Assembly (NCBI GenBank): GCA_026419785.1
Contig: JAODTK010001122.1
Span: 1 to 64,000, forward strand
Length of the DNA stretch: 64,000 bases
Direction of reading: 5' to 3'
Source: Sclerodactyla briareus
Lineage: Eukaryota > Echinodermata > Holothuroidea > Dendrochirotida > Sclerodactylidae
Position numbers and translations under genes: made by a program. Shown in pieces: positions 1 to 64,000 of this stretch (the first letter of the stretch is position 1; each line of letters begins with the position of its first letter). The notes under the pieces are model-generated. The model was given only the letters and a program-made list of their open reading frames with translations, was not told the DNA's origin and did not search any database.

Positions 1-51
1 ATGTGTCGCCCTCTATTGTGCAGGTTTTGAACGAAAACAATTGGTCCGAAT

Positions 52-275
52 CCCCCACATGAAACCTTGGTGGTAAGGACAAAAATGGTCCCGAAAAAAA
101 TGACGGTGAATTCAAGGCCCGGAGGTCAGATTTGGTCGTTGTGTTTTGCGACGAAAATACAGAGTTAGTCTGATTACATGAAACTTGTTTGGTGGGGTCA
201 AAGGTGTGGGTCCCGAAAAAATAACATGACGGTTAATTTCAAGGTAACCCCGAGGGTCGAATTTGCGTTTTATTC
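52..275. repeat. Degenerate minisatellite, about 2 copies of ~120 bp
   Basis: Two imperfect copies, starting near 57 and 176, share the order catgaaac, a g/t-rich stretch with gtcccgaaaa, then atgacggt and ttcaaggc/t. They differ by substitutions and small indels. A weaker third copy may start near 330. The style resembles the minisatellite at 7060-7640, but a common origin is not shown. Confidence 0.5.
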
Positions 276-734
276 GCGATTTTTCTAACTTTGACAGATT
301 CGAACGAACTTGGAGAATGGTTGATCTTGAACAAAAAAGGTGAGGGGCATTCAAAACTCACCAGGAGGTCGATATGCGACCATGAACTTCAATGTTGCCT
401 TTTTCAAACGAGGTCAACAAAGGCCCTTTGCGGGGAGATACAAGTTCGCGGTTTACCCGCCTGCACATGTTTCTGTCGTTTTTAAACAGCCATCTGCAGT
501 GTGACAGCAGATCCCACTACTCTATAACTATTTACAACCCCGGTAAGGACCACGTAACATATTTCAAACACGAAATTTCAATAACCCCACTCTACGAGCG
601 ATTGACAATATCCGTCGAAACAGGCGCGACACAAGATAAGCGATGTCAGCGTTGTGTAGAGTAGCGAAGAGAACAAACAATACCACTGATCCGAATAATA
701 GTCTATAGTCGAGATTACCTCGGCAACAAGTCAA
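276..734. other. No gene recognised
   Basis: Two overlapping short plus-strand ORFs (64 and 90 codons) resemble no family I know. I see no splice-bounded coding block. This lies just past the serpin stop codon, so it may hold that gene's 3' flank. Confidence 0.4.
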
Positions 735-1917
735 TTATCTATAAAGAACCTGGTGGTTTGGCGAAAGCCTCCCTACGAAAAGAGGACAGCCATGAAAGGC
801 TGGTCTGCAATGAAGAATAGGAACGGGCGGTCTTGCGATGAATATAGCCAGTGGTTCAGAGAGACAGCCGGACTGAGTGACCGTGATCCTTTTTTTTTTT
901 GTTTTGCAGTTGCGCACGCGCTTCTGTGCCCTCCTGTTGACCTCCACGAATGCTTTATGGATGACCTTGGACGTCGAGGTTAGTCGAACCGGTGATACCG
1001 GATAGGTCAGCTTTACTCCTGTCGAAGAGATTCCGTCATTCCCATCGCGGCCAGCGGTCATTGAGAACGAAACTGGTGTCTAATTTGAAGCGTGGGAGGT
1101 GGATAACGACCCCCTCCATTTTCTACTAGCTTTGTTCCAAGCAGAGAGAACATCGGCGTTAACTTTGTTCTCGAGATCCGCTAAGAGATTCATCGGTTCT
1201 GTATAGGGCGATAGTCATCCTTAGGTTATCGCCGATATACGGCAGCGATAAACACTTGGCACCTTCAGAGTCTTATTTCTATATACTCAAACCTCCCGTC
1301 CTGGAACATCATATCAACCCGGATGTTCTCACTCGGGGAAGCCTTGAAGACTCCGACCGAAATTCTTTGGAGGATTGAACTTACTCACCCATTTTCTATG
1401 AAATAAACGGCGTTCACGAGCACAATATCGTGAGATTGTCAAGAACACTCGTGGTATGAGCTTCTGGCTCTTCAGTGTGATCGGTTCTGTTCAGCCACCC
1501 AAACTGTTCATAGCTGACGCCGCCTCTTCAGCCGCGGTCCTGAAATCAACGGGAAATAAACCAGCCATGTAGTTAGACTCTGTCGTCTGGAGGAAACGCT
1601 TTCAAGAAACGAAGGCTCTCTGGGCGTATAATCGGGTTTTGAGAACGGAGCGTGTTGTACGAATCATCCAGGGGAAGCAAGGGTTTAGTTCAACTCCGGA
1701 TTGATGACGGAGGGACATCATTATTCGCGTATTTCAGGACGTCCCGATATGCTTCGCTGTCTGCACAGTTCGCTCCGGCGTATGTCATCGAGAGGGCTGC
1801 CATGATACTGTAAGACGAGAAGAATACGTGGACGTCGGGTCCTTCCCTTCCAAGATCGTACAACTCGAAGGCGAATTTATTGAGAGCTTTGGGACAACCC
1901 GTTAGCCTCATTGACAT
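735..1917 (-). CDS. Serpin (serine protease inhibitor fold), single-exon, frame-interrupted
   Basis: Serpins trap target proteases by inserting a reactive-centre loop into a beta sheet; some members are non-inhibitory. The first 75 codons (1917 down to 1690) are open and carry the N-terminal signature: ALNKFAFELY, then VFFSSYSIMAALSMTYAGA. Later blocks in shifted frames include a VDFRTAAEEA-like segment, VNAVYF, FQDGRFEYIE, HLPRFKLDTSFVLN and, near the C terminus, FLFFIADQPFMAVLFVGRLS, which matches the serpin signature. They occur in the right order over about 394 codons, the usual size for a serpin core, with no intron-sized gap. The start is the Met before SMRLTGCPKAL; no signal peptide is evident, which suggests an intracellular protein or a missed upstream exon. 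About six or more small indels break the frame, so this is either a pseudogene or an error-laden copy of a working gene. The hinge looks like EEGTEARAQ rather than the inhibitory EEGTEAAAAT, but nearby indels make this uncertain. Family assignment is firm; integrity is unknown. Confidence 0.88.
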
Positions 1918-2331
1918 AGCTATGGATGATATGGAATTGTGAAGAAAAATGGAAAGGGTGTATACTCATGTCGTCCTCAATTTCACCTGGCACAAGAGGT
2001 AATCGATCATTGATCGGTTAACCTACGGCAAGATATACATGACAACACCCACACATTTGGAAGTGGAGTGCGTCGTCAAGCGAAGGAGATTTGATTTTAC
2101 ACCAAGAGCCAAGCAAAGCAAGAGTGGGAAATACCATCGTGGAAAAGGAAAACGATACTACCAGAGTGCTGAGTCTCGTCGGATTTTGTTGACCCATGTA
2201 ATTTGCTCGAATCGCTCAGTGGAACTTTTTTCACCGGTTTAAGGTGTTTCTGTGGAAAGAGAATTAATATGAATAAACATTGCCGCTATTCTCTCGCCTG
2301 TTACAGTTATGAAAGCGAATATATTTGGGTT
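1918..2331. other. Serpin 5' flank, no gene recognised
   Basis: This stretch lies upstream of the serpin start. A weak TATA-like gtatac lies near 1960, about 40 bp before the ATG on the minus strand, but it is not convincing. A 67-codon plus-strand ORF at 2039-2242 is Lys/Arg-rich and unrecognised. It ends in the 8-bp target site of the MITE. Confidence 0.35.
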
Positions 2332-2903
2332 CATAGGCGGCGCGAGCGGGGGGGGGGGAGGAACGGCGTCGCCCCCCCCAAAAAAAAACTTAGAGTGGGG
2401 GGGGACTTCCCCCCACTAAAATTTTGACCAGATTGAAAATTTGAAAATTAACACCACATCCCATTAAACTATCATTATTGATAATAATGAAGAAAAGTGA
2501 TTTTTTGGATGGGGGTGGGGGTGCGCAGGTTTGTGGAATCCCTTCCCCGGGCTCTGCCCTCAGCGGGAATTTTGCTGTCTCAAAACCATCTGATATGCAT
2601 TCTCATTCTTCATACATAATGTTTTTAATTACTACGATTTGCAGAATGACCCCAGTTTTTTGTGGACTGGGTACATATAGCTCAACAACGCCCAGGGGGA
2701 AGTGCCGTTTCCGGCCATCTGGGAGGTTTGTACAACCAAAATTTTAGTTGTGCGCTGCGCGGAAACCAATGGTGGCGCTTCCCTCCGCTTAGATAGTAAC
2801 ACCCACAACAATTCATCAAAATTTGGTCTGTAAGTAGGAGTCTTCCCCCCACCCCCGGGGGCCTCCCCCCCCCAGGTTAAATCTGTAGCTTCCGCCGCCA
2901 CTG
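2332..2903. mobile_element. hAT-like MITE with 8-bp target duplication
   Basis: The left end reads cataggcggcgcgagcgggg and the right end, reverse-complemented, reads cagtggcggcgg, giving G-rich terminal inverted repeats. The flanks are tttgggtt (2324-2331) and tctgggtt (2905-2912), an 8-bp duplication with one mismatch, as in hAT transposition. There is no transposase ORF, so it is non-autonomous. An internal segment (about 2745-2795: gcgctgcgc then ccaatggtggcgct) also occurs at the head of every array unit, for example near 15620, 35370 and 52895, so related DNA seeded the array too. Confidence 0.75.
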
Positions 2904-2912
2904 GTCTGGGTT

Positions 2913-5337
2913 AAAGACGTAACAACGGGTAGCGATACAAAGGCGCTGATAGACGTCCTATAGCATAGGCTGATACTAGAAGCTATGCACAAATCACAAA
3001 CTCTGATAGCAGAAACGCCGTGGCAGTTGAATTCCACTGTACAAAAGAGTTATGTGAAATTCTCCATAAGTCAATATCCGGGGCTGGAACAACCTTTTAT
3101 CCCGCTCACAGTCCATTGTTCGTTCGTAACAAGGTGAGATTTCGGAAACAGGTATATGTTTTGCGATCATAACTAAATAAATGTGTTCCACAAGGGTCCC
3201 GTTGTCACTCCGGCCCTTTGAGGTGACTATCACACCAGGGGGGGCAACATTGGCGCAATACGACATATTGTCTGGGCCTGTTCCATACTCATAAGTCAGC
3301 AAATACATTGGGAGTCAGTCACTTTTTGTATGATTTCCTCGACATATGTACAATAGAAGTAGTAACTAATTTGCGCAAAATCAGGTTAAATCAACAGCAA
3401 ATGACTATTGTAAATGTGGTCCGAGATTTCGTGCGGGGGTCTTTGATCTCCTGAGGAACTAGAAGGGTGGGTTGGGGCGGAGGGCTACTCGGTACTATAT
3501 GGGATGGGGACTGGTGGTGAACACATTTCGCTTAATCCACCGCACCAAAAAAGACAGACGTGCGATGCAACGCGAAGACCTGTTTGTATAAGAAAAAAAA
3601 CGAAGCATCTTTCAGGAGGAGAGGGACTATCCGGGGGATAGAATCGATAACTTAAGGTGGGGGCCATGGGGGTGTGTCTGCAATCAGCCGTTAGTCGGGT
3701 TTGCTGCGAAGGTAAATGGTTTGAGGGTGATAGGATTGACGTCATATTAACTGCGAGGTCAATCTTCGCGAATGCTAGGCTGCCCTCTTTTTCCGTTGTC
3801 CGCTCGCGGCCCACTTGTGCCCCCCTGCCCCCCCCCCCCCCCCCAGGGACCATATCGGAATCGACATCCGACCATGGGTGAGGGTTAATGGACAATGGTC
3901 ATGACATGGGGATCATCTATGGTGGTAACTATTGCTGTCGTAATCGGCGAGAGTACAACTAACTGCGCCGGAGTATGCTTCGTGTATTCTATTGAACAGT
4001 GGAATTCTCAACACGAAATTCTTGCAATCTGTTGGATTTTCAAACATCCGCTTGACATAGCAAAACTATGTGGGGATCACCCTCCCACCCCCGGAATAGC
4101 AATCTGTGCGCTGCCTATATTTGACCGCGACGTCCTTATAAAGTATTAATAGGCCATTCATTACTGTAGGCCTCCCTGGCCCTCGCCTCTCGAGATTGTA
4201 CTATTATCGCGACGGTAGCATAGGCGTGCGCTGCTTAGTCGTCGGCCTATTATGAATTCAATCTTCGATCCAATTAACCGTACCAATTCACGCCTGAAAT
4301 AGCTAATGTGTACTCCCAATCATTATTAAGCTCCCACCCTGTTGCTGTAACAAAGGGAACTAAACTTCCCTGGCTTACGGACACCAAATATTTGTTCTCA
4401 TCAATTGCAAAAGTAGGTATCTCTTCTGTATTATATGGAATTGCATGAGCTTCAGCCTTACATGTAACCTATATTTGCCATAGGTCCTATGTTTGTTTAT
4501 GGTGTCGGTGAGTGGCTGGTCGCATATTGACATTATTGACATAATAGTCACCGTGTTTTGCGAGGCAGATCCCTCGTGACTACGCGCCTGACTGTGTAAA
4601 AACACAATCGTCGGATACACGTGTGGTATTGCAGAATAGGCTCGAAGACAAATACAAGACTGACTAATTTTACGACTGAAGTGATGTTTTAGGATGAAGA
4701 GTAAATCTACACCAACGGTTCAAATCACAACCTATTATTGCGGTGTTCATTTGCGGAGATATTGAGCTTGAAACCTTTGGTCTATTATGTTAGAATATAG
4801 AAACTCAGAGGGTCCCTACTCACTAATTTTGACTAATCTCCTGGTATCTTATGGAAGATGTTACTAGTTCCATGACAGCGGTAAACAAGCTGTTGAGATC
4901 ATATTCCTTCATTTTCAGGAAGCTTTTGACTAGCTGCGCTCACACACGTCTCCTCTTCAATTGAGATTTTTGGGTATTACCGGCTGACCGGCAATGTCCT
5001 TGAAGTAAGATTCCACTTGTGGCTCCATATAGGGGCGCAGAGATTGTAATTAAATGGCGTTTTTCTACTAGTAGAAGTGCACTCACTATTGGTGTTCCCC
5101 GGGTCGGTTCTTCTTGCCCCTCACATTTTTTGTGGGGCCTATATTACGTAACGATCTTGAAGATTTGGTGCAATCTATAGTTACCAATTTGGACTGGCAC
5201 AAAGTTTGTATCGGGAAGTGCTTTCGAATGATGAGGATGATATGATTTTGAGGATCTCTCCGAATGCCGGCAATTGAGGATGCAGTGACGTCCATTGTCA
5301 CCATTCATGAGGAATCTTCCTCTTTGAACCTTTTTGA
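2913..5337. other. Single-copy flank without a recognised gene
   Basis: The longest ORFs are 136 codons (minus, 3485-3895, spanning a C-run) and 104 codons (minus, 2994-3308). Neither shows a motif I can name. A C-run of about 17 lies at 3828-3844. I found no convincing splice-bounded exon, tRNA or terminal repeats. The 104-codon ORF has a PPGVIVTSKG stretch that loosely recalls DDE transposases, but this is too weak to annotate. Confidence 0.35.
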
Positions 5338-5452
5338 TAATATATAATAATAATAATAAATAATAATAATAAAATAATAAGAATAATAATATCATATCAT
5401 CATATCATCATAATCATCATCATCATCATCATCTCATCACTCATCATTTTAT
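5338..5452. repeat. (TAA)n / (TCA)n compound microsatellite
   Basis: Interrupted taa/aat triplets run to about 5390 and are followed by atcatcatc triplets to about 5450. Such triplet tracts are common in invertebrate genomes and mutate by slippage. Confidence 0.9.
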
Positions 5453-6134
5453 TCTCATTATAATTTGTCACGTCCGGTTGGGCGCTGCAAAAAAAAAGTC
5501 GCGTATACAGGAATACTACTGCCAACCACAAACGACGGAATGGGTATCTATAGGAAATTAAATATTTCATGACATCTTGTCATCCGTATATACTTTGTAT
5601 TTCATTACGAATCTCCATAGTCCGTTTGTTACAACAGGGTTTTCAAAAGTACTTATTCCAAATGTGATGTCACAGAGTAAATTTAATACATCAAGTTCGC
5701 GCTTTCCATTTGAGCAGGGGGGGCAATATTTGACGGAAGGCGTCCCCCAATGCCGGAGCAATTTGATCGCTTTTTGTTACGGTCACCCATGTCTTGGGTT
5801 GGTTTCGTAATAATCCGGTAATGTGGAGACCCTCATCAGAGGTGACCGAGAACTGGAGAAAGAGGAATCGGCGGCAAAGGAGGTTGTGGTCAATTAAGGG
5901 TAACCAGTCAAGTTTTGACCTTTCAGCGGGACAATGGGAGGGGGCTTCCCGGAGGGACTCAGGGGAAGGGTGGGGGGGGGACAAAGCACATGAATACCGG
6001 TAGGCCACACATGATGGCCCTACCGAATTATGTGTTGCTTATTCCCGTCCTGAAAGGGAGAAGGAAAGCGAGATAACGGGGGGGACCACAGGGAAGAAAA
6101 AGATACGGGCAAGGAAGGGTGACGAAAATAAACA
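5453..6134. other. Array-proximal flank, no gene recognised
   Basis: Overlapping ORFs on both strands at 5577-6008 are mutual shadows and match nothing I know. Similarity to the array begins near 6135, where a segment starting tagatttaattgtct matches unit positions such as 44090 and 53135. Confidence 0.4.
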
Positions 6135-7059
6135 TACTGGTTATAGATTTAATTGTCTTTGCTAGGACAGCCGCCGTCCGATTGCCTCAAAGGCCATATT
6201 TGACTGACAGGTCATGCTCACCCCTTTAACCATGTAACACCAACACACACAGATAACGACTTCTTTGTAATAACCTCAGAAGTAACCGAAGCGTATCAAT
6301 CTGCATCCCATGTGTTCCGCATCTAAAAGCCTTACTAGCGTTTGGAACATGTACACCAGGCGCATGCTTGATTTAATCCCCACAATGCTACCTTGGTTCT
6401 TTTCCTAGTGGATACTGTAAATCCTTCGAGAAGACTGTTGTCTCGCAACACGTTTTTTTGCGTGCGTTATAGACGGTGTTCGTTGACTTACTACGTCATG
6501 GCACAAATCAGCCCACGGTACAAAAGAAACCATATTTTGCTTGACAATTGTTATATGGCGGACTGTCGTACTGTAACACTCTTGTCAGTCCATATGTTTA
6601 TGAACGCGAGTATATAACATGTTCAGTTCCTAATCACATCACGGGTACCTGCTATGGCTAGAGTCCATAGACCGATTGCTGTGTGCGGTTGAGTTAAAGA
6701 AATAAATTCATTTTTTGCGCGGGAAAACGATTTGTTGGGAGATGGATGAACAGTATGGATAAACAGTATGTATAAACATTAGTAGATAAACGGGAGATCA
6801 ATATATAGTAAACTAATGGATGAGTGACGAATTAGTTTCATGAGGAAGTTATTAAATCCTTTGGTGTGATGTCCGCATCATTGGTACACAGGGTTAATTT
6901 TTGCCTACTCGACGTTCCTTTCCCTTTCAACATTTCAATTGTATCGTTATTTGGCTGATGAAGAGCTTGTCTTCATCTTTGTAAGCTTTTGCATTCATGA
7001 CAGTGTGTGTAATGTGTATGAGTGTGTGTACGTGACGCCCAGCTTGTAACCACTATAAC

Positions 7060-7640
7060 TAACTCGACCCCCCCAGATGGATGAAGCTCATACTTGGTAA
7101 TGTGTGTTCCCCATAGAGGATTACTGAACCCTATTGTTTTGGGTCCGGTCAGAGGTTAGCTGATGGGGTATCACATAGGTCCCAGGACTGAAAGCCTGTG
7201 ACCGTAAGTCCAAAGGTTGGTCGATCAATGTTGAAATTCAGTGTATAGCTTTTCTTATGGGGAGTACGGAACCCTATTGTTTTTGCTTCATCGGGGTGAA
7301 TTTTGGTCGAAAAAGGAATTTGTGAAACTTCGATATTTTGGGCCATTTTAATGATGAGTAATACCCTATTGTTTTGGGGTCAGATCAGAGGTCACCAGAG
7401 GGCAAAGTTCAGGAACCCTTGAAATGTATGTGTAGTTTTCTATAAGAAGTATAGGAACCCTATTGCTGGTTGGGGAAAATGTGAAATGGCACTATGTTAT
7501 GTTGCCCATACCTACCTGATAACAATCTCCCATGTGTCCTTGTGTCCTTGTGTCAAGTCTGAACACCTTGAAATTAGTGTGGGATTTTTCTTATCAGAGT
7601 AAGGAACCCCATTGGTTGGTTTGAAAAATGTGAAATTTGT
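7060..7640. repeat. Minisatellite, period about 110-130 bp
   Basis: The core aggaaccctattg with a following g/t-rich segment recurs near 7125, 7270, 7355, 7450 and 7605, separated by variants of gtcagaggtcacc and cttgaaattnagtgt. It lies in U0 between sequences matching the homeodomain intron. A related single core (gaagtacatgaatccaatta) lies near 48385 and 58110. Confidence 0.65.
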
Positions 7641-8661
7641 CAGATGTTATGTTTGCCCTAATGACTGATACAAGTCTCCCATTTGTCCGCGTGTCTGGCT
7701 ATGGGTTATCAGAAAGTGGTCAAGGAATCACTAAGAGCCTTTGGCTTTCTTGTTACTCAGGTGGTTTCCGCCATTTTCCCATTGATTCTACTCAACATTG
7801 TGTAAAACGTTACACATTTGCTGCCCACACGGGGTGTCGTTATAGAATCTTATGCTTAAAAGTCAATGGTCATGTAAATAGACTGGCCCTTTTTGGTACT
7901 ACTTTCTATGTATAAAAACCATTATGTATGACAGCCGAACCCCACACCGATTTCAGCCGATTCGAGGGTACGGATACTGCACAATCACTATTACCCAATT
8001 TTTGCCTCGTGACAACACCGGGGGAACCGCAGGTTTTCCCTATAATACTAAGTCCATGTAAACGATGGTAGCGTTTGCAAATCCGTCCAAACAAACATAC
8101 ATGGGGATCCGAATGAAAACCTAACAGAATTGTTCCCGAATATTGAATCAATCATCTCATTCATTTCTAAGTGAATAGCTTTTTTGTCTTTCTGTTATCA
8201 GGCGCAAAAAATGCAGCATTATTGTGTCGGCCTATGGACGGCGTTTTTGCCTCGTCCCCTCGGGATGTCGATGTATTCCTCAAACTTCTCAAAAGTAGAT
8301 TAATATCTCAACAAGGCACTTTGAGTTGGGGTTTTTGAATATAACCCTTCTCACTTGTCTTAGTTTGAAGCAATGCGTGTATACATGAACCTTGTCCTTT
8401 AAGAAGGTCCATATTTGTAAGTCGAACTTTGCGTGTAATCATCTCCAGGAATGAGCAGTTATCAAAGAATTTCGGGCAATTTGCCTACCTGCCCCCCCCC
8501 CACCCCCCCTCCACTGCATGCGCTCTTTTGGGCAGCTCTTTCTGGGACGAGGGCAGGACATTATATCAATCCATCATACTCAATAACAAGAATACAATGT
8601 ATACTGCGTAATAACCGTTTCATCACAACATATTTATTATAATTCTTCTACTTTATTACAG

Positions 8662-8845
8662 GAATGGTTTTCCGGCGCAGAAGTTTTAATCCAGGAATGC
8701 AGCGGGCGACTTTTTAAAGCGATGGATCCGAAGGAGAGGAAGATGAGCTTCAGTGACATTCCAGATTTTGAATCTCATTGGCTTCTCTCATCGACGAACA
8801 GCCATGCATGGCTAAACGAGGGCGCCAGGGTGGAAGTCCGACTGA
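8662..8845 (+). pseudogene. Orphan homeodomain exon 2, U0
   Basis: An acceptor (ctttattacag) precedes GAATGGTTTTC, encoding the E-W-F start of homeodomain helix 3. The acidic stretch GATCCGAAGGAGAGGAAGATGA-like DNA follows, and the exon ends at a TGA at a position shared by all copies. U0 has no first homeodomain exon upstream, so this exon cannot complete a homeodomain within its own unit. Helix 3 reads poorly here (ttccggcgcagaag) compared with U2 and U5. It is a remnant of a broken tandem copy. Confidence 0.6.
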
Positions 8846-9029
8846 AACATTGGCGGTGTAGGGCCGGAAAACTTTTATACCCGTTCTGTCAACCACGCAG
8901 TGGCGAATGATGACTGGGGGCCCCTTAGCCACTTTCAGGGGTCTAAGCAAGACACGATTTTACTATTAAATTATCAATTCTGTGGGTTTATCCATTCGCT
9001 TGAAACGCTTCGCACCTTCTGCTATAGAA

Positions 9030-9560
9030 ACTAATATCTATTGAACTGCGTGCAGGGGACCCCGATACTAAATACATATTTTCATCACATGTTTACATCT
9101 ATTACAATTATTGCTAGATTTTTAGTTTAAATGGTCCGAGAAAATCATGCGGTGATTCTAAAACATTTCTGTGTGTAATTCTATTCTACATCGAAAGCAT
9201 TTAGTAAAACCTTACTGAGTATTTCGTGCAAGTGTGCATGGATTCATTTTCGAAAAATTAGCTCGCTAATTGAGAACGTTTAAAGGCGGGCTCCGGAATT
9301 AATTCACTGTCTGCGAGACTTGCCGTATGAGGAAAGATTCGAGCGTCTTGGTCTGAGTTCAATGGAGCGAAGAGAAATTCGGGTGCTTTGTATTCAAAGT
9401 TTTCACAAATGTCCCTGGCTTCGATGACCTTCCTCTCGACTATGATATTCTTATGTTACCACTAAGGGTCCTTATCTCGATTAGGGCTAACCGTTGGACA
9501 CCGTCCCGACTTGTGTTCCACGATCACCTACAATAGTTGGGGTTGCCAGATGTGTTTACG
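9030..9560 (+). mobile_element. LINE reverse transcriptase C-terminal fragment, U0
   Basis: The plus-strand frames contain the after-RT block typical of CR1/L2-like LINEs: a LEYF-like stretch, then LPYE(E)RFERLGLSSMERRE-like sequence and a segment equivalent to the terminal RGH block. It is 5' truncated and interrupted by indels. The same fragment lies at the same place in every unit that keeps homeodomain exon 2, so it was inserted before the array expanded. Confidence 0.65.
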
Positions 9561-9798
9561 CGGTGGGGGGTGGGGGGGGGCGTTGCCGGAGATCTTTCGT
9601 GGCTTAGCGACCTAAACGGAGGAGAGTCGGTCAACGTTGTTTCAAGTTTACACGAGGCGGCATAGAGCCGGCCGTAAAACTGACGCACTTTACGATAGGG
9701 TCTCCTATGTCCTATGGTCTACTCATGATATGTGCATACGTCAATCCGTGCTCTTCGACATAATATTTCGTTTCCATATTTGTCGATTGTATGTGTGT

Positions 9799-9823
9799 GG
9801 AGAGAGAGAGAGAGAGAGAGAAG
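9799..9823 (+). repeat. (GA)n tract, U0
   Basis: A run of about 11 ga dinucleotides is followed by a G-run ending near 9838. Equivalents lie at 23057-23080, 33505-33524 and 61057-61076. In those copies an AATAAA follows at once (as ataataaatcg or gaataaatcg), a possible poly(A) signal for the upstream gene. Confidence 0.85.
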
Positions 9824-9959
9824 AAGGGGGGGGGGGGTAAGGGTTACTAAATCGACAGCGAAACATACATTTTATTGAGTTTGTATATTATTAACTTTCA
9901 AACATATCTTTTTCCTCTCATTCTCCATGGATGCCACACTGTGCGTCAGTTTCATAAGC

Positions 9960-11671
9960 CTAAGGGTCTTTAAATCTGACTGGGCGATAGTACTCTTTAT
10001 TCATTAACATTATAACAGCTGGAACCCCAGAATCGAATGTACCGATGAGGCGCAATCGGCTGCTGCAAAATTTGCCTTGGACATTACGGGGAATACCGCA
10101 GGTCCATGAAGTCATGTTAAACATGGTGTACTTTTGAAAATCTTGGTACCAAGCTACTAACACATACAAGACCTACAAAATCATTCTCAAAATTGAAGAA
10201 TTATCGTATTTCTTTTCTTTAAGTGAAAACCCTTTTTCGTCTTTTCTATAGAGGCACAAAAATGTAAGCATCGACTGTGTAAGGTCTATGGCGATTATGC
10301 CTCTTGATGTCATAGATCCCACACATTCCCGACCAGTAATTGAATAACTCACAGGGCACCATTCCGTCCCTTTCCCCCCTCTGCTAGCCTAAAGCAAATT
10401 TGTTGCATGACCATTGGCCCTTCCGAAGAAACCAACATTTCATGAGTAAGAAAAATCTTTGGCTCGGTTTATAGAGTCTGCCCACGGTATTTCCACCTAT
10501 CGTAAGAGCACCTCGAGGGGATGTCCTAAACCAGTACTTTGCCATATGTATTCCGCACGGAATGCCAGACCACCCTAGGCCGAGGCCGGGCAATATAATA
10601 AAATCAAAATAGTTCAATTTAAGGGGCAAAATTATTATGTACTATAAACGTAAACATATGCTAGTAATGATACAATAAATATTGATATTGAATTCATGCC
10701 TGTACGGAAACAACTTGACAAAAAACATTAAGTATAAAGGATCAAGTTTTGGACAAAATCGGGTGACAAGTACCGCCAGTAGACAAAGTTTGAACCCAAA
10801 CGTTTTTGACATTACTGAAAACAGAACAGATTTATAGAAGCCTACCTCATCAGGCAGACGGAGTATTTACTAAGTATGAGCTTTAATCTATTACCAGGTC
10901 TCGTAAGTATAACGGTGTCTTACAATTAGGCTTTTGATACACCATGCACTAATCAACGGAAAATGACAACATTTTCGGGCATTTGATGAAAACTGGGTCC
11001 TCGGAAGAAAATTTGGGCAATGTTTTATCTTTGTCATGTCGCTGCGTATACCTTACCCTTTTAAATTCACTTCTTTTACCACAGACCTTTCCACCCCGAA
11101 AAATAGACGTACGCATGTTAATCGGGTTATCGTGAATTTCACTGACACATTGTCACGTGCTCACCGGTCTTCGATACGCACAAAACCTGCGCTCAAAAAT
11201 TCTTCTGGCTTCAGTTAGAATTAAAAAAAAAAAACGAAATCAACATGTATTGGCTCTTCAAAAAAAAGCCTCAACTCATTGCTAATTTTCCCATCTCAAT
11301 GCAAAATACACAATTAATAACTAAAAAGAAATGAATATTCATTTTAAACATATTACAAAATCATGTATTTGCATTTGTTTACCCAAACATGCAGGCGACA
11401 TAACCAGCAATTCACCCACAATTGAATATATATTATCTGCAAACTGAACTATATACGATCCAGGCCAGATGTCCTGCTTAATTGATACTTCCAGCAAAAA
11501 AAACATCCTACACATAATTTCAGCATTACGATGTACTTTTGCAAATTTCTTAATTGTTACTTTAAATGGGTAAAACTTATTAATATATTCATTCATGGTT
11601 TACAAAGGTCAAATTAGGCAATTTCCACAAACTTCTCCTATAAATGGGACTCAATCATTTTCAATTGTATA
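9960..11671. repeat. Unit trailer block, U0 copy
   Basis: This is a non-coding block of about 1.7 kb conserved in order in U0, U1 (24020-25740) and U2 (33660-35340), with its second half in U5 (62940-64000). Landmarks are ttgccttggacattacgggg, gtatgagctttaatc, aactgggtcctcggaag and aaatgggtaaaacttatt. No frame stays open across copies. Confidence 0.7.
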
Positions 11672-11865
11672 TAAATGAGCCAACAGCTAAAAAGATGGCG
11701 TTGAACTCACTTTCGCAAGAGCTTATTCCCGGGCCTGGGCGCTCCACCGGGAAGTTAAAGTAGGACTCCAATCTCGGAATGGACAAAAAACAGCAAAGAA
11801 ACATTGCATAAATATATGTATAAATACCATCGGGTTGTAGCATACAACGAACTCCCAAACGTAAC

Positions 11866-12095
11866 ACAATGTTACAAATGTCAGAAATGTGGGTCATACC
11901 TTTAAAGAATGTACTAACTCGGAGCAATGCCTACGGTTGCGGGGGGGTGGCATGGGGGGGGGGTCACAAGGGAAAAAACCTGGGCTCAGTAATAAGAAAG
12001 AAAACTGTGCGCCACTACCTGGTGGGGAGCCCATGTGGCACTTCTACAAGGGATGACCCAAGTTCATGGAAGGCCAGAAGGGAAAAAAGTAGTTA
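11866..12095 (+). pseudogene. LINE ORF1 C-terminal zinc-knuckle region
   Basis: The frames read QCYKCQK followed by a GH/GS position, then an EC and NSEQC-like series. Further on comes a CA.LPGG.P block with YKG and PKFMEG. This is the CCHC knuckle cluster and CANCGG..HxATYKGCP-type ending typical of Jockey-clade ORF1 proteins, which bind the element RNA. At least two frameshifts occur. Confidence 0.65.
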
Positions 12096-12459
12096 TAACT
12101 AAAGCAATGAGAGAGTGGCCTAACACCACAACCTATGCTCAGGCTGCCAAACAGTAGTGAAGTCCAACAACAAAAGGACCATAAGACCATGTTATATAAT
12201 CTCATTTGTACTGAACTGGTCTTGACTGTTCTTAAGACAGTCCATGGTGCCCAGCTCACTTCCATTAACATTATTGCCCACTGAATTGTCCACGCCCTCC
12301 TCTCTTCCATTCACATATTTTATCTAGCTGTCCCGGAGAGAAACCATAAGTTATCCAGAAAGGAAGTAGGTGACCCTCTGGTACTCCCCCAGCTTGTCCA
12401 ATTTATAGATATGGTACCCTCCTAATGCACCTTAACATCCACAGTGCTAGGCACAAGGT

Positions 12460-14640
12460 TGGATCTACTAAATGATTACATAATGAAACCCTACAGCCTC
12501 ACGTAATCCTCCTAAATGAACAAACTGAATGAAAATATAAAACTGAAACATCCCAATTCTAAAATATTTAGAGGGAAGTGACCTCCAGAGGGGTGGGGTG
12601 GCCATAGCTTGTCGTAAATATTATATATGCTATTGAAAATAACAAGGCATACCGGACCAACTCTCTCTATTTAAAATACTTATGACCATAAAAATCCATC
12701 AATATAGTTATTATTATAACCCCCCACACAACTATGTTAATCTTAACTATTAACTTATTCAGGACTGGTTATTAATACCATATTATGGGGAGTTAAACTG
12801 TCCTAATAAACATATTGGGTCCCTATGACTTCTCCCTATGGCAGGCACCTCCTGGAACCCCTTTACTATAACCATCTTCAAGTTGAAAAAGAAAATACCA
12901 AAACCAGGAGGAATCCCCAGTATGGCTCAGAAGAATTACTGGATCTAGTAATAGCCTCTAGGAATATTTGCCTCTTCATTTGTCCAAGAAAACGTGGAGG
13001 AAAGCAACGTAAGTGCACCAACTATCTAGTTCTTTCCAGATTTCAACTTGTCAAATGACCCAAACTAACATAAATGAAACTTTTTATAACCTGAAATCAA
13101 CGACTGGGTTCTTTACAGGGAGCTGATCCTCCCGACTTTTATACCCTTGCCGAGGAATTTGAAGGTTTAGTTCCGGGGAGTGTATCCTTAGACGTTTTTC
13201 TAAAAAAAAATGCCTCTAAGACCAGGATGGAGAACTTCGAAACAGCTTGTCACTAAGGCACAACAAGAAAAGGAATAATTGGAACTTGAACTCTGAAATC
13301 ATTCGTTTATAAAGGCAAACGAAAATTGAGGAGGAAATATATTTAACTAGAGACTCATGAGACAATGCAAGTAAATCGCCTTCATATGAATTAAAAAAGG
13401 TCGGTACGGAAACAGAGGATTAATACAGGAATGGATATGTTACGACAATAGAAACCGAATAACCCCTCCCAATTTGGCTTAGGGTCAAAGTTTTACTTTT
13501 AATAATAACCCCTCATTAATCTCGATACCCGCTACGACTGCCGATGGGACCCTTCTCTCCGACCCTGTCGTATATGTTTAACCTATTGCTGACAAAAACC
13601 TTCGAACAATCTCCAAAACCCCGAATAAAGCTTTAATTTCAGAAACAAATTTAACGAAATTATCGGAATGTTAATGAAAACGCCATCTTTGACATGGATT
13701 TTAATATCCCAGACTCCCACACGGATTACATTTTAACAATAAGGACTTAATGAACCATGACGAATTCCTCTACTAGCAACTCCGCTCCGGGTTAGATGGA
13801 GTCCGGTATGTTCACATTAAACACTCCAAAGATGCCAAAGCATGTTATTCTTTCTGCCTTTTTACCTACGGGCTTGTGTGGGGTATTGTCCTAGCCCCTG
13901 GACGAAATCTAAAACGATCTGCTTCCACGCCTGGAAAGTCGCTCAACTCCAAACAACTATCGCCCCCGTACCTTCTCTCCTGTGTGGGGAATCTTTTTGA
14001 GCGACTGGTCAGCTTTAAACTAAGGAGTTTTCTTCTGGAAAAATTAATAATATACTTAATGATAATACGATAATGAATTTAGTATTTTTTATAGCGCCTT
14101 ACATGTGTGACCACATGTGTCCAAAGCGCTTCACATCATTTCTCTTAATAAAATCATTTTGTTTCCGGAAGGGGAGGGCACTTTCATTTCCTTTTGCGGC
14201 TTTCAAAATATTAAAATAGGAATTTCAAAAGAGACAAATTACCACGGGCATTTTTTCCAGATGCGGAAAAAGGTATTCGACCAAACCTGTTTAATGGATG
14301 GCCCTAAGATATACAATTAACTCATCTTGCTTTAAGCAATAATAACGTAAGGCTCCTTTCCTCCTCCTTCCTAATCGGGTCTTGGTTTATATTTCATGGA
14401 CCGGTACTCTAGACCTATTGAACTGGGTGCCGGCACCCCACAGGGGTCAGTACTAACCGCTGCTGTCCTCATTTTATGTGCATGATATACCTACACCGGT
14501 GGTATCGATATCTCTCAATTTCGCGGATATATAGCTATTTGGTGTACCGCGGAAAGCCTACCTTTAACGTGAAGATGATGAAGGGCGCCCTTAGAAAATC
14601 GAAGAATTGGTGCTGCCTCTGGAGAATGAAATAAACCCAA
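12460..14640 (+). pseudogene. LINE ORF2: endonuclease and reverse transcriptase
   Basis: Endonuclease traces lie at about 12460-13060 (LNDYI, MNKLNENIKLKHPNSKIFRG, a GG motif, and LLDLVIASRN.CL). Reverse transcriptase motifs follow in order: PGLDGVRYVHIKHS-like at about 13790-13840; NNYRP then LLSCVGNLFERLVSFKLRS at 13955-14030; a GVPQGSVL equivalent at about 14427-14452; and F-A-D then IAIW at about 14514-14537. The order and spacing fit a LINE ORF2. Multiple frame breaks make it non-functional as read. Confidence 0.8.
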
Positions 14641-15589
14641 CAAAATCAAACTTAAATTCATTTCATAAAAACATAAGTCAATAGGAAGATTCTCCTGAAC
14701 AGATAATCTTTTTCCAAAGACCGCGTGGTAAAGACCACAATCTTCCTGTGATCACCTTCGACTACACCTCTAAAGTTCAAACTTCATATAGACCACGTTG
14801 TCGCTAAAGTACAATATCAAATCATTACCACTGAAAGAATCTTTTCTCAAATACTTTCAAACAATTTTCCAACAATATTACGTTCTATCTGGAATAGGTG
14901 AATTGTTTTCTCACTGCCAGACCACCGACTTCACCCGGCTGAACGTCTTTTATGCAACCCTGAGAAGCCATGATCAAAGCTCCGATCCTACACTCCAAGA
15001 AAGAAGTGTTTGCCGCACCAACACAGTCACGAATAAAGGAAAGAATTTTAACTGTCAATAAGATAATTAATAACAAAGATACAGATCCCCATATCCCAGG
15101 AAATTGATCCAACAGCAGGTAATAAACGTAACCCATCTAATACAATAAAAACGTCGTTTGGGCTGTTTATTTCAGGAGGGGAGTAATCGAGATTGGTTAC
15201 GCGAAATGGGGAGTACTGGGGATGAATATGGTAGTGGTTATTCCGATGATACTTTTTCTTCGTCCGCCCAGCCTCCCCATCCATATCCTCTTTCATTGGG
15301 TATGGCCTCCCATGTACCCGGGGTTGGTTGGATTCTGATTTATTTTTTTCTGGCTTCTGCCCCTCCAACCCGGAGGAGAATTAAAAAAAAAATATTATGG
15401 TTTGTAAGGGGTTTTTTCCTCGGTTTTTCCCTCCCAAAGTGGTCCCCACTTTTTATTTTTTAATTACAGTATATTGGAAAAATACGCTCACATAAAAACA
15501 AACAGCAACATTTATAAGAATCCTATTATCGAGAAGAGGGCAACATCCCGTGTCCTGACCTCCTTCACACCTATTACCAGACAATTTAT

Positions 15590-17799
15590 GGGTAGTGAAT
15601 CACCTTGGACCCTCTTAGCGCCAACCCATGGCGGCGCTCCTCTCAGATGGCAAATTTGCACCCCCAGGAAATGGTCAGCCCTTCCCCAGCGCCCGCCTAC
15701 TGAAGAAAGTCCTGGCTAAAGCCACCGATGGGACAAAAGTATAGTAAATATCCCGAGGTTCAAATTCTGGACAACGATTGTATAATCTCTTTTACATTGC
15801 AATATGGAATACCATGAATGAAACATTGATTATAATTTTCATTGTCTGGTAAACTGAGCCAGTCGTCGGTTGGCCACAATAAGAGTCAGACAGGCAATGC
15901 TCACACCCTGAAGAGCAAACACCACCAGCGAAAGAACGACTTCCGTATTTCAATTGTCATAACTTGATCAAAGTAACCGAGGCGTACCTAAGGCGTCGTC
16001 AGCCCATTGTTCACCTGCGAGCCCTTCTGGTGTGTGCACATTTAGCACAATTTCGACTGTGGTATTTTCTTTTCTAGGGATAACTGTCCTCCTTCAAAGA
16101 GGTATTATGTCTTGCACACGTTTCGCAACGCGTCAGCACTATGCCGTTCAGGCCTACATATCACTATGGTACAAATCAGCCTACGGTACATAGAAACCAA
16201 TTTCACATTGACATTTAGCCTAATTGCGGTATATACCATATCGATATTGAATAATATTAATAATAATAAAATAGTGCGTCGAGGAAGCTGATCGTGATCT
16301 CCAAAGAGCCCCTTAACCGCCCCCGCACGGTCGAGCGCAGTCCTTGTTTGGTTTTGCTATATTGCACTAGATTGCATCAACGACCACCTTTAATACCAAA
16401 AATCTGAAGCTCTAAGATCCACGCGAAATATTTTTCTGAGGGACTCGAGGTTCAGGCGAGCTATATTACACCAATTGCAATCAACGGCTGCCTGGAAATA
16501 CAAAAAAAATTCACACGATACTATGTGATAATATGGAATCGAGCCCAGGATAAATCAAAAGTGAAGGATTACCTCAAATATTTACCGAGTTACCAATTTT
16601 TCGTTGATTGCCCCCGAAATGTGTTAAAACTCACGCGCCCCACGCGTAATAGTAAGTATTGTCGTCGTTAATAGGCCCTACTGAACATGATTACAGGAAA
16701 TTTTACTTCGGCAACTTTTGAGATTGGGGCCATCTCATCTATTACATTTTTTAATGTGGCGAACAAGTTTGCTATTCCACTGCATTAGCTCCTTAAATGG
16801 AAGTGTCATTCCCTCCGTGATTGGGCAGGCCCAATATGCTAAAATCCAATTGTGTGCGCTGAGCGCCAACCCATGGATCCCTAAACTAAAAAAGTAGTCA
16901 TACAAATACACTCAGATTGGAAGAAAAAAAATGACTACATGAAAAAATGTTTATTGTTTTTGGGTCTGTTACTTAACAGTACATCGCAATAATTAATACC
17001 CAAATAACACTACGTGTATTATAATTTAATTTGGATCTGGTAAAAGAAAGCCAGTCAGTCCTGTATCGCCCAATCCAGTGAAGATAATACACAGTATGTC
17101 ATCCATGAGGTTCGCAAGAAAATCATGATATTAAAAACCAGTGTTATCAATCTTCGGAGCAATGTTTACATTGCAACAATAAGTACCCCCAATTTACTGA
17201 TATACCTTTTCATATAATTCGATTGTTCTGCTAAGAGAATTAGTTCAGTCTGGTTGCGCAATGCCATATTTGAAAGACAGCAATCAAGTTCACTCCTGAC
17301 TGATTGCATCACACCACACCGCTCGGGCGACCTCTATTTTCTTACTCTGAATCTCAAGTTACCGAAGCTTAGAGAGCGTCGTCTCGATTGTTCCACTTCT
17401 GAAAGCCTACAATGGTGTGAACCATGCTTGCATTTAATCCCTGCAAGTTACTACTGCAGGTTCAATCGGCAGTGGATACTGTAGCCCTTCTTAGACCATC
17501 GCCGTGGCGTGTGCTCGTTAGTCATTCATAGCCTCATTGGTCAGTTTTCTAAACGAGATCAAGTTCACAGTTTAACGAAACTATCACAGAGCTACCTTCA
17601 GACCATTCTGTCATTCTTATTTCGCGATCGCGAACTAAAATCAAATTCACATTCATATTTCTTACCTCGGGTATACTTCTGGCTATATTACCAATTCATG
17701 GAGAGTCCCCTGACAACCGACTGTGTGTCATAAAGGACCTTACTGTATCACATCGGGGTATTTAGTCACTTACACCACACTGGAATCTACTTTTTGCAG
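15590..17799. repeat. Unit leader, U1 copy
   Basis: About 2.2 kb with no conserved reading frame. It starts with MITE-related DNA (ccaacccatggcggcgctcc) and includes a gcgcggtccctgg-like stretch in its homologues. It also contains a direct repeat: the agccagtcagtcc/tggttgcgcaatgcc module occurs near 15860, 17050 and 17260. Copies are at 25741-28016, 35341-37222 and, rearranged, 43831-46818 and 52871-56312. Confidence 0.65.
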
Positions 17800-17916
17800 T
17801 GGATTATTGGATGTTTCTCCCTCAATCCCTGGGATCTGGGGGGGGCCCATAGGGAGGAGTACTGCACCGGAGACGCTGTAGTTTCCTGGACGTTATCTTG
17901 AGAGATCTTGGCATTG
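17800..17916 (+). CDS. Putative cysteine-containing exon, U1
   Basis: An acceptor (ctactttttgcag) and a donor (ggcattg|gtaagc) bound about 117 nt. Read across the five copies the open frame is DIGCFSSNPGICTREEYC followed by TGDTCSFMDV and an ILRDLGI ending. That gives four cysteines spaced C-x7-C-x5-C-x4-C. In U1 alone the frame is interrupted. It lies about 2.4 kb upstream of homeodomain exon 1 and might be part of that transcript or a separate small gene. I recognise no family. Confidence 0.4.
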
Positions 17917-18772
17917 GTAAGCTAATCTTTCCAGATAATATTTTTTATTTCCAGACATTTCAGATCCCGGTTTAGAGGTTGTTGTACGGCGCGACAAGTG
18001 CACTTCAACTATTTAAAGGTTAATGGTTGAGGGAAATATATGGGGTTACTTATACGGGCTGCCATATCTTTTGATAGTAAACGATACGGAGAATTCGACA
18101 TCGATAAACCGAAATCGCTAACAATGATATGGCAATGTAAAATATGTTCCCGATTATTTGACGTGACGTTATTGAGCGTCACCGTCCATTTTTGTGTGTT
18201 ATGAGAGATTACCGTATATTCACTCTAAAAAAACCTATTTCCGTCCATAATGAGTATCATGAGTCATCACCAACGAAAATGGTATAGAATACGTCCGAAG
18301 AAATACGTTTTTTTTGCGCATGAGAAATTAAAAGAAGAAAAAAACCAATCAGAAATATAATCAGTGTCTGTCATTTAGTGGCTATTAGAAAAGAAAATGT
18401 GTCATCCAGATTGCCCCAATAATTTGGGGAAATCGTAAATTGCCATTCTTCTCTGAGTGAGGAAAAATAATTCGAAATATCACTAGGGTGTCCCGTGAAT
18501 GTTGATACACTTCTCACATTCAATACATGCGCACCCTGCACTACTGCTAATATACGGCTTCATATGCACTTATCGATCCATATGCTGATCGACTCATGAT
18601 ACAGACACTATACGCATTTGACCATTTCTCTTACATGGCTGGGTCCTAAAATTTTACCCCCCCCGCGACTATGGTAAATGTGCACGGTCCTCAAAATGGG
18701 TAGTTATGACCCGGACTGGGTAAAACGAATCCAAGTGGTTACGGGAGACGTGCCCTGCATCAGTGCGTACCT

Positions 18773-19440
18773 GTTTTTTGCATTCAGTGGAGTCCTTTGA
18801 GCTGTTATTTTTAGCGAATATTGCAAGCGCCATATTGCCATATGATGTTCCCTCTGGAGTCAGATCCCCATATTAGGAAGTTAATCTTGCAGCACAGTGT
18901 CTCCCACAACCCATGAGAAAACGTCGTTGGGCTGTGTATTTCAGGAAGAGTATCGGGCGTGGTTGGGGGTTGGCAAATAATGGGAGTGGGGGATGGGAGG
19001 GCTTTTTAGCTTCGGAGAGTTTTTTTTTCCCTTCGTTTTTCCTGCCTCCCCGTCCCTATCCTTATTCAATTTCGGTTCCCCTCCGTCCACGATCCGTGGG
19101 TAGGAGCCAGTATTTGTCCCCTGGTCTCCTTCCCCTGCCATCGGGGAAAAAATAATATATATATTTTGGGGGTTTTCTTTCTCGGTTTTTTTTTCCTCCA
19201 GATGCATCCCCCTTTTTTAATTTAAATTCAGTTAATATGGAAAACCACTCCTAAAATAGCTAGTTTACGGACAATCCATTATAGGAGAAGAAACCCATCC
19301 TGCGTCTTGCCTCCTTACAAACCCATTACATCATCCATAGGGAGGGTGAGGCCATTTTTGTAGGGCGCACATCCCTTGGGTTTCCGACCTCAAACACCCC
19401 CCCCCTCCCCCGCCCAGACAATCTCTCGGTAAGCTGCATT
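18773..19440 (+). mobile_element. Truncated, internally deleted LINE 3' end, U1
   Basis: The copy starts cagtgcgtacctg after ccctgcat and ends near ctctcggtaag before ctgcattcc, so gcat-containing flanks act as a target duplication. It corresponds to the 1.3-kb copies in U2 and U3. About 0.6 kb is missing between a short ggagtc/ccctctgg stretch (about 18855) and agatccccatattagg. The 3' UTR with cctgcctccccgtcccta is kept. U4 and U5 have the empty site near 47680 and 57160. Confidence 0.7.
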
Positions 19441-20338
19441 CCTACCTGTAATGCACCGGGTGTTGCCCAACATAAGAGTGCTCCATTACCCGATACTGGT
19501 TGCACACGGGAACGGTGTTCACGAAACGGAAAGAGGTTTGTAGGCCTACCGCCTTTATATTGTCTCTTATATTTTTTTTTATAGTTGTCTAACTGGTTAG
19601 GACTTCACAGGGTGTTTAAAATGAACGTCCTTCGTCTACCTACCCTAGAAAGGCTTGAAACAGGAAGGCGTATTACTACCATTCTGAGCAAACTTTTGCC
19701 GATAGCAATCGCACTTCGTTGTTGTATTCAGTACAATTATGCTGTTGAAATATCTTTCTAATCTTCTACTGCTCGAATATTCACAAACTAACATCACAAG
19801 GGACACATCACTACTATGACTTCATCTCTCCGGCCAAGAATGACCGTCGTGATATTTGTAGCCTGCCGTTCGCCATTTCAACCACCTTCAGTCACTGTTG
19901 CTGGCTGCCATTGCAGTAAATCGCTTTGTATAAATTATGAGGGTGGAACGTGTATTTCAGTAAATTCTTGGAGGTCCACGTTATTTGATATTTGAATGGT
20001 TTCAATTTCTGCGTCAAGGCAAAGTAACAAGTACATATTCAAGTCACAGCATGCGCTTCTTCTCCACAGATTGTTACTCTTGATCTTACCAAAGATTTTA
20101 TGGTAGTTGTATGGTCCCTGATATTTTCTACAAAACGCAAATTTGTATCGTGATTCCTAGATAGTGCATGGACTGTGCAGTTGTCTCTCCCCCTCCCCCA
20201 TCTCCCCCAAAAAACAATTTTTCTATACTATTATATTATATCACGCCCAAATGTCTTGTCGGGAGATGGATTCACACAGCAAGGTTCTTTTTTATGTTTT
20301 CATTGACACATGTGTTTTTTATTTATTTTGACTCCCAT
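19441..20338. other. Region upstream of homeodomain exon 1, U1
   Basis: This aligns with 30236-31009 in U2 (landmarks gaacaggaaggcg, cgcacttcgttgttg, ctctcggccaagaatgac). A possible acceptor and short exon (tatttcag then taaattcttggaggtccac, about 19961) recur in U2 but the frame closes quickly. No protein is recognised. Confidence 0.4.
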
Positions 20339-20719
20339 AGTGTACCCCTACGCGTCCCTTCTTCCCAGCCACCATCTCGCCTCTATCCACTGACGTACCG
20401 CCGACATCCTCCCTGCCGTTCTTTTCCACCGACAACCGCCGACCGACCGCCCAGTTCGAACGCTTCCGTCGTTATGCCATTCAATCTACGGCGCCTCGAC
20501 CAAGCCTGATGGACCATTACCAGAGGAACTGGGGATGGTTATGTGTCCAACCTGTCACAACCGCAGCAGGCCCACTGTACTCTGTCGCCGACCAGGAGAG
20601 CCATCATCTAACCACGAAAGTTATCTTGAAGGTGGCGTTCACCCAGACCAAGTGGCCAACGCCTGTCAACGTAAATAATCTCAGCCACGATCACCGGGCT
20701 GGATGAAGAAACCATTCGG
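20339..20719 (+). CDS. Homeodomain exon 1, U1 (Ser/Thr/Pro-rich arm plus helices 1-2)
   Basis: The exon follows a pyrimidine-rich acceptor region and ends ACCATTCGG|gtaagc. Its first part encodes a Ser/Thr/Pro-rich segment. The last part encodes the homeodomain N-terminal arm and helices 1-2: KVILKVAFTQTKWPTPVNV, then a TG(L)DEETIR ending. In homeodomain numbering this places L16, F20, W25 and P26 correctly. U1 is the copy that keeps the full TTCACCCAGACC codons at residues 20-23, lost by one base in U4 and U5. One or two small indels separate the two parts. It pairs with the exon at 21762 across an intron of about 1,040 bp. Confidence 0.72.
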
Positions 20720-21761
20720 GTAAGCCACTCTTCGTTATTACAGTTATCAACGTTTCTTTTTCAGTGGGAGGTGATCATGAAATCATTTAGAGGAGAACTG
20801 ATGAGGAAGACTGAGGACACATGATACAAGTGGTGATATGTCGATATTAAACGTTTGTTATAAGACCGACCTATTCGGCGGAGTCAGACTACCGGTATAT
20901 AACACCGGGGTCAGTTACAATAGGTTAAGGTGAAAGCGAATAGAGAACATGTCATTCCTATTAAACATCACGGGTACTGCGATGGTAAGGCTATGCTGAA
21001 AACGATTTTTTTTTTCTCGACAATGGATTAGATGCATAAACAGTATGGTGAGTAAATCGGCGGATCGGATACATATAGTAACTAATGGATAAGGGGACGC
21101 GTTAAAGTGTTTTAAGGAGGTATTCCATACATAACAATCATTTTTGCCATGATGCGGCATGACTGCCGCTTTTGGGGGTTACACATGGTTATTTTGCTTA
21201 CTCGACGCTCGTGCGTTCCATTCAGTTGGAGATGGTTTTTTTATTGCTGCCTGAGCCGTGTCTTATATATCTGCAAGCTAACTCGTAGCTTATTCGGACA
21301 TCTTTCATGTTTATACTTAATGTGGGTTCCCCGAAAGGGGGTCCGCCAATTGACACGATTTACTCGACATTGTGATAACGGTCACAATGTGAGTTCATTT
21401 AGGGCACAACAAGTGTTCGTATAGAATTTTATTCATAGATGTTTCTGCTGAGTTTCGGCTCACGGACGGTCCCCGAAGTGGGTAAGTAAGCCTTTTTGCG
21501 GGTACGCATTCTCCAGGAATGAGCAGTAGTTATGCAGAGGATTCGGGCAGATACGGTTCCCCCTCCCCCGGCCGTCGCGGTGGCGACCCTGATGTAGAAT
21601 CTAGCCCCCCCCCCTTTGTGGCATTGGCGCCAGAGCTTTCCAGGGACAAGACGAGGCCAGGGACATTATATTCCAATCCTTCATACTCAATACAAGAATT
21701 CCAATGTGTACTGCGTGTTACGTTTTTCATCAATATTTTTGTATTCTTCATTTTATTACAG

Positions 21762-21948
21762 GCATGGTTTCTGAGCGAGAGTTTTTTTTATCCAGGAGTT
21801 GAAGCGGGAATTTTTGGCGATGAATCCGAAGGAGAGGACAGATGAGCGCAGGTGAATGACGCATTCAGATGTGATTCATTGGCTTCTCTACATCGGACGA
21901 ACGGACAGGCGGGGACTTAACGAGGGCGCCAGGGTGTGTCCAGGCTGA
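21762..21948 (+). CDS. Homeodomain exon 2, U1 (helix 3 and acidic tail)
   Basis: The acceptor ttttattacag precedes G(A)ATGGTTTCTGAG, the W48-F49-S50-E51 start of helix 3. A T-run follows, then an acidic DESEGED stretch and the shared TGA at 21946-21948. The T-run and a missing T in TTTTCT break the frame here. The call rests on alignment with U2, U4 and U5. Confidence 0.65.
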
Positions 21949-22164
21949 ACCATTGGCGGTGATGGCCGGTCCTATTACAGTGCTGCAAACATTGCAGGGC
22001 GTACGTAAATGAGAGCCGGGGGGCCGTAGCCCTTCCAGGGGGGGTCTAAGCAGGACAGCAATTGATAATAATTATTATCAATAAATATAATATTCAATTT
22101 GTGGGTTTATCCATTCGCTTGAACGCTTCAGCACCTTCTGTATAGAAATATCGTTAGGGAACTG

Positions 22165-22745
22165 CGTGCAGGGGACAAAGATGATAAAACATATTGTCAC
22201 AAATGTTTAAATCTATCAAAAATTATCGCTAGATTTGTAGTTTGAATGGTCGAGCAAATCAATTGCGGGTGATGATGAATCCTTGAAAACATTTTGGTTT
22301 TGTTATGGAATTATATTCTACATCGAACGCAGTTGGTAAGACCTTACTTCGAGTATTTCGTGCAAGGGGCATGGATTATTATTTCGAAAAGATATAAGCC
22401 GCTAATTGGCAAGTTTAAAGGAGGGCCAGCGTAACCCTCAAAAGTCCCACACCCCCCCCCAAAAACTGTCTGCGATTGCCGGGATGAGAAAAGGATTCCA
22501 GAGTTTTTTTTTGTCTTGGTTCTGATTTCAATGGAGGGAAGAGAGATTCGGGTGGTTGTGAGGGGGTTGTTGATTTTGATTCAAGTTCACAATGCTTGTC
22601 ATGGCTTCGGACCTTCCTCTCGGGACAATTCTTTGTCCCCAAGATCCCTCCACTGTTACCACTAAAAGGGGTCATTATATGCATGGTACGGGCTAACAAG
22701 TTGACACCACCCGAACTGGCTGTTCTAAGAAACCCGACATAGTGG
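22165..22745 (+). mobile_element. LINE RT C-terminal fragment, U1 copy a
   Basis: Same fragment as at 9030-9560: a VRPYLEYFVQ-like block near 22335-22365, then rgh-like and aacaagttgacacc landmarks near 22690. It starts about 220 bp after the homeodomain stop, so it could form part of the 3' UTR. Confidence 0.65.
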
Positions 22746-22775
22746 CGTGCCACGGTGGGTGTGCGGGCGGGGGAA

Positions 22776-22803
22776 GGGGGGGGGGGGGGGGGGGGGGGGG
22801 GGG
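22776..22803 (+). repeat. G28 homopolymer
   Basis: An uninterrupted run of 28 G follows the gtgtgcgggcgggggaa stretch. The same place in U5 has 33 G (60804-60836). Such runs can form G-quadruplexes and are also prone to length errors in sequencing. Confidence 0.9.
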
Positions 22804-23129
22804 CGCGTGTGGGAGGTCATCCAGTGGTTTATTTTTGCGACATGAACGGAGGAGGGAGGTCAAGTTGTTGTTTCAAGTTTACTCGAGGCGGCATAGGCCG
22901 CCGTTCGTCGTTTTTTAAAACTGTGACGTCACTTTACGATACTGAGGGACGCCTGTGTAATTTATGGTATCTACTCATGATATTACATACGTCAATCAGT
23001 GCTTCGAACATTATTCGTTTTTTTCAAATTTGTCGATTTGTAAGTGCTGTGCGAAGAGAGAGGGAGGAGAGAGAGAGATAATAAATCGAAACGAAAAAAA
23101 CTATTTTATGAGTTGTGAGTATTAATTTC

Positions 23130-23500
23130 GAACCTGCGTTGCAGGGGACCCAGATAATAAGGTGCATTCATTATTTCGAAAAGATAAAGAGTAAGGGAGA
23201 ACGTTCAAAGAGGGCTGCTAAGGAATCAAATCAATGGTCTGCGATTTGTCGTCTGAGGAAAGATTAGAGCGTCTTGTCTGATGTCAATTGGAGCGAAGAG
23301 ATATTTGGGTGATCCTTGATTCATCAAGTTCAAACAAATTGTCAATGGCTGTCGATGTGACCCCTCTGCCTCTCGACTACTTCTTCTGATATTCCTATTG
23401 TTACCACTTTAAAAGGGGTTATTAGCTCGAAGTACGGGCAACAAGTTGACACCGCACCGACCGACTTGGGTACCTAAGACCTACATAGTGGCGGTGTGCA
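23130..23500 (+). mobile_element. LINE RT C-terminal fragment, U1 copy b (shortened)
   Basis: This is a second copy of the same LINE segment. It begins with the ctgcgttgcaggggacccagataataa landmark, then jumps to cattcattatttcgaaaagat and continues to the acaagttgacacc end near 23440. An equivalent second copy exists in U5 (61135-61640) but not in U2. Confidence 0.65.
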
Positions 23501-24019
23501 TGCACGGTGGTGTGGGCGAGGGGGGGGGGGTGGTGGGGGGGGGGGGTCCGTAGGGGGGGGGGGGGGAGGGGGGGCCTTGGAGTTTTGCAGGGGTATCCTT
23601 CGTGGTTAGCGACAGTGAACGGAAGGAGGGAGATGTCGGGGAGGAGGGAGAAGGGGAGGGAGGTCGGTCAACGTTGTTAAAGTTTACAAAGAGCGGCATA
23701 GAAGCCGGCTTTTCTAAAACGAACCCCCCCCGCACGACTTTACGATAATGAGGGACTCCTATGTCATATGGTCTGCTCATGATCGTACATACGCCACAAT
23801 CCGACTTCGAACATTATATTTCATTGCAAATTGGTTCGATTGGTAGTGTGTGTGCGAGGAAAGAGAGATGGAAGAGAGATATAATTCGCAACCGCAACAA
23901 CATTTATTGCGTTGTTATAATACTTTCAAACGTATCTTTATCCTCTCATTCCCATGGATGCCACACTGTGCTTCAGTCTCACCGCAAGGGTCATCCGGAA
24001 ATATGAATGGCTTATTGAA

Positions 24020-25740
24020 GTACTTTCTATTCATTACATTATAAAGCTGGAACCCCCAGAACGAATGTCCCGATGAGACCCCCAATCAGCGATGGCAAAA
24101 TTGGCCTTGGACATTACGGGGATACCGCAGGGTCCGTGAAGTCAATGTTAAACATGACTTTTAAAATATTCTACCAACCATCTTAGGGATGGGATCCAAA
24201 TAAAAACCTACAAAATCAATTCACAGAATATTGAAGAAGATTTTATCTATTCTCTTCAGGGAAAACCCTTTTCGTTCTTTCTGCTATAGAGGCACAAAAA
24301 TAGACATTACTGGTTAAGGTCTATGGCGATCTATGCATCGTGATGTCATAGAATCCCACAAATTCCCGGGAAGTAAATTGAAATAACACAACAGGACAAC
24401 ATAATGTCATTTTCCCACCTCTGCTAGCGAAAGCAAATTTGTTGCATGGACCATTGGCCTTGAGAGAAAACCAAACACCTTTAATGAAAAAAAAAAAAAA
24501 ACTTTTGGCTCGGGCTATAGAGTATGCTCCACGGTACTTCCCACCATCGTAATGAGGCGAATCGAGGGGATGTCATTAAAACCGTACTTTTGCAATATGT
24601 CTCCGCCAGGGAATGCTGTCCATGCGAGGCCGACAACCCTAGCGAGGCAAATTAATTAAAATCGAGAATAGTTCAATTTAGGGGCAAAATTATTCATGTA
24701 CTATAAACAGTAAACATACGCTAGTAATGATACAATGATAGATTGATATTGATTACATGCATGTACGGAAACACTTGACAAAAAAACATTAAAGTGTAAG
24801 GAATCAAGTTTTTTGCAAATGGTGAAAGTCCGCTGTAGAGGAACAAGTGAACCCAAACGTTTTTGACATGACTGAAAAACAGAACGGATTAAATAGGAGC
24901 CTAATCATCCGGCAGAAGAGAGTAATTTAAAGTATGAGCTTTAATCTTTACCAGGTCTCATAAGATGCGGTTGTCCTTACAACTTAGGCTAATCCACCAG
25001 TGCCACTAATCGAACGAAAAAAAATGACATATTTTCGGCATTTGATGAAAACTGGGTCCTCGGAAGAAATTGCGGCAAATGTTTATCTCGGATGTATCTG
25101 CCATAATAAATTACCGATGTTTTAATCATTCTTTAACACAGGACTTTCCTTACACCCGGAAAATAGACGTCCGCATGTTGATCGGGTGGGGTTGGTTATG
25201 TGAAACACTGACACATTGTAAGGTGCTCAACCGAGTCATCGATACGCACAAACCTGCCGCTCATAAATTCGTCTGCATTCAGGTGGGATGAAAGAAAAAG
25301 AACTGCTGAATCTACATGTATGGACTTTTAAAAAAAAAACATCAAACTGCATGGCCATAATTTTCCACCTTAATGCAAATACAAAACTTAATAACTAAAG
25401 AAGGAATATTCATGTTAAAAATAACAAAATCATGTATTTGCAATGTGTACAAAAAACATGCAAAATTCGGGAACATAACCAGCAATATCAACCACAAGAA
25501 TATTGATAATTAGCTGCAAACTGAAACCTATAATACGATCCAAGCCAAATGTCTGATCAATTGATAATTCAAGCCACCTACAATAAATCCAATATTTACG
25601 ATGTTTGTTACTTTTGAAATTGCTGAATGGTTACTCTTTAAATGGGTAAAACTTATTAATATATGTAATTCATGGTTAACAAAGGTCAAATTAGGCAATA
25701 TCGAAAAACTTCTCCTAAGGGGACCTCATTTTTAATTGTA
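24020..25740. repeat. Unit trailer block, U1 copy
   Basis: Conserved non-coding trailer with the landmarks given for 9960-11671 (gtatgagctttaatc near 24935, aaatgggtaaaacttatt near 25640). It runs without interruption into the head of U2, showing the intact junction that the Jockey-like LINE split at 11672. Confidence 0.7.
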
Positions 25741-28016
25741 TGGGGAGTGAATCAGTGGATCCTTGAGCGCACCCAGGCGGAGCTCTCTCAGTGGCAAATT
25801 TTTGCACCCCGGGAAATGGTCGAGGCCCCTCCCCAGCGACCGCCTAATGAAGAAATCCTGGGCTAAAGTTACCGATCGGGAAAAAAATATAGTAAATATC
25901 CGAGGTTTAAATTTAAAGTTAAATACTGGACAAGAGTGTTATAATCTTATATGAATTTTAAATTGCCAATAAATAGAATACCAGAATGAAACAATTTGAT
26001 TATAATTTCATTGGCTGGTTAACAGAGCCAGTCAGTCCGGTTGCGCAATGCTGCAATAAGAGTCAGACAGGCAATGCTCAACCCTAACGAGCAACACCAC
26101 ACAGTGTCCTGCAGTGAGAACGACTTCCTAGTTCTATGTAAGAGCTTGATCAAAAGTAACGAGGCGTACTAAGCGGGCAGCCATTGTTACACATTCTGCC
26201 GAAGCACTTTGGGTGTGGCCATTTAGCACAGGGAATTTAGTAACCCACACTCTTTACGTGGTAATTTTCTAGGGGATTACGGTATCCTTTCAAAGAGGTA
26301 GGTATTTATTGTCTTGCAACACGCCGTCGCAACGCGTCAGCACGATGCCCGCGTTTTCAGGGCTACATAGCATATGGTACAAAAATAAGGAGCTACGGTA
26401 CATAGAAACCAAATTTCACATTGACAATTTAGCCTAATTGCGGTATACCATATCGATATTGAATTAATGTGAGTAATAATATAAGGTTGCGTCGAGGAAG
26501 GGAAGCGACGTGATATGCCAATTAGCCCCGTAAAACCACCCGCCACGCGTAGAACGCGGTCCCTGGTTTTGGTTTGCTATATTGCACTAGATTGAAATCA
26601 ACGACGACCTGTAAATACCAAAAATTCCTGAAGCTACTAAGACCACGCGAAATAATTTTTTGAGCGGACTTCGATGTTCAGGCGAGCTATATTACACCAA
26701 ATTGCATCAACGGCTGCCTGAAATAACCAAAATTCCACAAGATACTATGGGAGAATAATGGAATCGAGCAAGATAAAGCAAAAGTGAAAGGGATTACCTC
26801 AAATATTTACGAGTACACAATTTTTCGTGAATTGACCCAAAAAAATGGTAAACTGACGGCGCTCTCTCGTAATAGTAGTAGGTCTTCGTCAATAGGCCTA
26901 TGAACATGTATTACAGGAAATTTACTTCGCCACTTTTGGAGATTGGAGCAATCTAATCTTATGACATTTTTTATTGTGGGAAAAAGCTTGTGGCTATCCC
27001 CTGCATGAGCTCCTCAAAGGGAGTACCCTTCCCCCGCCCATATGGGAGGCCCCAATTTGCTAAAAATCAATGTGTGCGCTGAGCGCCACCAATGGATCCA
27101 GAAAACAAAATATGAAAAAATTAGTAATTACATGAGATTTGGGAAAGAAAAAAAATGAATACAAGGAAAATGTTATGTTTGGGTATGAATGTTACGTTAA
27201 CATTACATTCCCCACTAATATAATATACAAAATATAACAATTACACTATTTATTATTAATTTAATTGATCTGGTTAAAAAAGCCAGTCAGTCCGGCAGGC
27301 GCAAATCCAGTAAAGGATAATACCAGTATGTACCATGAGATTCGAAAGAAATCATGAATCTTAAAACAAGTGTATCAATCTGGGAGCCATTTTACATTCA
27401 AAAATAAGTTCCCAAAAATTTAACGATATACCTTTAATTCTAATTCGAGTGTTTCTGCTAAGAGCAATTAGTCAGTCAGGTTTGCGCATGCCAGATTTGA
27501 AAGGACAAGGCAATCAAGTTAACACCGGAACTGATTGCATCACACACACCGCTCGGGCGGGATTATATTGTCATAATCTGATCTAAAGTTACCGGAGATT
27601 AGAGAGGCGGCGCCTTCATTGTTCCACTTCTGAAGCCCACTATAGAGTGTGAACCAGGCTTGATTTAATCCCTGCAGGTACTACATGCGTTCCAATCTGA
27701 GGGGATTACTGTAACCTTCTAGACCAGCATTGGGGTCGCTCGTTTAGCTATTCTAGCCATGGTCAGTTCTAAACGAGATCAAGATCACAGTTAACGGAAA
27801 CTAATTATCAGAGATTAAAATTCAGAACAATTCTGTCATTTTTATTTCGCGATCGCGAATATCACCAGGCACGAATTATATTCTTCCTGGTAACTTCTGT
27901 TGTTTACCAATCATGGAAGACCACTGAACACACAGACGGAGCATAAAGGACTTTCTGTAGCACATCGGGAAGTCATTTAGTCTCACTTACACCACGACGG
28001 AATATACTTGTTGCAG
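25741..28016. repeat. Unit leader, U2 copy
   Basis: Non-coding leader matching U1 and U3 in order: MITE-derived head (25770), cgaggcgtactaagcgg (26160), gtgcgtcgaggaag (26488), agccagtcagtccgg (27283) and gctcgggcggg (27552). No frame is conserved between copies. Confidence 0.6.
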
Positions 28017-28127
28017 GGGATATGGATGTTTCTCATTCAAACCCTGGATATCACTGGGAGGAGTTAAGCACCGGAGACGCGATGTATTGTTGTAGGTTCA
28101 TGGACGTATCTGAGAGATTTGGCATTG
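28017..28127 (+). CDS. Putative cysteine-containing exon, U2
   Basis: Same exon as at 17800-17916: acceptor ttgttgcag, a GATATGGATGTTTCTC start, a GGAGGAGTTAAGCACCGGAGA-like middle, and GGCATTG at the end. The donor reads ggaag instead of gtaag. A 95-codon ORF spans it by chance in another frame. As in the other copies the consensus reading frame is interrupted. Confidence 0.35.
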
Positions 28128-28904
28128 GGAAGCTAAATATTTTCCAGGAGATATCTATTTTTTGTCATTTCAAGAATATTTCAGATCCAGTTAAGAGGTT
28201 GTGCACCGTTTTTATAGTAAACGATGACGGAGAATTCGAAATCGATAACCGTAAATCGCCTACCATGATAGGTCAATGTAAAATAGGTTTGCCGATATAT
28301 TTGACGTGACGTTATTTGAGCGACACCGTCCATTTTGTTGTGTTATGAGAGATTACTGTCTTTACACTCTAAAAACAGTTTACGATATAATGGGTAATCA
28401 TGAGTAGATCATCTAACGAAAATGGATATGAGGAATATGTCGAAGGAATAGTTTCTTTGCATGGAAATTAAAAAAAAACCAATCAATTGAAAAATATAAT
28501 CAGGGTCTGTTATTTAGTGGCTATTTGAAAAGAAAATGTGTCATTCAGAATTGCCCCAATGAAATCTGGGGGGAAGGGAAATCGTAAATTGCCATTTTTG
28601 AGTGAGAGAAAATATAATTCGGAACATGCACTATGTGTCGGAATGTTGATACACTGCTCACATTCAATACATTGCCACATGCACTGCACGTACTGCTATA
28701 TGGCGTCATATGCATGATAGAATCAATTGATGATTCAATCATGATAAACGCTCCTAGACATCTTGGCAATTTCTCTTACCATGGGTGGGTCATAATACCC
28801 CCGACTATGGAAAAATGTTCACTCAAAATGGGTTAGTTATGACCCGGACTGGGTTGTGTTGCAAACGAATAGCCAAGTGTACGGTATACGTTGTCTTTTG
28901 CATC

Positions 28905-30235
28905 CAGTGGCGCACCAACGGGTGGGTTGGTGGCGTGGGGGGGGGGGTTCAGAACCCACCCAAGGTTATCAATAGATTTTAACACAAAAAACAGATTTTT
29001 TGTGTCCGTTGGAAAAGTTTTGCCAGCTGTATTTAGCGATATGCAGCAAAGCCAATATTGCGTATGGTGTACCTCTGGGAATAAGTCCCGCCTGTAGCAT
29101 GAAAATGATCGGGGCGCTCTTTCTTAAGAGTATAGAGTTGGTGCTTCTCGGGAGAATTAAAATCAATCCTACAAAATCAAGTTAATTAATTTTTTAATAA
29201 CAAAACATAAGCAATAGGGGGGTGTAATGAAGAACATAACCTTCTCAATACCATATAACTGTTAGTTTAAAGGCCACAATTCAGGGGATCCCCTCTGGGA
29301 CTATAACTGAATTTCAAACCCCACATTGACCACTGGGTCGCTAAAGTACCATTATCAAATCATTTACCTAAGAACCTCTGTTCAATAACTTTATCCTATC
29401 AAGACCGGTTGTTAACAATTTTCCAAGCAGACATACGTTCCATATTGGATATTAGGGAATTGTTTTTCTTACTGCCCGTACTATGATTTACCGGCTGGAA
29501 CGAAACATATTGACAATCTCTCGAGAGGGCCAAATACGTTCTATCTATACTCCTAGGAAAGAAGTGTTGACGTACAAACACGGTCCTCTAAAGGAAAGAA
29601 GTTCAACTGTAAAATAAAAACCACACTTAATAATAAATACCTCAGATCCAATATTAGGAAGGTAATCGCAGCACGTGTTCTCAACAACCCATTAAAAAAA
29701 AGGTCTTGGGGCTGTTTTTGGAAGAGGAGTATCGGGCGTTGGGTTTTTTTTGTTGTTCTGGTTGGCGGGTTGGAAAGTAAGGGAGGGGGGAGGCTGTTTG
29801 ATCTTCGGACGAGGTTTTCCTCTTCGTCTCCTGCCTCCCCGTACCCTATCCCCTATTCATTCGCGCTCACCTTCCCTTCCACGAGTCCAGTGGTAGGAGC
29901 CAGTAGTATTTGTCCCTTGGTCTCTGCCCTGCCATCGGGGAGACGAGAAAAAAATAATATATTTTTGGGGTTTCCTTTTTCGGTTTTCCTTCAAAGGCAA
30001 ATCCCACTATTTATTATTAATACAGTAATATGGGAAACCGACTCCATAAAATAGCCTAATTGACGGAAAAAAATCACTATAGGAGACGACACAATCCTGC
30101 GCCTTGACCTCCTTCACACCCATTGCCACCCATACATATGGGGGTGTGTAGGCCATTTATGAGGGCGCACATCCCTTGAGTTCCGACCCTCAACCACCCT
30201 CACCCGCCAAAGACAAATCTCTCGGGTACGCCCTG
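28905..30235 (+). mobile_element. 5'-truncated Jockey-like LINE, U2
   Basis: It begins cagtggcgcacc after tgcatc and ends ctctcgggtacg before ccctgctttgg; U4 and U5 show the uninterrupted site cctgcattgttccg. Recognisable RT tail frames are an AIAYGVPL-like stretch and GRIKINPTKS near 29155-29180, which matches the INPTK block after the FADD motif. The 3' UTR (29700-30110) matches 15165-15570. The first 13 bases resemble hAT termini, so an older MITE end may lie at the 5' edge. Confidence 0.7.
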
Positions 30236-31009
30236 CTTTGGATACGTGTATGCACCGGTATTGACAGACGACAATTTAAGTGCCCTTTATAAGAGCTGTG
30301 ATATTTTTTTAATAGTTGTACGGGTTTAATGAAAGTCCTTCGTCTACATGCCCTATTAAAGGCTGAACAGGAGGGCGTCTACTACCATTCTGAGGCAAAA
30401 CTTTACGATAACAATCGCACTCGTTGTTGTTTCAGCACAATTATGCGTTGAAATATCTTCTAATCTTCTACTGCTCTTCTACTATGTCACAACCTAAATC
30501 ACAGGGCCACCCCACTATGACTTCATCTCTCGGCCGCGGATGACAGGTCCTGAATTGTAGCCGTCGTTCGCAATTTCACCTTCAGTTCCCACTGTGTTGC
30601 TGGCTGCAAAGCAGTAATCGCTTTGTGTATAAAATTGAGTGAAATTCAGAGCGTGGAAACGTTATTTTCAGTAAATTCTTGGAGGTTCACGTTATGGAGA
30701 TTTGAATGGTTTCAATCTGTCAAGGCAAAGTAACCAAGTAATGATCAAGTCAAGCATTGATTTTATTTTATGGTAGTTGTAAGGTCCCTGATAGTTCCTA
30801 CAAAACAACAATTATTGTATCCGTGATTCCTTGAGGTAGTCGGGTAGGATGTGCGGGTTTGTCTCACCCCCACCCCAAAAAAAAAACCTAATATTGTTTC
30901 TATCTTTATATTATATCAAGCTCCCAATGTCATGTGTCGGGGGATGGACTCAAACGCAAGGTTTTCATGTTTCATTGATATGTTGTTTTATATTATTTTG
31001 ATCTCCCAG
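30236..31009. other. Region upstream of homeodomain exon 1, U2
   Basis: Aligns with 19441-20338 in U1. It holds gtatcgctttgtg-like and ttcttggaggttcacg landmarks and no recognised protein. The 147-codon ORF starting at 30851 reaches into the homeodomain exon and is partly real only from 31010 on. Confidence 0.4.
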
Positions 31010-31378
31010 AGTGTACCCTACGCGGACGGTCTTCCAGCACCTCTCGCCTCTGCCCATGAGTACCGCCGACATCCTGTCATTGCCGTTAGTTACACCGAAA
31101 CTCCGACCGACAGCACTTGTTCAAGCGAGTCCGTCGATATGCCCATCATCCACGTCGACTCGACAAGACGATGCCATCAACAGAGGAACTGGGGATGGGT
31201 TAGGTGTCCAACCCGTCAACAGCAGCAGGCCACTGGACTCTGTCGCCGACGCAGAAGAGCCCCTTCATCCCTAAACCACAGAAAGTTATCTTGAAGGTGC
31301 CGTTTCACCCAAACCAGTGGCCACGGCGTGTCAAGTGGAAATCTTGCAGATCACCGGGATGGATGAAGAAACATTCGG
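31010..31378 (+). CDS. Homeodomain exon 1, U2
   Basis: The acceptor is clear (ttttgatctcccag|agtgtaccc) and the exon ends ACATTCGG|taagcc. The 147-codon frame through it shows a Ser/Thr-rich stretch (ETPTDSTCSSESVD), a WGWVRCPTRQQQQ block and TGLCRRRRRA. This last block is the basic N-terminal arm of the homeodomain, ending at residue 6 if L16 is the first helix leucine. The frame then shifts before the KVILKV.F helix 1 segment. Residues 24-26 (QWP) and the TIR end are recognisable. It pairs with 32389-32571 across an intron of about 1,010 bp. Confidence 0.75.
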
Positions 31379-32388
31379 TAAGCCCGCTCTTCGTTTTACA
31401 GTTTCAAACTTCTTCTCTTCCGTGGACAACTATCATCGCAGGGAGGGCTAAATCATTTCGGAGGGCGACTGAATAAGAAGGGACTTGAGGGCACTATGTC
31501 ACAACGTGTGTTGATGTGTCGTAAACATTGTTGATTAAGCCTACCTGTATCGGCGGACAGTCAGACTGATACACACTCGGGTCAATCCATATGTTAAGTG
31601 AAAGCGAATAGATAACTTATCATTCCTAATAACCATTCACGGGTACCTGCGATGATAAGGCTCTGACTGAATACGATTTTTGGAAGATGGATTAAAACAG
31701 TATGGTGAGATGATGAACGGGATAATACATATATCCAGTGAACTATAGATGAGTCGTTTTTAAATGGTTTTTTTTATAAGGAAGTTATTCCACTAATGAA
31801 TCAATTGGCCGTGATGCGGGCAACAATACCGAGGTGGTAGATATGTTTATTGGCCTACTCGACGCTAGTTCCATTTCAAATTGGATGTTATTTTGATGCT
31901 CTGAAGCGCTTGCCTTCATATTGAAGCTATGGAAGCCTTATTAGGACATCTTTACTGCTTTTACTCATGTGGGGTCCGCCATTTTCCACTCTAGTCTATT
32001 ACAGCATTGTGTAAACGTTACAAAATTGCTGAGTGTATCCTGGCACATAGGTGTCGTATAGAAATCTTATTATACAGATTTGAGCGAATCATAGTTTAGA
32101 GTATACGGCTGGAGGTCCGATTGGTAAGTGAGCATTGTTTGCGGGTAGCATCTCCAGGAAGAGCAGTTATCAGAGAAATTCGGGCAGAGACCTGACACCC
32201 CCCCGCTCAGTGGCGAACTGCGGTAGAATTTAGCCTCCCTGCGTGCGCCACTTTGCGCCAGCGCTTCCAGGGACAATTGGAGGGGAAAAGGACATTGATA
32301 TCAATATTTCATATCAAAACAAAGAATACAGGTTTACTGCGTTATACCGGTTATAACATATTTATTGTAATTCTTCATTTTATTACAG

Positions 32389-32571
32389 GAATGGTTTTCT
32401 GAGCAGAGAGTTTTATCCAGGAGAAGCGGCGACTTTTTGGCGATGAATCTAAAGGAGAGGACATATGAGCTGCGTGAAAGCATTCCAGATGTGATTCATT
32501 TGTTCTGCTTCATTGCGCACGGCCAGTCGTGGCTACCGAGGAGGGCGCCATGGGTGGAAGTCCAGGCTTGA
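32389..32571 (+). CDS. Homeodomain exon 2, U2
   Basis: The acceptor cattttattacag precedes GAATGGTTTTCTGAGCAGAG, encoding E47-W-F-S-E-Q-R53. V-L-S-R then a basic MKRRL-like stretch (one base missing here) and an acidic tail follow. The conserved TGA lies at 32569-32571. Glu at position 51 replaces the near-invariant Asn of canonical homeodomains. Between the acidic stretch and the stop, copies agree on an ESIPDVIH segment and a GR-rich ending. Confidence 0.75.
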   Translation, partial: EWFSEQRVLSRRSGDFLAMNLKERTYELRESIPDVIHLFCFIAHGQSWLPRRAPWVEVQA

Positions 32572-32769
32572 CCTTGGCGGTGAGGGCCGTTATACCGTGG
32601 CTGTCATCATGCATTGGCGTAATGATAAGCCTGGGGCCGTCGCCACTATTCAGGGGGTCTAAGCGAGACAGCGATTTGTAATAATTACATATTACAATAT
32701 TTGTGGGTTTATCCTTTGGCTTGAACCTCCGCACCGTCTGCTATAGAATCTAATTATAGCTATGAACTG

Positions 32770-33265
32770 CGCAGTGGAGGCCCCAGATAATAAACACTCT
32801 TTTTCAATCAAATGTTTACAGCTTTCAACTTATCGCTAGCTTTTTTTAGTTTACAATGGTCGAGAAATCACTGCGGTGAATCCGAAACACTTTTTGGGAT
32901 ATGTTAATTCTATTTACATCGAACAGTTAGTAAGACCTTACTTGAGTATTTCGGTGCAAGTGTGCTGGCTTCATTTTTCGAACAGATAGCCGCTAATTGA
33001 GAACGTTCAAAGTAGGCTATACGGAATCATTCACTGTCCCCCCTGCGTTTGCCGTATGAGGAAGATTAGAGCGCTTGGTGTGATTTCAATGGAGACGAAG
33101 AGATTCGGGTGTTCACAAATTGTCCATGGCTTCGATGCCTTCTCTCGACTCTTCTTTGAATATTATTATGTTTTACCACTAAAAGGGGTCCTTATCTCGA
33201 GTTACGAGCTAACGTTGACCCCCGGCCCAGAACTTGTGTTCCATGGAGATCACCTACATAGTGGG
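32770..33265 (+). mobile_element. LINE RT C-terminal fragment, U2
   Basis: Single copy with the gtaagaccttacttgagtatttc (VRPYLEYF) landmark near 32930, the RLGV.SMETK-like block near 33070 and a TKRG.L-like segment near 33180. It ends near cacctacatagtgg. Same place and orientation as in U0, U1, U4 and U5. Confidence 0.65.
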
Positions 33266-33659
33266 GTGCACAGGTGTGTGTGCTCGTTGACGGAGAATCC
33301 TTCGTGGCGTAGCGACTGAACGGAGGAGAGTCGGTCAACGTTGTTTCAAGTTTCACAACGAGCTGGCATAAGAGCGGCCGTAAACGACGCACTTTACGCT
33401 ACTGAGGGACTCCCTAATGCATATGGTCCCTGCTCATTCGATTGTAACATACGTCAATAAGTGCTCTTCGAACTATATTTCGTTTCAATTGTCGATTTGT
33501 ATGTTGTGCGAGAGAGAGAGAGAATAAATCGAAACGAAAACATACATTTTATGAGTTGTTATTTATTACTTTCCAAACGTATCTTATCTTGCATTCACCA
33601 GCGATGTCACCCACTGTGCTTCCGTATCATGAGGCCCAGGGTATGTAAATTGACTGGCT

Positions 33660-35340
33660 ATTAGTACTTTTATTCATGAATTATAACAGCTGCGAACCAG
33701 AATTCGAATTTACCGATGGGCACAATCAGCATGGCAAAATTGCCTTGGACATACGGGGATACCGCAGGGTCCGTGAAGTCAATGTTTAACATTGTACTTT
33801 GAAAATCTATGGTACCCAAACATATTATGGTGGGATCCAAATAAAACCCTACAAATCCTTCACAGAATATTGAAGAATGACTTGATTCTTTCTTAAGTGA
33901 AAACCCTTTTTCGTCTTTCTGCTATAGAGGCCACACCAATGTAGCATTACTGTGTAAGGTCTATGGCGATCTATGCCTCGAGATGTCATAGATCACACAA
34001 ATTCCGAAAAGTAAATTGACATAACTCAACAAGGGCAACATGCGTCCTTTTCCACCTATGCTAGCTAAAAGCAAATCTGGCATGACCAGTGGCCTTGAAT
34101 GCATAGCCATATTTCAATGAAAACAAAAAAAACAATTTTGGCTCGGGTCATAGAATATGCCACTGGTATTCCCACTTTGGAAGAGGCAACTCGAGGGGGA
34201 TGCCATAAACCGTACTTTGCAATATGTATCCGCACGGGGATGCAGACACCCTAGGCGAGCCGGGGCACATATCTACAATCAAAAGAATAGTTCTTTAGGG
34301 CAACTTATTAATGTACGATAAACGTAAACATATGCTAGTAAGATACCTAATAGATTGATATTGAATTACATGCATGTAACGGAACCACTTGACCCCCCCC
34401 AAAAAAAATTAAAAGTATAAGGAATCAAGTTTTGGACAAATGGTGGTTGTGAACGTACGTAGTAGACAAGTTGAACCCAAACGTTTTTGACATGACTGAG
34501 AAACAGAACAGATTAAAGCGGAGCCTACTCATTCATGCAGGAGAGAGTAATTTACTAAGTATGAGCTAAGTAATCTGTTACCCCAGGCCCATAAGTATAA
34601 GTGGCCTTACAATTAGGCTAATTACAACCAGGACCCACTAATCGAACGAAACGATGAACATTTGAGGGGTATTTGATGAAAACTGGGTCCTCGGAAGAAA
34701 ATTTCGGCAATGTTTTATCTTTGTAATGTATTCTGCATAATACACTACTATTTATCACTTCTTTAACACGATTTCCACCCCGAAAAAGTATAGAACGGAA
34801 AGCATTGTTGATCGGGTTGATCGTGACTACACTGGACTCATTGTCACGTGTCATCGAGGTCATCGATACGCACAAAACCTGCGCTCAAAAATTCTGGCTT
34901 CAGTTGAATGGAAAAAAAGAAACTGAATCTACATGTATTGACTTTAAAAAAAAGCCATCAAAAAAGCTTGCATAATTTCCCATCTTAATGCAAAACACAA
35001 ATTAATAACTAAAAAGAAGAAATATTCATTAACATATTACAAAATAATGTATTTGCATTTGTGTACAAAAAAACATGCAATCGACATTACCAGGAAATAT
35101 CACCCAAAGTGAAATATGATAATTATGCTGCCAAAACTGAAACCTATAATACGATCCAAGCCAAATGTCTGCTCAATTGATAATTCCAGCATCCTACAAT
35201 AAATCCAATATTACGATGTTACTTTTGAAATTTCTGAATGGTTACTTTAAATGGGTAAAACTCATTAACATGAAAGTCATTTCATGAGGTCACAAAGGTC
35301 AAATTAGGCAACTTCCCTTAAAAGGGGGACTATCATTTTC
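33660..35340. repeat. Unit trailer block, U2 copy
   Basis: Conserved non-coding trailer (gtatgagctaagtaatc near 34560; aaatgggtaaaactcatt near 35250) running into the U3 head. Divergence from the U0 and U1 copies is mostly single-base indels and substitutions. Confidence 0.7.
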
Positions 35341-37222
35341 AATTGTATGGGGAGTGAATAGCTGACCCTCTGAGCCGCAACCCATGGGGCGCTCCTCTCA
35401 GATGGCAAATTTGCACCCCAGGAAATGGTGAGCCCTTCCTAGCGTCCCGCCTACCTGCCTACTGAAGGAATCCTGGCTAAGCCACCAATCAGGCGGAAAA
35501 AGTATAGTAAATATCCCGATGTTAAATTAAGTTAAATAATGAACAAAAGAGTGTTATAATTTATGATAAATTTTACATTGCAACAACAGAATACGGAATG
35601 AAACAATTGATTTATAATTGATGGGTCTGGTAACAGAACCCGTCAGTCCGGTTGCCGCAATAAGAGTCAGACAGCAATGCTCACACATGAACGGCAACAC
35701 CACACACCGGAACGACTTCCGTAGTTCATTGTCATAAGTGATCAAAAGTACGAGGGTACTAAGCGGCAGCCCATGTTCCAATCTGAGAGCCCTCTGCTGG
35801 TGTGTGAAATTTAGCACCAGGCATTCAGTTATATCCACAATTCATGGGGGAATTTTCTAGGGGATTCTGTAATCCTTCAAAGAGGTATTATTGTCTTGCA
35901 ACACGGTTCGCAACGCGTTCGCACGATGCGTTCAGGCCTACATACACAATGGTACAATATAGCATACCGCGTACATAGAAACCAATTCAAATTGACATTT
36001 GAGGCTACGTGCCCAGTATTACCATACGAATATAAAATAATAATAATGATATAGTGCGTCGAGGGGAAGCGGAGCGTGATTATGACAATAGCCCCTTAAC
36101 CCATCCGCACGGTTGACGCGGTCCCTGGTTGACGTTCTGCTCTAGCACTAGACTGCTCAACGGTGCTGGATATACAAAAAAAATCCAAGCTACTACGAGA
36201 TACTAGGATCGAGCAGAGATAAAGCGCAAAGTGAAGGATTACCTCAAATATTTACCGAGTACACGATTTTCGTTGATTTTTGCACCCAAAAATGTGGTAA
36301 AACTTACGCGCTCAGCGCGTAATACACGGAGGATTTGTAAGAAAATAATGAATACAGGAAAAATGTTATTGTTTTGGGGATTGAATGTTAATAACATAAA
36401 TTTCGCGATATATAAAACCCAATATAACAATACGTCTTTATTTAATTTATGGAACTGGTTGAATTGAAAAAAGCCAGTCAGTCGGACCAGCGGACACCCC
36501 GTAAAGGAATAATACAGTATGTACCATGAGGTTCGAAAGAAAATCATGAATATTAAAAAACAAGTGTTATCAATCGCGGAAACAATTTTACATTGCAAAT
36601 ATAAGTACCCAAATTTAACGATATACCTTTTCAATTATAATTCCGATTGTTTGCTACGAGAAATGAGTCAGTCCCGGTTGCGCAATTGCATATTTGAAAG
36701 ACAGGCACTCAAGTTCACAACCTGAACTTGATTGATCACACGACACAACCGTCGGGCGAATTTATTGTCATATCTGATCTAAAGTTACCTTCCCGAGCTT
36801 AGAGAGCGGCACTCTCATTGTTCCACTTATGGAAAGCTCACTATGGAGTGTGAACCAGGCTTGATTGAATCCCAGCAAGTACTACTGCAGTTCAATCTGC
36901 AGGGGGGGATTAATGTATTCCTTCTAGACCACGCCTTGGCGCGTGCTCGTTAGCTATTCATAGACTCATTGGTCGGTTAAACGAGATCAAAGTTACAGTT
37001 AAGGAAAACTAGTATCAGAGATGACAATTCGAACCAATTTTGTCGTTCTTATTCGCGATCGCGAACATCACAACCACGAATTCATGTTCTTCCTGTTTAC
37101 TTCCGCATATGACCAATCATGTGAGAGTCCCCTGACCACACGAGTAGTAATAAAGGACTTTACTGTAGACACATCGGGGGTCATTTAGTCCACTTACATC
37201 ACGACTGGAATTCGCTTTTGCC

Positions 37223-37331
37223 GGGATTATGGATGGTTTCTCCTCAAATCCATGGGATATGCACTAGGGAATAGTACTGCACCGGAGACTGGTGTTAGTT
37301 TCAGGATGTCATCTGAGCGATCTTGGCAGTG
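37223..37331 (+). CDS. Putative cysteine-containing exon, U3
   Basis: The acceptor is degraded (gcttttgccg) but the donor is intact (cagtg|gtaagc). The middle retains ATATGCACTAGGGA and GTACTGCACCGGAGA, encoding the CTRE and YCTGD parts. See 17800-17916 for the shared reading. Confidence 0.35.
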
Positions 37332-38184
37332 GTAAGCTAAATATTTCCAGATAAAAAAAATAGATTTACAGATATTTAGAGCCAGGTTTAGAGTGTGTCC
37401 CGACGACAAAAAGCGAACTTAAAAATAGAGGGTAATGGTGAGGGAAATTTATGGGGTTACATTTATACTGGGCTGCATTATCTTTTGATAGTAAACGATG
37501 ACGGGACTGCGAAATCGATACCGTAAATCTCTACATGATATGTCAAAGTAAAGATTTCCGAATCTTTACGGTGAGTATCGTGATCCGACACCGTCCATTT
37601 TTGTGTGTTTATGAGAGATACCGTCTATTGCACTCTAAAAAGCTGTTTACGTATGTAATGGAGTACTCATGATCGATCACCTAACGAGAAATGGATTCTG
37701 AGAATATGCGATGAATACTGTTTTTTTTTTTTTGCATGAAATTAAGAGGAAAAACAATCATGAAAAAAAATATAATCAGTGTCCTTCATTTATGCTATTT
37801 GAAAAGAAATGTGTCAATCCAAATTCCCGCCCCCAATGAATTTTGGGGGAAATCGTTATTGCCATTCTCGTCTCTTAGTGGAAAAAAACATCGGAATATG
37901 CCGATGTTCATGAAGTGTTGATAACACTGTGCTCACAAATTCAATACATTGCGCACCTGCACGTACTGCTTAATATCGGCTTTCAATATTGCACTGCTCG
38001 AAAAAATCAATATGCTGATCGAGACTAATGATAACGCTACTATACCATCTTGACAATTTCTCTTACCATGGCTGGGTCATAATTCCCCACTTATGGTAAT
38101 GGTTCACATCAAAGTGGGTAGTTTATGACCCGCACTGGGTCAAAACGAAAGCCAAGTGTACTGGTATAAACGTGCCTTGCATCA

Positions 38185-39510
38185 GTGGCGTGCCCCACGG
38201 GGGAGGGGGGGTCTGCCCAAGTTATCAATGGATTTTTATAACCAAAAAACTGATTTTTTTGTGTTCATTGGAGTATCTGAGCTGTTTTAGCGAATATTTG
38301 CAGCAGCCAATATTGCCATGTGGTGTACCGCTGGGAGTCCCGCCTTTACCATGAAAAGGATTCGGGTGGCTCCCTTAAAAGAATAAAGGTTGGGTGCTTG
38401 TCTTCGGAGAATAAAATAAATCCTACAAAAATCAAATCTAATTGATTTTCATACAACCTAAAGTCAAATGGGGGTTGCTAATTACCAGATACACTTACCA
38501 ATACCCCTATAAGACATGTGGTAAAGGCCACAAATTTCAGGGGAGCACTTGGACTAACGTAAATTCAAAACCCCACATTGCCCACATGTTCGCTAAAGTA
38601 CCAGATAAAATCATTACCCTGAAGAACCCCTCTGTCTAATACTTTATCTCCATCAAGACCGGTTTAACAATTTTTCCAAGCATACATACGTTCGCATATT
38701 GGAATATGGGGGAATTGTTTTTCTTTGACTGCAGTACTACTGATTTTAACCGGCCTGGCAACCGAATCTATTGACAATCGCTGAGAGCCATAGCTAGTTC
38801 CTGCTATATCCTCGGAAAAAGTGTTTGACGCTACAAACACGGTCACTCTAAGTCAATAATTTTAACTTGTGAATACGAACCATACTTATAATCAGACTCA
38901 TATCCCCATATTAGGAAGTTAATATCCTGCAGCAAGTGTCTCAAACAACCCACAAAAAAAAAAAAAAAAAAAAAAACGTTCGTTTGGGCGGTTGTTTTGG
39001 AGAGGAGTATCGTAGTGGTTGGCATAGTAATTTGGGATGGGAGCTGTTTAGTCTTCGGAGAGTTTTCCTCTTCCGATTTTCCTGCCTCCCCGTCCCTATC
39101 CCTATTCATTTGGGTTACTTCCCTTCACAGTTGGTGGTAGGAGCCAGTATGTTTCCGTCCCCTGGTCTCCTGTCCCCTGCCATCGGGGGAAAAAATAATA
39201 TAAGATTTTGGTGTGGGCTTTTGCTTCTCGGGTTTTCCCTTCCAAAGTGATCCCACTTTTATTATTTTAAATTACAGTTAATATGGAAAACCGACTCCAT
39301 AAATTAGGCTAATTTTCATTCAACAGGAAAATCACTATAGGAGAAGAAGACACCACTGCGCCTTGACCTCCTGCACAGTCTCCACCATTTACCCTCCATC
39401 CATAGGAGGGTGGGGCCTTTAATGAGGGCGCACTCCCTTGGTGTTCCGACCTCAACCCCCCCCCCACTCGCTCCACCGCCCAAACCAATCTCCTCGGTAC
39501 GACGCCCTGC
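38185..39510 (+). mobile_element. 5'-truncated Jockey-like LINE, U3
   Basis: Flanked by ccttgcat on the left and ccctgcat on the right, a near-perfect 8-bp duplication of a site left empty in U4 and U5. It starts cagtggcgtgcccc. It includes an IKINPTK-equivalent stretch near 38405-38440, a poly-A tract of about 22 (38955-38976) and the 3' UTR that matches 15165-15570. Confidence 0.72.
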
Positions 39511-39674
39511 ATTGGCTACGTGTATGCACCGGGTTTTTTTGCCAGACGAACAGAGTTTTCTATACTTTATATTATATCAAGCTCCAAATTTCATTGTCGG
39601 GAGGTGGATTCACACAAAGCAAAGTTTTTCTCATGTTCATTGACACATGTTGTTTTATATTATTTTGATCTCCA

Positions 39675-39912
39675 AGTGTACCCCTAAGCGTACGGTCTTC
39701 CCAGCCACCCTCTCGCCTCTATCCACTGACGTACCTCCGACATCCGTCCTGCCGTTCGTTCCACGACCAGCCGACCGCAGCACTACTTCAACCGCTTCCT
39801 GTCATTTAATGGCCATCACTTACGTCGCCCTCGACCAAGCCTGAATGAACCATCACAGAGGTACTGGGGATGGGTAGGTGTCCCACCCGTCACACCGCAG
39901 CAGGCCACTGAC
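39675..39912 (+). pseudogene. Homeodomain exon 1, U3, 5' part (split by insertion)
   Basis: It follows the expected ttttgatctcca acceptor region and encodes the Ser/Thr/Pro-rich segment (LSPLSTDVPPTSVLPFVP). It runs to caggccactgactcctg, just before the basic homeodomain arm, where the insertion begins. The rest of the exon continues after 41549. Confidence 0.7.
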
Positions 39913-41549
39913 TCCTGACTGCGTCACGTATGATTACGCCGGCTGTCATCAGATAAAGCAGGTGGATCAACTCGTCAATCAAAAGTGCATGTGAACATAC
40001 GCGTCATCAAGATGCTCTCCTCTCCCGTCGATCATACCCGGCCGTCGAATGATCAAGATCCACCTCGCGTTATCAACCCGTCATCAAATTGCCATGTGAA
40101 TGCAACGCGTGATCAAGATAACTCGTTTACAGGCAACGTGCCCTCGTATGGCGTTTGTTACAATACCCAAATGCAACGCAGTGGCGGTAGTTTTCGCGTT
40201 ACTAGTACACATAATTTGTGTAGTTGCATATGCGGATGGGTTGCTAGCTTGAAGGCCCGATTAGTTTTTCAGCCAGTTTTCTTTCATGATTTACAGAATT
40301 ACAGTTAACTTTCACATCCTATTTAATATTTTCGACTGAATTCTCTGCCGTATTCGGGTAACATTTTTTCAATATTTTCCGCCCTAGTTAGTATTTTGGG
40401 GCTTCATCGTGGTACGCCCGATTGTGGCGTGTCTCTTTCTTGATACAACCTTTAGTTTGTTCTGTATTGTTTTAATAGTTGCTGCGATCACTCATTGAGA
40501 AGAGTATCGTCTCATTCCTCTCGTGTGTGGGCCCGCGTGGTAATATGGATTTAACTAGTACATCTCTGAGATTTTTGTTCTCTTTTGTAAGCAATTATGG
40601 TGCTTTTAGGGAACAGTTGGGAAAGTTCTGGGTGACTGTTTATTAAATGCAAATGCTTAGTTGACGTCCTTCCAGGTCCCTGGTTTTAACATAGGGTTGC
40701 GTATCAGTTTGGGCCCCAATGGTAGTTCTTCCGCCCGTGCCGTTGAAGCAGGCTTCGCATATTTTTCGCAATCCTTAACTTGATAGCCAATGGACACGGG
40801 TGGGGGGTAGGGGTAAGGGGATGGGGGAGGGGCACCACTCTCCCTTTCGAGTAGTTTGCGGAGCTTTTTTTCTCGATGTAATCTATCCGTTGTGCATAGG
40901 CGTGTATACCCTAGGACTTCCCCTTTAATTAAGCCATTGAAGGTGGCTTGGGGTGAGCGAGTTTCGATCTAGCATTGTAGTTTCCGTAGTCTTGGTTTAG
41001 TTTTTGATCCAGAAGGGAAGGCCGTTATGACGGATATTTGTCTTCTCCCTTGGAATCGTTAGATCGAGGAATGTCTGTCATATCAGAAATTTCGGCTGTG
41101 AACTTGAGGAGTGGGGGAATCGTTGATCGTTCCACCATGGAGTTGGGTTTTCATCTTTACTCCCACTGTACAACGGTTCTGAGTGAATGATAGGAAATTC
41201 AGCCTCGCAATTATCACGGCAAGATAGTTTAAAACACTGGGATCCATTAAATAAGTAAGAACTGAACGTTTCTCGTGACATGCATGCACCTGCTACCACT
41301 TCTCGTGAATGGTCTCCCATGCATCAAAAACATATTGGAAGCAGCAGACAAGTCGCAAGTATTGATAATACACCCTCCTTCAGTCACGCTCGCCCTGCAT
41401 GATGACGGGCGCGTCATCACGATCACACACTCGTAATCACATGTGAACAGAAGACGTTGTAACCAAGGTTGAACCTCGTTAAGTGGATGGTGGTTTGATG
41501 ACGCGCGCGTAATCACTTTGTGAACGCGGGTCTGTCTGTCGCGACGCAG
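39913..41549. mobile_element. 1.6-kb inserted element with inverted ends and a Penelope-like RT fragment
   Basis: The other units are continuous here. The left end carries tgattacgccggctgtcatca (39929 on) and the right end carries tgatgacgcgcgcgtaatca (41497 on), inverted to each other. Subterminal gtgaacatacgcgtcatcaa-type motifs repeat near 39990, 40110 and 41410. Exon sequence on both sides (actcctg / tctgtctgtc) suggests a short target duplication of about 8 bp. Inside, on the minus strand, is a fragment of a Penelope-type reverse transcriptase. Inverted repeats with subterminal motifs point to a DNA transposon; Penelope elements can also carry inverted terminal repeats. Which one moved is unclear. 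Confidence 0.6.
40480..41320 (-). pseudogene. Penelope-like reverse transcriptase fragment
   Basis: Minus-strand frames give, in order, an FLDLTI.REK stretch, an HP block followed by GLIKGEVLGYTRLCTTD, then HLHLINSHPELSQLFP, STIIAYKRE and NLRDVLVKSILP. The IKGE..RY.RLC and AYKR..NLRD.LV motifs are characteristic of the RT of Penelope-like elements. No GIY-YIG endonuclease follows the last block, so the element is truncated at its C terminus. Frames shift between blocks. Upstream, a PTPWWNDQRFP stretch is open but not assigned. Confidence 0.6.
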
Positions 41550-41672
41550 AGAAGGGAAATCATGCCCTAACCAAAGAAGTTATCTTTGGAAGGTGGCGTT
41601 CGACCAGAGGCAAACGCCTGTCAACGTGGACAATCTTCGCCACGATCACCGGCTAGGAGAGAAACCATTCGG
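41550..41672 (+). pseudogene. Homeodomain exon 1, U3, 3' part
   Basis: The exon resumes at about gcgacgcagag and gives gttatctttggaaggtggcg (helix 1) and cacgatcaccggct, then GAAACCATTCGG|gtaaga. The donor is intact, but no matching second exon is found in U3. Confidence 0.68.
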
Positions 41673-42879
41673 GTAAGACGCTCTCGTTATACAAGCTTAT
41701 TAAACGTTTCTTCCGTGGACAACTATCATCGCTGGAAGGTGATCATGGTAAATCATTTAGGAAGTGACGGATAAGGAAGACTGAGGGACACTGTGTAACC
41801 ACGTGTATTGATGTGTCGTAAACAGGTCTTGAGTCATTAGGATTCACCATATCGGCGGACGGTCAGACTGTGTTAAACTCGGGTCAGTCGATTGTTGTTA
41901 GGTGAAAAGCGGAGTAAACATCTTTCCTATTAAACGTCATGAGTACCTGCGATAATAAGGCATGCCAGGATTCATAGCGCGGTTGCTTGCTGTGTGCGGG
42001 CTGAATGTAAAGATGAAAACAGTTCTGCTGGAGAACGATTCTAAAAGATGGATAAACAGTATGGTGAGATAAACGGAGATAACTATTCTAGTAAACTAAT
42101 GGCTGCGGACGTGAATTATTCATAAGGAAATTCATTCCATAAAATTAGTTTGCTGTGAGGCGGCAACAATACCGCATGGTACACATGGTTATTTTGTCGA
42201 CTCGACGCTCGTTCCATTTTTCAAAATGTCAATTGTATGGTTATTTTGCTGCCTGAGGAGCTGTCTTTATCTCTGCCAAGCTGATTGCCAGCGTATTTGG
42301 ACAATCTTCCAGTTTTTAAGCATGTGATTCCGCCATTTTTAATGATTCTATAAAACATAGGTAAATAGGACTGGTTTGGTACTTTCATTTGTTATAGCGT
42401 TATGACACGAATTTCAGCCGATTCGCGTGTACGGAATAAGGGACAATCAGCTATAACACATTTGCCACGTGAATCAGCCGCCAGGGGAACCACAGGTTCC
42501 ACTATAATACAAAATTCATGTACGGTAATACAGTACTTTTACAAATCTCGTGACCAAACAAAACGGTACGGGAACTGGATAAAAACCTACAGAATTGTTC
42601 ACGAAATATTGTAGAATTCATCTCATTCATTCTAAGTGAATATATAAATTCGTTTAAATCATTGGCGCAAAAAATGTAAGATTATTTGTAGGCTATGGAC
42701 GGCCTTGGCTGGTTCAGCCATTTTCCACTGCTTCTATTGCAACGTAGTGTAAACGTTAACATTGCTGAGTCATTCCTGGCCCACAGATGTCGTATCGAAT
42801 CTATACAACATATTTGTTAGAGTTGTTATTGGGTGCGATTGTTGGAAGGGAGCATGTTACGGGCGCACGCAGTAAAAGG

Positions 42880-43420
42880 CTATGAGTCATGGTAAATATG
42901 ACTGGGCTATTATATAGTACTTCCTATTCATTATATATATCTCTGGAAATCATAGACAATGGTCATTGGAAGGTAGGACTGGGCAGGTTTTTCGCCTGTG
43001 TAGTTGTTTATTTTCAGTCGCGATTCAAACATGAGACGAACGAAACAGGAACGAAGCAAGAACGAAAAACCGACTGTTGCAGATTGAGTTTATTACGCGC
43101 CTCTACACTGTGATACCAGGTAATACTTTGTTTGTTGAGCACTATCGTTAGTGACGGAGCATTGTTTTGTTGTAGTCTTTATTAGTTTACATTTTCAAGA
43201 CGCAATTTTATTTGCATTACGCATCGCACGTTCTAACGAGCTTGTGCGTGCACTCTTGAATTCACAGACAATGCGTCTTGGGGGAGGTAGAAACTGGCAG
43301 GATTTCGCAGTGACGGTAGTTGTATATTTCAGTGGTCGCAATTCACACTTGAGCTGACACTGTGAGTCCAAAAGAACGAAAACCGGACTGTATGCAGATT
43401 GAGTTTAATAATAATAATAA
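42880..43420. repeat. Duplicated block with internal direct repeats (U3)
   Basis: Two copies of a module (ggaaggtaggactgggcagg, then gcctgtgtagttgt and tcagtcgc) lie near 42966 and 43280, about 310 bp apart. The whole block recurs in U4 at 52030-52540. The spacer contains gcatcgcacgttctaacgag, also present in U4. A short TAATAA microsatellite follows at about 43405-43432. No gene is recognised. Confidence 0.7.
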
Positions 43421-44539
43421 TAATAATAAAATAATGAAAATAATAGTGCGTCGAGGAAGGAGGATCTGATATGCCAACAGCACCGTAACCACAACCGCAC
43501 GGTCGAGCGCGGTCCCGTTTTGGTTCCGCTAATTGGCACCAATTGCATCAAACGACCCTGAAAATAATAAAATATCCTGAAGCTACTAAGTCCCACGCAA
43601 AAAAATAATTTTGAGCGGACTCGATGTTTAGCGTGCTATATTACACCCAGTTACATCAACGCCCGCCTGGAAATGTAGAAATTTTAGAGGTTGGCTTATA
43701 CTCAACAGCGGGAATACAATCTCAAGTTATTCACATTTTGATTTCGAAGAGCTATGGGCATGCACTGCATGAGCTCTTGAAAGGGTAAGGGAAGTGTCAT
43801 TCCCGGTCGTTAGATTGAGACCTATTTGCTAAAATCAGTGGTTCGATGAGCGCAAACTTGGTGGCGACTCCTCTCAGATGGGTGACATTGCACACGGAAA
43901 TGGTCGAGCCCCTCCCACAGCAACCGCCCCACTAAAGAAATCATTGGCTAGCAACCGATAGGAAAAAAGTAGGAAAATATCCGAGGTTCGAATTAAGGTA
44001 AAATATTGACAAAAGAGTGTTATTAATCTTCGGGAAGAATTTTACATTGCAACGATAGATTAGAATATGGGAATAAAACGGAATGATTATAATTAAATTG
44101 TTCTGGTTAGCAAGCCAGTCAGTCCCGTTGACCACAATAAGAGTAGACAGGCATGACCGTCAACACCATGAACGAGCAACACCACACAGCCGAGAAAGAC
44201 TTCGTTAGTTCTATGTCATTACTTGATCAAAAGTAATCCCGAGGCGTACTAAGCGGCATCCCATTGTTCCGCATATGGAGCCTAATGTGTTGGAACATTA
44301 GATACAGGTTCTATATAATCTCACAATGCAAACGTGGGTAATTTCTAGGGGATTACTGTATCTTTCAAAGAGGTATTATTGTCTTGCAAAACGTTTCGCA
44401 ACACGACAGCAAGATGCCGTTCAGGCGAAATGACACCGGAAGACAAAATAAAGCCTACTGGTACATAGAAAAACAATTCACTCGACATTTAGCCGTATTT
44501 GCAGTATGCCATATCGATATTGAATAATAATAACTAATA

Positions 44540-45410
44540 TACTAAAAAATAACAAAAAGTGTCATGTAGCGCGTTCAATCCAAACGGATGTCATAACAGT
44601 TAAAATATTAAAAAAAAAAAAATATATAGGAGTGAAAAAAAATGCACAAATAATAGAATGACAAAAATGCGGCAAGATAGGACCCAAAGAAGGTGAGGAG
44701 GCCAAAGAGGTCACTGAAAAACGAAGGACAAGCTTTTTAAACGTAAAAACTCTTAAAAGTGAATAAAAGTGAATAAAAAACCCACAAAAAACAATATACA
44801 CAAACCGTAAGGAATTTTGATAAGCACCACGAGGGAGAGGGCCGGGGGCAGCCCCAATAAAATCTGAGTTACTGATCGAACACACCAGTGATAGGGGGGC
44901 CAGCTGACCCACATTGTAACTGAAAAATAAGATCACAGTTAGCTAATTCCAGGCTATATATGGTAGGAGTAGATCAGGGAGCTTGTGAATTCGTAGTTGT
45001 GATCATTCGAGATAAGAAGACTGGTTTGATATTTAGTCAAATTCGTTCATGGACGTCCGGTGAAAGAATCTTGAAGACAATTCGATATCGAAGCGGTACG
45101 CAAACAATGTTTAGTATGGCAATGAAAAATAGTCGGCGGTATGCCTAGATGAATATATGTGACGAACGGTAATAAACATCCATTTATTGTTGTCAATGGA
45201 GGGGCTAGTCAATACACGTGGTCACTTAATAATTCTCACAATGGATAAGACTAGAAAAGATTAAATTAGTACTATTACAATTCAGAAAAAAGCTAATGCG
45301 AAAAAAGATAATTTTACTACAGACAATAGAGGATCCTTGAGAATGAAAGAATAAAATACTTAGGAACAAGTGTTATTATTGAAATAATTTCATGGTTCCA
45401 GTGAGGCCGG
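44540..45410. repeat. Block R, U4 copy
   Basis: About 870 bp, shared only with U5 (53600-54440). Landmarks are aaaatgcacaaa, aaatgcggcaa, cacaaaccgtaagga, aagatcacagttagct and atttattgttgtcaatgga. It has A-rich stretches but no clear tRNA-type promoter boxes or terminal repeats that I can place. It may be an inserted non-autonomous element. Confidence 0.6.
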
Positions 45411-45475
45411 TGACTAATGCCAATATTGACAGACAGACAATAGGTCCAAAAACCGATCAGGCTGCCAGAGGCGTT

Positions 45476-46290
45476 TAGCGGAGGGTTATTGAGGGGGGGA
45501 GAGGGGGTGTAGAGGTCATGTTTTGCGATGGATCTGACAACGGTGACTGATATGGGGGAGGGGTCTAAGGGAGGGGGTGTCCCCCTCCCCTTGGAAATTT
45601 GGATATTGAAAACAGCCCCATCACCTGGAGATGACATATTGTCAGGAACAATTGGCGTTCAGCATACTCGACCCCCGTCTCACCACGACGGCGGACCTTC
45701 TCAATTTGGAACGCTTATGAAACTTCGTCCGTTATCCTAAACAATGCCCGATTGACTGCAGACTGAAGTAGGAAGCAGGCCAGAAGTATTACTGCGCGCG
45801 AAACGCGCGCAAAATCGGACACTTCAAATGGGCAATTGATCAAATTTCAGCCATTCAGTACAAATTTCAGAAAGCTTTCCACGTTGCATTGGATATCTCT
45901 AACCAGAAATCAACTTTAGTCTATGACCCAATTAGTTTCATGCCGAATTTTTCATTGTAAGTTCTGGGAAATTCTTTGCTAATTGTTTCACAGTTTTTTG
46001 TTTTTGAAATGGCTCGAAAAAAAGGGTATTATCTCTGTAATATAGGACCAGAAACCAAAATTGGCGAAGAACGGTCAAACTCACGAAAAAAATTAAATGT
46101 CAAATGATAACGTCTTTATTCCCCTTTTGCCGAATCGCCGACAGAATCGGTCACTCATCCAATTACAACGACGGCGATGGCCCGCCACATTATCAATTTT
46201 TGCCAACGTGCATATCTTGCGAGCTGCCAGGGGCTGAAAATTTGCCGAAGCGACATAAATTATTGGGTGTGACACACCCCCCCCCACACA
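45476..46290. mobile_element. MITE family 2, U4 copy (right end lost)
   Basis: It begins cagaggcgtttagcgg after gatcaggctgc and matches the U5 copy (54501-55412) through a tactgcgcgcgaaacgcgc-like stretch and ttattgggtgtgacac. The right inverted repeat seen in U5 is missing here. Short ORFs inside show no transposase motifs. Confidence 0.6.
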
Positions 46291-46818
46291 GTCGGTGGCC
46301 AATGCCATATTGAAAGACAGGCCAGTAAGTCACATCTGAACTGATTGCAATCACACCACCACACCCGCTCGGGCGACTTCTATTGTCATTATCTGATCTA
46401 AAGTACCGAAGCTAGAAGCGGAGTCTCATTGTACCCTTTCTGAAAGCCTATTAGCGTGTGAACCAGGCTTGATTTAATCCCTGCAAGTACTACTGCAGTT
46501 CAATGATGCAGGGGATACTGTAATCCTAGACCACGCCTTGGCGCTTGCTCGTTAGCTATTCATAGCTAATTGGTCAGTTCTTAAGCGAGACCAGTTCACA
46601 GTTAACGGGAATCTAGGTCATCAGAAATACAATTCAGAACCAATTCTGTCTCTTATTTCAGCTGAGTCGCGAATTCATATTTTCATGCGTAAACTTCGGC
46701 ATATACCAATCCATGAGAAGTCCCCTGAACACACCGACTATAGTCATACAAGGATTACGATAGCACATCGGGAGTCATTCAGTCCACTTACATCACAACT
46801 GGAATCTACTTTTTGCAG

Positions 46819-46930
46819 GGATATTGGATTGTTGTTTTTTCTCAAAATGGCGAGATATGCACTATGGAGGAGTCATGCACCAGAGACACGTGTAGTTTCA
46901 TGGATGTCATCTTGAGAGATTATTGGCATG
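46819..46930 (+). CDS. Putative cysteine-containing exon, U4
   Basis: Acceptor ctactttttgcag, then a GATATTGGAT start and a long T-run, GATATGCACTATGGAGGAG, CACGTGTAGTTTCATGGATG and GGCATG before gtccca at the donor position. The CSFMDVIL part reads cleanly here. See 17800-17916. Confidence 0.4.
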
Positions 46931-47886
46931 GTCCCAGCGAAATTTCCTCATTTTCAGATTCAGGTTAGAGGTTGTGTACGATGACAAAGAGAGACGTCAA
47001 ATAAAAATTACTGGTTAGGGACAGATATGGGGATACTTTAAACTGCGCTCATTATCGTTGATAGTAAACGATGACGGAGAGCTACGTGGACGTTTGAGTG
47101 ACGTCACGATTGAAATCGTCGTCTGGCAATCGATACGATTACGGTTTTATATCGCTACAATGATTATGTCAAAGTAAAATATGTTCCGATATTTATATTG
47201 GACGGGACGTATGTGAGCGGCATCGTCCATTTGTGTGTGTTATGAGAGATCACCATCAATTAAACTCTAAAACTGGATACGAAATAATGGAGTAATCATG
47301 CGTCGATCAACTAACGATAATGGGTTGATGAAATATGTCGAAAGAAATATGTTTTTATTCTTTGTGTCTGTCATATAGTGGCCATTTGAAAAAAAATGTG
47401 TTATCCAGCCATTCTCTGAGTAAGAGGGAAAAAAAATCGGAAAATGCACTCGGTTTGGTGTATGACACTGATCACATCAATACAGCGCACACCTTGTACG
47501 TACTGCTAATATCTGCTTTATATGCCTCTGATCGACTCAAGATATACCATCTCAACAATCCTTTCACCATAACTGGGTCATAATTTCCCGATTTATGGTA
47601 AATGTTTACTAAAAATGGGTAGTTTTTTACCCGGACTGGGTAAAACGAATAGCCAAGGTGGTACCGGTATACGTGGCCTGCATTGTTCCGTGTATGCTCC
47701 GGGTGTTGCTAGACGCTACTTCGGAATGCTTCATTTACCCAATCCTGCTTGAACCACTTTTCTCAGATAAGGGTGAAACGGGGTTCACGAAACGGAAAGA
47801 GGTTGTGTACCGCGATTTGGAGTATATTTCTTTAATGATTGTTGCTGGTTAAGGAAATCACAGGGGTATTTTACTGAAAGTACTCA

Positions 47887-47998
47887 TCGCTGATTTGCCG
47901 CGTTTGGAACATGGCGATCGTTTCGCGACCAACTTTTGTTTTCGTACCATGGGACCCCACCGGCGGCCCATTGGGATTTTTTGAGACGAAATTTTTTT
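47887..47998. repeat. 111-bp repeat, single copy (U4)
   Basis: One copy of the unit that is tandemly triplicated in U5 (57370-57705), recognised by gaacatggcgatcgttt, ccaacttttgttttcg and ccatgggaccccaccggcgg. Confidence 0.85.
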
Positions 47999-48156
47999 TA
48001 TCGATCTTTGGTCAATGAGGATGTCAACATCGTCGTCCACTGATTGCTCAAATGTGGGGAAGACACGTTGGCGGTTCACCCTCAAGGCGACGTCTAGTTA
48101 TACTTGGAAATATGAGTATGTTAATATAATAGCTCCATGGTATGAAGTCATACCAG

Positions 48157-48178
48157 CGCGCGCGCGCGTGTGTGTGTG
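48157..48178. repeat. (GC)n(GT)n tract, U4
   Basis: Alternating gcgcgcgcg followed by tgtgtgtg, a purine-pyrimidine alternation that can adopt Z-DNA. The U5 equivalent is at 57876-57895 with a slightly different length. Confidence 0.85.
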
Positions 48179-48587
48179 GACTTACTGTAAAACCACGGTG
48201 CTAACATGGCTGACATATAGATGAACGATGTTGCAACCTAAGTATGAGCGTTCTCATTCTTCCGTCGGGGGCATGTCAAAGGCAACAGCCTGAGGACTTT
48301 GGACCTGAAAACTTTGTGAAACGCGGAGAGTTCAGAATGCTCAGTCTGATCAAGTTGAATTTTATGTGCAGCTCTCTTATAGGAAGTACATGAATCCAAT
48401 TATTATTTAATTTTTGTTGGGGAGTAATTGGATTTATAGTGACGGATTTTCGTTCTTAATTAATGATAACTTGGATAGGTTCGAATTGGGGGAGGAAACT
48501 CATTACTAGTCGCGGAGTGTTATCATATTATGATATAATATTTTTCAATACCTTAATATTTTTAAATATTCACTCTATGTCACACAG

Positions 48588-48688
48588 ATTTCTTGTGTGG
48601 ATTCTGGCGGACATGAAACAAGAAATTTCGTTCGAATATTCATTCGAGGCTTCGGAGTTCAAAACGAGCGATTTCAAATGCCAAAAAA
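48588..48688 (+). CDS. Putative exon upstream of homeodomain exon 1, U4
   Basis: Bounded by acceptor atgtcacacag and a strong donor (aaaaaa|gtaagt). It is the U4 counterpart of 58310-58412; a one-base difference (gtgtgg against gtggtgg) shifts the frame here. It lies 123 bp before homeodomain exon 1. No recognised domain. Confidence 0.4.
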
Positions 48689-48811
48689 GTAAGTAATGCT
48701 CTATTGTGTTGTAATGCTATATTACATAAGTCCAAATGTAGTGTAGGAGATGGATTCACCACGACCAAGGTTTTTTTTGACACGTGTTGTTATATGCTTT
48801 TTTGTTCTTAG

Positions 48812-49184
48812 AGTGTACCCCTACGCATACGGATCTCCCAGCACCCTTTCACCTCTATCCACTGATGTACCGCCGACCTCAGTCCTGCCGGTCGTCTCCA
48901 CGACACCGTCGCCCGACAGTACTAGTTCAACCGATTCCGTCGTTATGCCATCGTCTACGTCACCTCGACCCGGGCCTGATGACCTTCAAGAGAGGACGGG
49001 ATGGGTAGGTGTCCACCCGTACACCGCAGCAGGCCACTGGACTCTGTCGCCGACGCAGGAGGGCCATCATCTAAACCACAGAAAGTCATCTTGAAGGTGG
49101 CGTTCACCAGACCAAGGGGCCAACGCTGTTCAACGGGGATAATCTCTGCACGAGAACGGGCTCGATTGAAGAAGAAACCTTCGG
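48812..49184 (+). CDS. Homeodomain exon 1, U4
   Basis: The exon starts after a ttttgttcttag acceptor and ends ACCTTCGG|gtaagc. The Ser/Thr/Pro segment is clear (LSPLSTDVPPTSVLPV) and the homeodomain helix 1 frame reads KPQKVILKVAFT before a one-base loss shared with U5. The region corresponding to residues 34-46 has more substitutions than in U5 (gagaacgggctcgattg). Intron to exon 2 is about 960 bp. Confidence 0.72.
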
Positions 49185-50145
49185 GTAAGCCACTCTTCGT
49201 TATTACAGTTATTAACGTTTCTATTCATCCGTGTGAAAGTGATCATCGCTGTGAAACGGATCATGGTAAACCATTTAGGAGGCGGAGATAAGGAAGACTT
49301 GAGGACACCGTTTAACACACGTGTGTGAGTTGTCGTTTTTAAACGTTTCCTAAGTTCATAGGACCTACCTATACCGGCGGACGTCAGACGGTGTGACACT
49401 CGGTTGCTGCGTGCGGTATGAATTGAAAGATCGATACAGTTTTGCGTGGGAAACGATTTTTCGAAGATGGATTAACAGTATGGTGATATAAATGGGGGAT
49501 AAACATCTAGTAACTTATGGATGAGGACGTTAAATTGTTAAAAGGAAGACATTTTGCTTCAATTTGCTTTGTGATGCGACCAAGGCCGCATTGAGTACAC
49601 ATGGTAATTTGCCTACTATCCGTTCGTTCCATTTTCAATTGGATTGGTATTTTGCCGTGAGGAGCTTGTATTTTATATCTGCAAGCTTAATTGCAGCCTC
49701 TTTGGACATTTCTTTCCATGTTTTTACTCACCGTGGGGGGTACCGCCATTTTCCACTAATTCTACACACATGTGTAACGAATTACACATTGCTGAGGTTA
49801 TTCTAGGCCACGCAGGCGTAGTTATGGAATCTTATTACAAATATATATAGAGGACGCTAAAGTCCGGTTGTGTAAGTAGAGCATTGTTGCGGGTACGCAT
49901 CTCCATGAATGAACATACCCAGGAAAGTCGAGCAAGAACCTGGTCCCGCCCCCCCCCCCCTCCGCCTCAGTGGCGAACTGATGTGGATCTAGCTTCTCTG
50001 CTGCGTGCCCCTTTGCGCCAGCGCTTTGCAGGGACAAGAGAAAGGGACATTATATCAATCATTCATACTCATAAAAAGAATACAATGTGTACTGCTTTAT
50101 ACCGTTCTCAAAATATTTATTGGTAATTCTTCACTTTTATTACAG

Positions 50146-50321
50146 GAAGGGTTTTCTGAGCGAGAGTTTTATCCAGGATTAAGCGCGACTTTCAAGCGAC
50201 GATCCGAAGGAGAGGACAGATGAACTGCGTGAGCATTCCAGATGTTTGATTTCATTGGGCTTCTCTACATCGATGAACAGCCATGCCTGGCGAACGGGCG
50301 CCAGGGTGGAAGTCCAACTGA
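50146..50321 (+). CDS. Homeodomain exon 2, U4
   Basis: The acceptor ttttattacag precedes GAAGGGTTTTCTGAG, so W48 reads as Gly in this copy, either by a real change or an error. A shifted helix 3 frame, a GGAGAGGACAGATGA stretch and the conserved TGA at 50319-50321 follow. If the base is right, loss of W48 would destroy the homeodomain core. Confidence 0.62.
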
Positions 50322-50619
50322 AACATTGGCGGTGTAGGGCCGGTTATACCGTTCTGTCAACCATGCAGTGGCTTAATGATGAGGCCTTGGGGCCCGAGCC
50401 ACTTTCAGCGGTTTAAAAGCGAGGCAGCGATTTATGATAATTAATATTATTATATTTGTGGGAGTATCCATTCGCTTGAGCGCTTCGCACTTTCCTGCAG
50501 GGTTACAAAAGACCGCACAAAGTCAGGTGCAGTGATGAGTCCCTGGAAACCCATCAATTTTGTTAGATCCTTCATTGAAACTATAGCTATTGAATCTGCG
50601 AACAGGGGACCCAGATAAT

Positions 50620-50995
50620 AAAACATATTTTCCATTATTACCACCCGTTTTTTCTGATACAATGTTATTCTCTATTGAAATTATCGCTAGTATTTTTGGT
50701 ACGAAAACATGGCATGAAAGAATATATTTTGTGGCAAAACCAAAAATAAAAATAGAGTTTAAAAATATGCGGATCGAAAACAAACTTTACATCGGAAAGT
50801 GACTTCGAATGATTACCGTTGCAATTTAAAAAAAAAGGATTAAATTGCGAAAACTACAATGGTCGTTTCCGTTGGCACACTGTTTTGTTTAACGGCCGAT
50901 AAATGAAATGATGCTTGTCGGCTCATCATATTCCCAACGCGTCTTTCTAGTTCCAAATGGTCAAAAGATCATGCAATGGCGATGAATCCTGAAAA
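50620..50995. repeat. Segment shared by U4 and U5 after the homeodomain gene
   Basis: Contains ggtacgaaaacatggcat, aaaaatatgcggatcgaaaa and ttcgaatgattaccgttgc, matching 62430-62560 in U5. Both copies end in atcctgaaaatatt before the LINE fragment. No gene is recognised. Confidence 0.55.
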
Positions 50996-50999
50996 TATT

Positions 51000-51365
51000 T
51001 TGGTGTGTATTGTTATTCACATCGGAAGAGTTAGCCTTTACCCTCGAGTATTTCGTGCAAGTGTGCATGGATTCATTTTCGACGGGATCAAGCCATAATT
51101 GAAACGTCAAAGGGGGGTACGGAATTCATCCACTGTTGCAGATTTTGCCGTCTGGGAAGATTAGCGTCTTTGGTCTGATTTCAGTGGATCGACGAGCAAT
51201 TCTGGGTGACTTGATTCAAGTCAAATTTGGCAAATGGCTTAATGTCCTTTTTTCTCCTACTTCGTTGAATATTCTTATGTTACCACTAATAGGGGCCATT
51301 ATCTCAAGTTACTGGCTAACAAGTTGACACCGCCCAAACTTGTTTCCTACGATCGCCCTCCATTA
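51000..51365 (+). mobile_element. LINE RT C-terminal fragment, U4
   Basis: Starts near the leu-glu-tyr-phe-type stretch (ctcgagtatttcgtgcaag, 51043). It includes the ERR-equivalent region near 51190 and ends with acaagttgacaccgcccaaacttg near 51330. Orientation and position are as in other units. Confidence 0.6.
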
Positions 51366-52029
51366 GTGGGGGTGCACTATGTTGTGTGTGCGTGCGGGGG
51401 GGGGTGGTGTTTGCAACCGAGGTAGGAATTCTTCGTGGCTTAGCGATCATTAACGAGGAGAGGCGTCAACGTTGTTTCAACGTTTACCGAGGCGGCTAAG
51501 CCGGTGTGAAGGAAATAATGAGCACTGAGATCTGCGCTGCAGCTCTTTGTGAACAAACATTATAAATTTTTTGTTATTAATAAAAAAGTAATAGTTTCGT
51601 CGACATCAAATAAGACGACGCCCTTTGCACGATGCCACGATATAAAAGCATTCAACTGATTGATACTAATCTTGCATTGACATATTGTAAGTCACGATAC
51701 AGAATCGACGGGTATCGGCGAGGGCGCATTATCTCCTGGCACACCAGCCGTAGAAACGGACAACTTAGCAAATTACGAACTTCAATGATATGGTCTGCTC
51801 ATGATATGTACAAACGTCGATCAGTGCTCGAACATATATTTCCTTCCAAGTTAAACCAAGTTAACCGATTGTGTTTGTGTAGATGATAAATCGAGAAAAA
51901 ACAACCTTTTTGTTTTGAGTTGTTTATTATTGCTTCCACCGTATCTCTAACTCTAACTTCTCTATCCTCTCGTCACCATGTATGCCGCACCGTGCTCCAT
52001 TATAAAAGGCCTATGGTCATGGAAATATG

Positions 52030-52540
52030 ACTGGGCTTTTATATAGACCCTTTCCCTATTCAGTATATTATATCTCTGGAAAATTCCCATAGACAATGTT
52101 CTTGTGGAAGGTAGGCTGGGCAGGTTTCGGCCTGTGTGTTTATATTCAGTCGCGATTTCAGTGGGGGGGGGGGGGGCGTCATAGCGAGTCTCTTGAGCTG
52201 CACCGATGAGCTCTAAACTAAACTAAACCGACTGTCTGCAGATTGAAGTTTATTACGCTCCTCTCCACTGCGCTAACCAAGGTATACTTTTTGTTTGGGT
52301 TTGAGCACTCTAGTTTCGTGACGGCGCATTGTTTGTGTAGTGTTGTCTTAGTTTACATTTTCCGGACGCAATTCTATTTGCCTTACGCATCGCACGCTCT
52401 AACGAGCTTGTGCGTGCACTCTTGAATTCATAAAGACAATGCTCCTTGTGGGAGGTAGGACTGGGCAGATTTCGCCTGTGTAGTTGTATATTTAAGTCGC
52501 AGATTCACTCTCTGAGCTGCACTGGTGAGCTCTTAAGCTC
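52030..52540. repeat. Duplicated block with internal direct repeats (U4)
   Basis: U4 counterpart of 42880-43420, with modules near 52110 and 52460 and the gcatcgcacgctctaacgag spacer at about 52387. It replaces the normal unit trailer before the head of U5, as it does in U3 before U4. Confidence 0.7.
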
Positions 52541-53599
52541 TAGGTCCTTGTTTTGGTTTTCGCTAATTGCACCAGATTGCATCAACGACCACCTGAAATA
52601 ACAAAATATCCTGGAGCTACTGAGTCCCACGCAAAATAATTTTCCGAAGGACTCGATGTTTATGCGTGTAATATTACACCCAGTTACATCAACGCCCTCC
52701 TGGAAATGTAGAAATTTAAGATCGTTCGGCTTATACGCAGACACAGCTGGAAATACATCTCAATCTTATCACATTTTTAATAATCCGAAGAACCTATGCA
52801 TGCCACTGTCATTAGCTCCTTGAGAAGGGTCGGGAAGTGTCATTCCCCTGTCGTATATTAGAGACCTTATTTTGCTAAAATTCATTTGTTCGCTGCGCGC
52901 CAACTATGGTGGCGCTCCCTTAGATGGTGACATTGCACATCCAGAAAATGGTCGAGCCCCTCCCACAGCAGACAGCGCCCGCCCACTAAAGAAATCCTGG
53001 CTAAGCCACCAATCAGGAAAAATAAAGGAAATATCGCGAGTTCAAAATAAAGTTAATCTGGAAAGAGTTTTATAATCTTCGGGAAGAAATTTTCCATTCA
53101 ACTAGAGACTATGAGAAATAAAACGAATTGATTATAATTTAATTGTCTGGTTAGCAAGCCATCATCCGGTGCACAATAAGAGTCAGGCAGACAGGCAATG
53201 CTCACAAGGAAAGGACATACCCTGAACGCGCAACACCACACAGCGTGAAGACTCCGTAGTTTTATCTTCATAACTTGATCAAAAGTCACGAGGCGTACTA
53301 AGCGGCATCCCATTGTTCCGCATCTGAGAGCCTAACTAGTGTGTGAATTCAGCCCCCAGCTCATAGAATCTCAACAATGTCACTGTTGGTAATTTTCTAG
53401 GGATTACTGTATATTTTCAAAGAGGTATAATTGTCTTGCAACACGTTTCGCAACCGCGTCCTCACGATGGCCGTTCATGCCTAATGACACCATACCACCA
53501 AATTATCCTAGCTACGGTACATAGAAACAATTCCCATTGGTCATTTAGCCGTCTTTTGCAGTATACCATCTCGATATTGGATAATAAACTAATACTCTA

Positions 53600-54440
53600 A
53601 TAATAAAACGGACTTTTCATTTCGCCGTTTTAATCCAACATTATGTCAAAAAGCGATTTACAAGATTAAAAAAAACATATATAGGAGTTGAAAAATGCAC
53701 AAATGATATAGTGAAAAAATGCGGCAAATGGACCCAAGCAGTTGAGGAGCCCAAAAGAGTTCCCGCAACCCAAAAAGGCAAAGCGTAAAAAAACTCTTAG
53801 AACGTGAATAAAAGTGAATAAAAAAAACCCACAAAACTATACATAGACAAAACCGTAAGGACTTTTGATAAGCCAACGACTAGGGATTAACAACCCTACA
53901 ATCTGATTACTGACGCACCACACCATGATCGGAGCCCGTGGCCCACTGTAACTGAAAATAAGATCACAGTTAGCTCATTCCAGGGTATAAATGGTATGAT
54001 TAATATCACGGGGCTTGTGAATTCGTATTTGGATCATTCTAGCTACTCATGAATGGTTGATATTTATCAAATTCGTTCATACGTCTACGGTGAAGAATCC
54101 TCTAATACATTCGATATCGATGCGGTCCGCAACAATGTTATGGCATGAAAAATAGTCCGATATGCCTAGATGCATATATGTAGACCGCACGGTAATAAAC
54201 CATTCCCTTATTGTTGTCAATGGAGGGGGTCTATCAATACAATGTGTCCTTGAATCATTCTCACGATGGATAGACTAGAAAGGATTAAATTAAGTAAACT
54301 ATTACAATTCAGAAATAGCTAAATGCGAAAGAGAGAATACCTAACCCAGACACTCTAGGGAATTAACGCTTGAGAATGAAAAATAAAATACTTAGGAACA
54401 CGTGTTCTTAATTGCAATATTTTCATTGTTCAGTGGAGTC
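53600..54440. repeat. Block R, U5 copy
   Basis: Matches 44540-45410 in order and orientation, including aaaatgcggcaaatgg, cgtaaggacttttgataagc, aagatcacagttagct and tgttgtcaatggaggg. It differs by many short indels. Confidence 0.6.
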
Positions 54441-54500
54441 CGGTTTTGCCTAATGCCATATTTGACAGACAGACTTATGTCCACAACCTGATCAGGCTGC

Positions 54501-55412
54501 CAGATGCGTCCGGAGGTATTGATGGGGGGGGGGGGGGGGGGGGTTAAGGTCTTGTTTTGGGCCGATGGATGTGACAGACCGGTGAACTGATAATATACGG
54601 GGGAGGGGTTCTAAAGTAGGTGAATGGAGGTGGTCCCCCTCCCCTTTGGAAAATTTTGAATATTGAACACAGGTCCTCAGATGCACCCATCTGGTTGCAA
54701 TATTGTCAGTAAAATTGGGTGCGTTCAAATTACTACTCGAACTCGACCCCGCTCACCACGTACTCGGGAACCTTGCAATTTGGGAACGCTGAAAAGTCTG
54801 TTCCCGTATCCTAACCAATGCCCGGCTTTTGACTGGCAGCTTCGTCAGTATGAAGCGGCCATGAATATATACTGCGCGTGAAACGCGCAAAAATTCGACA
54901 CTTCAATGGGGCAATTGATCAAGTTTTCGGCCATTTAGGACAAATTTCAGACCAATTTTCCACGTTTGCCTTTGGATTCTCTAACCAGGAATCAACTTTA
55001 TGCTATTGCCCAAATTATTTTCCTGCCCGAATTTTTCATGTTAGTTCTGGAAGATTCTTTCTTAATTGTTTTCATCAGTCGAAATGGCTCGAAAAAATGT
55101 GTATCATCTATAATATATAGGAACCAGAAACCAAAATGGCGAAGACGGTCAAACCAACGAAAAAAAAAATTTCCAATGCTAACGTCCTGTATTCCCTCCC
55201 TTTTGCCGACATGGCGACAGACTCGATCACTCGCCCAATTATCAACGACGGCGATGGCCGTCACATTATCATTGTTGCCAACGTGCTATTTCTCTTTGCC
55301 GAAGCTGAATGGGGCCGAAAATTTTGGCCGACATGCGACAAAATTATTGGGGGTGTGAACCCCCCCCCCCCCCCACACCACCACACCCCCTCTCGCTTAA
55401 ACGCCGGGTCTG
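54501..55412. mobile_element. MITE family 2, U5 copy
   Basis: The left end is cagatgcgtccggagg; the right end, reverse-complemented, is cagacccggcgtttaagcg. These are G-rich inverted repeats of hAT style. Flanks caggctgc and cggctggc are a poor 8-bp match. An interior ORF (55136-55504) contains a His/Pro-rich stretch produced by the terminal C-run and is not transposase-like. Confidence 0.6.
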
Positions 55413-56312
55413 CGGCTGGCATCACTAGGACGACTGCTATTGTCATTATCCTTGATCAAAGTAACGTTAATTTAATGTGGGAAAAGTTTTGCTATCACGC
55501 ATGACTCTTTGAAGGAAGTCCATTCCCTCCCGTTATATGGGAAGGCCCATTTGCTAAGCAGCGCGAATCCCAGTAAGGATAATACCAGTAGTTACCGGTA
55601 CCATGAGATTCGAACGAAATCATAATATTAAAACAAGGTGTTATCCTCTCGGGGCATTTTTACATTGCAATAATGAGTACCCAAGTCACTCGAGTAAGTA
55701 CCGGATATACATTTTCAATATAATTCGATTGTTCTGTCTGCTAAGAGAAATTAGTTCAGTAGTCCGGTTTGCCGCAATGCCATCTTGGAAAGACAGGCAA
55801 TCAGTTCACACCCTGAACTGATTGCATCACACCACCCACACCCGCCCGGCGACTTCTATTGTCATTATTGATCAAAGTTTCCCGAAGCTTAAGAGCTGGC
55901 GTCTCACATTGTTCCACTTCTGAAAGCCTACTAAGAGTGTGAACCAGGCCTTGATTTAACCTGCAAGTACTACTGTCCGCAATGCTGCAGGGAGTTCCTG
56001 TAACCTAGACCACGCTTGGCGCGTGCTCGTTAGCTATTCAAACTCATTGGTCAGTGTCTAGCGAGACCAAGTTCACATTAACGAAACTAGTATCAGAGAT
56101 ACAAGTTCAGAACAATTCTGTCATTCTTATTTCGCGATCGCGAACTATCACAAGTCACCACGAATTCTATGGGTCTTTCATGGTTATACTTCTGCCATAG
56201 TACCAACAAGGAGAGTCCCCTGAACACACCCGACTGTGTCACAGGACTTTACTGTAGCACACCGGGAGTCATTCAGTCCACTTACATCACGACTGGAATC
56301 TACTTTTTGCAG

Positions 56313-56422
56313 TGGATTATTGGATGTTCTCCTCAATGCCTGAGATATGCACTAGAGAGGAGTAATACTGCACCGGAGACACGTGTAGTTTCATGGATGT
56401 CATCTTGAGAGATTTCGGCATG
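56313..56422 (+). CDS. Putative cysteine-containing exon, U5
   Basis: Acceptor ctactttttgcag, donor atg|gtaagc. The frame for CTREE.YCTGDTCSFMDV is nearly continuous across GATATGCACTAGAGAGGAG, TACTGCACCGGAGACACG and TGTAGTTTCATGGATG, with a two-base interruption. This is among the best-preserved copies. Function unknown; see 17800-17916. Confidence 0.42.
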
Positions 56423-57369
56423 GTAAGCGAATATTTCCTTATTTTTCAGATTCAGGTTTATAGGTTGTGTACCGTGACAAAGAGCGACTTCAAATAAAGT
56501 AATGGATAAGGGAAAATATATGGGGATACTTTAAACTGGCTCCATTATCTTTTGATAGTAAACCATGACGAAAGAGCTACGGTGACGTTGAGTGACGTCA
56601 CGACTGAAATAGGCGTCTAGCAATTCGATATCGTACGTATATCGTCGACATGATATGTCAGTGTAAAATAGGTTCCGATATATTTGACAGGACGTCATGT
56701 GAGCGGCATCGTCCATTTTTGTGTGTTTATGAGAGTTCACCATCAATTACACTCTAAAACTGTGCTACGAATTATAATGGAGTAATATGCGTCGATCACC
56801 CAACGGATAATGGATGAAATATGTCGAATGAACTATGTTTTTATTCTTTGTGTCTGTCATTTAGTGGCCATTTGAAAAAAAATGTGTTATCCAGCCATTC
56901 TCTGAGTAAGAGAAAAAAAAATCGGAAATCGGTTTGGTGTATGACACTGCTCACATTCAATACATCGCACACCTGTACGTACTGCTATATCTGCTTTATA
57001 TGCCCTGATCGAGTCAAGATATACCATCTCACAATCTTTCACCATAACTGGGTCATAATTTCCCGATTTATGGTAAATGTTCCCTAAAAAGGGAGGTAGT
57101 ATGACCCAGACTGGGTTAAACCGAATAGCCAAGGTGGTCGGGTACGGTATACGTGGCCTGCATTGTTCCGTGTATGCTTCGGGTGTTATGTTGCTAGACG
57201 CTACTTCGGAATGCTTCATTTACCCAATCCTGCTTGAACCACTTTTCTCAGATAGAGGGTGAACGGTGTTCACGAAACGGAAAGAGGTTGTGTACCGCGA
57301 TCTGGAGTAATATTTCTTTAATGATTGTTGCTGGTTAAGGAAATCACAGGGGTATTTTATGAAAGTCCT

Positions 57370-57705
57370 CATCGTTGATTTGCGCGTTTCGGAACATGGC
57401 GATCGTTTCGAGACCAACTTTTGTTTTCGCACCATGGGTCCCCACCGGCGGCCATTTTGGATTTTTTGGCGAAACTTTCTTATCGCGGATTTGCACGTTT
57501 CGGAACATGGCGATCGTTTTAGAACCAACTTTTGTTTTCGCACCATGGGTCCCCACCGGCGGCCATTTTGTATTGTTGTTTGGGAACTTTCTATCGCTGA
57601 TTCGCGCGTTTTGAACATGGCGATCGTTTTGGGACTAACTTTCGTTTTCGCCCATGGGACCCCACCCGGCGACCATTTAGGATTTTTGGGACGAAAGATT
57701 TTTTA
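57370..57705. repeat. 111-bp tandem repeat, three copies (U5)
   Basis: Copies start near 57375, 57486 and 57597. Each carries gaacatggcgatcgttt, ccaacttttgttttcgc and ccatgggtccccaccggcgg. Frames on both strands stay open through the repeats because the period is a multiple of three, which explains the 120- and 132-codon ORFs here; I do not treat them as genes. Confidence 0.9.
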
Positions 57706-57875
57706 TCGCTTTTTGGGTTAATCTTGATTGTCAAATGAGATGTCAACATCGTCGTCCACTGATTGCTCAAATGTGGGATATACACGTTGGCGGTTCACCC
57801 TCAAGGCGACGTCTAGTTATACTTGGAAAATATGAGTATGTTAATATAATAGCTCCATGGTATGAAGTCATACCA

Positions 57876-57895
57876 GCGCGCGCGCGTGTGTGTGT
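57876..57895. repeat. (GC)n(GT)n tract, U5
   Basis: Same position and form as 48157-48178: gcgcgcgcg then tgtgtgtg. Confidence 0.85.
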
Positions 57896-58309
57896 GACTC
57901 TACTGAACACACGGTGCTAACCATGGCTGACATATAGGTGAACGATGCTACTATACTACTAAGTATGAGCGTTTCTCATTTCTTCCGTTCGGGGCAATGT
58001 CAAAGTCACCAGCCTGAGGACTTGTGAAAACTTTGTGAACGCGGAGAGTTCAGAATGCTCAGTCTGATCAAGTTGAAATTTTATGTGCAGCTCTCTTATA
58101 GGAAGTACATGAATCCAATTATTTATTTATTTTTGTTGGGGAGTAAATTGGATATAGTGACGGATTTTCGTTCTTAATGATTAACGATTAATGATAACTT
58201 GGATAGGTTCGAATTGGGGAAACACATACTTAGTCTCGCAGTGTTCTCAATATTATATATAATATTCTTCAATACCTTATTTTTTAAATATTCACTCTAT
58301 GTCACTCAG

Positions 58310-58412
58310 ATTTCTTGTGGTGGATTCTGGCAGACATGAAACAAGAAATTTCGTTCGAATATTCATTCGAGGCTTCGAAGTTTACAACGAGACGATTTCA
58401 AATGCCAAAAAA
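58310..58412 (+). CDS. Putative exon upstream of homeodomain exon 1, U5
   Basis: Bounded by acceptor atgtcactcag and donor aaaaaa|gtaatg. From 58311 it is open for 34 codons (FLVVDSGRHETRNFVRIF through YNETISNAKK) and ends in phase 0. The next exon starts 126 bp later in phase 0 with the Ser/Pro-rich frame, so the two splice in frame. No domain is recognised, and U1 and U2 have no clear equivalent. Confidence 0.45.
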
Positions 58413-58537
58413 GTAATGCTTCTATTGTGTTGTTCATGCTATATTACATCAAGCTCCAAATGTAAGTGTCGGGAGATGGATTCACACGACAAGGTTTTTT
58501 TTGACACGTGTTGTTATATGCTTTTTTGTTCTTTCAG

Positions 58538-58913
58538 AGTGTACCCCTACGCATACGGTCTTCCCAGCCACCCCTTTCACCTCTATCCACTGATGTACCG
58601 CCGACCTCAGTCCTGCCGTTCGTTCCACCGACACCGTCGACCGACAGTACTAGTTCAACCGATTCCGTCGTTATGCCATCGTCTACGTCACCTCGACCGA
58701 GCCTGATGACCTTCAAGAGAGGACTGGGGATGGGTAGGTGTCCACCCGTACACCGCAGCAGGCCACTGGACTCTGTCGCCGACGCAGGAGGGCCATCATT
58801 CCTAAACCACAGAAAGTCATCTTGAAGGTGGCGTTCACCAGACCAAGTGGCCAACGCGTGTCAACGTGGATAATCTCTGCACGATCACCGGGCTCGATGA
58901 AGAAACCATTCGG
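58538..58913 (+). CDS. Homeodomain exon 1, U5 (best-preserved copy)
   Basis: Homeodomains are three-helix DNA-binding folds of about 60 residues in nuclear transcription factors. The acceptor is tttgttctttcag. From 58538 the frame is open through a Ser/Thr/Pro-rich arm (LSPLSTDVPPTSVLPFVPP, then a STDSTSSTDS run), typical of disordered transactivation regions. The homeodomain frame follows: the basic arm CRRRRRAI at about 58776-58799, then KPQKVILKVAF (58804-58836), a one-base loss, TKWPTRVNVDNL and TITGLDEETIR ending exactly at 58913 before gtaagc. Homeodomain landmarks L16, F20, W25, P26, L34, L40 and I45 fall at canonical spacing. The exon ends after residue 46. Confidence 0.82.
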
Positions 58914-59875
58914 GTAAGCCACTTTTCGTTATTACAGTTATTAACGTTTCTATTCATCCGTGTGAAAGTGATCATCGCTGTGAAGGTGATCATGGTAAAC
59001 CATTTAGGAGGCGACTGATAAGGAAGACTTGAGGACACCGTTTAACACACGTGTGTGAGTTGTCGTTTTTAAACGTTTCCTAAGTTCATAGGACCTACCT
59101 ATACCGGCGGACTGTCAGACTGTGTGACACTCGGTTGCTGCGTGCGGTATGAATTAAAAGATCGATAACAGTTTTGCGTGGGAAAACGATTTTTTCGAAG
59201 ATGGATTAACAGTATGGTGATATAAATGGGGGATAAACATCTAGTAACTTATGGATGAGGACGTTAAATTGTTTTAAAAGGAAGACAATTTGCTTCAATT
59301 TGCTGTGATGCGGCAACAAGGCCGCATTGGTACACATGGTAATTTTGCCTACTATACGTTCGTTCCATTTCAATTGGATGGTTATTTTGCCGCTGAGGAG
59401 CTTGTATTTATATCTGCAAGCTAATTGCAGCCTCTTTGGACATCTTTCATGTTTTTACTCACCGTGGGGGGTACCGCCATTTTCCACTAATTCTACACAA
59501 CATTGTGTAACGTTCACATTGCTGCGTTTATTCTAGGCCACGCAGGCGTAGTTATGGAATCTTATTACAAATATATATAGAGGACGCTAAAGTCCGGTTG
59601 TGTAAGTAGAGCATTGTTGCGGGTACGCATCTAATGACTGAACATAATCAGAGAAATTCGGGCAGAGACCTGGTCCCTCCCCCCCCCTCCCCCTCCGCTC
59701 AGTGGCGAACTGATGTGGATCTAGGTCTCTGCATGCGCCCCTTTGCGCCAGCGCTTCCAGGGACAAGAGGAAAGGACATTATATCAATCATTCATACTCA
59801 ATAAAAAGAATACAATGTGTACTGCGTTATACCGTTCCATCAAAATATTTATTGTAATTCTCCACTTTATTACAG

Positions 59876-60058
59876 GAATGGTTTTCTGAGCAGAGAGTTT
59901 TATCCAGGATGAAGCGGCGACTTTTTAGCGATGAATCCGAAGGAGAGGCAGATTAAACTGCATTGAAGCATTCCAGATGTTGATTCATTTGGCTTCTCTA
60001 CATCGATGAACAGCCATGCATGGCTAAACGAGGGCGCCAGGGTGGAAGTCCAGACTGA
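59876..60058 (+). CDS. Homeodomain exon 2, U5 (helix 3 and acidic tail)
   Basis: The acceptor ctttattacag precedes GAATGGTTTTCTGAGCAGAG. The frame continues directly from exon 1: EWFSEQRVLSRMKRRLFSDE then SEGE. It gives W48, F49, E51 and R53, followed by a basic KRR stretch that could serve in nuclear import and an acidic tail. The conserved TGA lies at 60056-60058 after one frame slip near 59950. WFSE at 48-51 recalls ZHX-type homeodomains (WFSERR). Glu at 51 instead of Asn predicts weak or altered DNA contact. Confidence 0.8.
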
Positions 60059-60269
60059 ACCATTGGCGGTGTAGGGCCGGTTATACCGTGCTGTCAACCA
60101 TGCAGTGGCTTAATGATGAGCCTTGGGGCCCGCAGCCACTTTCAGCGGGTTAAAAGCAGAGGCAGCGATTTGTAGTAATTATTATCAATCAATAATATTT
60201 TCAATATTTGTGGGTTTATCCATTCGCTTGAACGCTTCGCACCTTCTGCTATAGAAACTATAGTTAGTG

Positions 60270-60780
60270 AACTGCGTGCAGGGGACAAAGATGATAAAAC
60301 ATATTTTCATCAAATGTTTACATCTATTAAAATTATCGCTAGATTTTTAGTTTGAATGGTCGAGCAAATCAATGCGGTGAATCCTGAAAACCTTTTGGTG
60401 TGTAATTCTATTCTACATCGAAAGCAGTTAGTAAGACCTTACTTGAGTATTTCGTGCAAGTGTGCATGGATTCATTTTCGAAAAGATAAGCCGCTAATTG
60501 AGAACGTTTAAAGGAGGCTACGGAATCAATTCACTGTCTGCGATTTGCCGTATGAGAAAGGATTAGAGTGTCTTGGTCTGATTTCAATGGAGCGAAGAGA
60601 AATTGGGTGATTTGATTCAAGTTCACAAATTGTCCATGGCTTCGATGACCTTCCTCTCGACTACTTCTTTGAATATTCTCATGATCCCACTAAAAGGGGT
60701 CATTATCTCGAGTTACGGGCTAACAAGTTGACACCACCCGAACTTGTGTTCCTAAGATAACCTACATAGTGGTGGTGCAC
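60270..60780 (+). mobile_element. LINE RT C-terminal fragment, U5 copy a
   Basis: This is the clearest copy. It holds a gtaagaccttacttgagtatttc block (RPYLEYF), then LPY.ERL-equivalent sequence near 60545, GLISMERREI near 60573-60603, and a TKRGHY.EL-like stretch near 60690. It begins some 210 bp after the homeodomain stop. Confidence 0.7.
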
Positions 60781-60800
60781 AGGTGTGTGTGCGGGCGGGG

Positions 60801-60803
<3 letters not shown>

Positions 60804-60836
<33 letters not shown>
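60804..60836 (+). repeat. G33 homopolymer
   Basis: An unbroken run of 33 G inside a longer G-rich tract (60793-60836), at the position of the G28 run in U1 and the weaker G-rich stretches near 9570, 23520, 51400 and 61660. Confidence 0.9.
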
Positions 60837-61134
60837 CGTTGCAGGAGATCCTTCGTGGCTTAGCGACATGAACGGAGGAGTGTCGGTCAACGTTGTTTCA
60901 AGTTTACTCGAGGCGGCATAGAGCCGGCCGTAAAACTGACGCACTTTACGATACTGAGGGACTCCTGTGTCATATGGTCTACTCATGATATGTATACATA
61001 CGTCAATCAGTGCTTCGAACATATATTTCGTTTCAAATTTGTCGATTGTACGTGTGTGCGAGAGAGAGAGAGAGATAATAAATCGAAACGAAACATACAT
61101 TTATTGAGTTGTTATTATTACTTTCGAACTGCCG

Positions 61135-61640
61135 TGCAGGGGACCCAGATAATAAAACATATTTTCATCAAATGTTTACATCTATTAAAATTATCGCTAG
61201 ATTTTTAGTTTACATGGTCGAGAAAATCAATGCGGTGAATCCTGAAAACATTTTGGTGTATAATTTTATTCTACATCGAAAGCAGTTAGTAAACCTTACC
61301 TGAGTATTTCGTGCAAGTGTGCACGGATTCATTATTCCGAAAATATAAGCCGCTAACTGAAAACGTTCAGAGCAGGGCTTCGAAATCTATTCACTGTCTG
61401 CGATTTGCCTATGAGGAAAGATTAGAGCGTCTTGGTCTGATTTCAATAAGGCGAAGAGAAATTCGGGTGATTTGATTCAAGTTCACAAAATGTCCATGGC
61501 TTCGATGACCTTTCTCTCGAATACTTCTTCGAATATTCTCATGTTACCACTAAAAGGGGTCATTATCTCAAGTTACGGACTAACAAGTTGACTTCGCCCA
61601 AACTTTTGTTCCCAAGATCACCTACATAATGGGGTGCACA
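61135..61640 (+). mobile_element. LINE RT C-terminal fragment, U5 copy b
   Basis: Second copy of the same segment, longer than U1 copy b. It repeats gggacccagataataaaaca, the LEYF-equivalent and the acaagttgac end near 61590. The (GA)n tract at 61057-61076 lies just before it, so the duplication included the flanking microsatellite (a second GA/G-rich stretch lies at 61890-61920). Confidence 0.68.
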
Positions 61641-62039
61641 GGTATGTTGTGTGCGGGAGGGGAGGGGGTGGTTGAAGGGGATCCCTCGTGGCTTAGCGAC
61701 ATGAACGGGGAGAGTCGGTCAACGTTCGTTTCAGTTTACACGATGGACGGCATAGAGCCGGCCGTGAAACTGACGCACTTTACGATACTGAGGGGACTCC
61801 TTGTCATATGGTCTGCTAATATATGTTCATACTCAATCAGTGTTCGACATATATTCGTTCCAATGTAGTGATTGTATGTGTGTCTGCGGAGGGAGGGGGG
61901 GGGGGGGAGAGATGGAGAGATGATAAATCGAAACGGAACATACATTTTTGGTTGTTATTCTTGTTATTATTACTTTCAACGTATCTTATCCTCTCATTCA
62001 CAATGGATGGATGCCACACCGTGATCCAGTATAACAGAC

Positions 62040-62820
62040 CCCCGGGTCAGTAAATATACTGGGGCTCTTAGTACTTCCTAGATTATGGTGTGTGTGAGCT
62101 GTCTTGGCCAAGTCTTCCAAGACGATTAGTTAGTTTTAAAATTTAAGTCTGTAAGGTTGTCAGACTCTTTCAGTCGGCTGAAGAATCTTCCATTCCGGAA
62201 TAGTCCCCAAATATTTTGCAATATCATTAGGCTACATTTTCTCCCAGGTTTTTCTATGCGCACGAGAGTGATGGCGGGGGGGGAGGGGGGGGGGGGGAGG
62301 GGGGTGGGGGGGTGACCTCTACTGATGAGGGCGTCATAAAAGTAGCTTCACCGTGCATGTGACTATAATTATATATCATCACTTCTATGATCTTCACTGA
62401 AAATATAGCTAGTGTACTGCGTGTCCTAGTACTAGTGTACTTTCGGTACGAATATGGCATAAATAATATATTTGTGAACAATCTAGAGTTAAAAAATATG
62501 CGGACGAAAAAAACTTGCATGGGAGTACCTTCGAATGATGATGTTGCAATTTTTAAAAAAGAATTTATAGGAAACTACCCAAATGGCCTTCCCGATTGGC
62601 AAATGTTTTTTTGTTTTTTTTTTGCCCGATTATACATGCTAACGTGATGCATATCGGCTATTATAACGCCACGCGTTCTTCTAGTAATGGTCAAGAAAAT
62701 CTACTGCCGGTGAATCCTGAAAATATTGTGGTTTGTGATTTTCATTCTACATTGAAAGCAGTTGGTAAGACCTGCCTCGAGATTTCGTGCGGAGTGTACA
62801 TGGGATCTGTATTTCGAAAA
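62040..62820. other. U5-specific stretch, no gene recognised
   Basis: It includes a G-rich tract (62276-62312), the segment shared with U4 (62430-62560) and a short LINE-like remnant near 62690-62790 (tgaatcctgaaaatattgtgg, then a cctcgagatttcgtgcgg match to the LEYF region). ORFs here are short and unassigned. Confidence 0.4.
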
Positions 62821-62859
62821 GATCGATTCACTGTGGTCGCGATTGCAGTGTTGTATAGT

Positions 62860-62940
62860 CGAGGCCGCAACCTCCGCGACCAAGGCCGAAGCCACACCCT
62901 TGAGGCCAAAGCCGAGGCCAGACCACCCGAGGCCGGCAAT
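62860..62940. repeat. gaggccg-type short tandem repeat
   Basis: Variants of gaggccgaagcc and gaggccaaagcc recur about six times and end at gaggccggcaatattaata. One or two copies exist at the matching place in U0 (10577) and U1, so the tract has expanded in U5. Confidence 0.7.
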
Positions 62941-64000
62941 ATTAATAAAATTAAAGAATAGTTCAATTTTTTGGGCGGAATTATTATAATTATAAAATTA
63001 CTATAAACAGTAAACATAGGCTAGTAATGATTACACGAATAGAGTGACATGAATTACGATTTACGGAAACACTTGACAAAAAATATTATAAGTATAAGGA
63101 ATCAAGTTTAGGCGAATGGTAAAAGTACTGCTATAGTAGAAAGCTGTACCCAGACGTTTTTGACATGACTGAAAAACAGAACAGATATATAGGGGCCTAC
63201 TCATCAGGCAGAAGAGAGTAATTTAATAAGTATGAGCTTAATTTATTACCAGGTCTCATAAGTATACGGTGTCCTACAATTTGGCTAATACACCAGTGCA
63301 CTAATCGACAAAAAATACAGATTGTCTGGCATTTCATGAAAAATGGGTTATCGGAAGAAAAACTTGGGCAATGTTTTATTATCTGCACAATTCATTACCC
63401 CTTTTATTACTTCTTTAACACAACTTCCCACCCCGAAAAATAGACGTACGCATGTTGATCGTTATCGTGGATTACACTGACACATTGTCACATGCTCACG
63501 GAGTAATCGAAACGCAAACCGGCGCTCTTAAATCTTCTAGCTCCAGTTGGAATGGGAAAAAAGGAACCAACGTGTATTGATCTTTTGAAAAAGCATAAAA
63601 AGTGTTGTATAATTTTCCACCTTATTGCAAAATCACCAATGTTGATTTGTTGATAATCTCTCTGCTTAATGCAAACACCACATGCAGTGATTCCTCATTT
63701 CATCATCTCATAAAGTAACTCACAGTAAGAGACACAATCAACCCAGCTATGAACATCAAAAAGTAAAAACCCATTGGTCCATAATAAAATACACAAATTA
63801 TTTACTGAAAAAGAAGGAATATTCATTTTAACAAAATCATGTATTTGCAATTTGTGTATAAAAAAACATGCAATCGACATAACCAGCAATATCACCCACA
63901 GTGAATATGATAATTATGCTGCAAACTGAAACCTATAATACGATCCAAGCCAAATGTCTGCTTAATTAATAATTCCAGCATCCTACAATAAATCCAATAT
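62940..64000. repeat. Unit trailer, second half, U5 copy
   Basis: It resumes the conserved trailer at caatattaataaaatt, with gtatgagcttaattt near 63229 and aatgggttatcggaag near 63342. It holds an insertion of about 150 bp (63640-63790) relative to U1 and U2. It is cut by the window end. Confidence 0.65.

Follow-up and report, generated by a model that had tools for sequence, protein, structure and literature searches.

Among the closest described systems is the sea-urchin hbox12/pmar1/micro1 gene, a clustered, multi-copy, small PRD-like homeobox gene expanded by segmental duplication, four copies of which have broken predicted frames (PMC5370098). Tandem amplification together with high divergence is also described for the PRD-class genes LEUTX, DUX and Rhox (PMC2211742; PMC8208926), and further tandem homeobox amplifications include D4Z4 DUX4 and Rhox (PMC2211742), the rabbit LEUTX array and the anemone mega-array. 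As far as these accounts describe them, they show that the earlier note on this DNA, which had called such amplification unusual outside a few fast-evolving groups, overstated its rarity; a homeobox array is a known kind of arrangement. Homeobox genes are usually conserved, and divergent tandem arrays of them mark fast change in early developmental control, of which pmar1/hbox12 in sea urchins is an example. The array studied here lies in a window of 64,000 nucleotides (the whole stretch analyzed) from Sclerodactyla briareus. Compared by description, it resembles hbox12/pmar1/micro1 in being clustered, small and segmentally duplicated, with some frames broken. On the other hand, the sea-urchin gene is described as having two exons separated by one intron, its copies often lying in divergent orientation, whereas the array has all units pointing one way, two exons that are certain and a candidate first exon of 30 nt, and a homeodomain which is split at codons 46/47 and lacks Asn51. 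Like LEUTX, DUX and Rhox, the array is tandem-amplified and highly divergent, but these examples are mammalian and the absence of Asn51 sets the array apart from them. We read the locus, with a probability of roughly 0.65, as a fast-evolving and probably lineage-restricted homeobox gene that was tandem-amplified and once selected, in an array that is now mostly a graveyard.

The layout of the array was obtained by self-BLAST, which showed a tandem series of repeat units on one contig, with approximate borders, unit lengths of about 8.5-11.3 kb and identities between units of roughly 70-90%. There are about seven units in all, with at least six homeobox copies side by side. The window contains, on the plus strand, a partial upstream unit with exon 2 only, U0 (8428..11670), followed by U1 (15582..25740), U2 (25741..35340), U3 (35341..43840), U4 (43841..52890) and U5 (52891..64000, continuing to about 64141), while U6, with both homeobox exons, extends from 64142 to about 75.3 kb, past the window end. 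Exon 1 was located in U1, U2, U3 (where it is split), U4, U5 and U6, and exon 2 in U0, U1, U2, U4, U5 and U6; a match to exon 2 was sought in U3, and exon 1 in U0, and neither was found. This series bears out the tandem array in units of 8.5-11 kb proposed in the earlier note, which was also right, within the window, in counting four units with both exons and two with one each. U0 lies upstream of position 15581, at which that note began the array, and U6 lies downstream of the window. A DNA search for copies outside this contig gave none (7/7 places matched were on the contig), and in a second search 13 of 14 homeobox-exon matches were on it, the remaining one having an E value of 0.8. These data suggest that the homeobox exons are confined to this contig, at the sensitivities used.

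The exons were placed on the plus strand in all copies. In U5, exon 1 (58540..58913) ends at the 46/47 donor, and exon 2 (59876..59956) encodes EWFSEQR, the acidic tail and the stop. In U1, exon 1 (20341..20719) encodes the S/T/P-rich part, the basic arm and homeodomain residues 1-46, and exon 2 (21762..21845) the homeodomain from residue 47 and the acidic tail. The corresponding exons are at 31012..31377 and 32389..32468 in U2 and at 48814..49184 and 50146..50223 in U4, and exon 2 of U0, found by exon 2 matching, is at 8662..8746; the exon 2 ends in U0, U1, U2 and U4 are approximate. Exon 1 of U3 (39677..41672) is interrupted at 39914/41535 by a 1,620-bp dispersed repeat (39915..41534, strand not assigned) with at least 72 matches, the best 40 of 163 first-look candidates having been scored. 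The exon 1 acceptor AG/TGTA, the exon 1 donor GGTAAG and the exon 2 acceptor ACAG are each present in 6/6 copies; for comparison, 14-17% of the dinucleotides in three noncoding blocks do not vary among six copies. The two splice-bounded exons claimed before are hence borne out, and so are the division of the homeodomain at codons 46/47, the basic arm and the acidic tail, which recur across copies. The S/T/P-rich arm, also said to recur, is present as a part, but a single frame is not kept across its join to the basic arm. Besides the two certain coding exons there is one candidate first coding exon, which in U5 (56393..56422, plus strand) would comprise a start codon, 10 codons and a GT donor and join exon 1 in phase. 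Its donor is present in U1, U3, U5 and U6 and its ATG in U2, U4, U5 and U6, so that both occur together only in U5 and U6.

To characterize the homeodomain, a consensus was joined across frames and splice, the frame being chosen by reading across copies. As the earlier note had expected, it matched the Pfam homeodomain profile PF00046, with 24.1-28.8 bits depending on query length (28 for the joined consensus, 24.1 without the basic arm) against a curated cut-off of 22.9; the sole NCBIfam match (E 0.07) was well under its cut-off. Trp48-Phe49 of helix 3 is present, as EWFSEQR in U5 and as WF in the exon 2 consensus. Asn51 is nearly invariant in homeodomains. No copy was read with Asn at this position, which is Glu in U2, U4, U5 and the consensus, the majority of the first clade (U1-U3) having Gly. 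A domain with Glu51 would be predicted to bind DNA weakly or in an altered way. An intron between homeodomain codons 46 and 47 is a PRD-class feature (PMC2211742), and in this respect the array gene is PRD-like, as the donor and the acceptor were each found in 6/6 copies holding them. The best single-domain structural matches, with the arm removed, were ZHX3 (7.2e-5), ZHX2 (8.8e-5) and HOMEZ (4.7e-4); DUX4 was the top PDB match when its two domains were summed (E 1.5e-7), though its single domains score below ZHX. The likeness to ZHX3 and ZHX2 extends to helix 3, where WFS is followed by an acidic residue-x-Arg (WFS-Asp-x-Arg in ZHX), residue 51 being Asp in ZHX2/ZHX3 and Glu in U2, U4 and U5. 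Unlike the ZHX/HOMEZ genes, which are described as having more than one homeobox each (PMC2211742), one homeodomain is seen per array gene, and the contig scan described below gave no second strong homeodomain in any unit. Zhx is also described as seemingly vertebrate specific (PMC4901127).

To compare the copies, the units were divided into two clades, U1-U3 and U4-U6. The clade-majority, error-filtered pN/pS in the predicted frame was 0.35 (one-sided p 0.007), based on 117 of 142 codons that were comparable and excluding 30 nt between the two exon 1 parts. This was the lowest of the six frames, the other five giving 0.47-1.64. Among 56 noncoding frames none had pN/pS of 0.35 or less with p of 0.01 or less, and one reached 0.40 (p 0.009). 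On this comparison, purifying selection seems to have acted in the past, during the divergence of the two clades, and the ratio on the consensus frame is not near 1, the value that the earlier note had named as contrary to its claim. Counted over locally aligned columns, identity to U5 in exon 1 is 87, 84 and 86% for U1, U2 and U3, versus 75, 73 and 79% in the flanks. Within U4-U6 the exons and flanks are alike: identity to U5 is 93.9% in exon 1 and 94.3% in the flanks for U4, and 91.2% and 90.8% for U6 (locally aligned columns), and mismatches in exon 1 and flanks are 7.3/7.1% for U4-U5, 15.9/14.9% for U5-U6 and 18.0/21.6% for U4-U6. Since exon 1 diverges there as fast as its flanks, selection seems to have been relaxed since, within U4-U6. 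More change has accumulated in U4 and U6 than in U5 (the distance of U1 exon 1 is 15.3% to U5, 21.9% to U4 and 27.1% to U6), which could partly reflect local assembly error, the flank control being nearly saturated.

The frame breaks in the copies had been proposed as a test of gene death, and this use was dropped as uninformative: at other loci of this assembly the frames of conserved genes are broken as well, so that breaks cannot tell live copies from dead ones. Reading a Hox-like homeodomain (L004) takes three frames within about 180 bp, and in-frame stops occur in 3/4 CCT and 6/14 HSP70 matches. An initial view of the assembly as accurate, taken from six open HSP70 exons, was reversed by this closer look at HSP70 and CCT. 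An extreme indel rate suggested by BLAST gap counts was likewise dropped after global alignments, which gave mismatch to gap-event counts of 225:60, 271:45 and 98:15 for three close block pairs. Among 10 open reading frames picked by eye on the same contig, two domains exceeded the cut-off, one a C-type lectin fragment and the other a BEN domain, and these did not suffice to estimate the error rate locally. A search for COX1 gave no match, with 3 candidates scored. In this assembly a broken frame is no evidence of a pseudogene. This leaves some room for a living multigene family, in which the breaks are assembly errors and most copies are intact, dosage-amplified early regulators like pmar1/hbox12; the broken conserved genes, the splice signals common to the copies and the pN/pS of 0.35 all fit it. 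We nevertheless consider it unlikely. The 1.6-kb repeat splits U3, no exon 1 was found in U0, and in U4 and U6 the divergence of exon 1 is about that of the flanks, so that a working gene family is not supported. In addition, one exon 1 frame break is common to U4 and U5, which is beyond random error, though systematic error could account for it, and homeodomain matches elsewhere in the assembly are stop-free in 15/15 cases over the matched stretch, none of which covers the full domain.

The opposite explanation, that the array is wholly dead, having been pseudogenised before or soon after amplification, with copies drifting as a tandem repeat, finds its support in other counts. When changes are counted over all pairs by codon position, third positions are not in excess in the homeodomain (0.201, 0.210, 0.202) or in exon 2 (0.258, 0.274, 0.270), but they are in the S/T/P part alone (0.231, 0.184, 0.289). 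Exon 2 by itself has a pN/pS of 1.39, resting on 3 changes, which weighs against the main reading. When every block is compared over the same five copies, the clades differ by 10.2% in exon 1, 3.4% in exon 2 and 9.0-30.4% in eight noncoding blocks; because two of the latter (9.0 and 9.5) are below exon 1, low divergence occurs outside the exons too. A first exon-versus-intron contrast had used differing copies per block and became weaker with the same five, which puts less weight on the main reading and more on a dead array. Still, a dead array is improbable in view of the error-filtered ratio of 0.35, lowest of the six frames, the closer relation of U1, U2 and U3 to U5 in exon 1 than in the flanks, and the splice signals retained in 6/6 copies.

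In a frameshift-tolerant homeodomain scan of both strands of the 212-kb contig, with 401 top peaks recorded, exon 1 of U5 ranked first (33.1), followed by a minus-strand peak at 23428 outside the array exons (23.8) and by exon 1 of U1 (22.4, the second-best array copy) and U6 (20.9) at ranks 3 and 4. The 99th percentile was 19.8, and exon 1 of U2 and U4 and exon 2 of U2 and U5 scored 17.6-18.2, inside the chance range. The homeodomain match is not chance, because U5 exon 1 stands at 33.1 against 23.8 for the next peak. That there is no homeobox, a homeodomain having been read into noncoding repeats through frame choice, is largely refuted and scarcely credible: the consensus did depend on frame choice, five distinct raw single-copy open reading frames gave no Pfam homeodomain match (0/5, as a dead array would also have it) and the unrelated minus-strand peak exceeds U1, but three array copies rank 1, 3 and 4 with frameshifts allowed everywhere, and a conserved donor and acceptor join both halves.

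Hence, we return to the once-selected, mostly decayed array. An ancestral fast-evolving homeobox gene, probably lineage-restricted, would have been multiplied through tandem segmental duplication, giving about seven units, each roughly 10 kb long and originally holding a small gene of two certain exons and the candidate first exon. The predicted protein, of about 165 residues with an S/T/P-rich N-terminus, basic arm, homeodomain and short acidic tail, may have acted in the nucleus as a DNA-binding regulator, and changes in copy number could have varied its dose or expression. Most copies would now be decaying, as suggested by the repeat-split U3, the incomplete U0, and U4 and U6, changed beyond U5. 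U5 is the least decayed copy and U1 the second; judged by their sequences, one or the other might still produce a protein, at somewhat less than even odds. A slightly more tentative proposal is that one or both are still functional members, the rest decaying, of an undescribed lineage-restricted family with an acidic residue for Asn51 and a PRD-type intron. If U5 or U1 is functional, a homeobox array is seen here midway through birth and death. The trace of selection at the old unit split and its absence at the recent one would make the gene's loss of importance datable. Downstream of U5 exon 2, the region 60290-61120 had been considered as an additional exon for its high conservation and was dropped, as query positions 133-423 proved to be a dispersed repeat, the best 40 of 817 first-look candidates having been scored.

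The self-comparison of the array contig (212,041 bp, of which the window covers the first 64,000; in an assembly of 319,486,128 bases in 3,171 contigs) showed that the tandem units U0–U6 lie head to tail in a single orientation, from the partial unit U0 (8428–11670) to U6, which lies past the window (64142 to ~75.3 kb). These units contain homeobox exons, which bears out the earlier note's description of a tandemly amplified homeobox gene; the array and its homeobox are real. The stretches 53590–55589 and 57190–58389 of U5 are common to U4, U5 and U6, and are absent from U1–U3 except for one weak bin in U1, which defines two clades of units. When exon 1 DNA of U5 was used to query the whole genome, seven places were found, corresponding to six copies, every one on the array contig. 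A protein query gave 14 places, 13 of them on this contig and one elsewhere with an E value of 0.8; searches with an array exon could miss a strongly diverged relative off the contig.

The joined consensus, which is the homeodomain reading assembled across copies, frames and the splice, matched the Pfam homeobox profile PF00046 with 28 bits (E 2e-6; cut-off 22.9), in agreement with the proposed homeobox identity, and with 24.1 bits when the basic arm was left out. Five distinct raw single-copy ORFs gave no homeodomain match in Pfam. To guard against the choice of frame, both strands of the whole contig were scanned with a profile that was made from 16 homeodomain sequences and allows frameshifts. 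Exon 1 of U5 scored highest (33.1), followed by a minus-strand place at 23428 outside the array exons (23.8), and by U1 (22.4) and U6 (20.9), among 401 top peaks with a 99th percentile of 19.8. Exon 1 of U2 and U4 and exon 2 of U2 and U5 scored 17.6–18.2, inside the chance range.

In all six copies exon 1 starts at AG|TGTA and ends at a GGTAAG donor, and exon 2 starts at ACAG, against a background of 14–17% of dinucleotides invariant across six copies in three noncoding blocks. The joined reading runs through an S/T/P-rich stretch, the basic arm RRRRR, helices 1–3 and an acidic tail to a stop, and the homeodomain intron sits between residues 46 and 47. The stretch joining the S/T/P part to the basic arm differs in frame among copies, and therefore continuity there is only putative. 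The recurring parts described earlier do join in the reading, apart from the uncertain frame of this link. Additionally, a 30-nt stretch ~2.1 kb upstream of exon 1 and in phase with it (56393–56422 in U5) is a candidate for the first coding exon. Four units keep the GGTAAGC donor of this stretch (U1, U3, U5 and U6) and four keep its ATG (U2, U4, U5 and U6), the two occurring together only in U5 and U6. The gene may have begun with such a short exon.

The frame breaks of the array were considered together with those of conserved genes in the same assembly. In-frame stops were present in three of four CCT matches and in 6 of 14 HSP70 matches, and a Hox-like homeodomain (L004), read by eye, passed through three frames in ~180 bp. 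Nine HSP70 exon places were translated, of which L043, L044 and L047 were broken with their residues conserved nonetheless. As judged by eye against HSP70, conserved residues of the open exons L038, L039 and L041 drop out and resurface in another frame, while the open exons L040, L042 and L046 were clean. Widespread families also yielded few matches (CCT 4, COX1 0, HSP70 14, only the best candidates being scored). Because conserved genes are frame-broken and such matches are few, base-level errors seem to be common in this assembly. On the other hand, all 15 homeodomain matches in the assembly were stop-free over the matched stretch, none of which covers the whole domain; some homeodomain exons elsewhere resemble, in their translations, posterior Hox, Nkx6 and Emx genes, which points to an animal genome. 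Hence, the array breaks are an inseparable mix of assembly error and decay, and the frames here are not trustworthy. One exon 1 break is common to U4 and U5, and a 1,620-bp dispersed repeat (39915–41534) interrupts exon 1 of U3; a genome search gave at least 72 matches to this repeat, almost all of them away from the array contig. Random errors account for neither the shared break nor the insertion.

To remove private errors, clade majorities were compared, U1–U3 against U4–U6 (for exon 2, U0–U2 against U4–U6), over 117 of 142 codons, with gapped, undetermined-base and stop codons dropped and 30 nt between the exon 1 parts excluded. The consensus frame had 12.5 synonymous changes per 90 sites versus 12.5 nonsynonymous per 261 (pN/pS 0.35, one-sided Fisher p 0.007), and the remaining five frames gave 0.47–1.64. 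In a noncoding control of ten blocks (60 frames tried, 56 usable) two frames were at or below 0.35, neither with p≤0.01, and one other had pN/pS of 0.40 with p 0.009. A signal of constraint, the object of the suggested dN/dS comparison, is seen in the consensus frame, but not in exon 2 alone (1.39, from three changes). The all-pairs counts also speak against constraint, as a third-position excess was found in the S/T/P part only, and not in the homeodomain or exon 2. Past function of the homeobox gene is supported by these sequence comparisons, not proved.

With the same five copies used throughout, the clades differed by 10.2% in exon 1 and 3.4% in exon 2 (9.7% and 3.4% with varying copies), and by 9.0, 9.5, 11.6, 11.8, 14.6, 21.1, 21.7 and 30.4% in eight noncoding blocks. 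In locally aligned columns the identity to U5 was 87.4, 83.7 and 85.8% for exon 1 of U1, U2 and U3, and 75.2, 72.9 and 78.5% for their flanks. Exon 1 is therefore better kept than its near flanks, yet some noncoding blocks are equally kept. Within the other clade, identity to U5 was 93.9% in exon 1 and 94.3% in the flanks for U4, and 91.2% and 90.8% for U6; global-alignment mismatches in exon 1 versus flanks were 7.3 versus 7.1% (U4–U5), 15.9 versus 14.9% (U5–U6) and 18.0 versus 21.6% (U4–U6). Exon 1 of U1 is 15.3% distant from U5, 21.9% from U4 and 27.1% from U6, which marks U5 as the least changed copy and U1 as closest to it in the other clade; the U1 flanks are 40–43% from all three, a nearly saturated control. 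This history reads as constraint first and relaxation afterwards.

Among PDB entries, ZHX/HOMEZ gave the top per-domain scores against the array homeodomain, while DUX4 led once its two domains were summed. Asn51 has been lost from the array, with Glu in U2, U4 and U5, where ZHX2 and ZHX3 have Asp, which suggests that DNA contact may be altered. Zhx appears to be confined to vertebrates (PMC4901127), Zhx/Homez genes have more than one homeobox each, and many PRD-class genes share the 46/47 intron (PMC2211742), as does the array gene. In its way of life the array resembles the sea-urchin hbox12/pmar1/micro1 cluster, in which the copy number ranges from 6 to 22 across seven individuals and four predicted frames are broken (PMC5370098). 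A partial survey of the homeobox-gene literature yielded no report of the array's family, and its absence from print is not claimed; this homeobox is a further case of an already known kind of system. Most likely, a small gene was duplicated in tandem in its entirety, together with the DNA around it; its protein, probably a homeodomain regulator, would then have been under selection for a time, before birth and death of copies to which repeat insertion may have contributed.

U5 also contains an internal duplication (60290–61120 and 61148–61962), in which positions 60422–60712 are a dispersed repeat (817 first-look candidates genome-wide, 40 of them scored). A 111-bp unit is repeated three times in tandem at 57377–57709, where both strands have long open frames. 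Imperfect G runs of 37–55 bases lie within units at 22765–22803, 23520–23574, 60793–60836 and 62276–62312. The stretch 6995–7349 is akin to repeats at 95–96, 120–123 and 141–143 kb of the contig, which recur about every 310 bases. The contig also carries a BEN-domain ORF (L033, 99797–100231; PF10523, 24 bits against a cut-off of 23.2) and a C-type lectin fragment (L058, 207700–208023; PF00059, 28.9 bits against 22.6).
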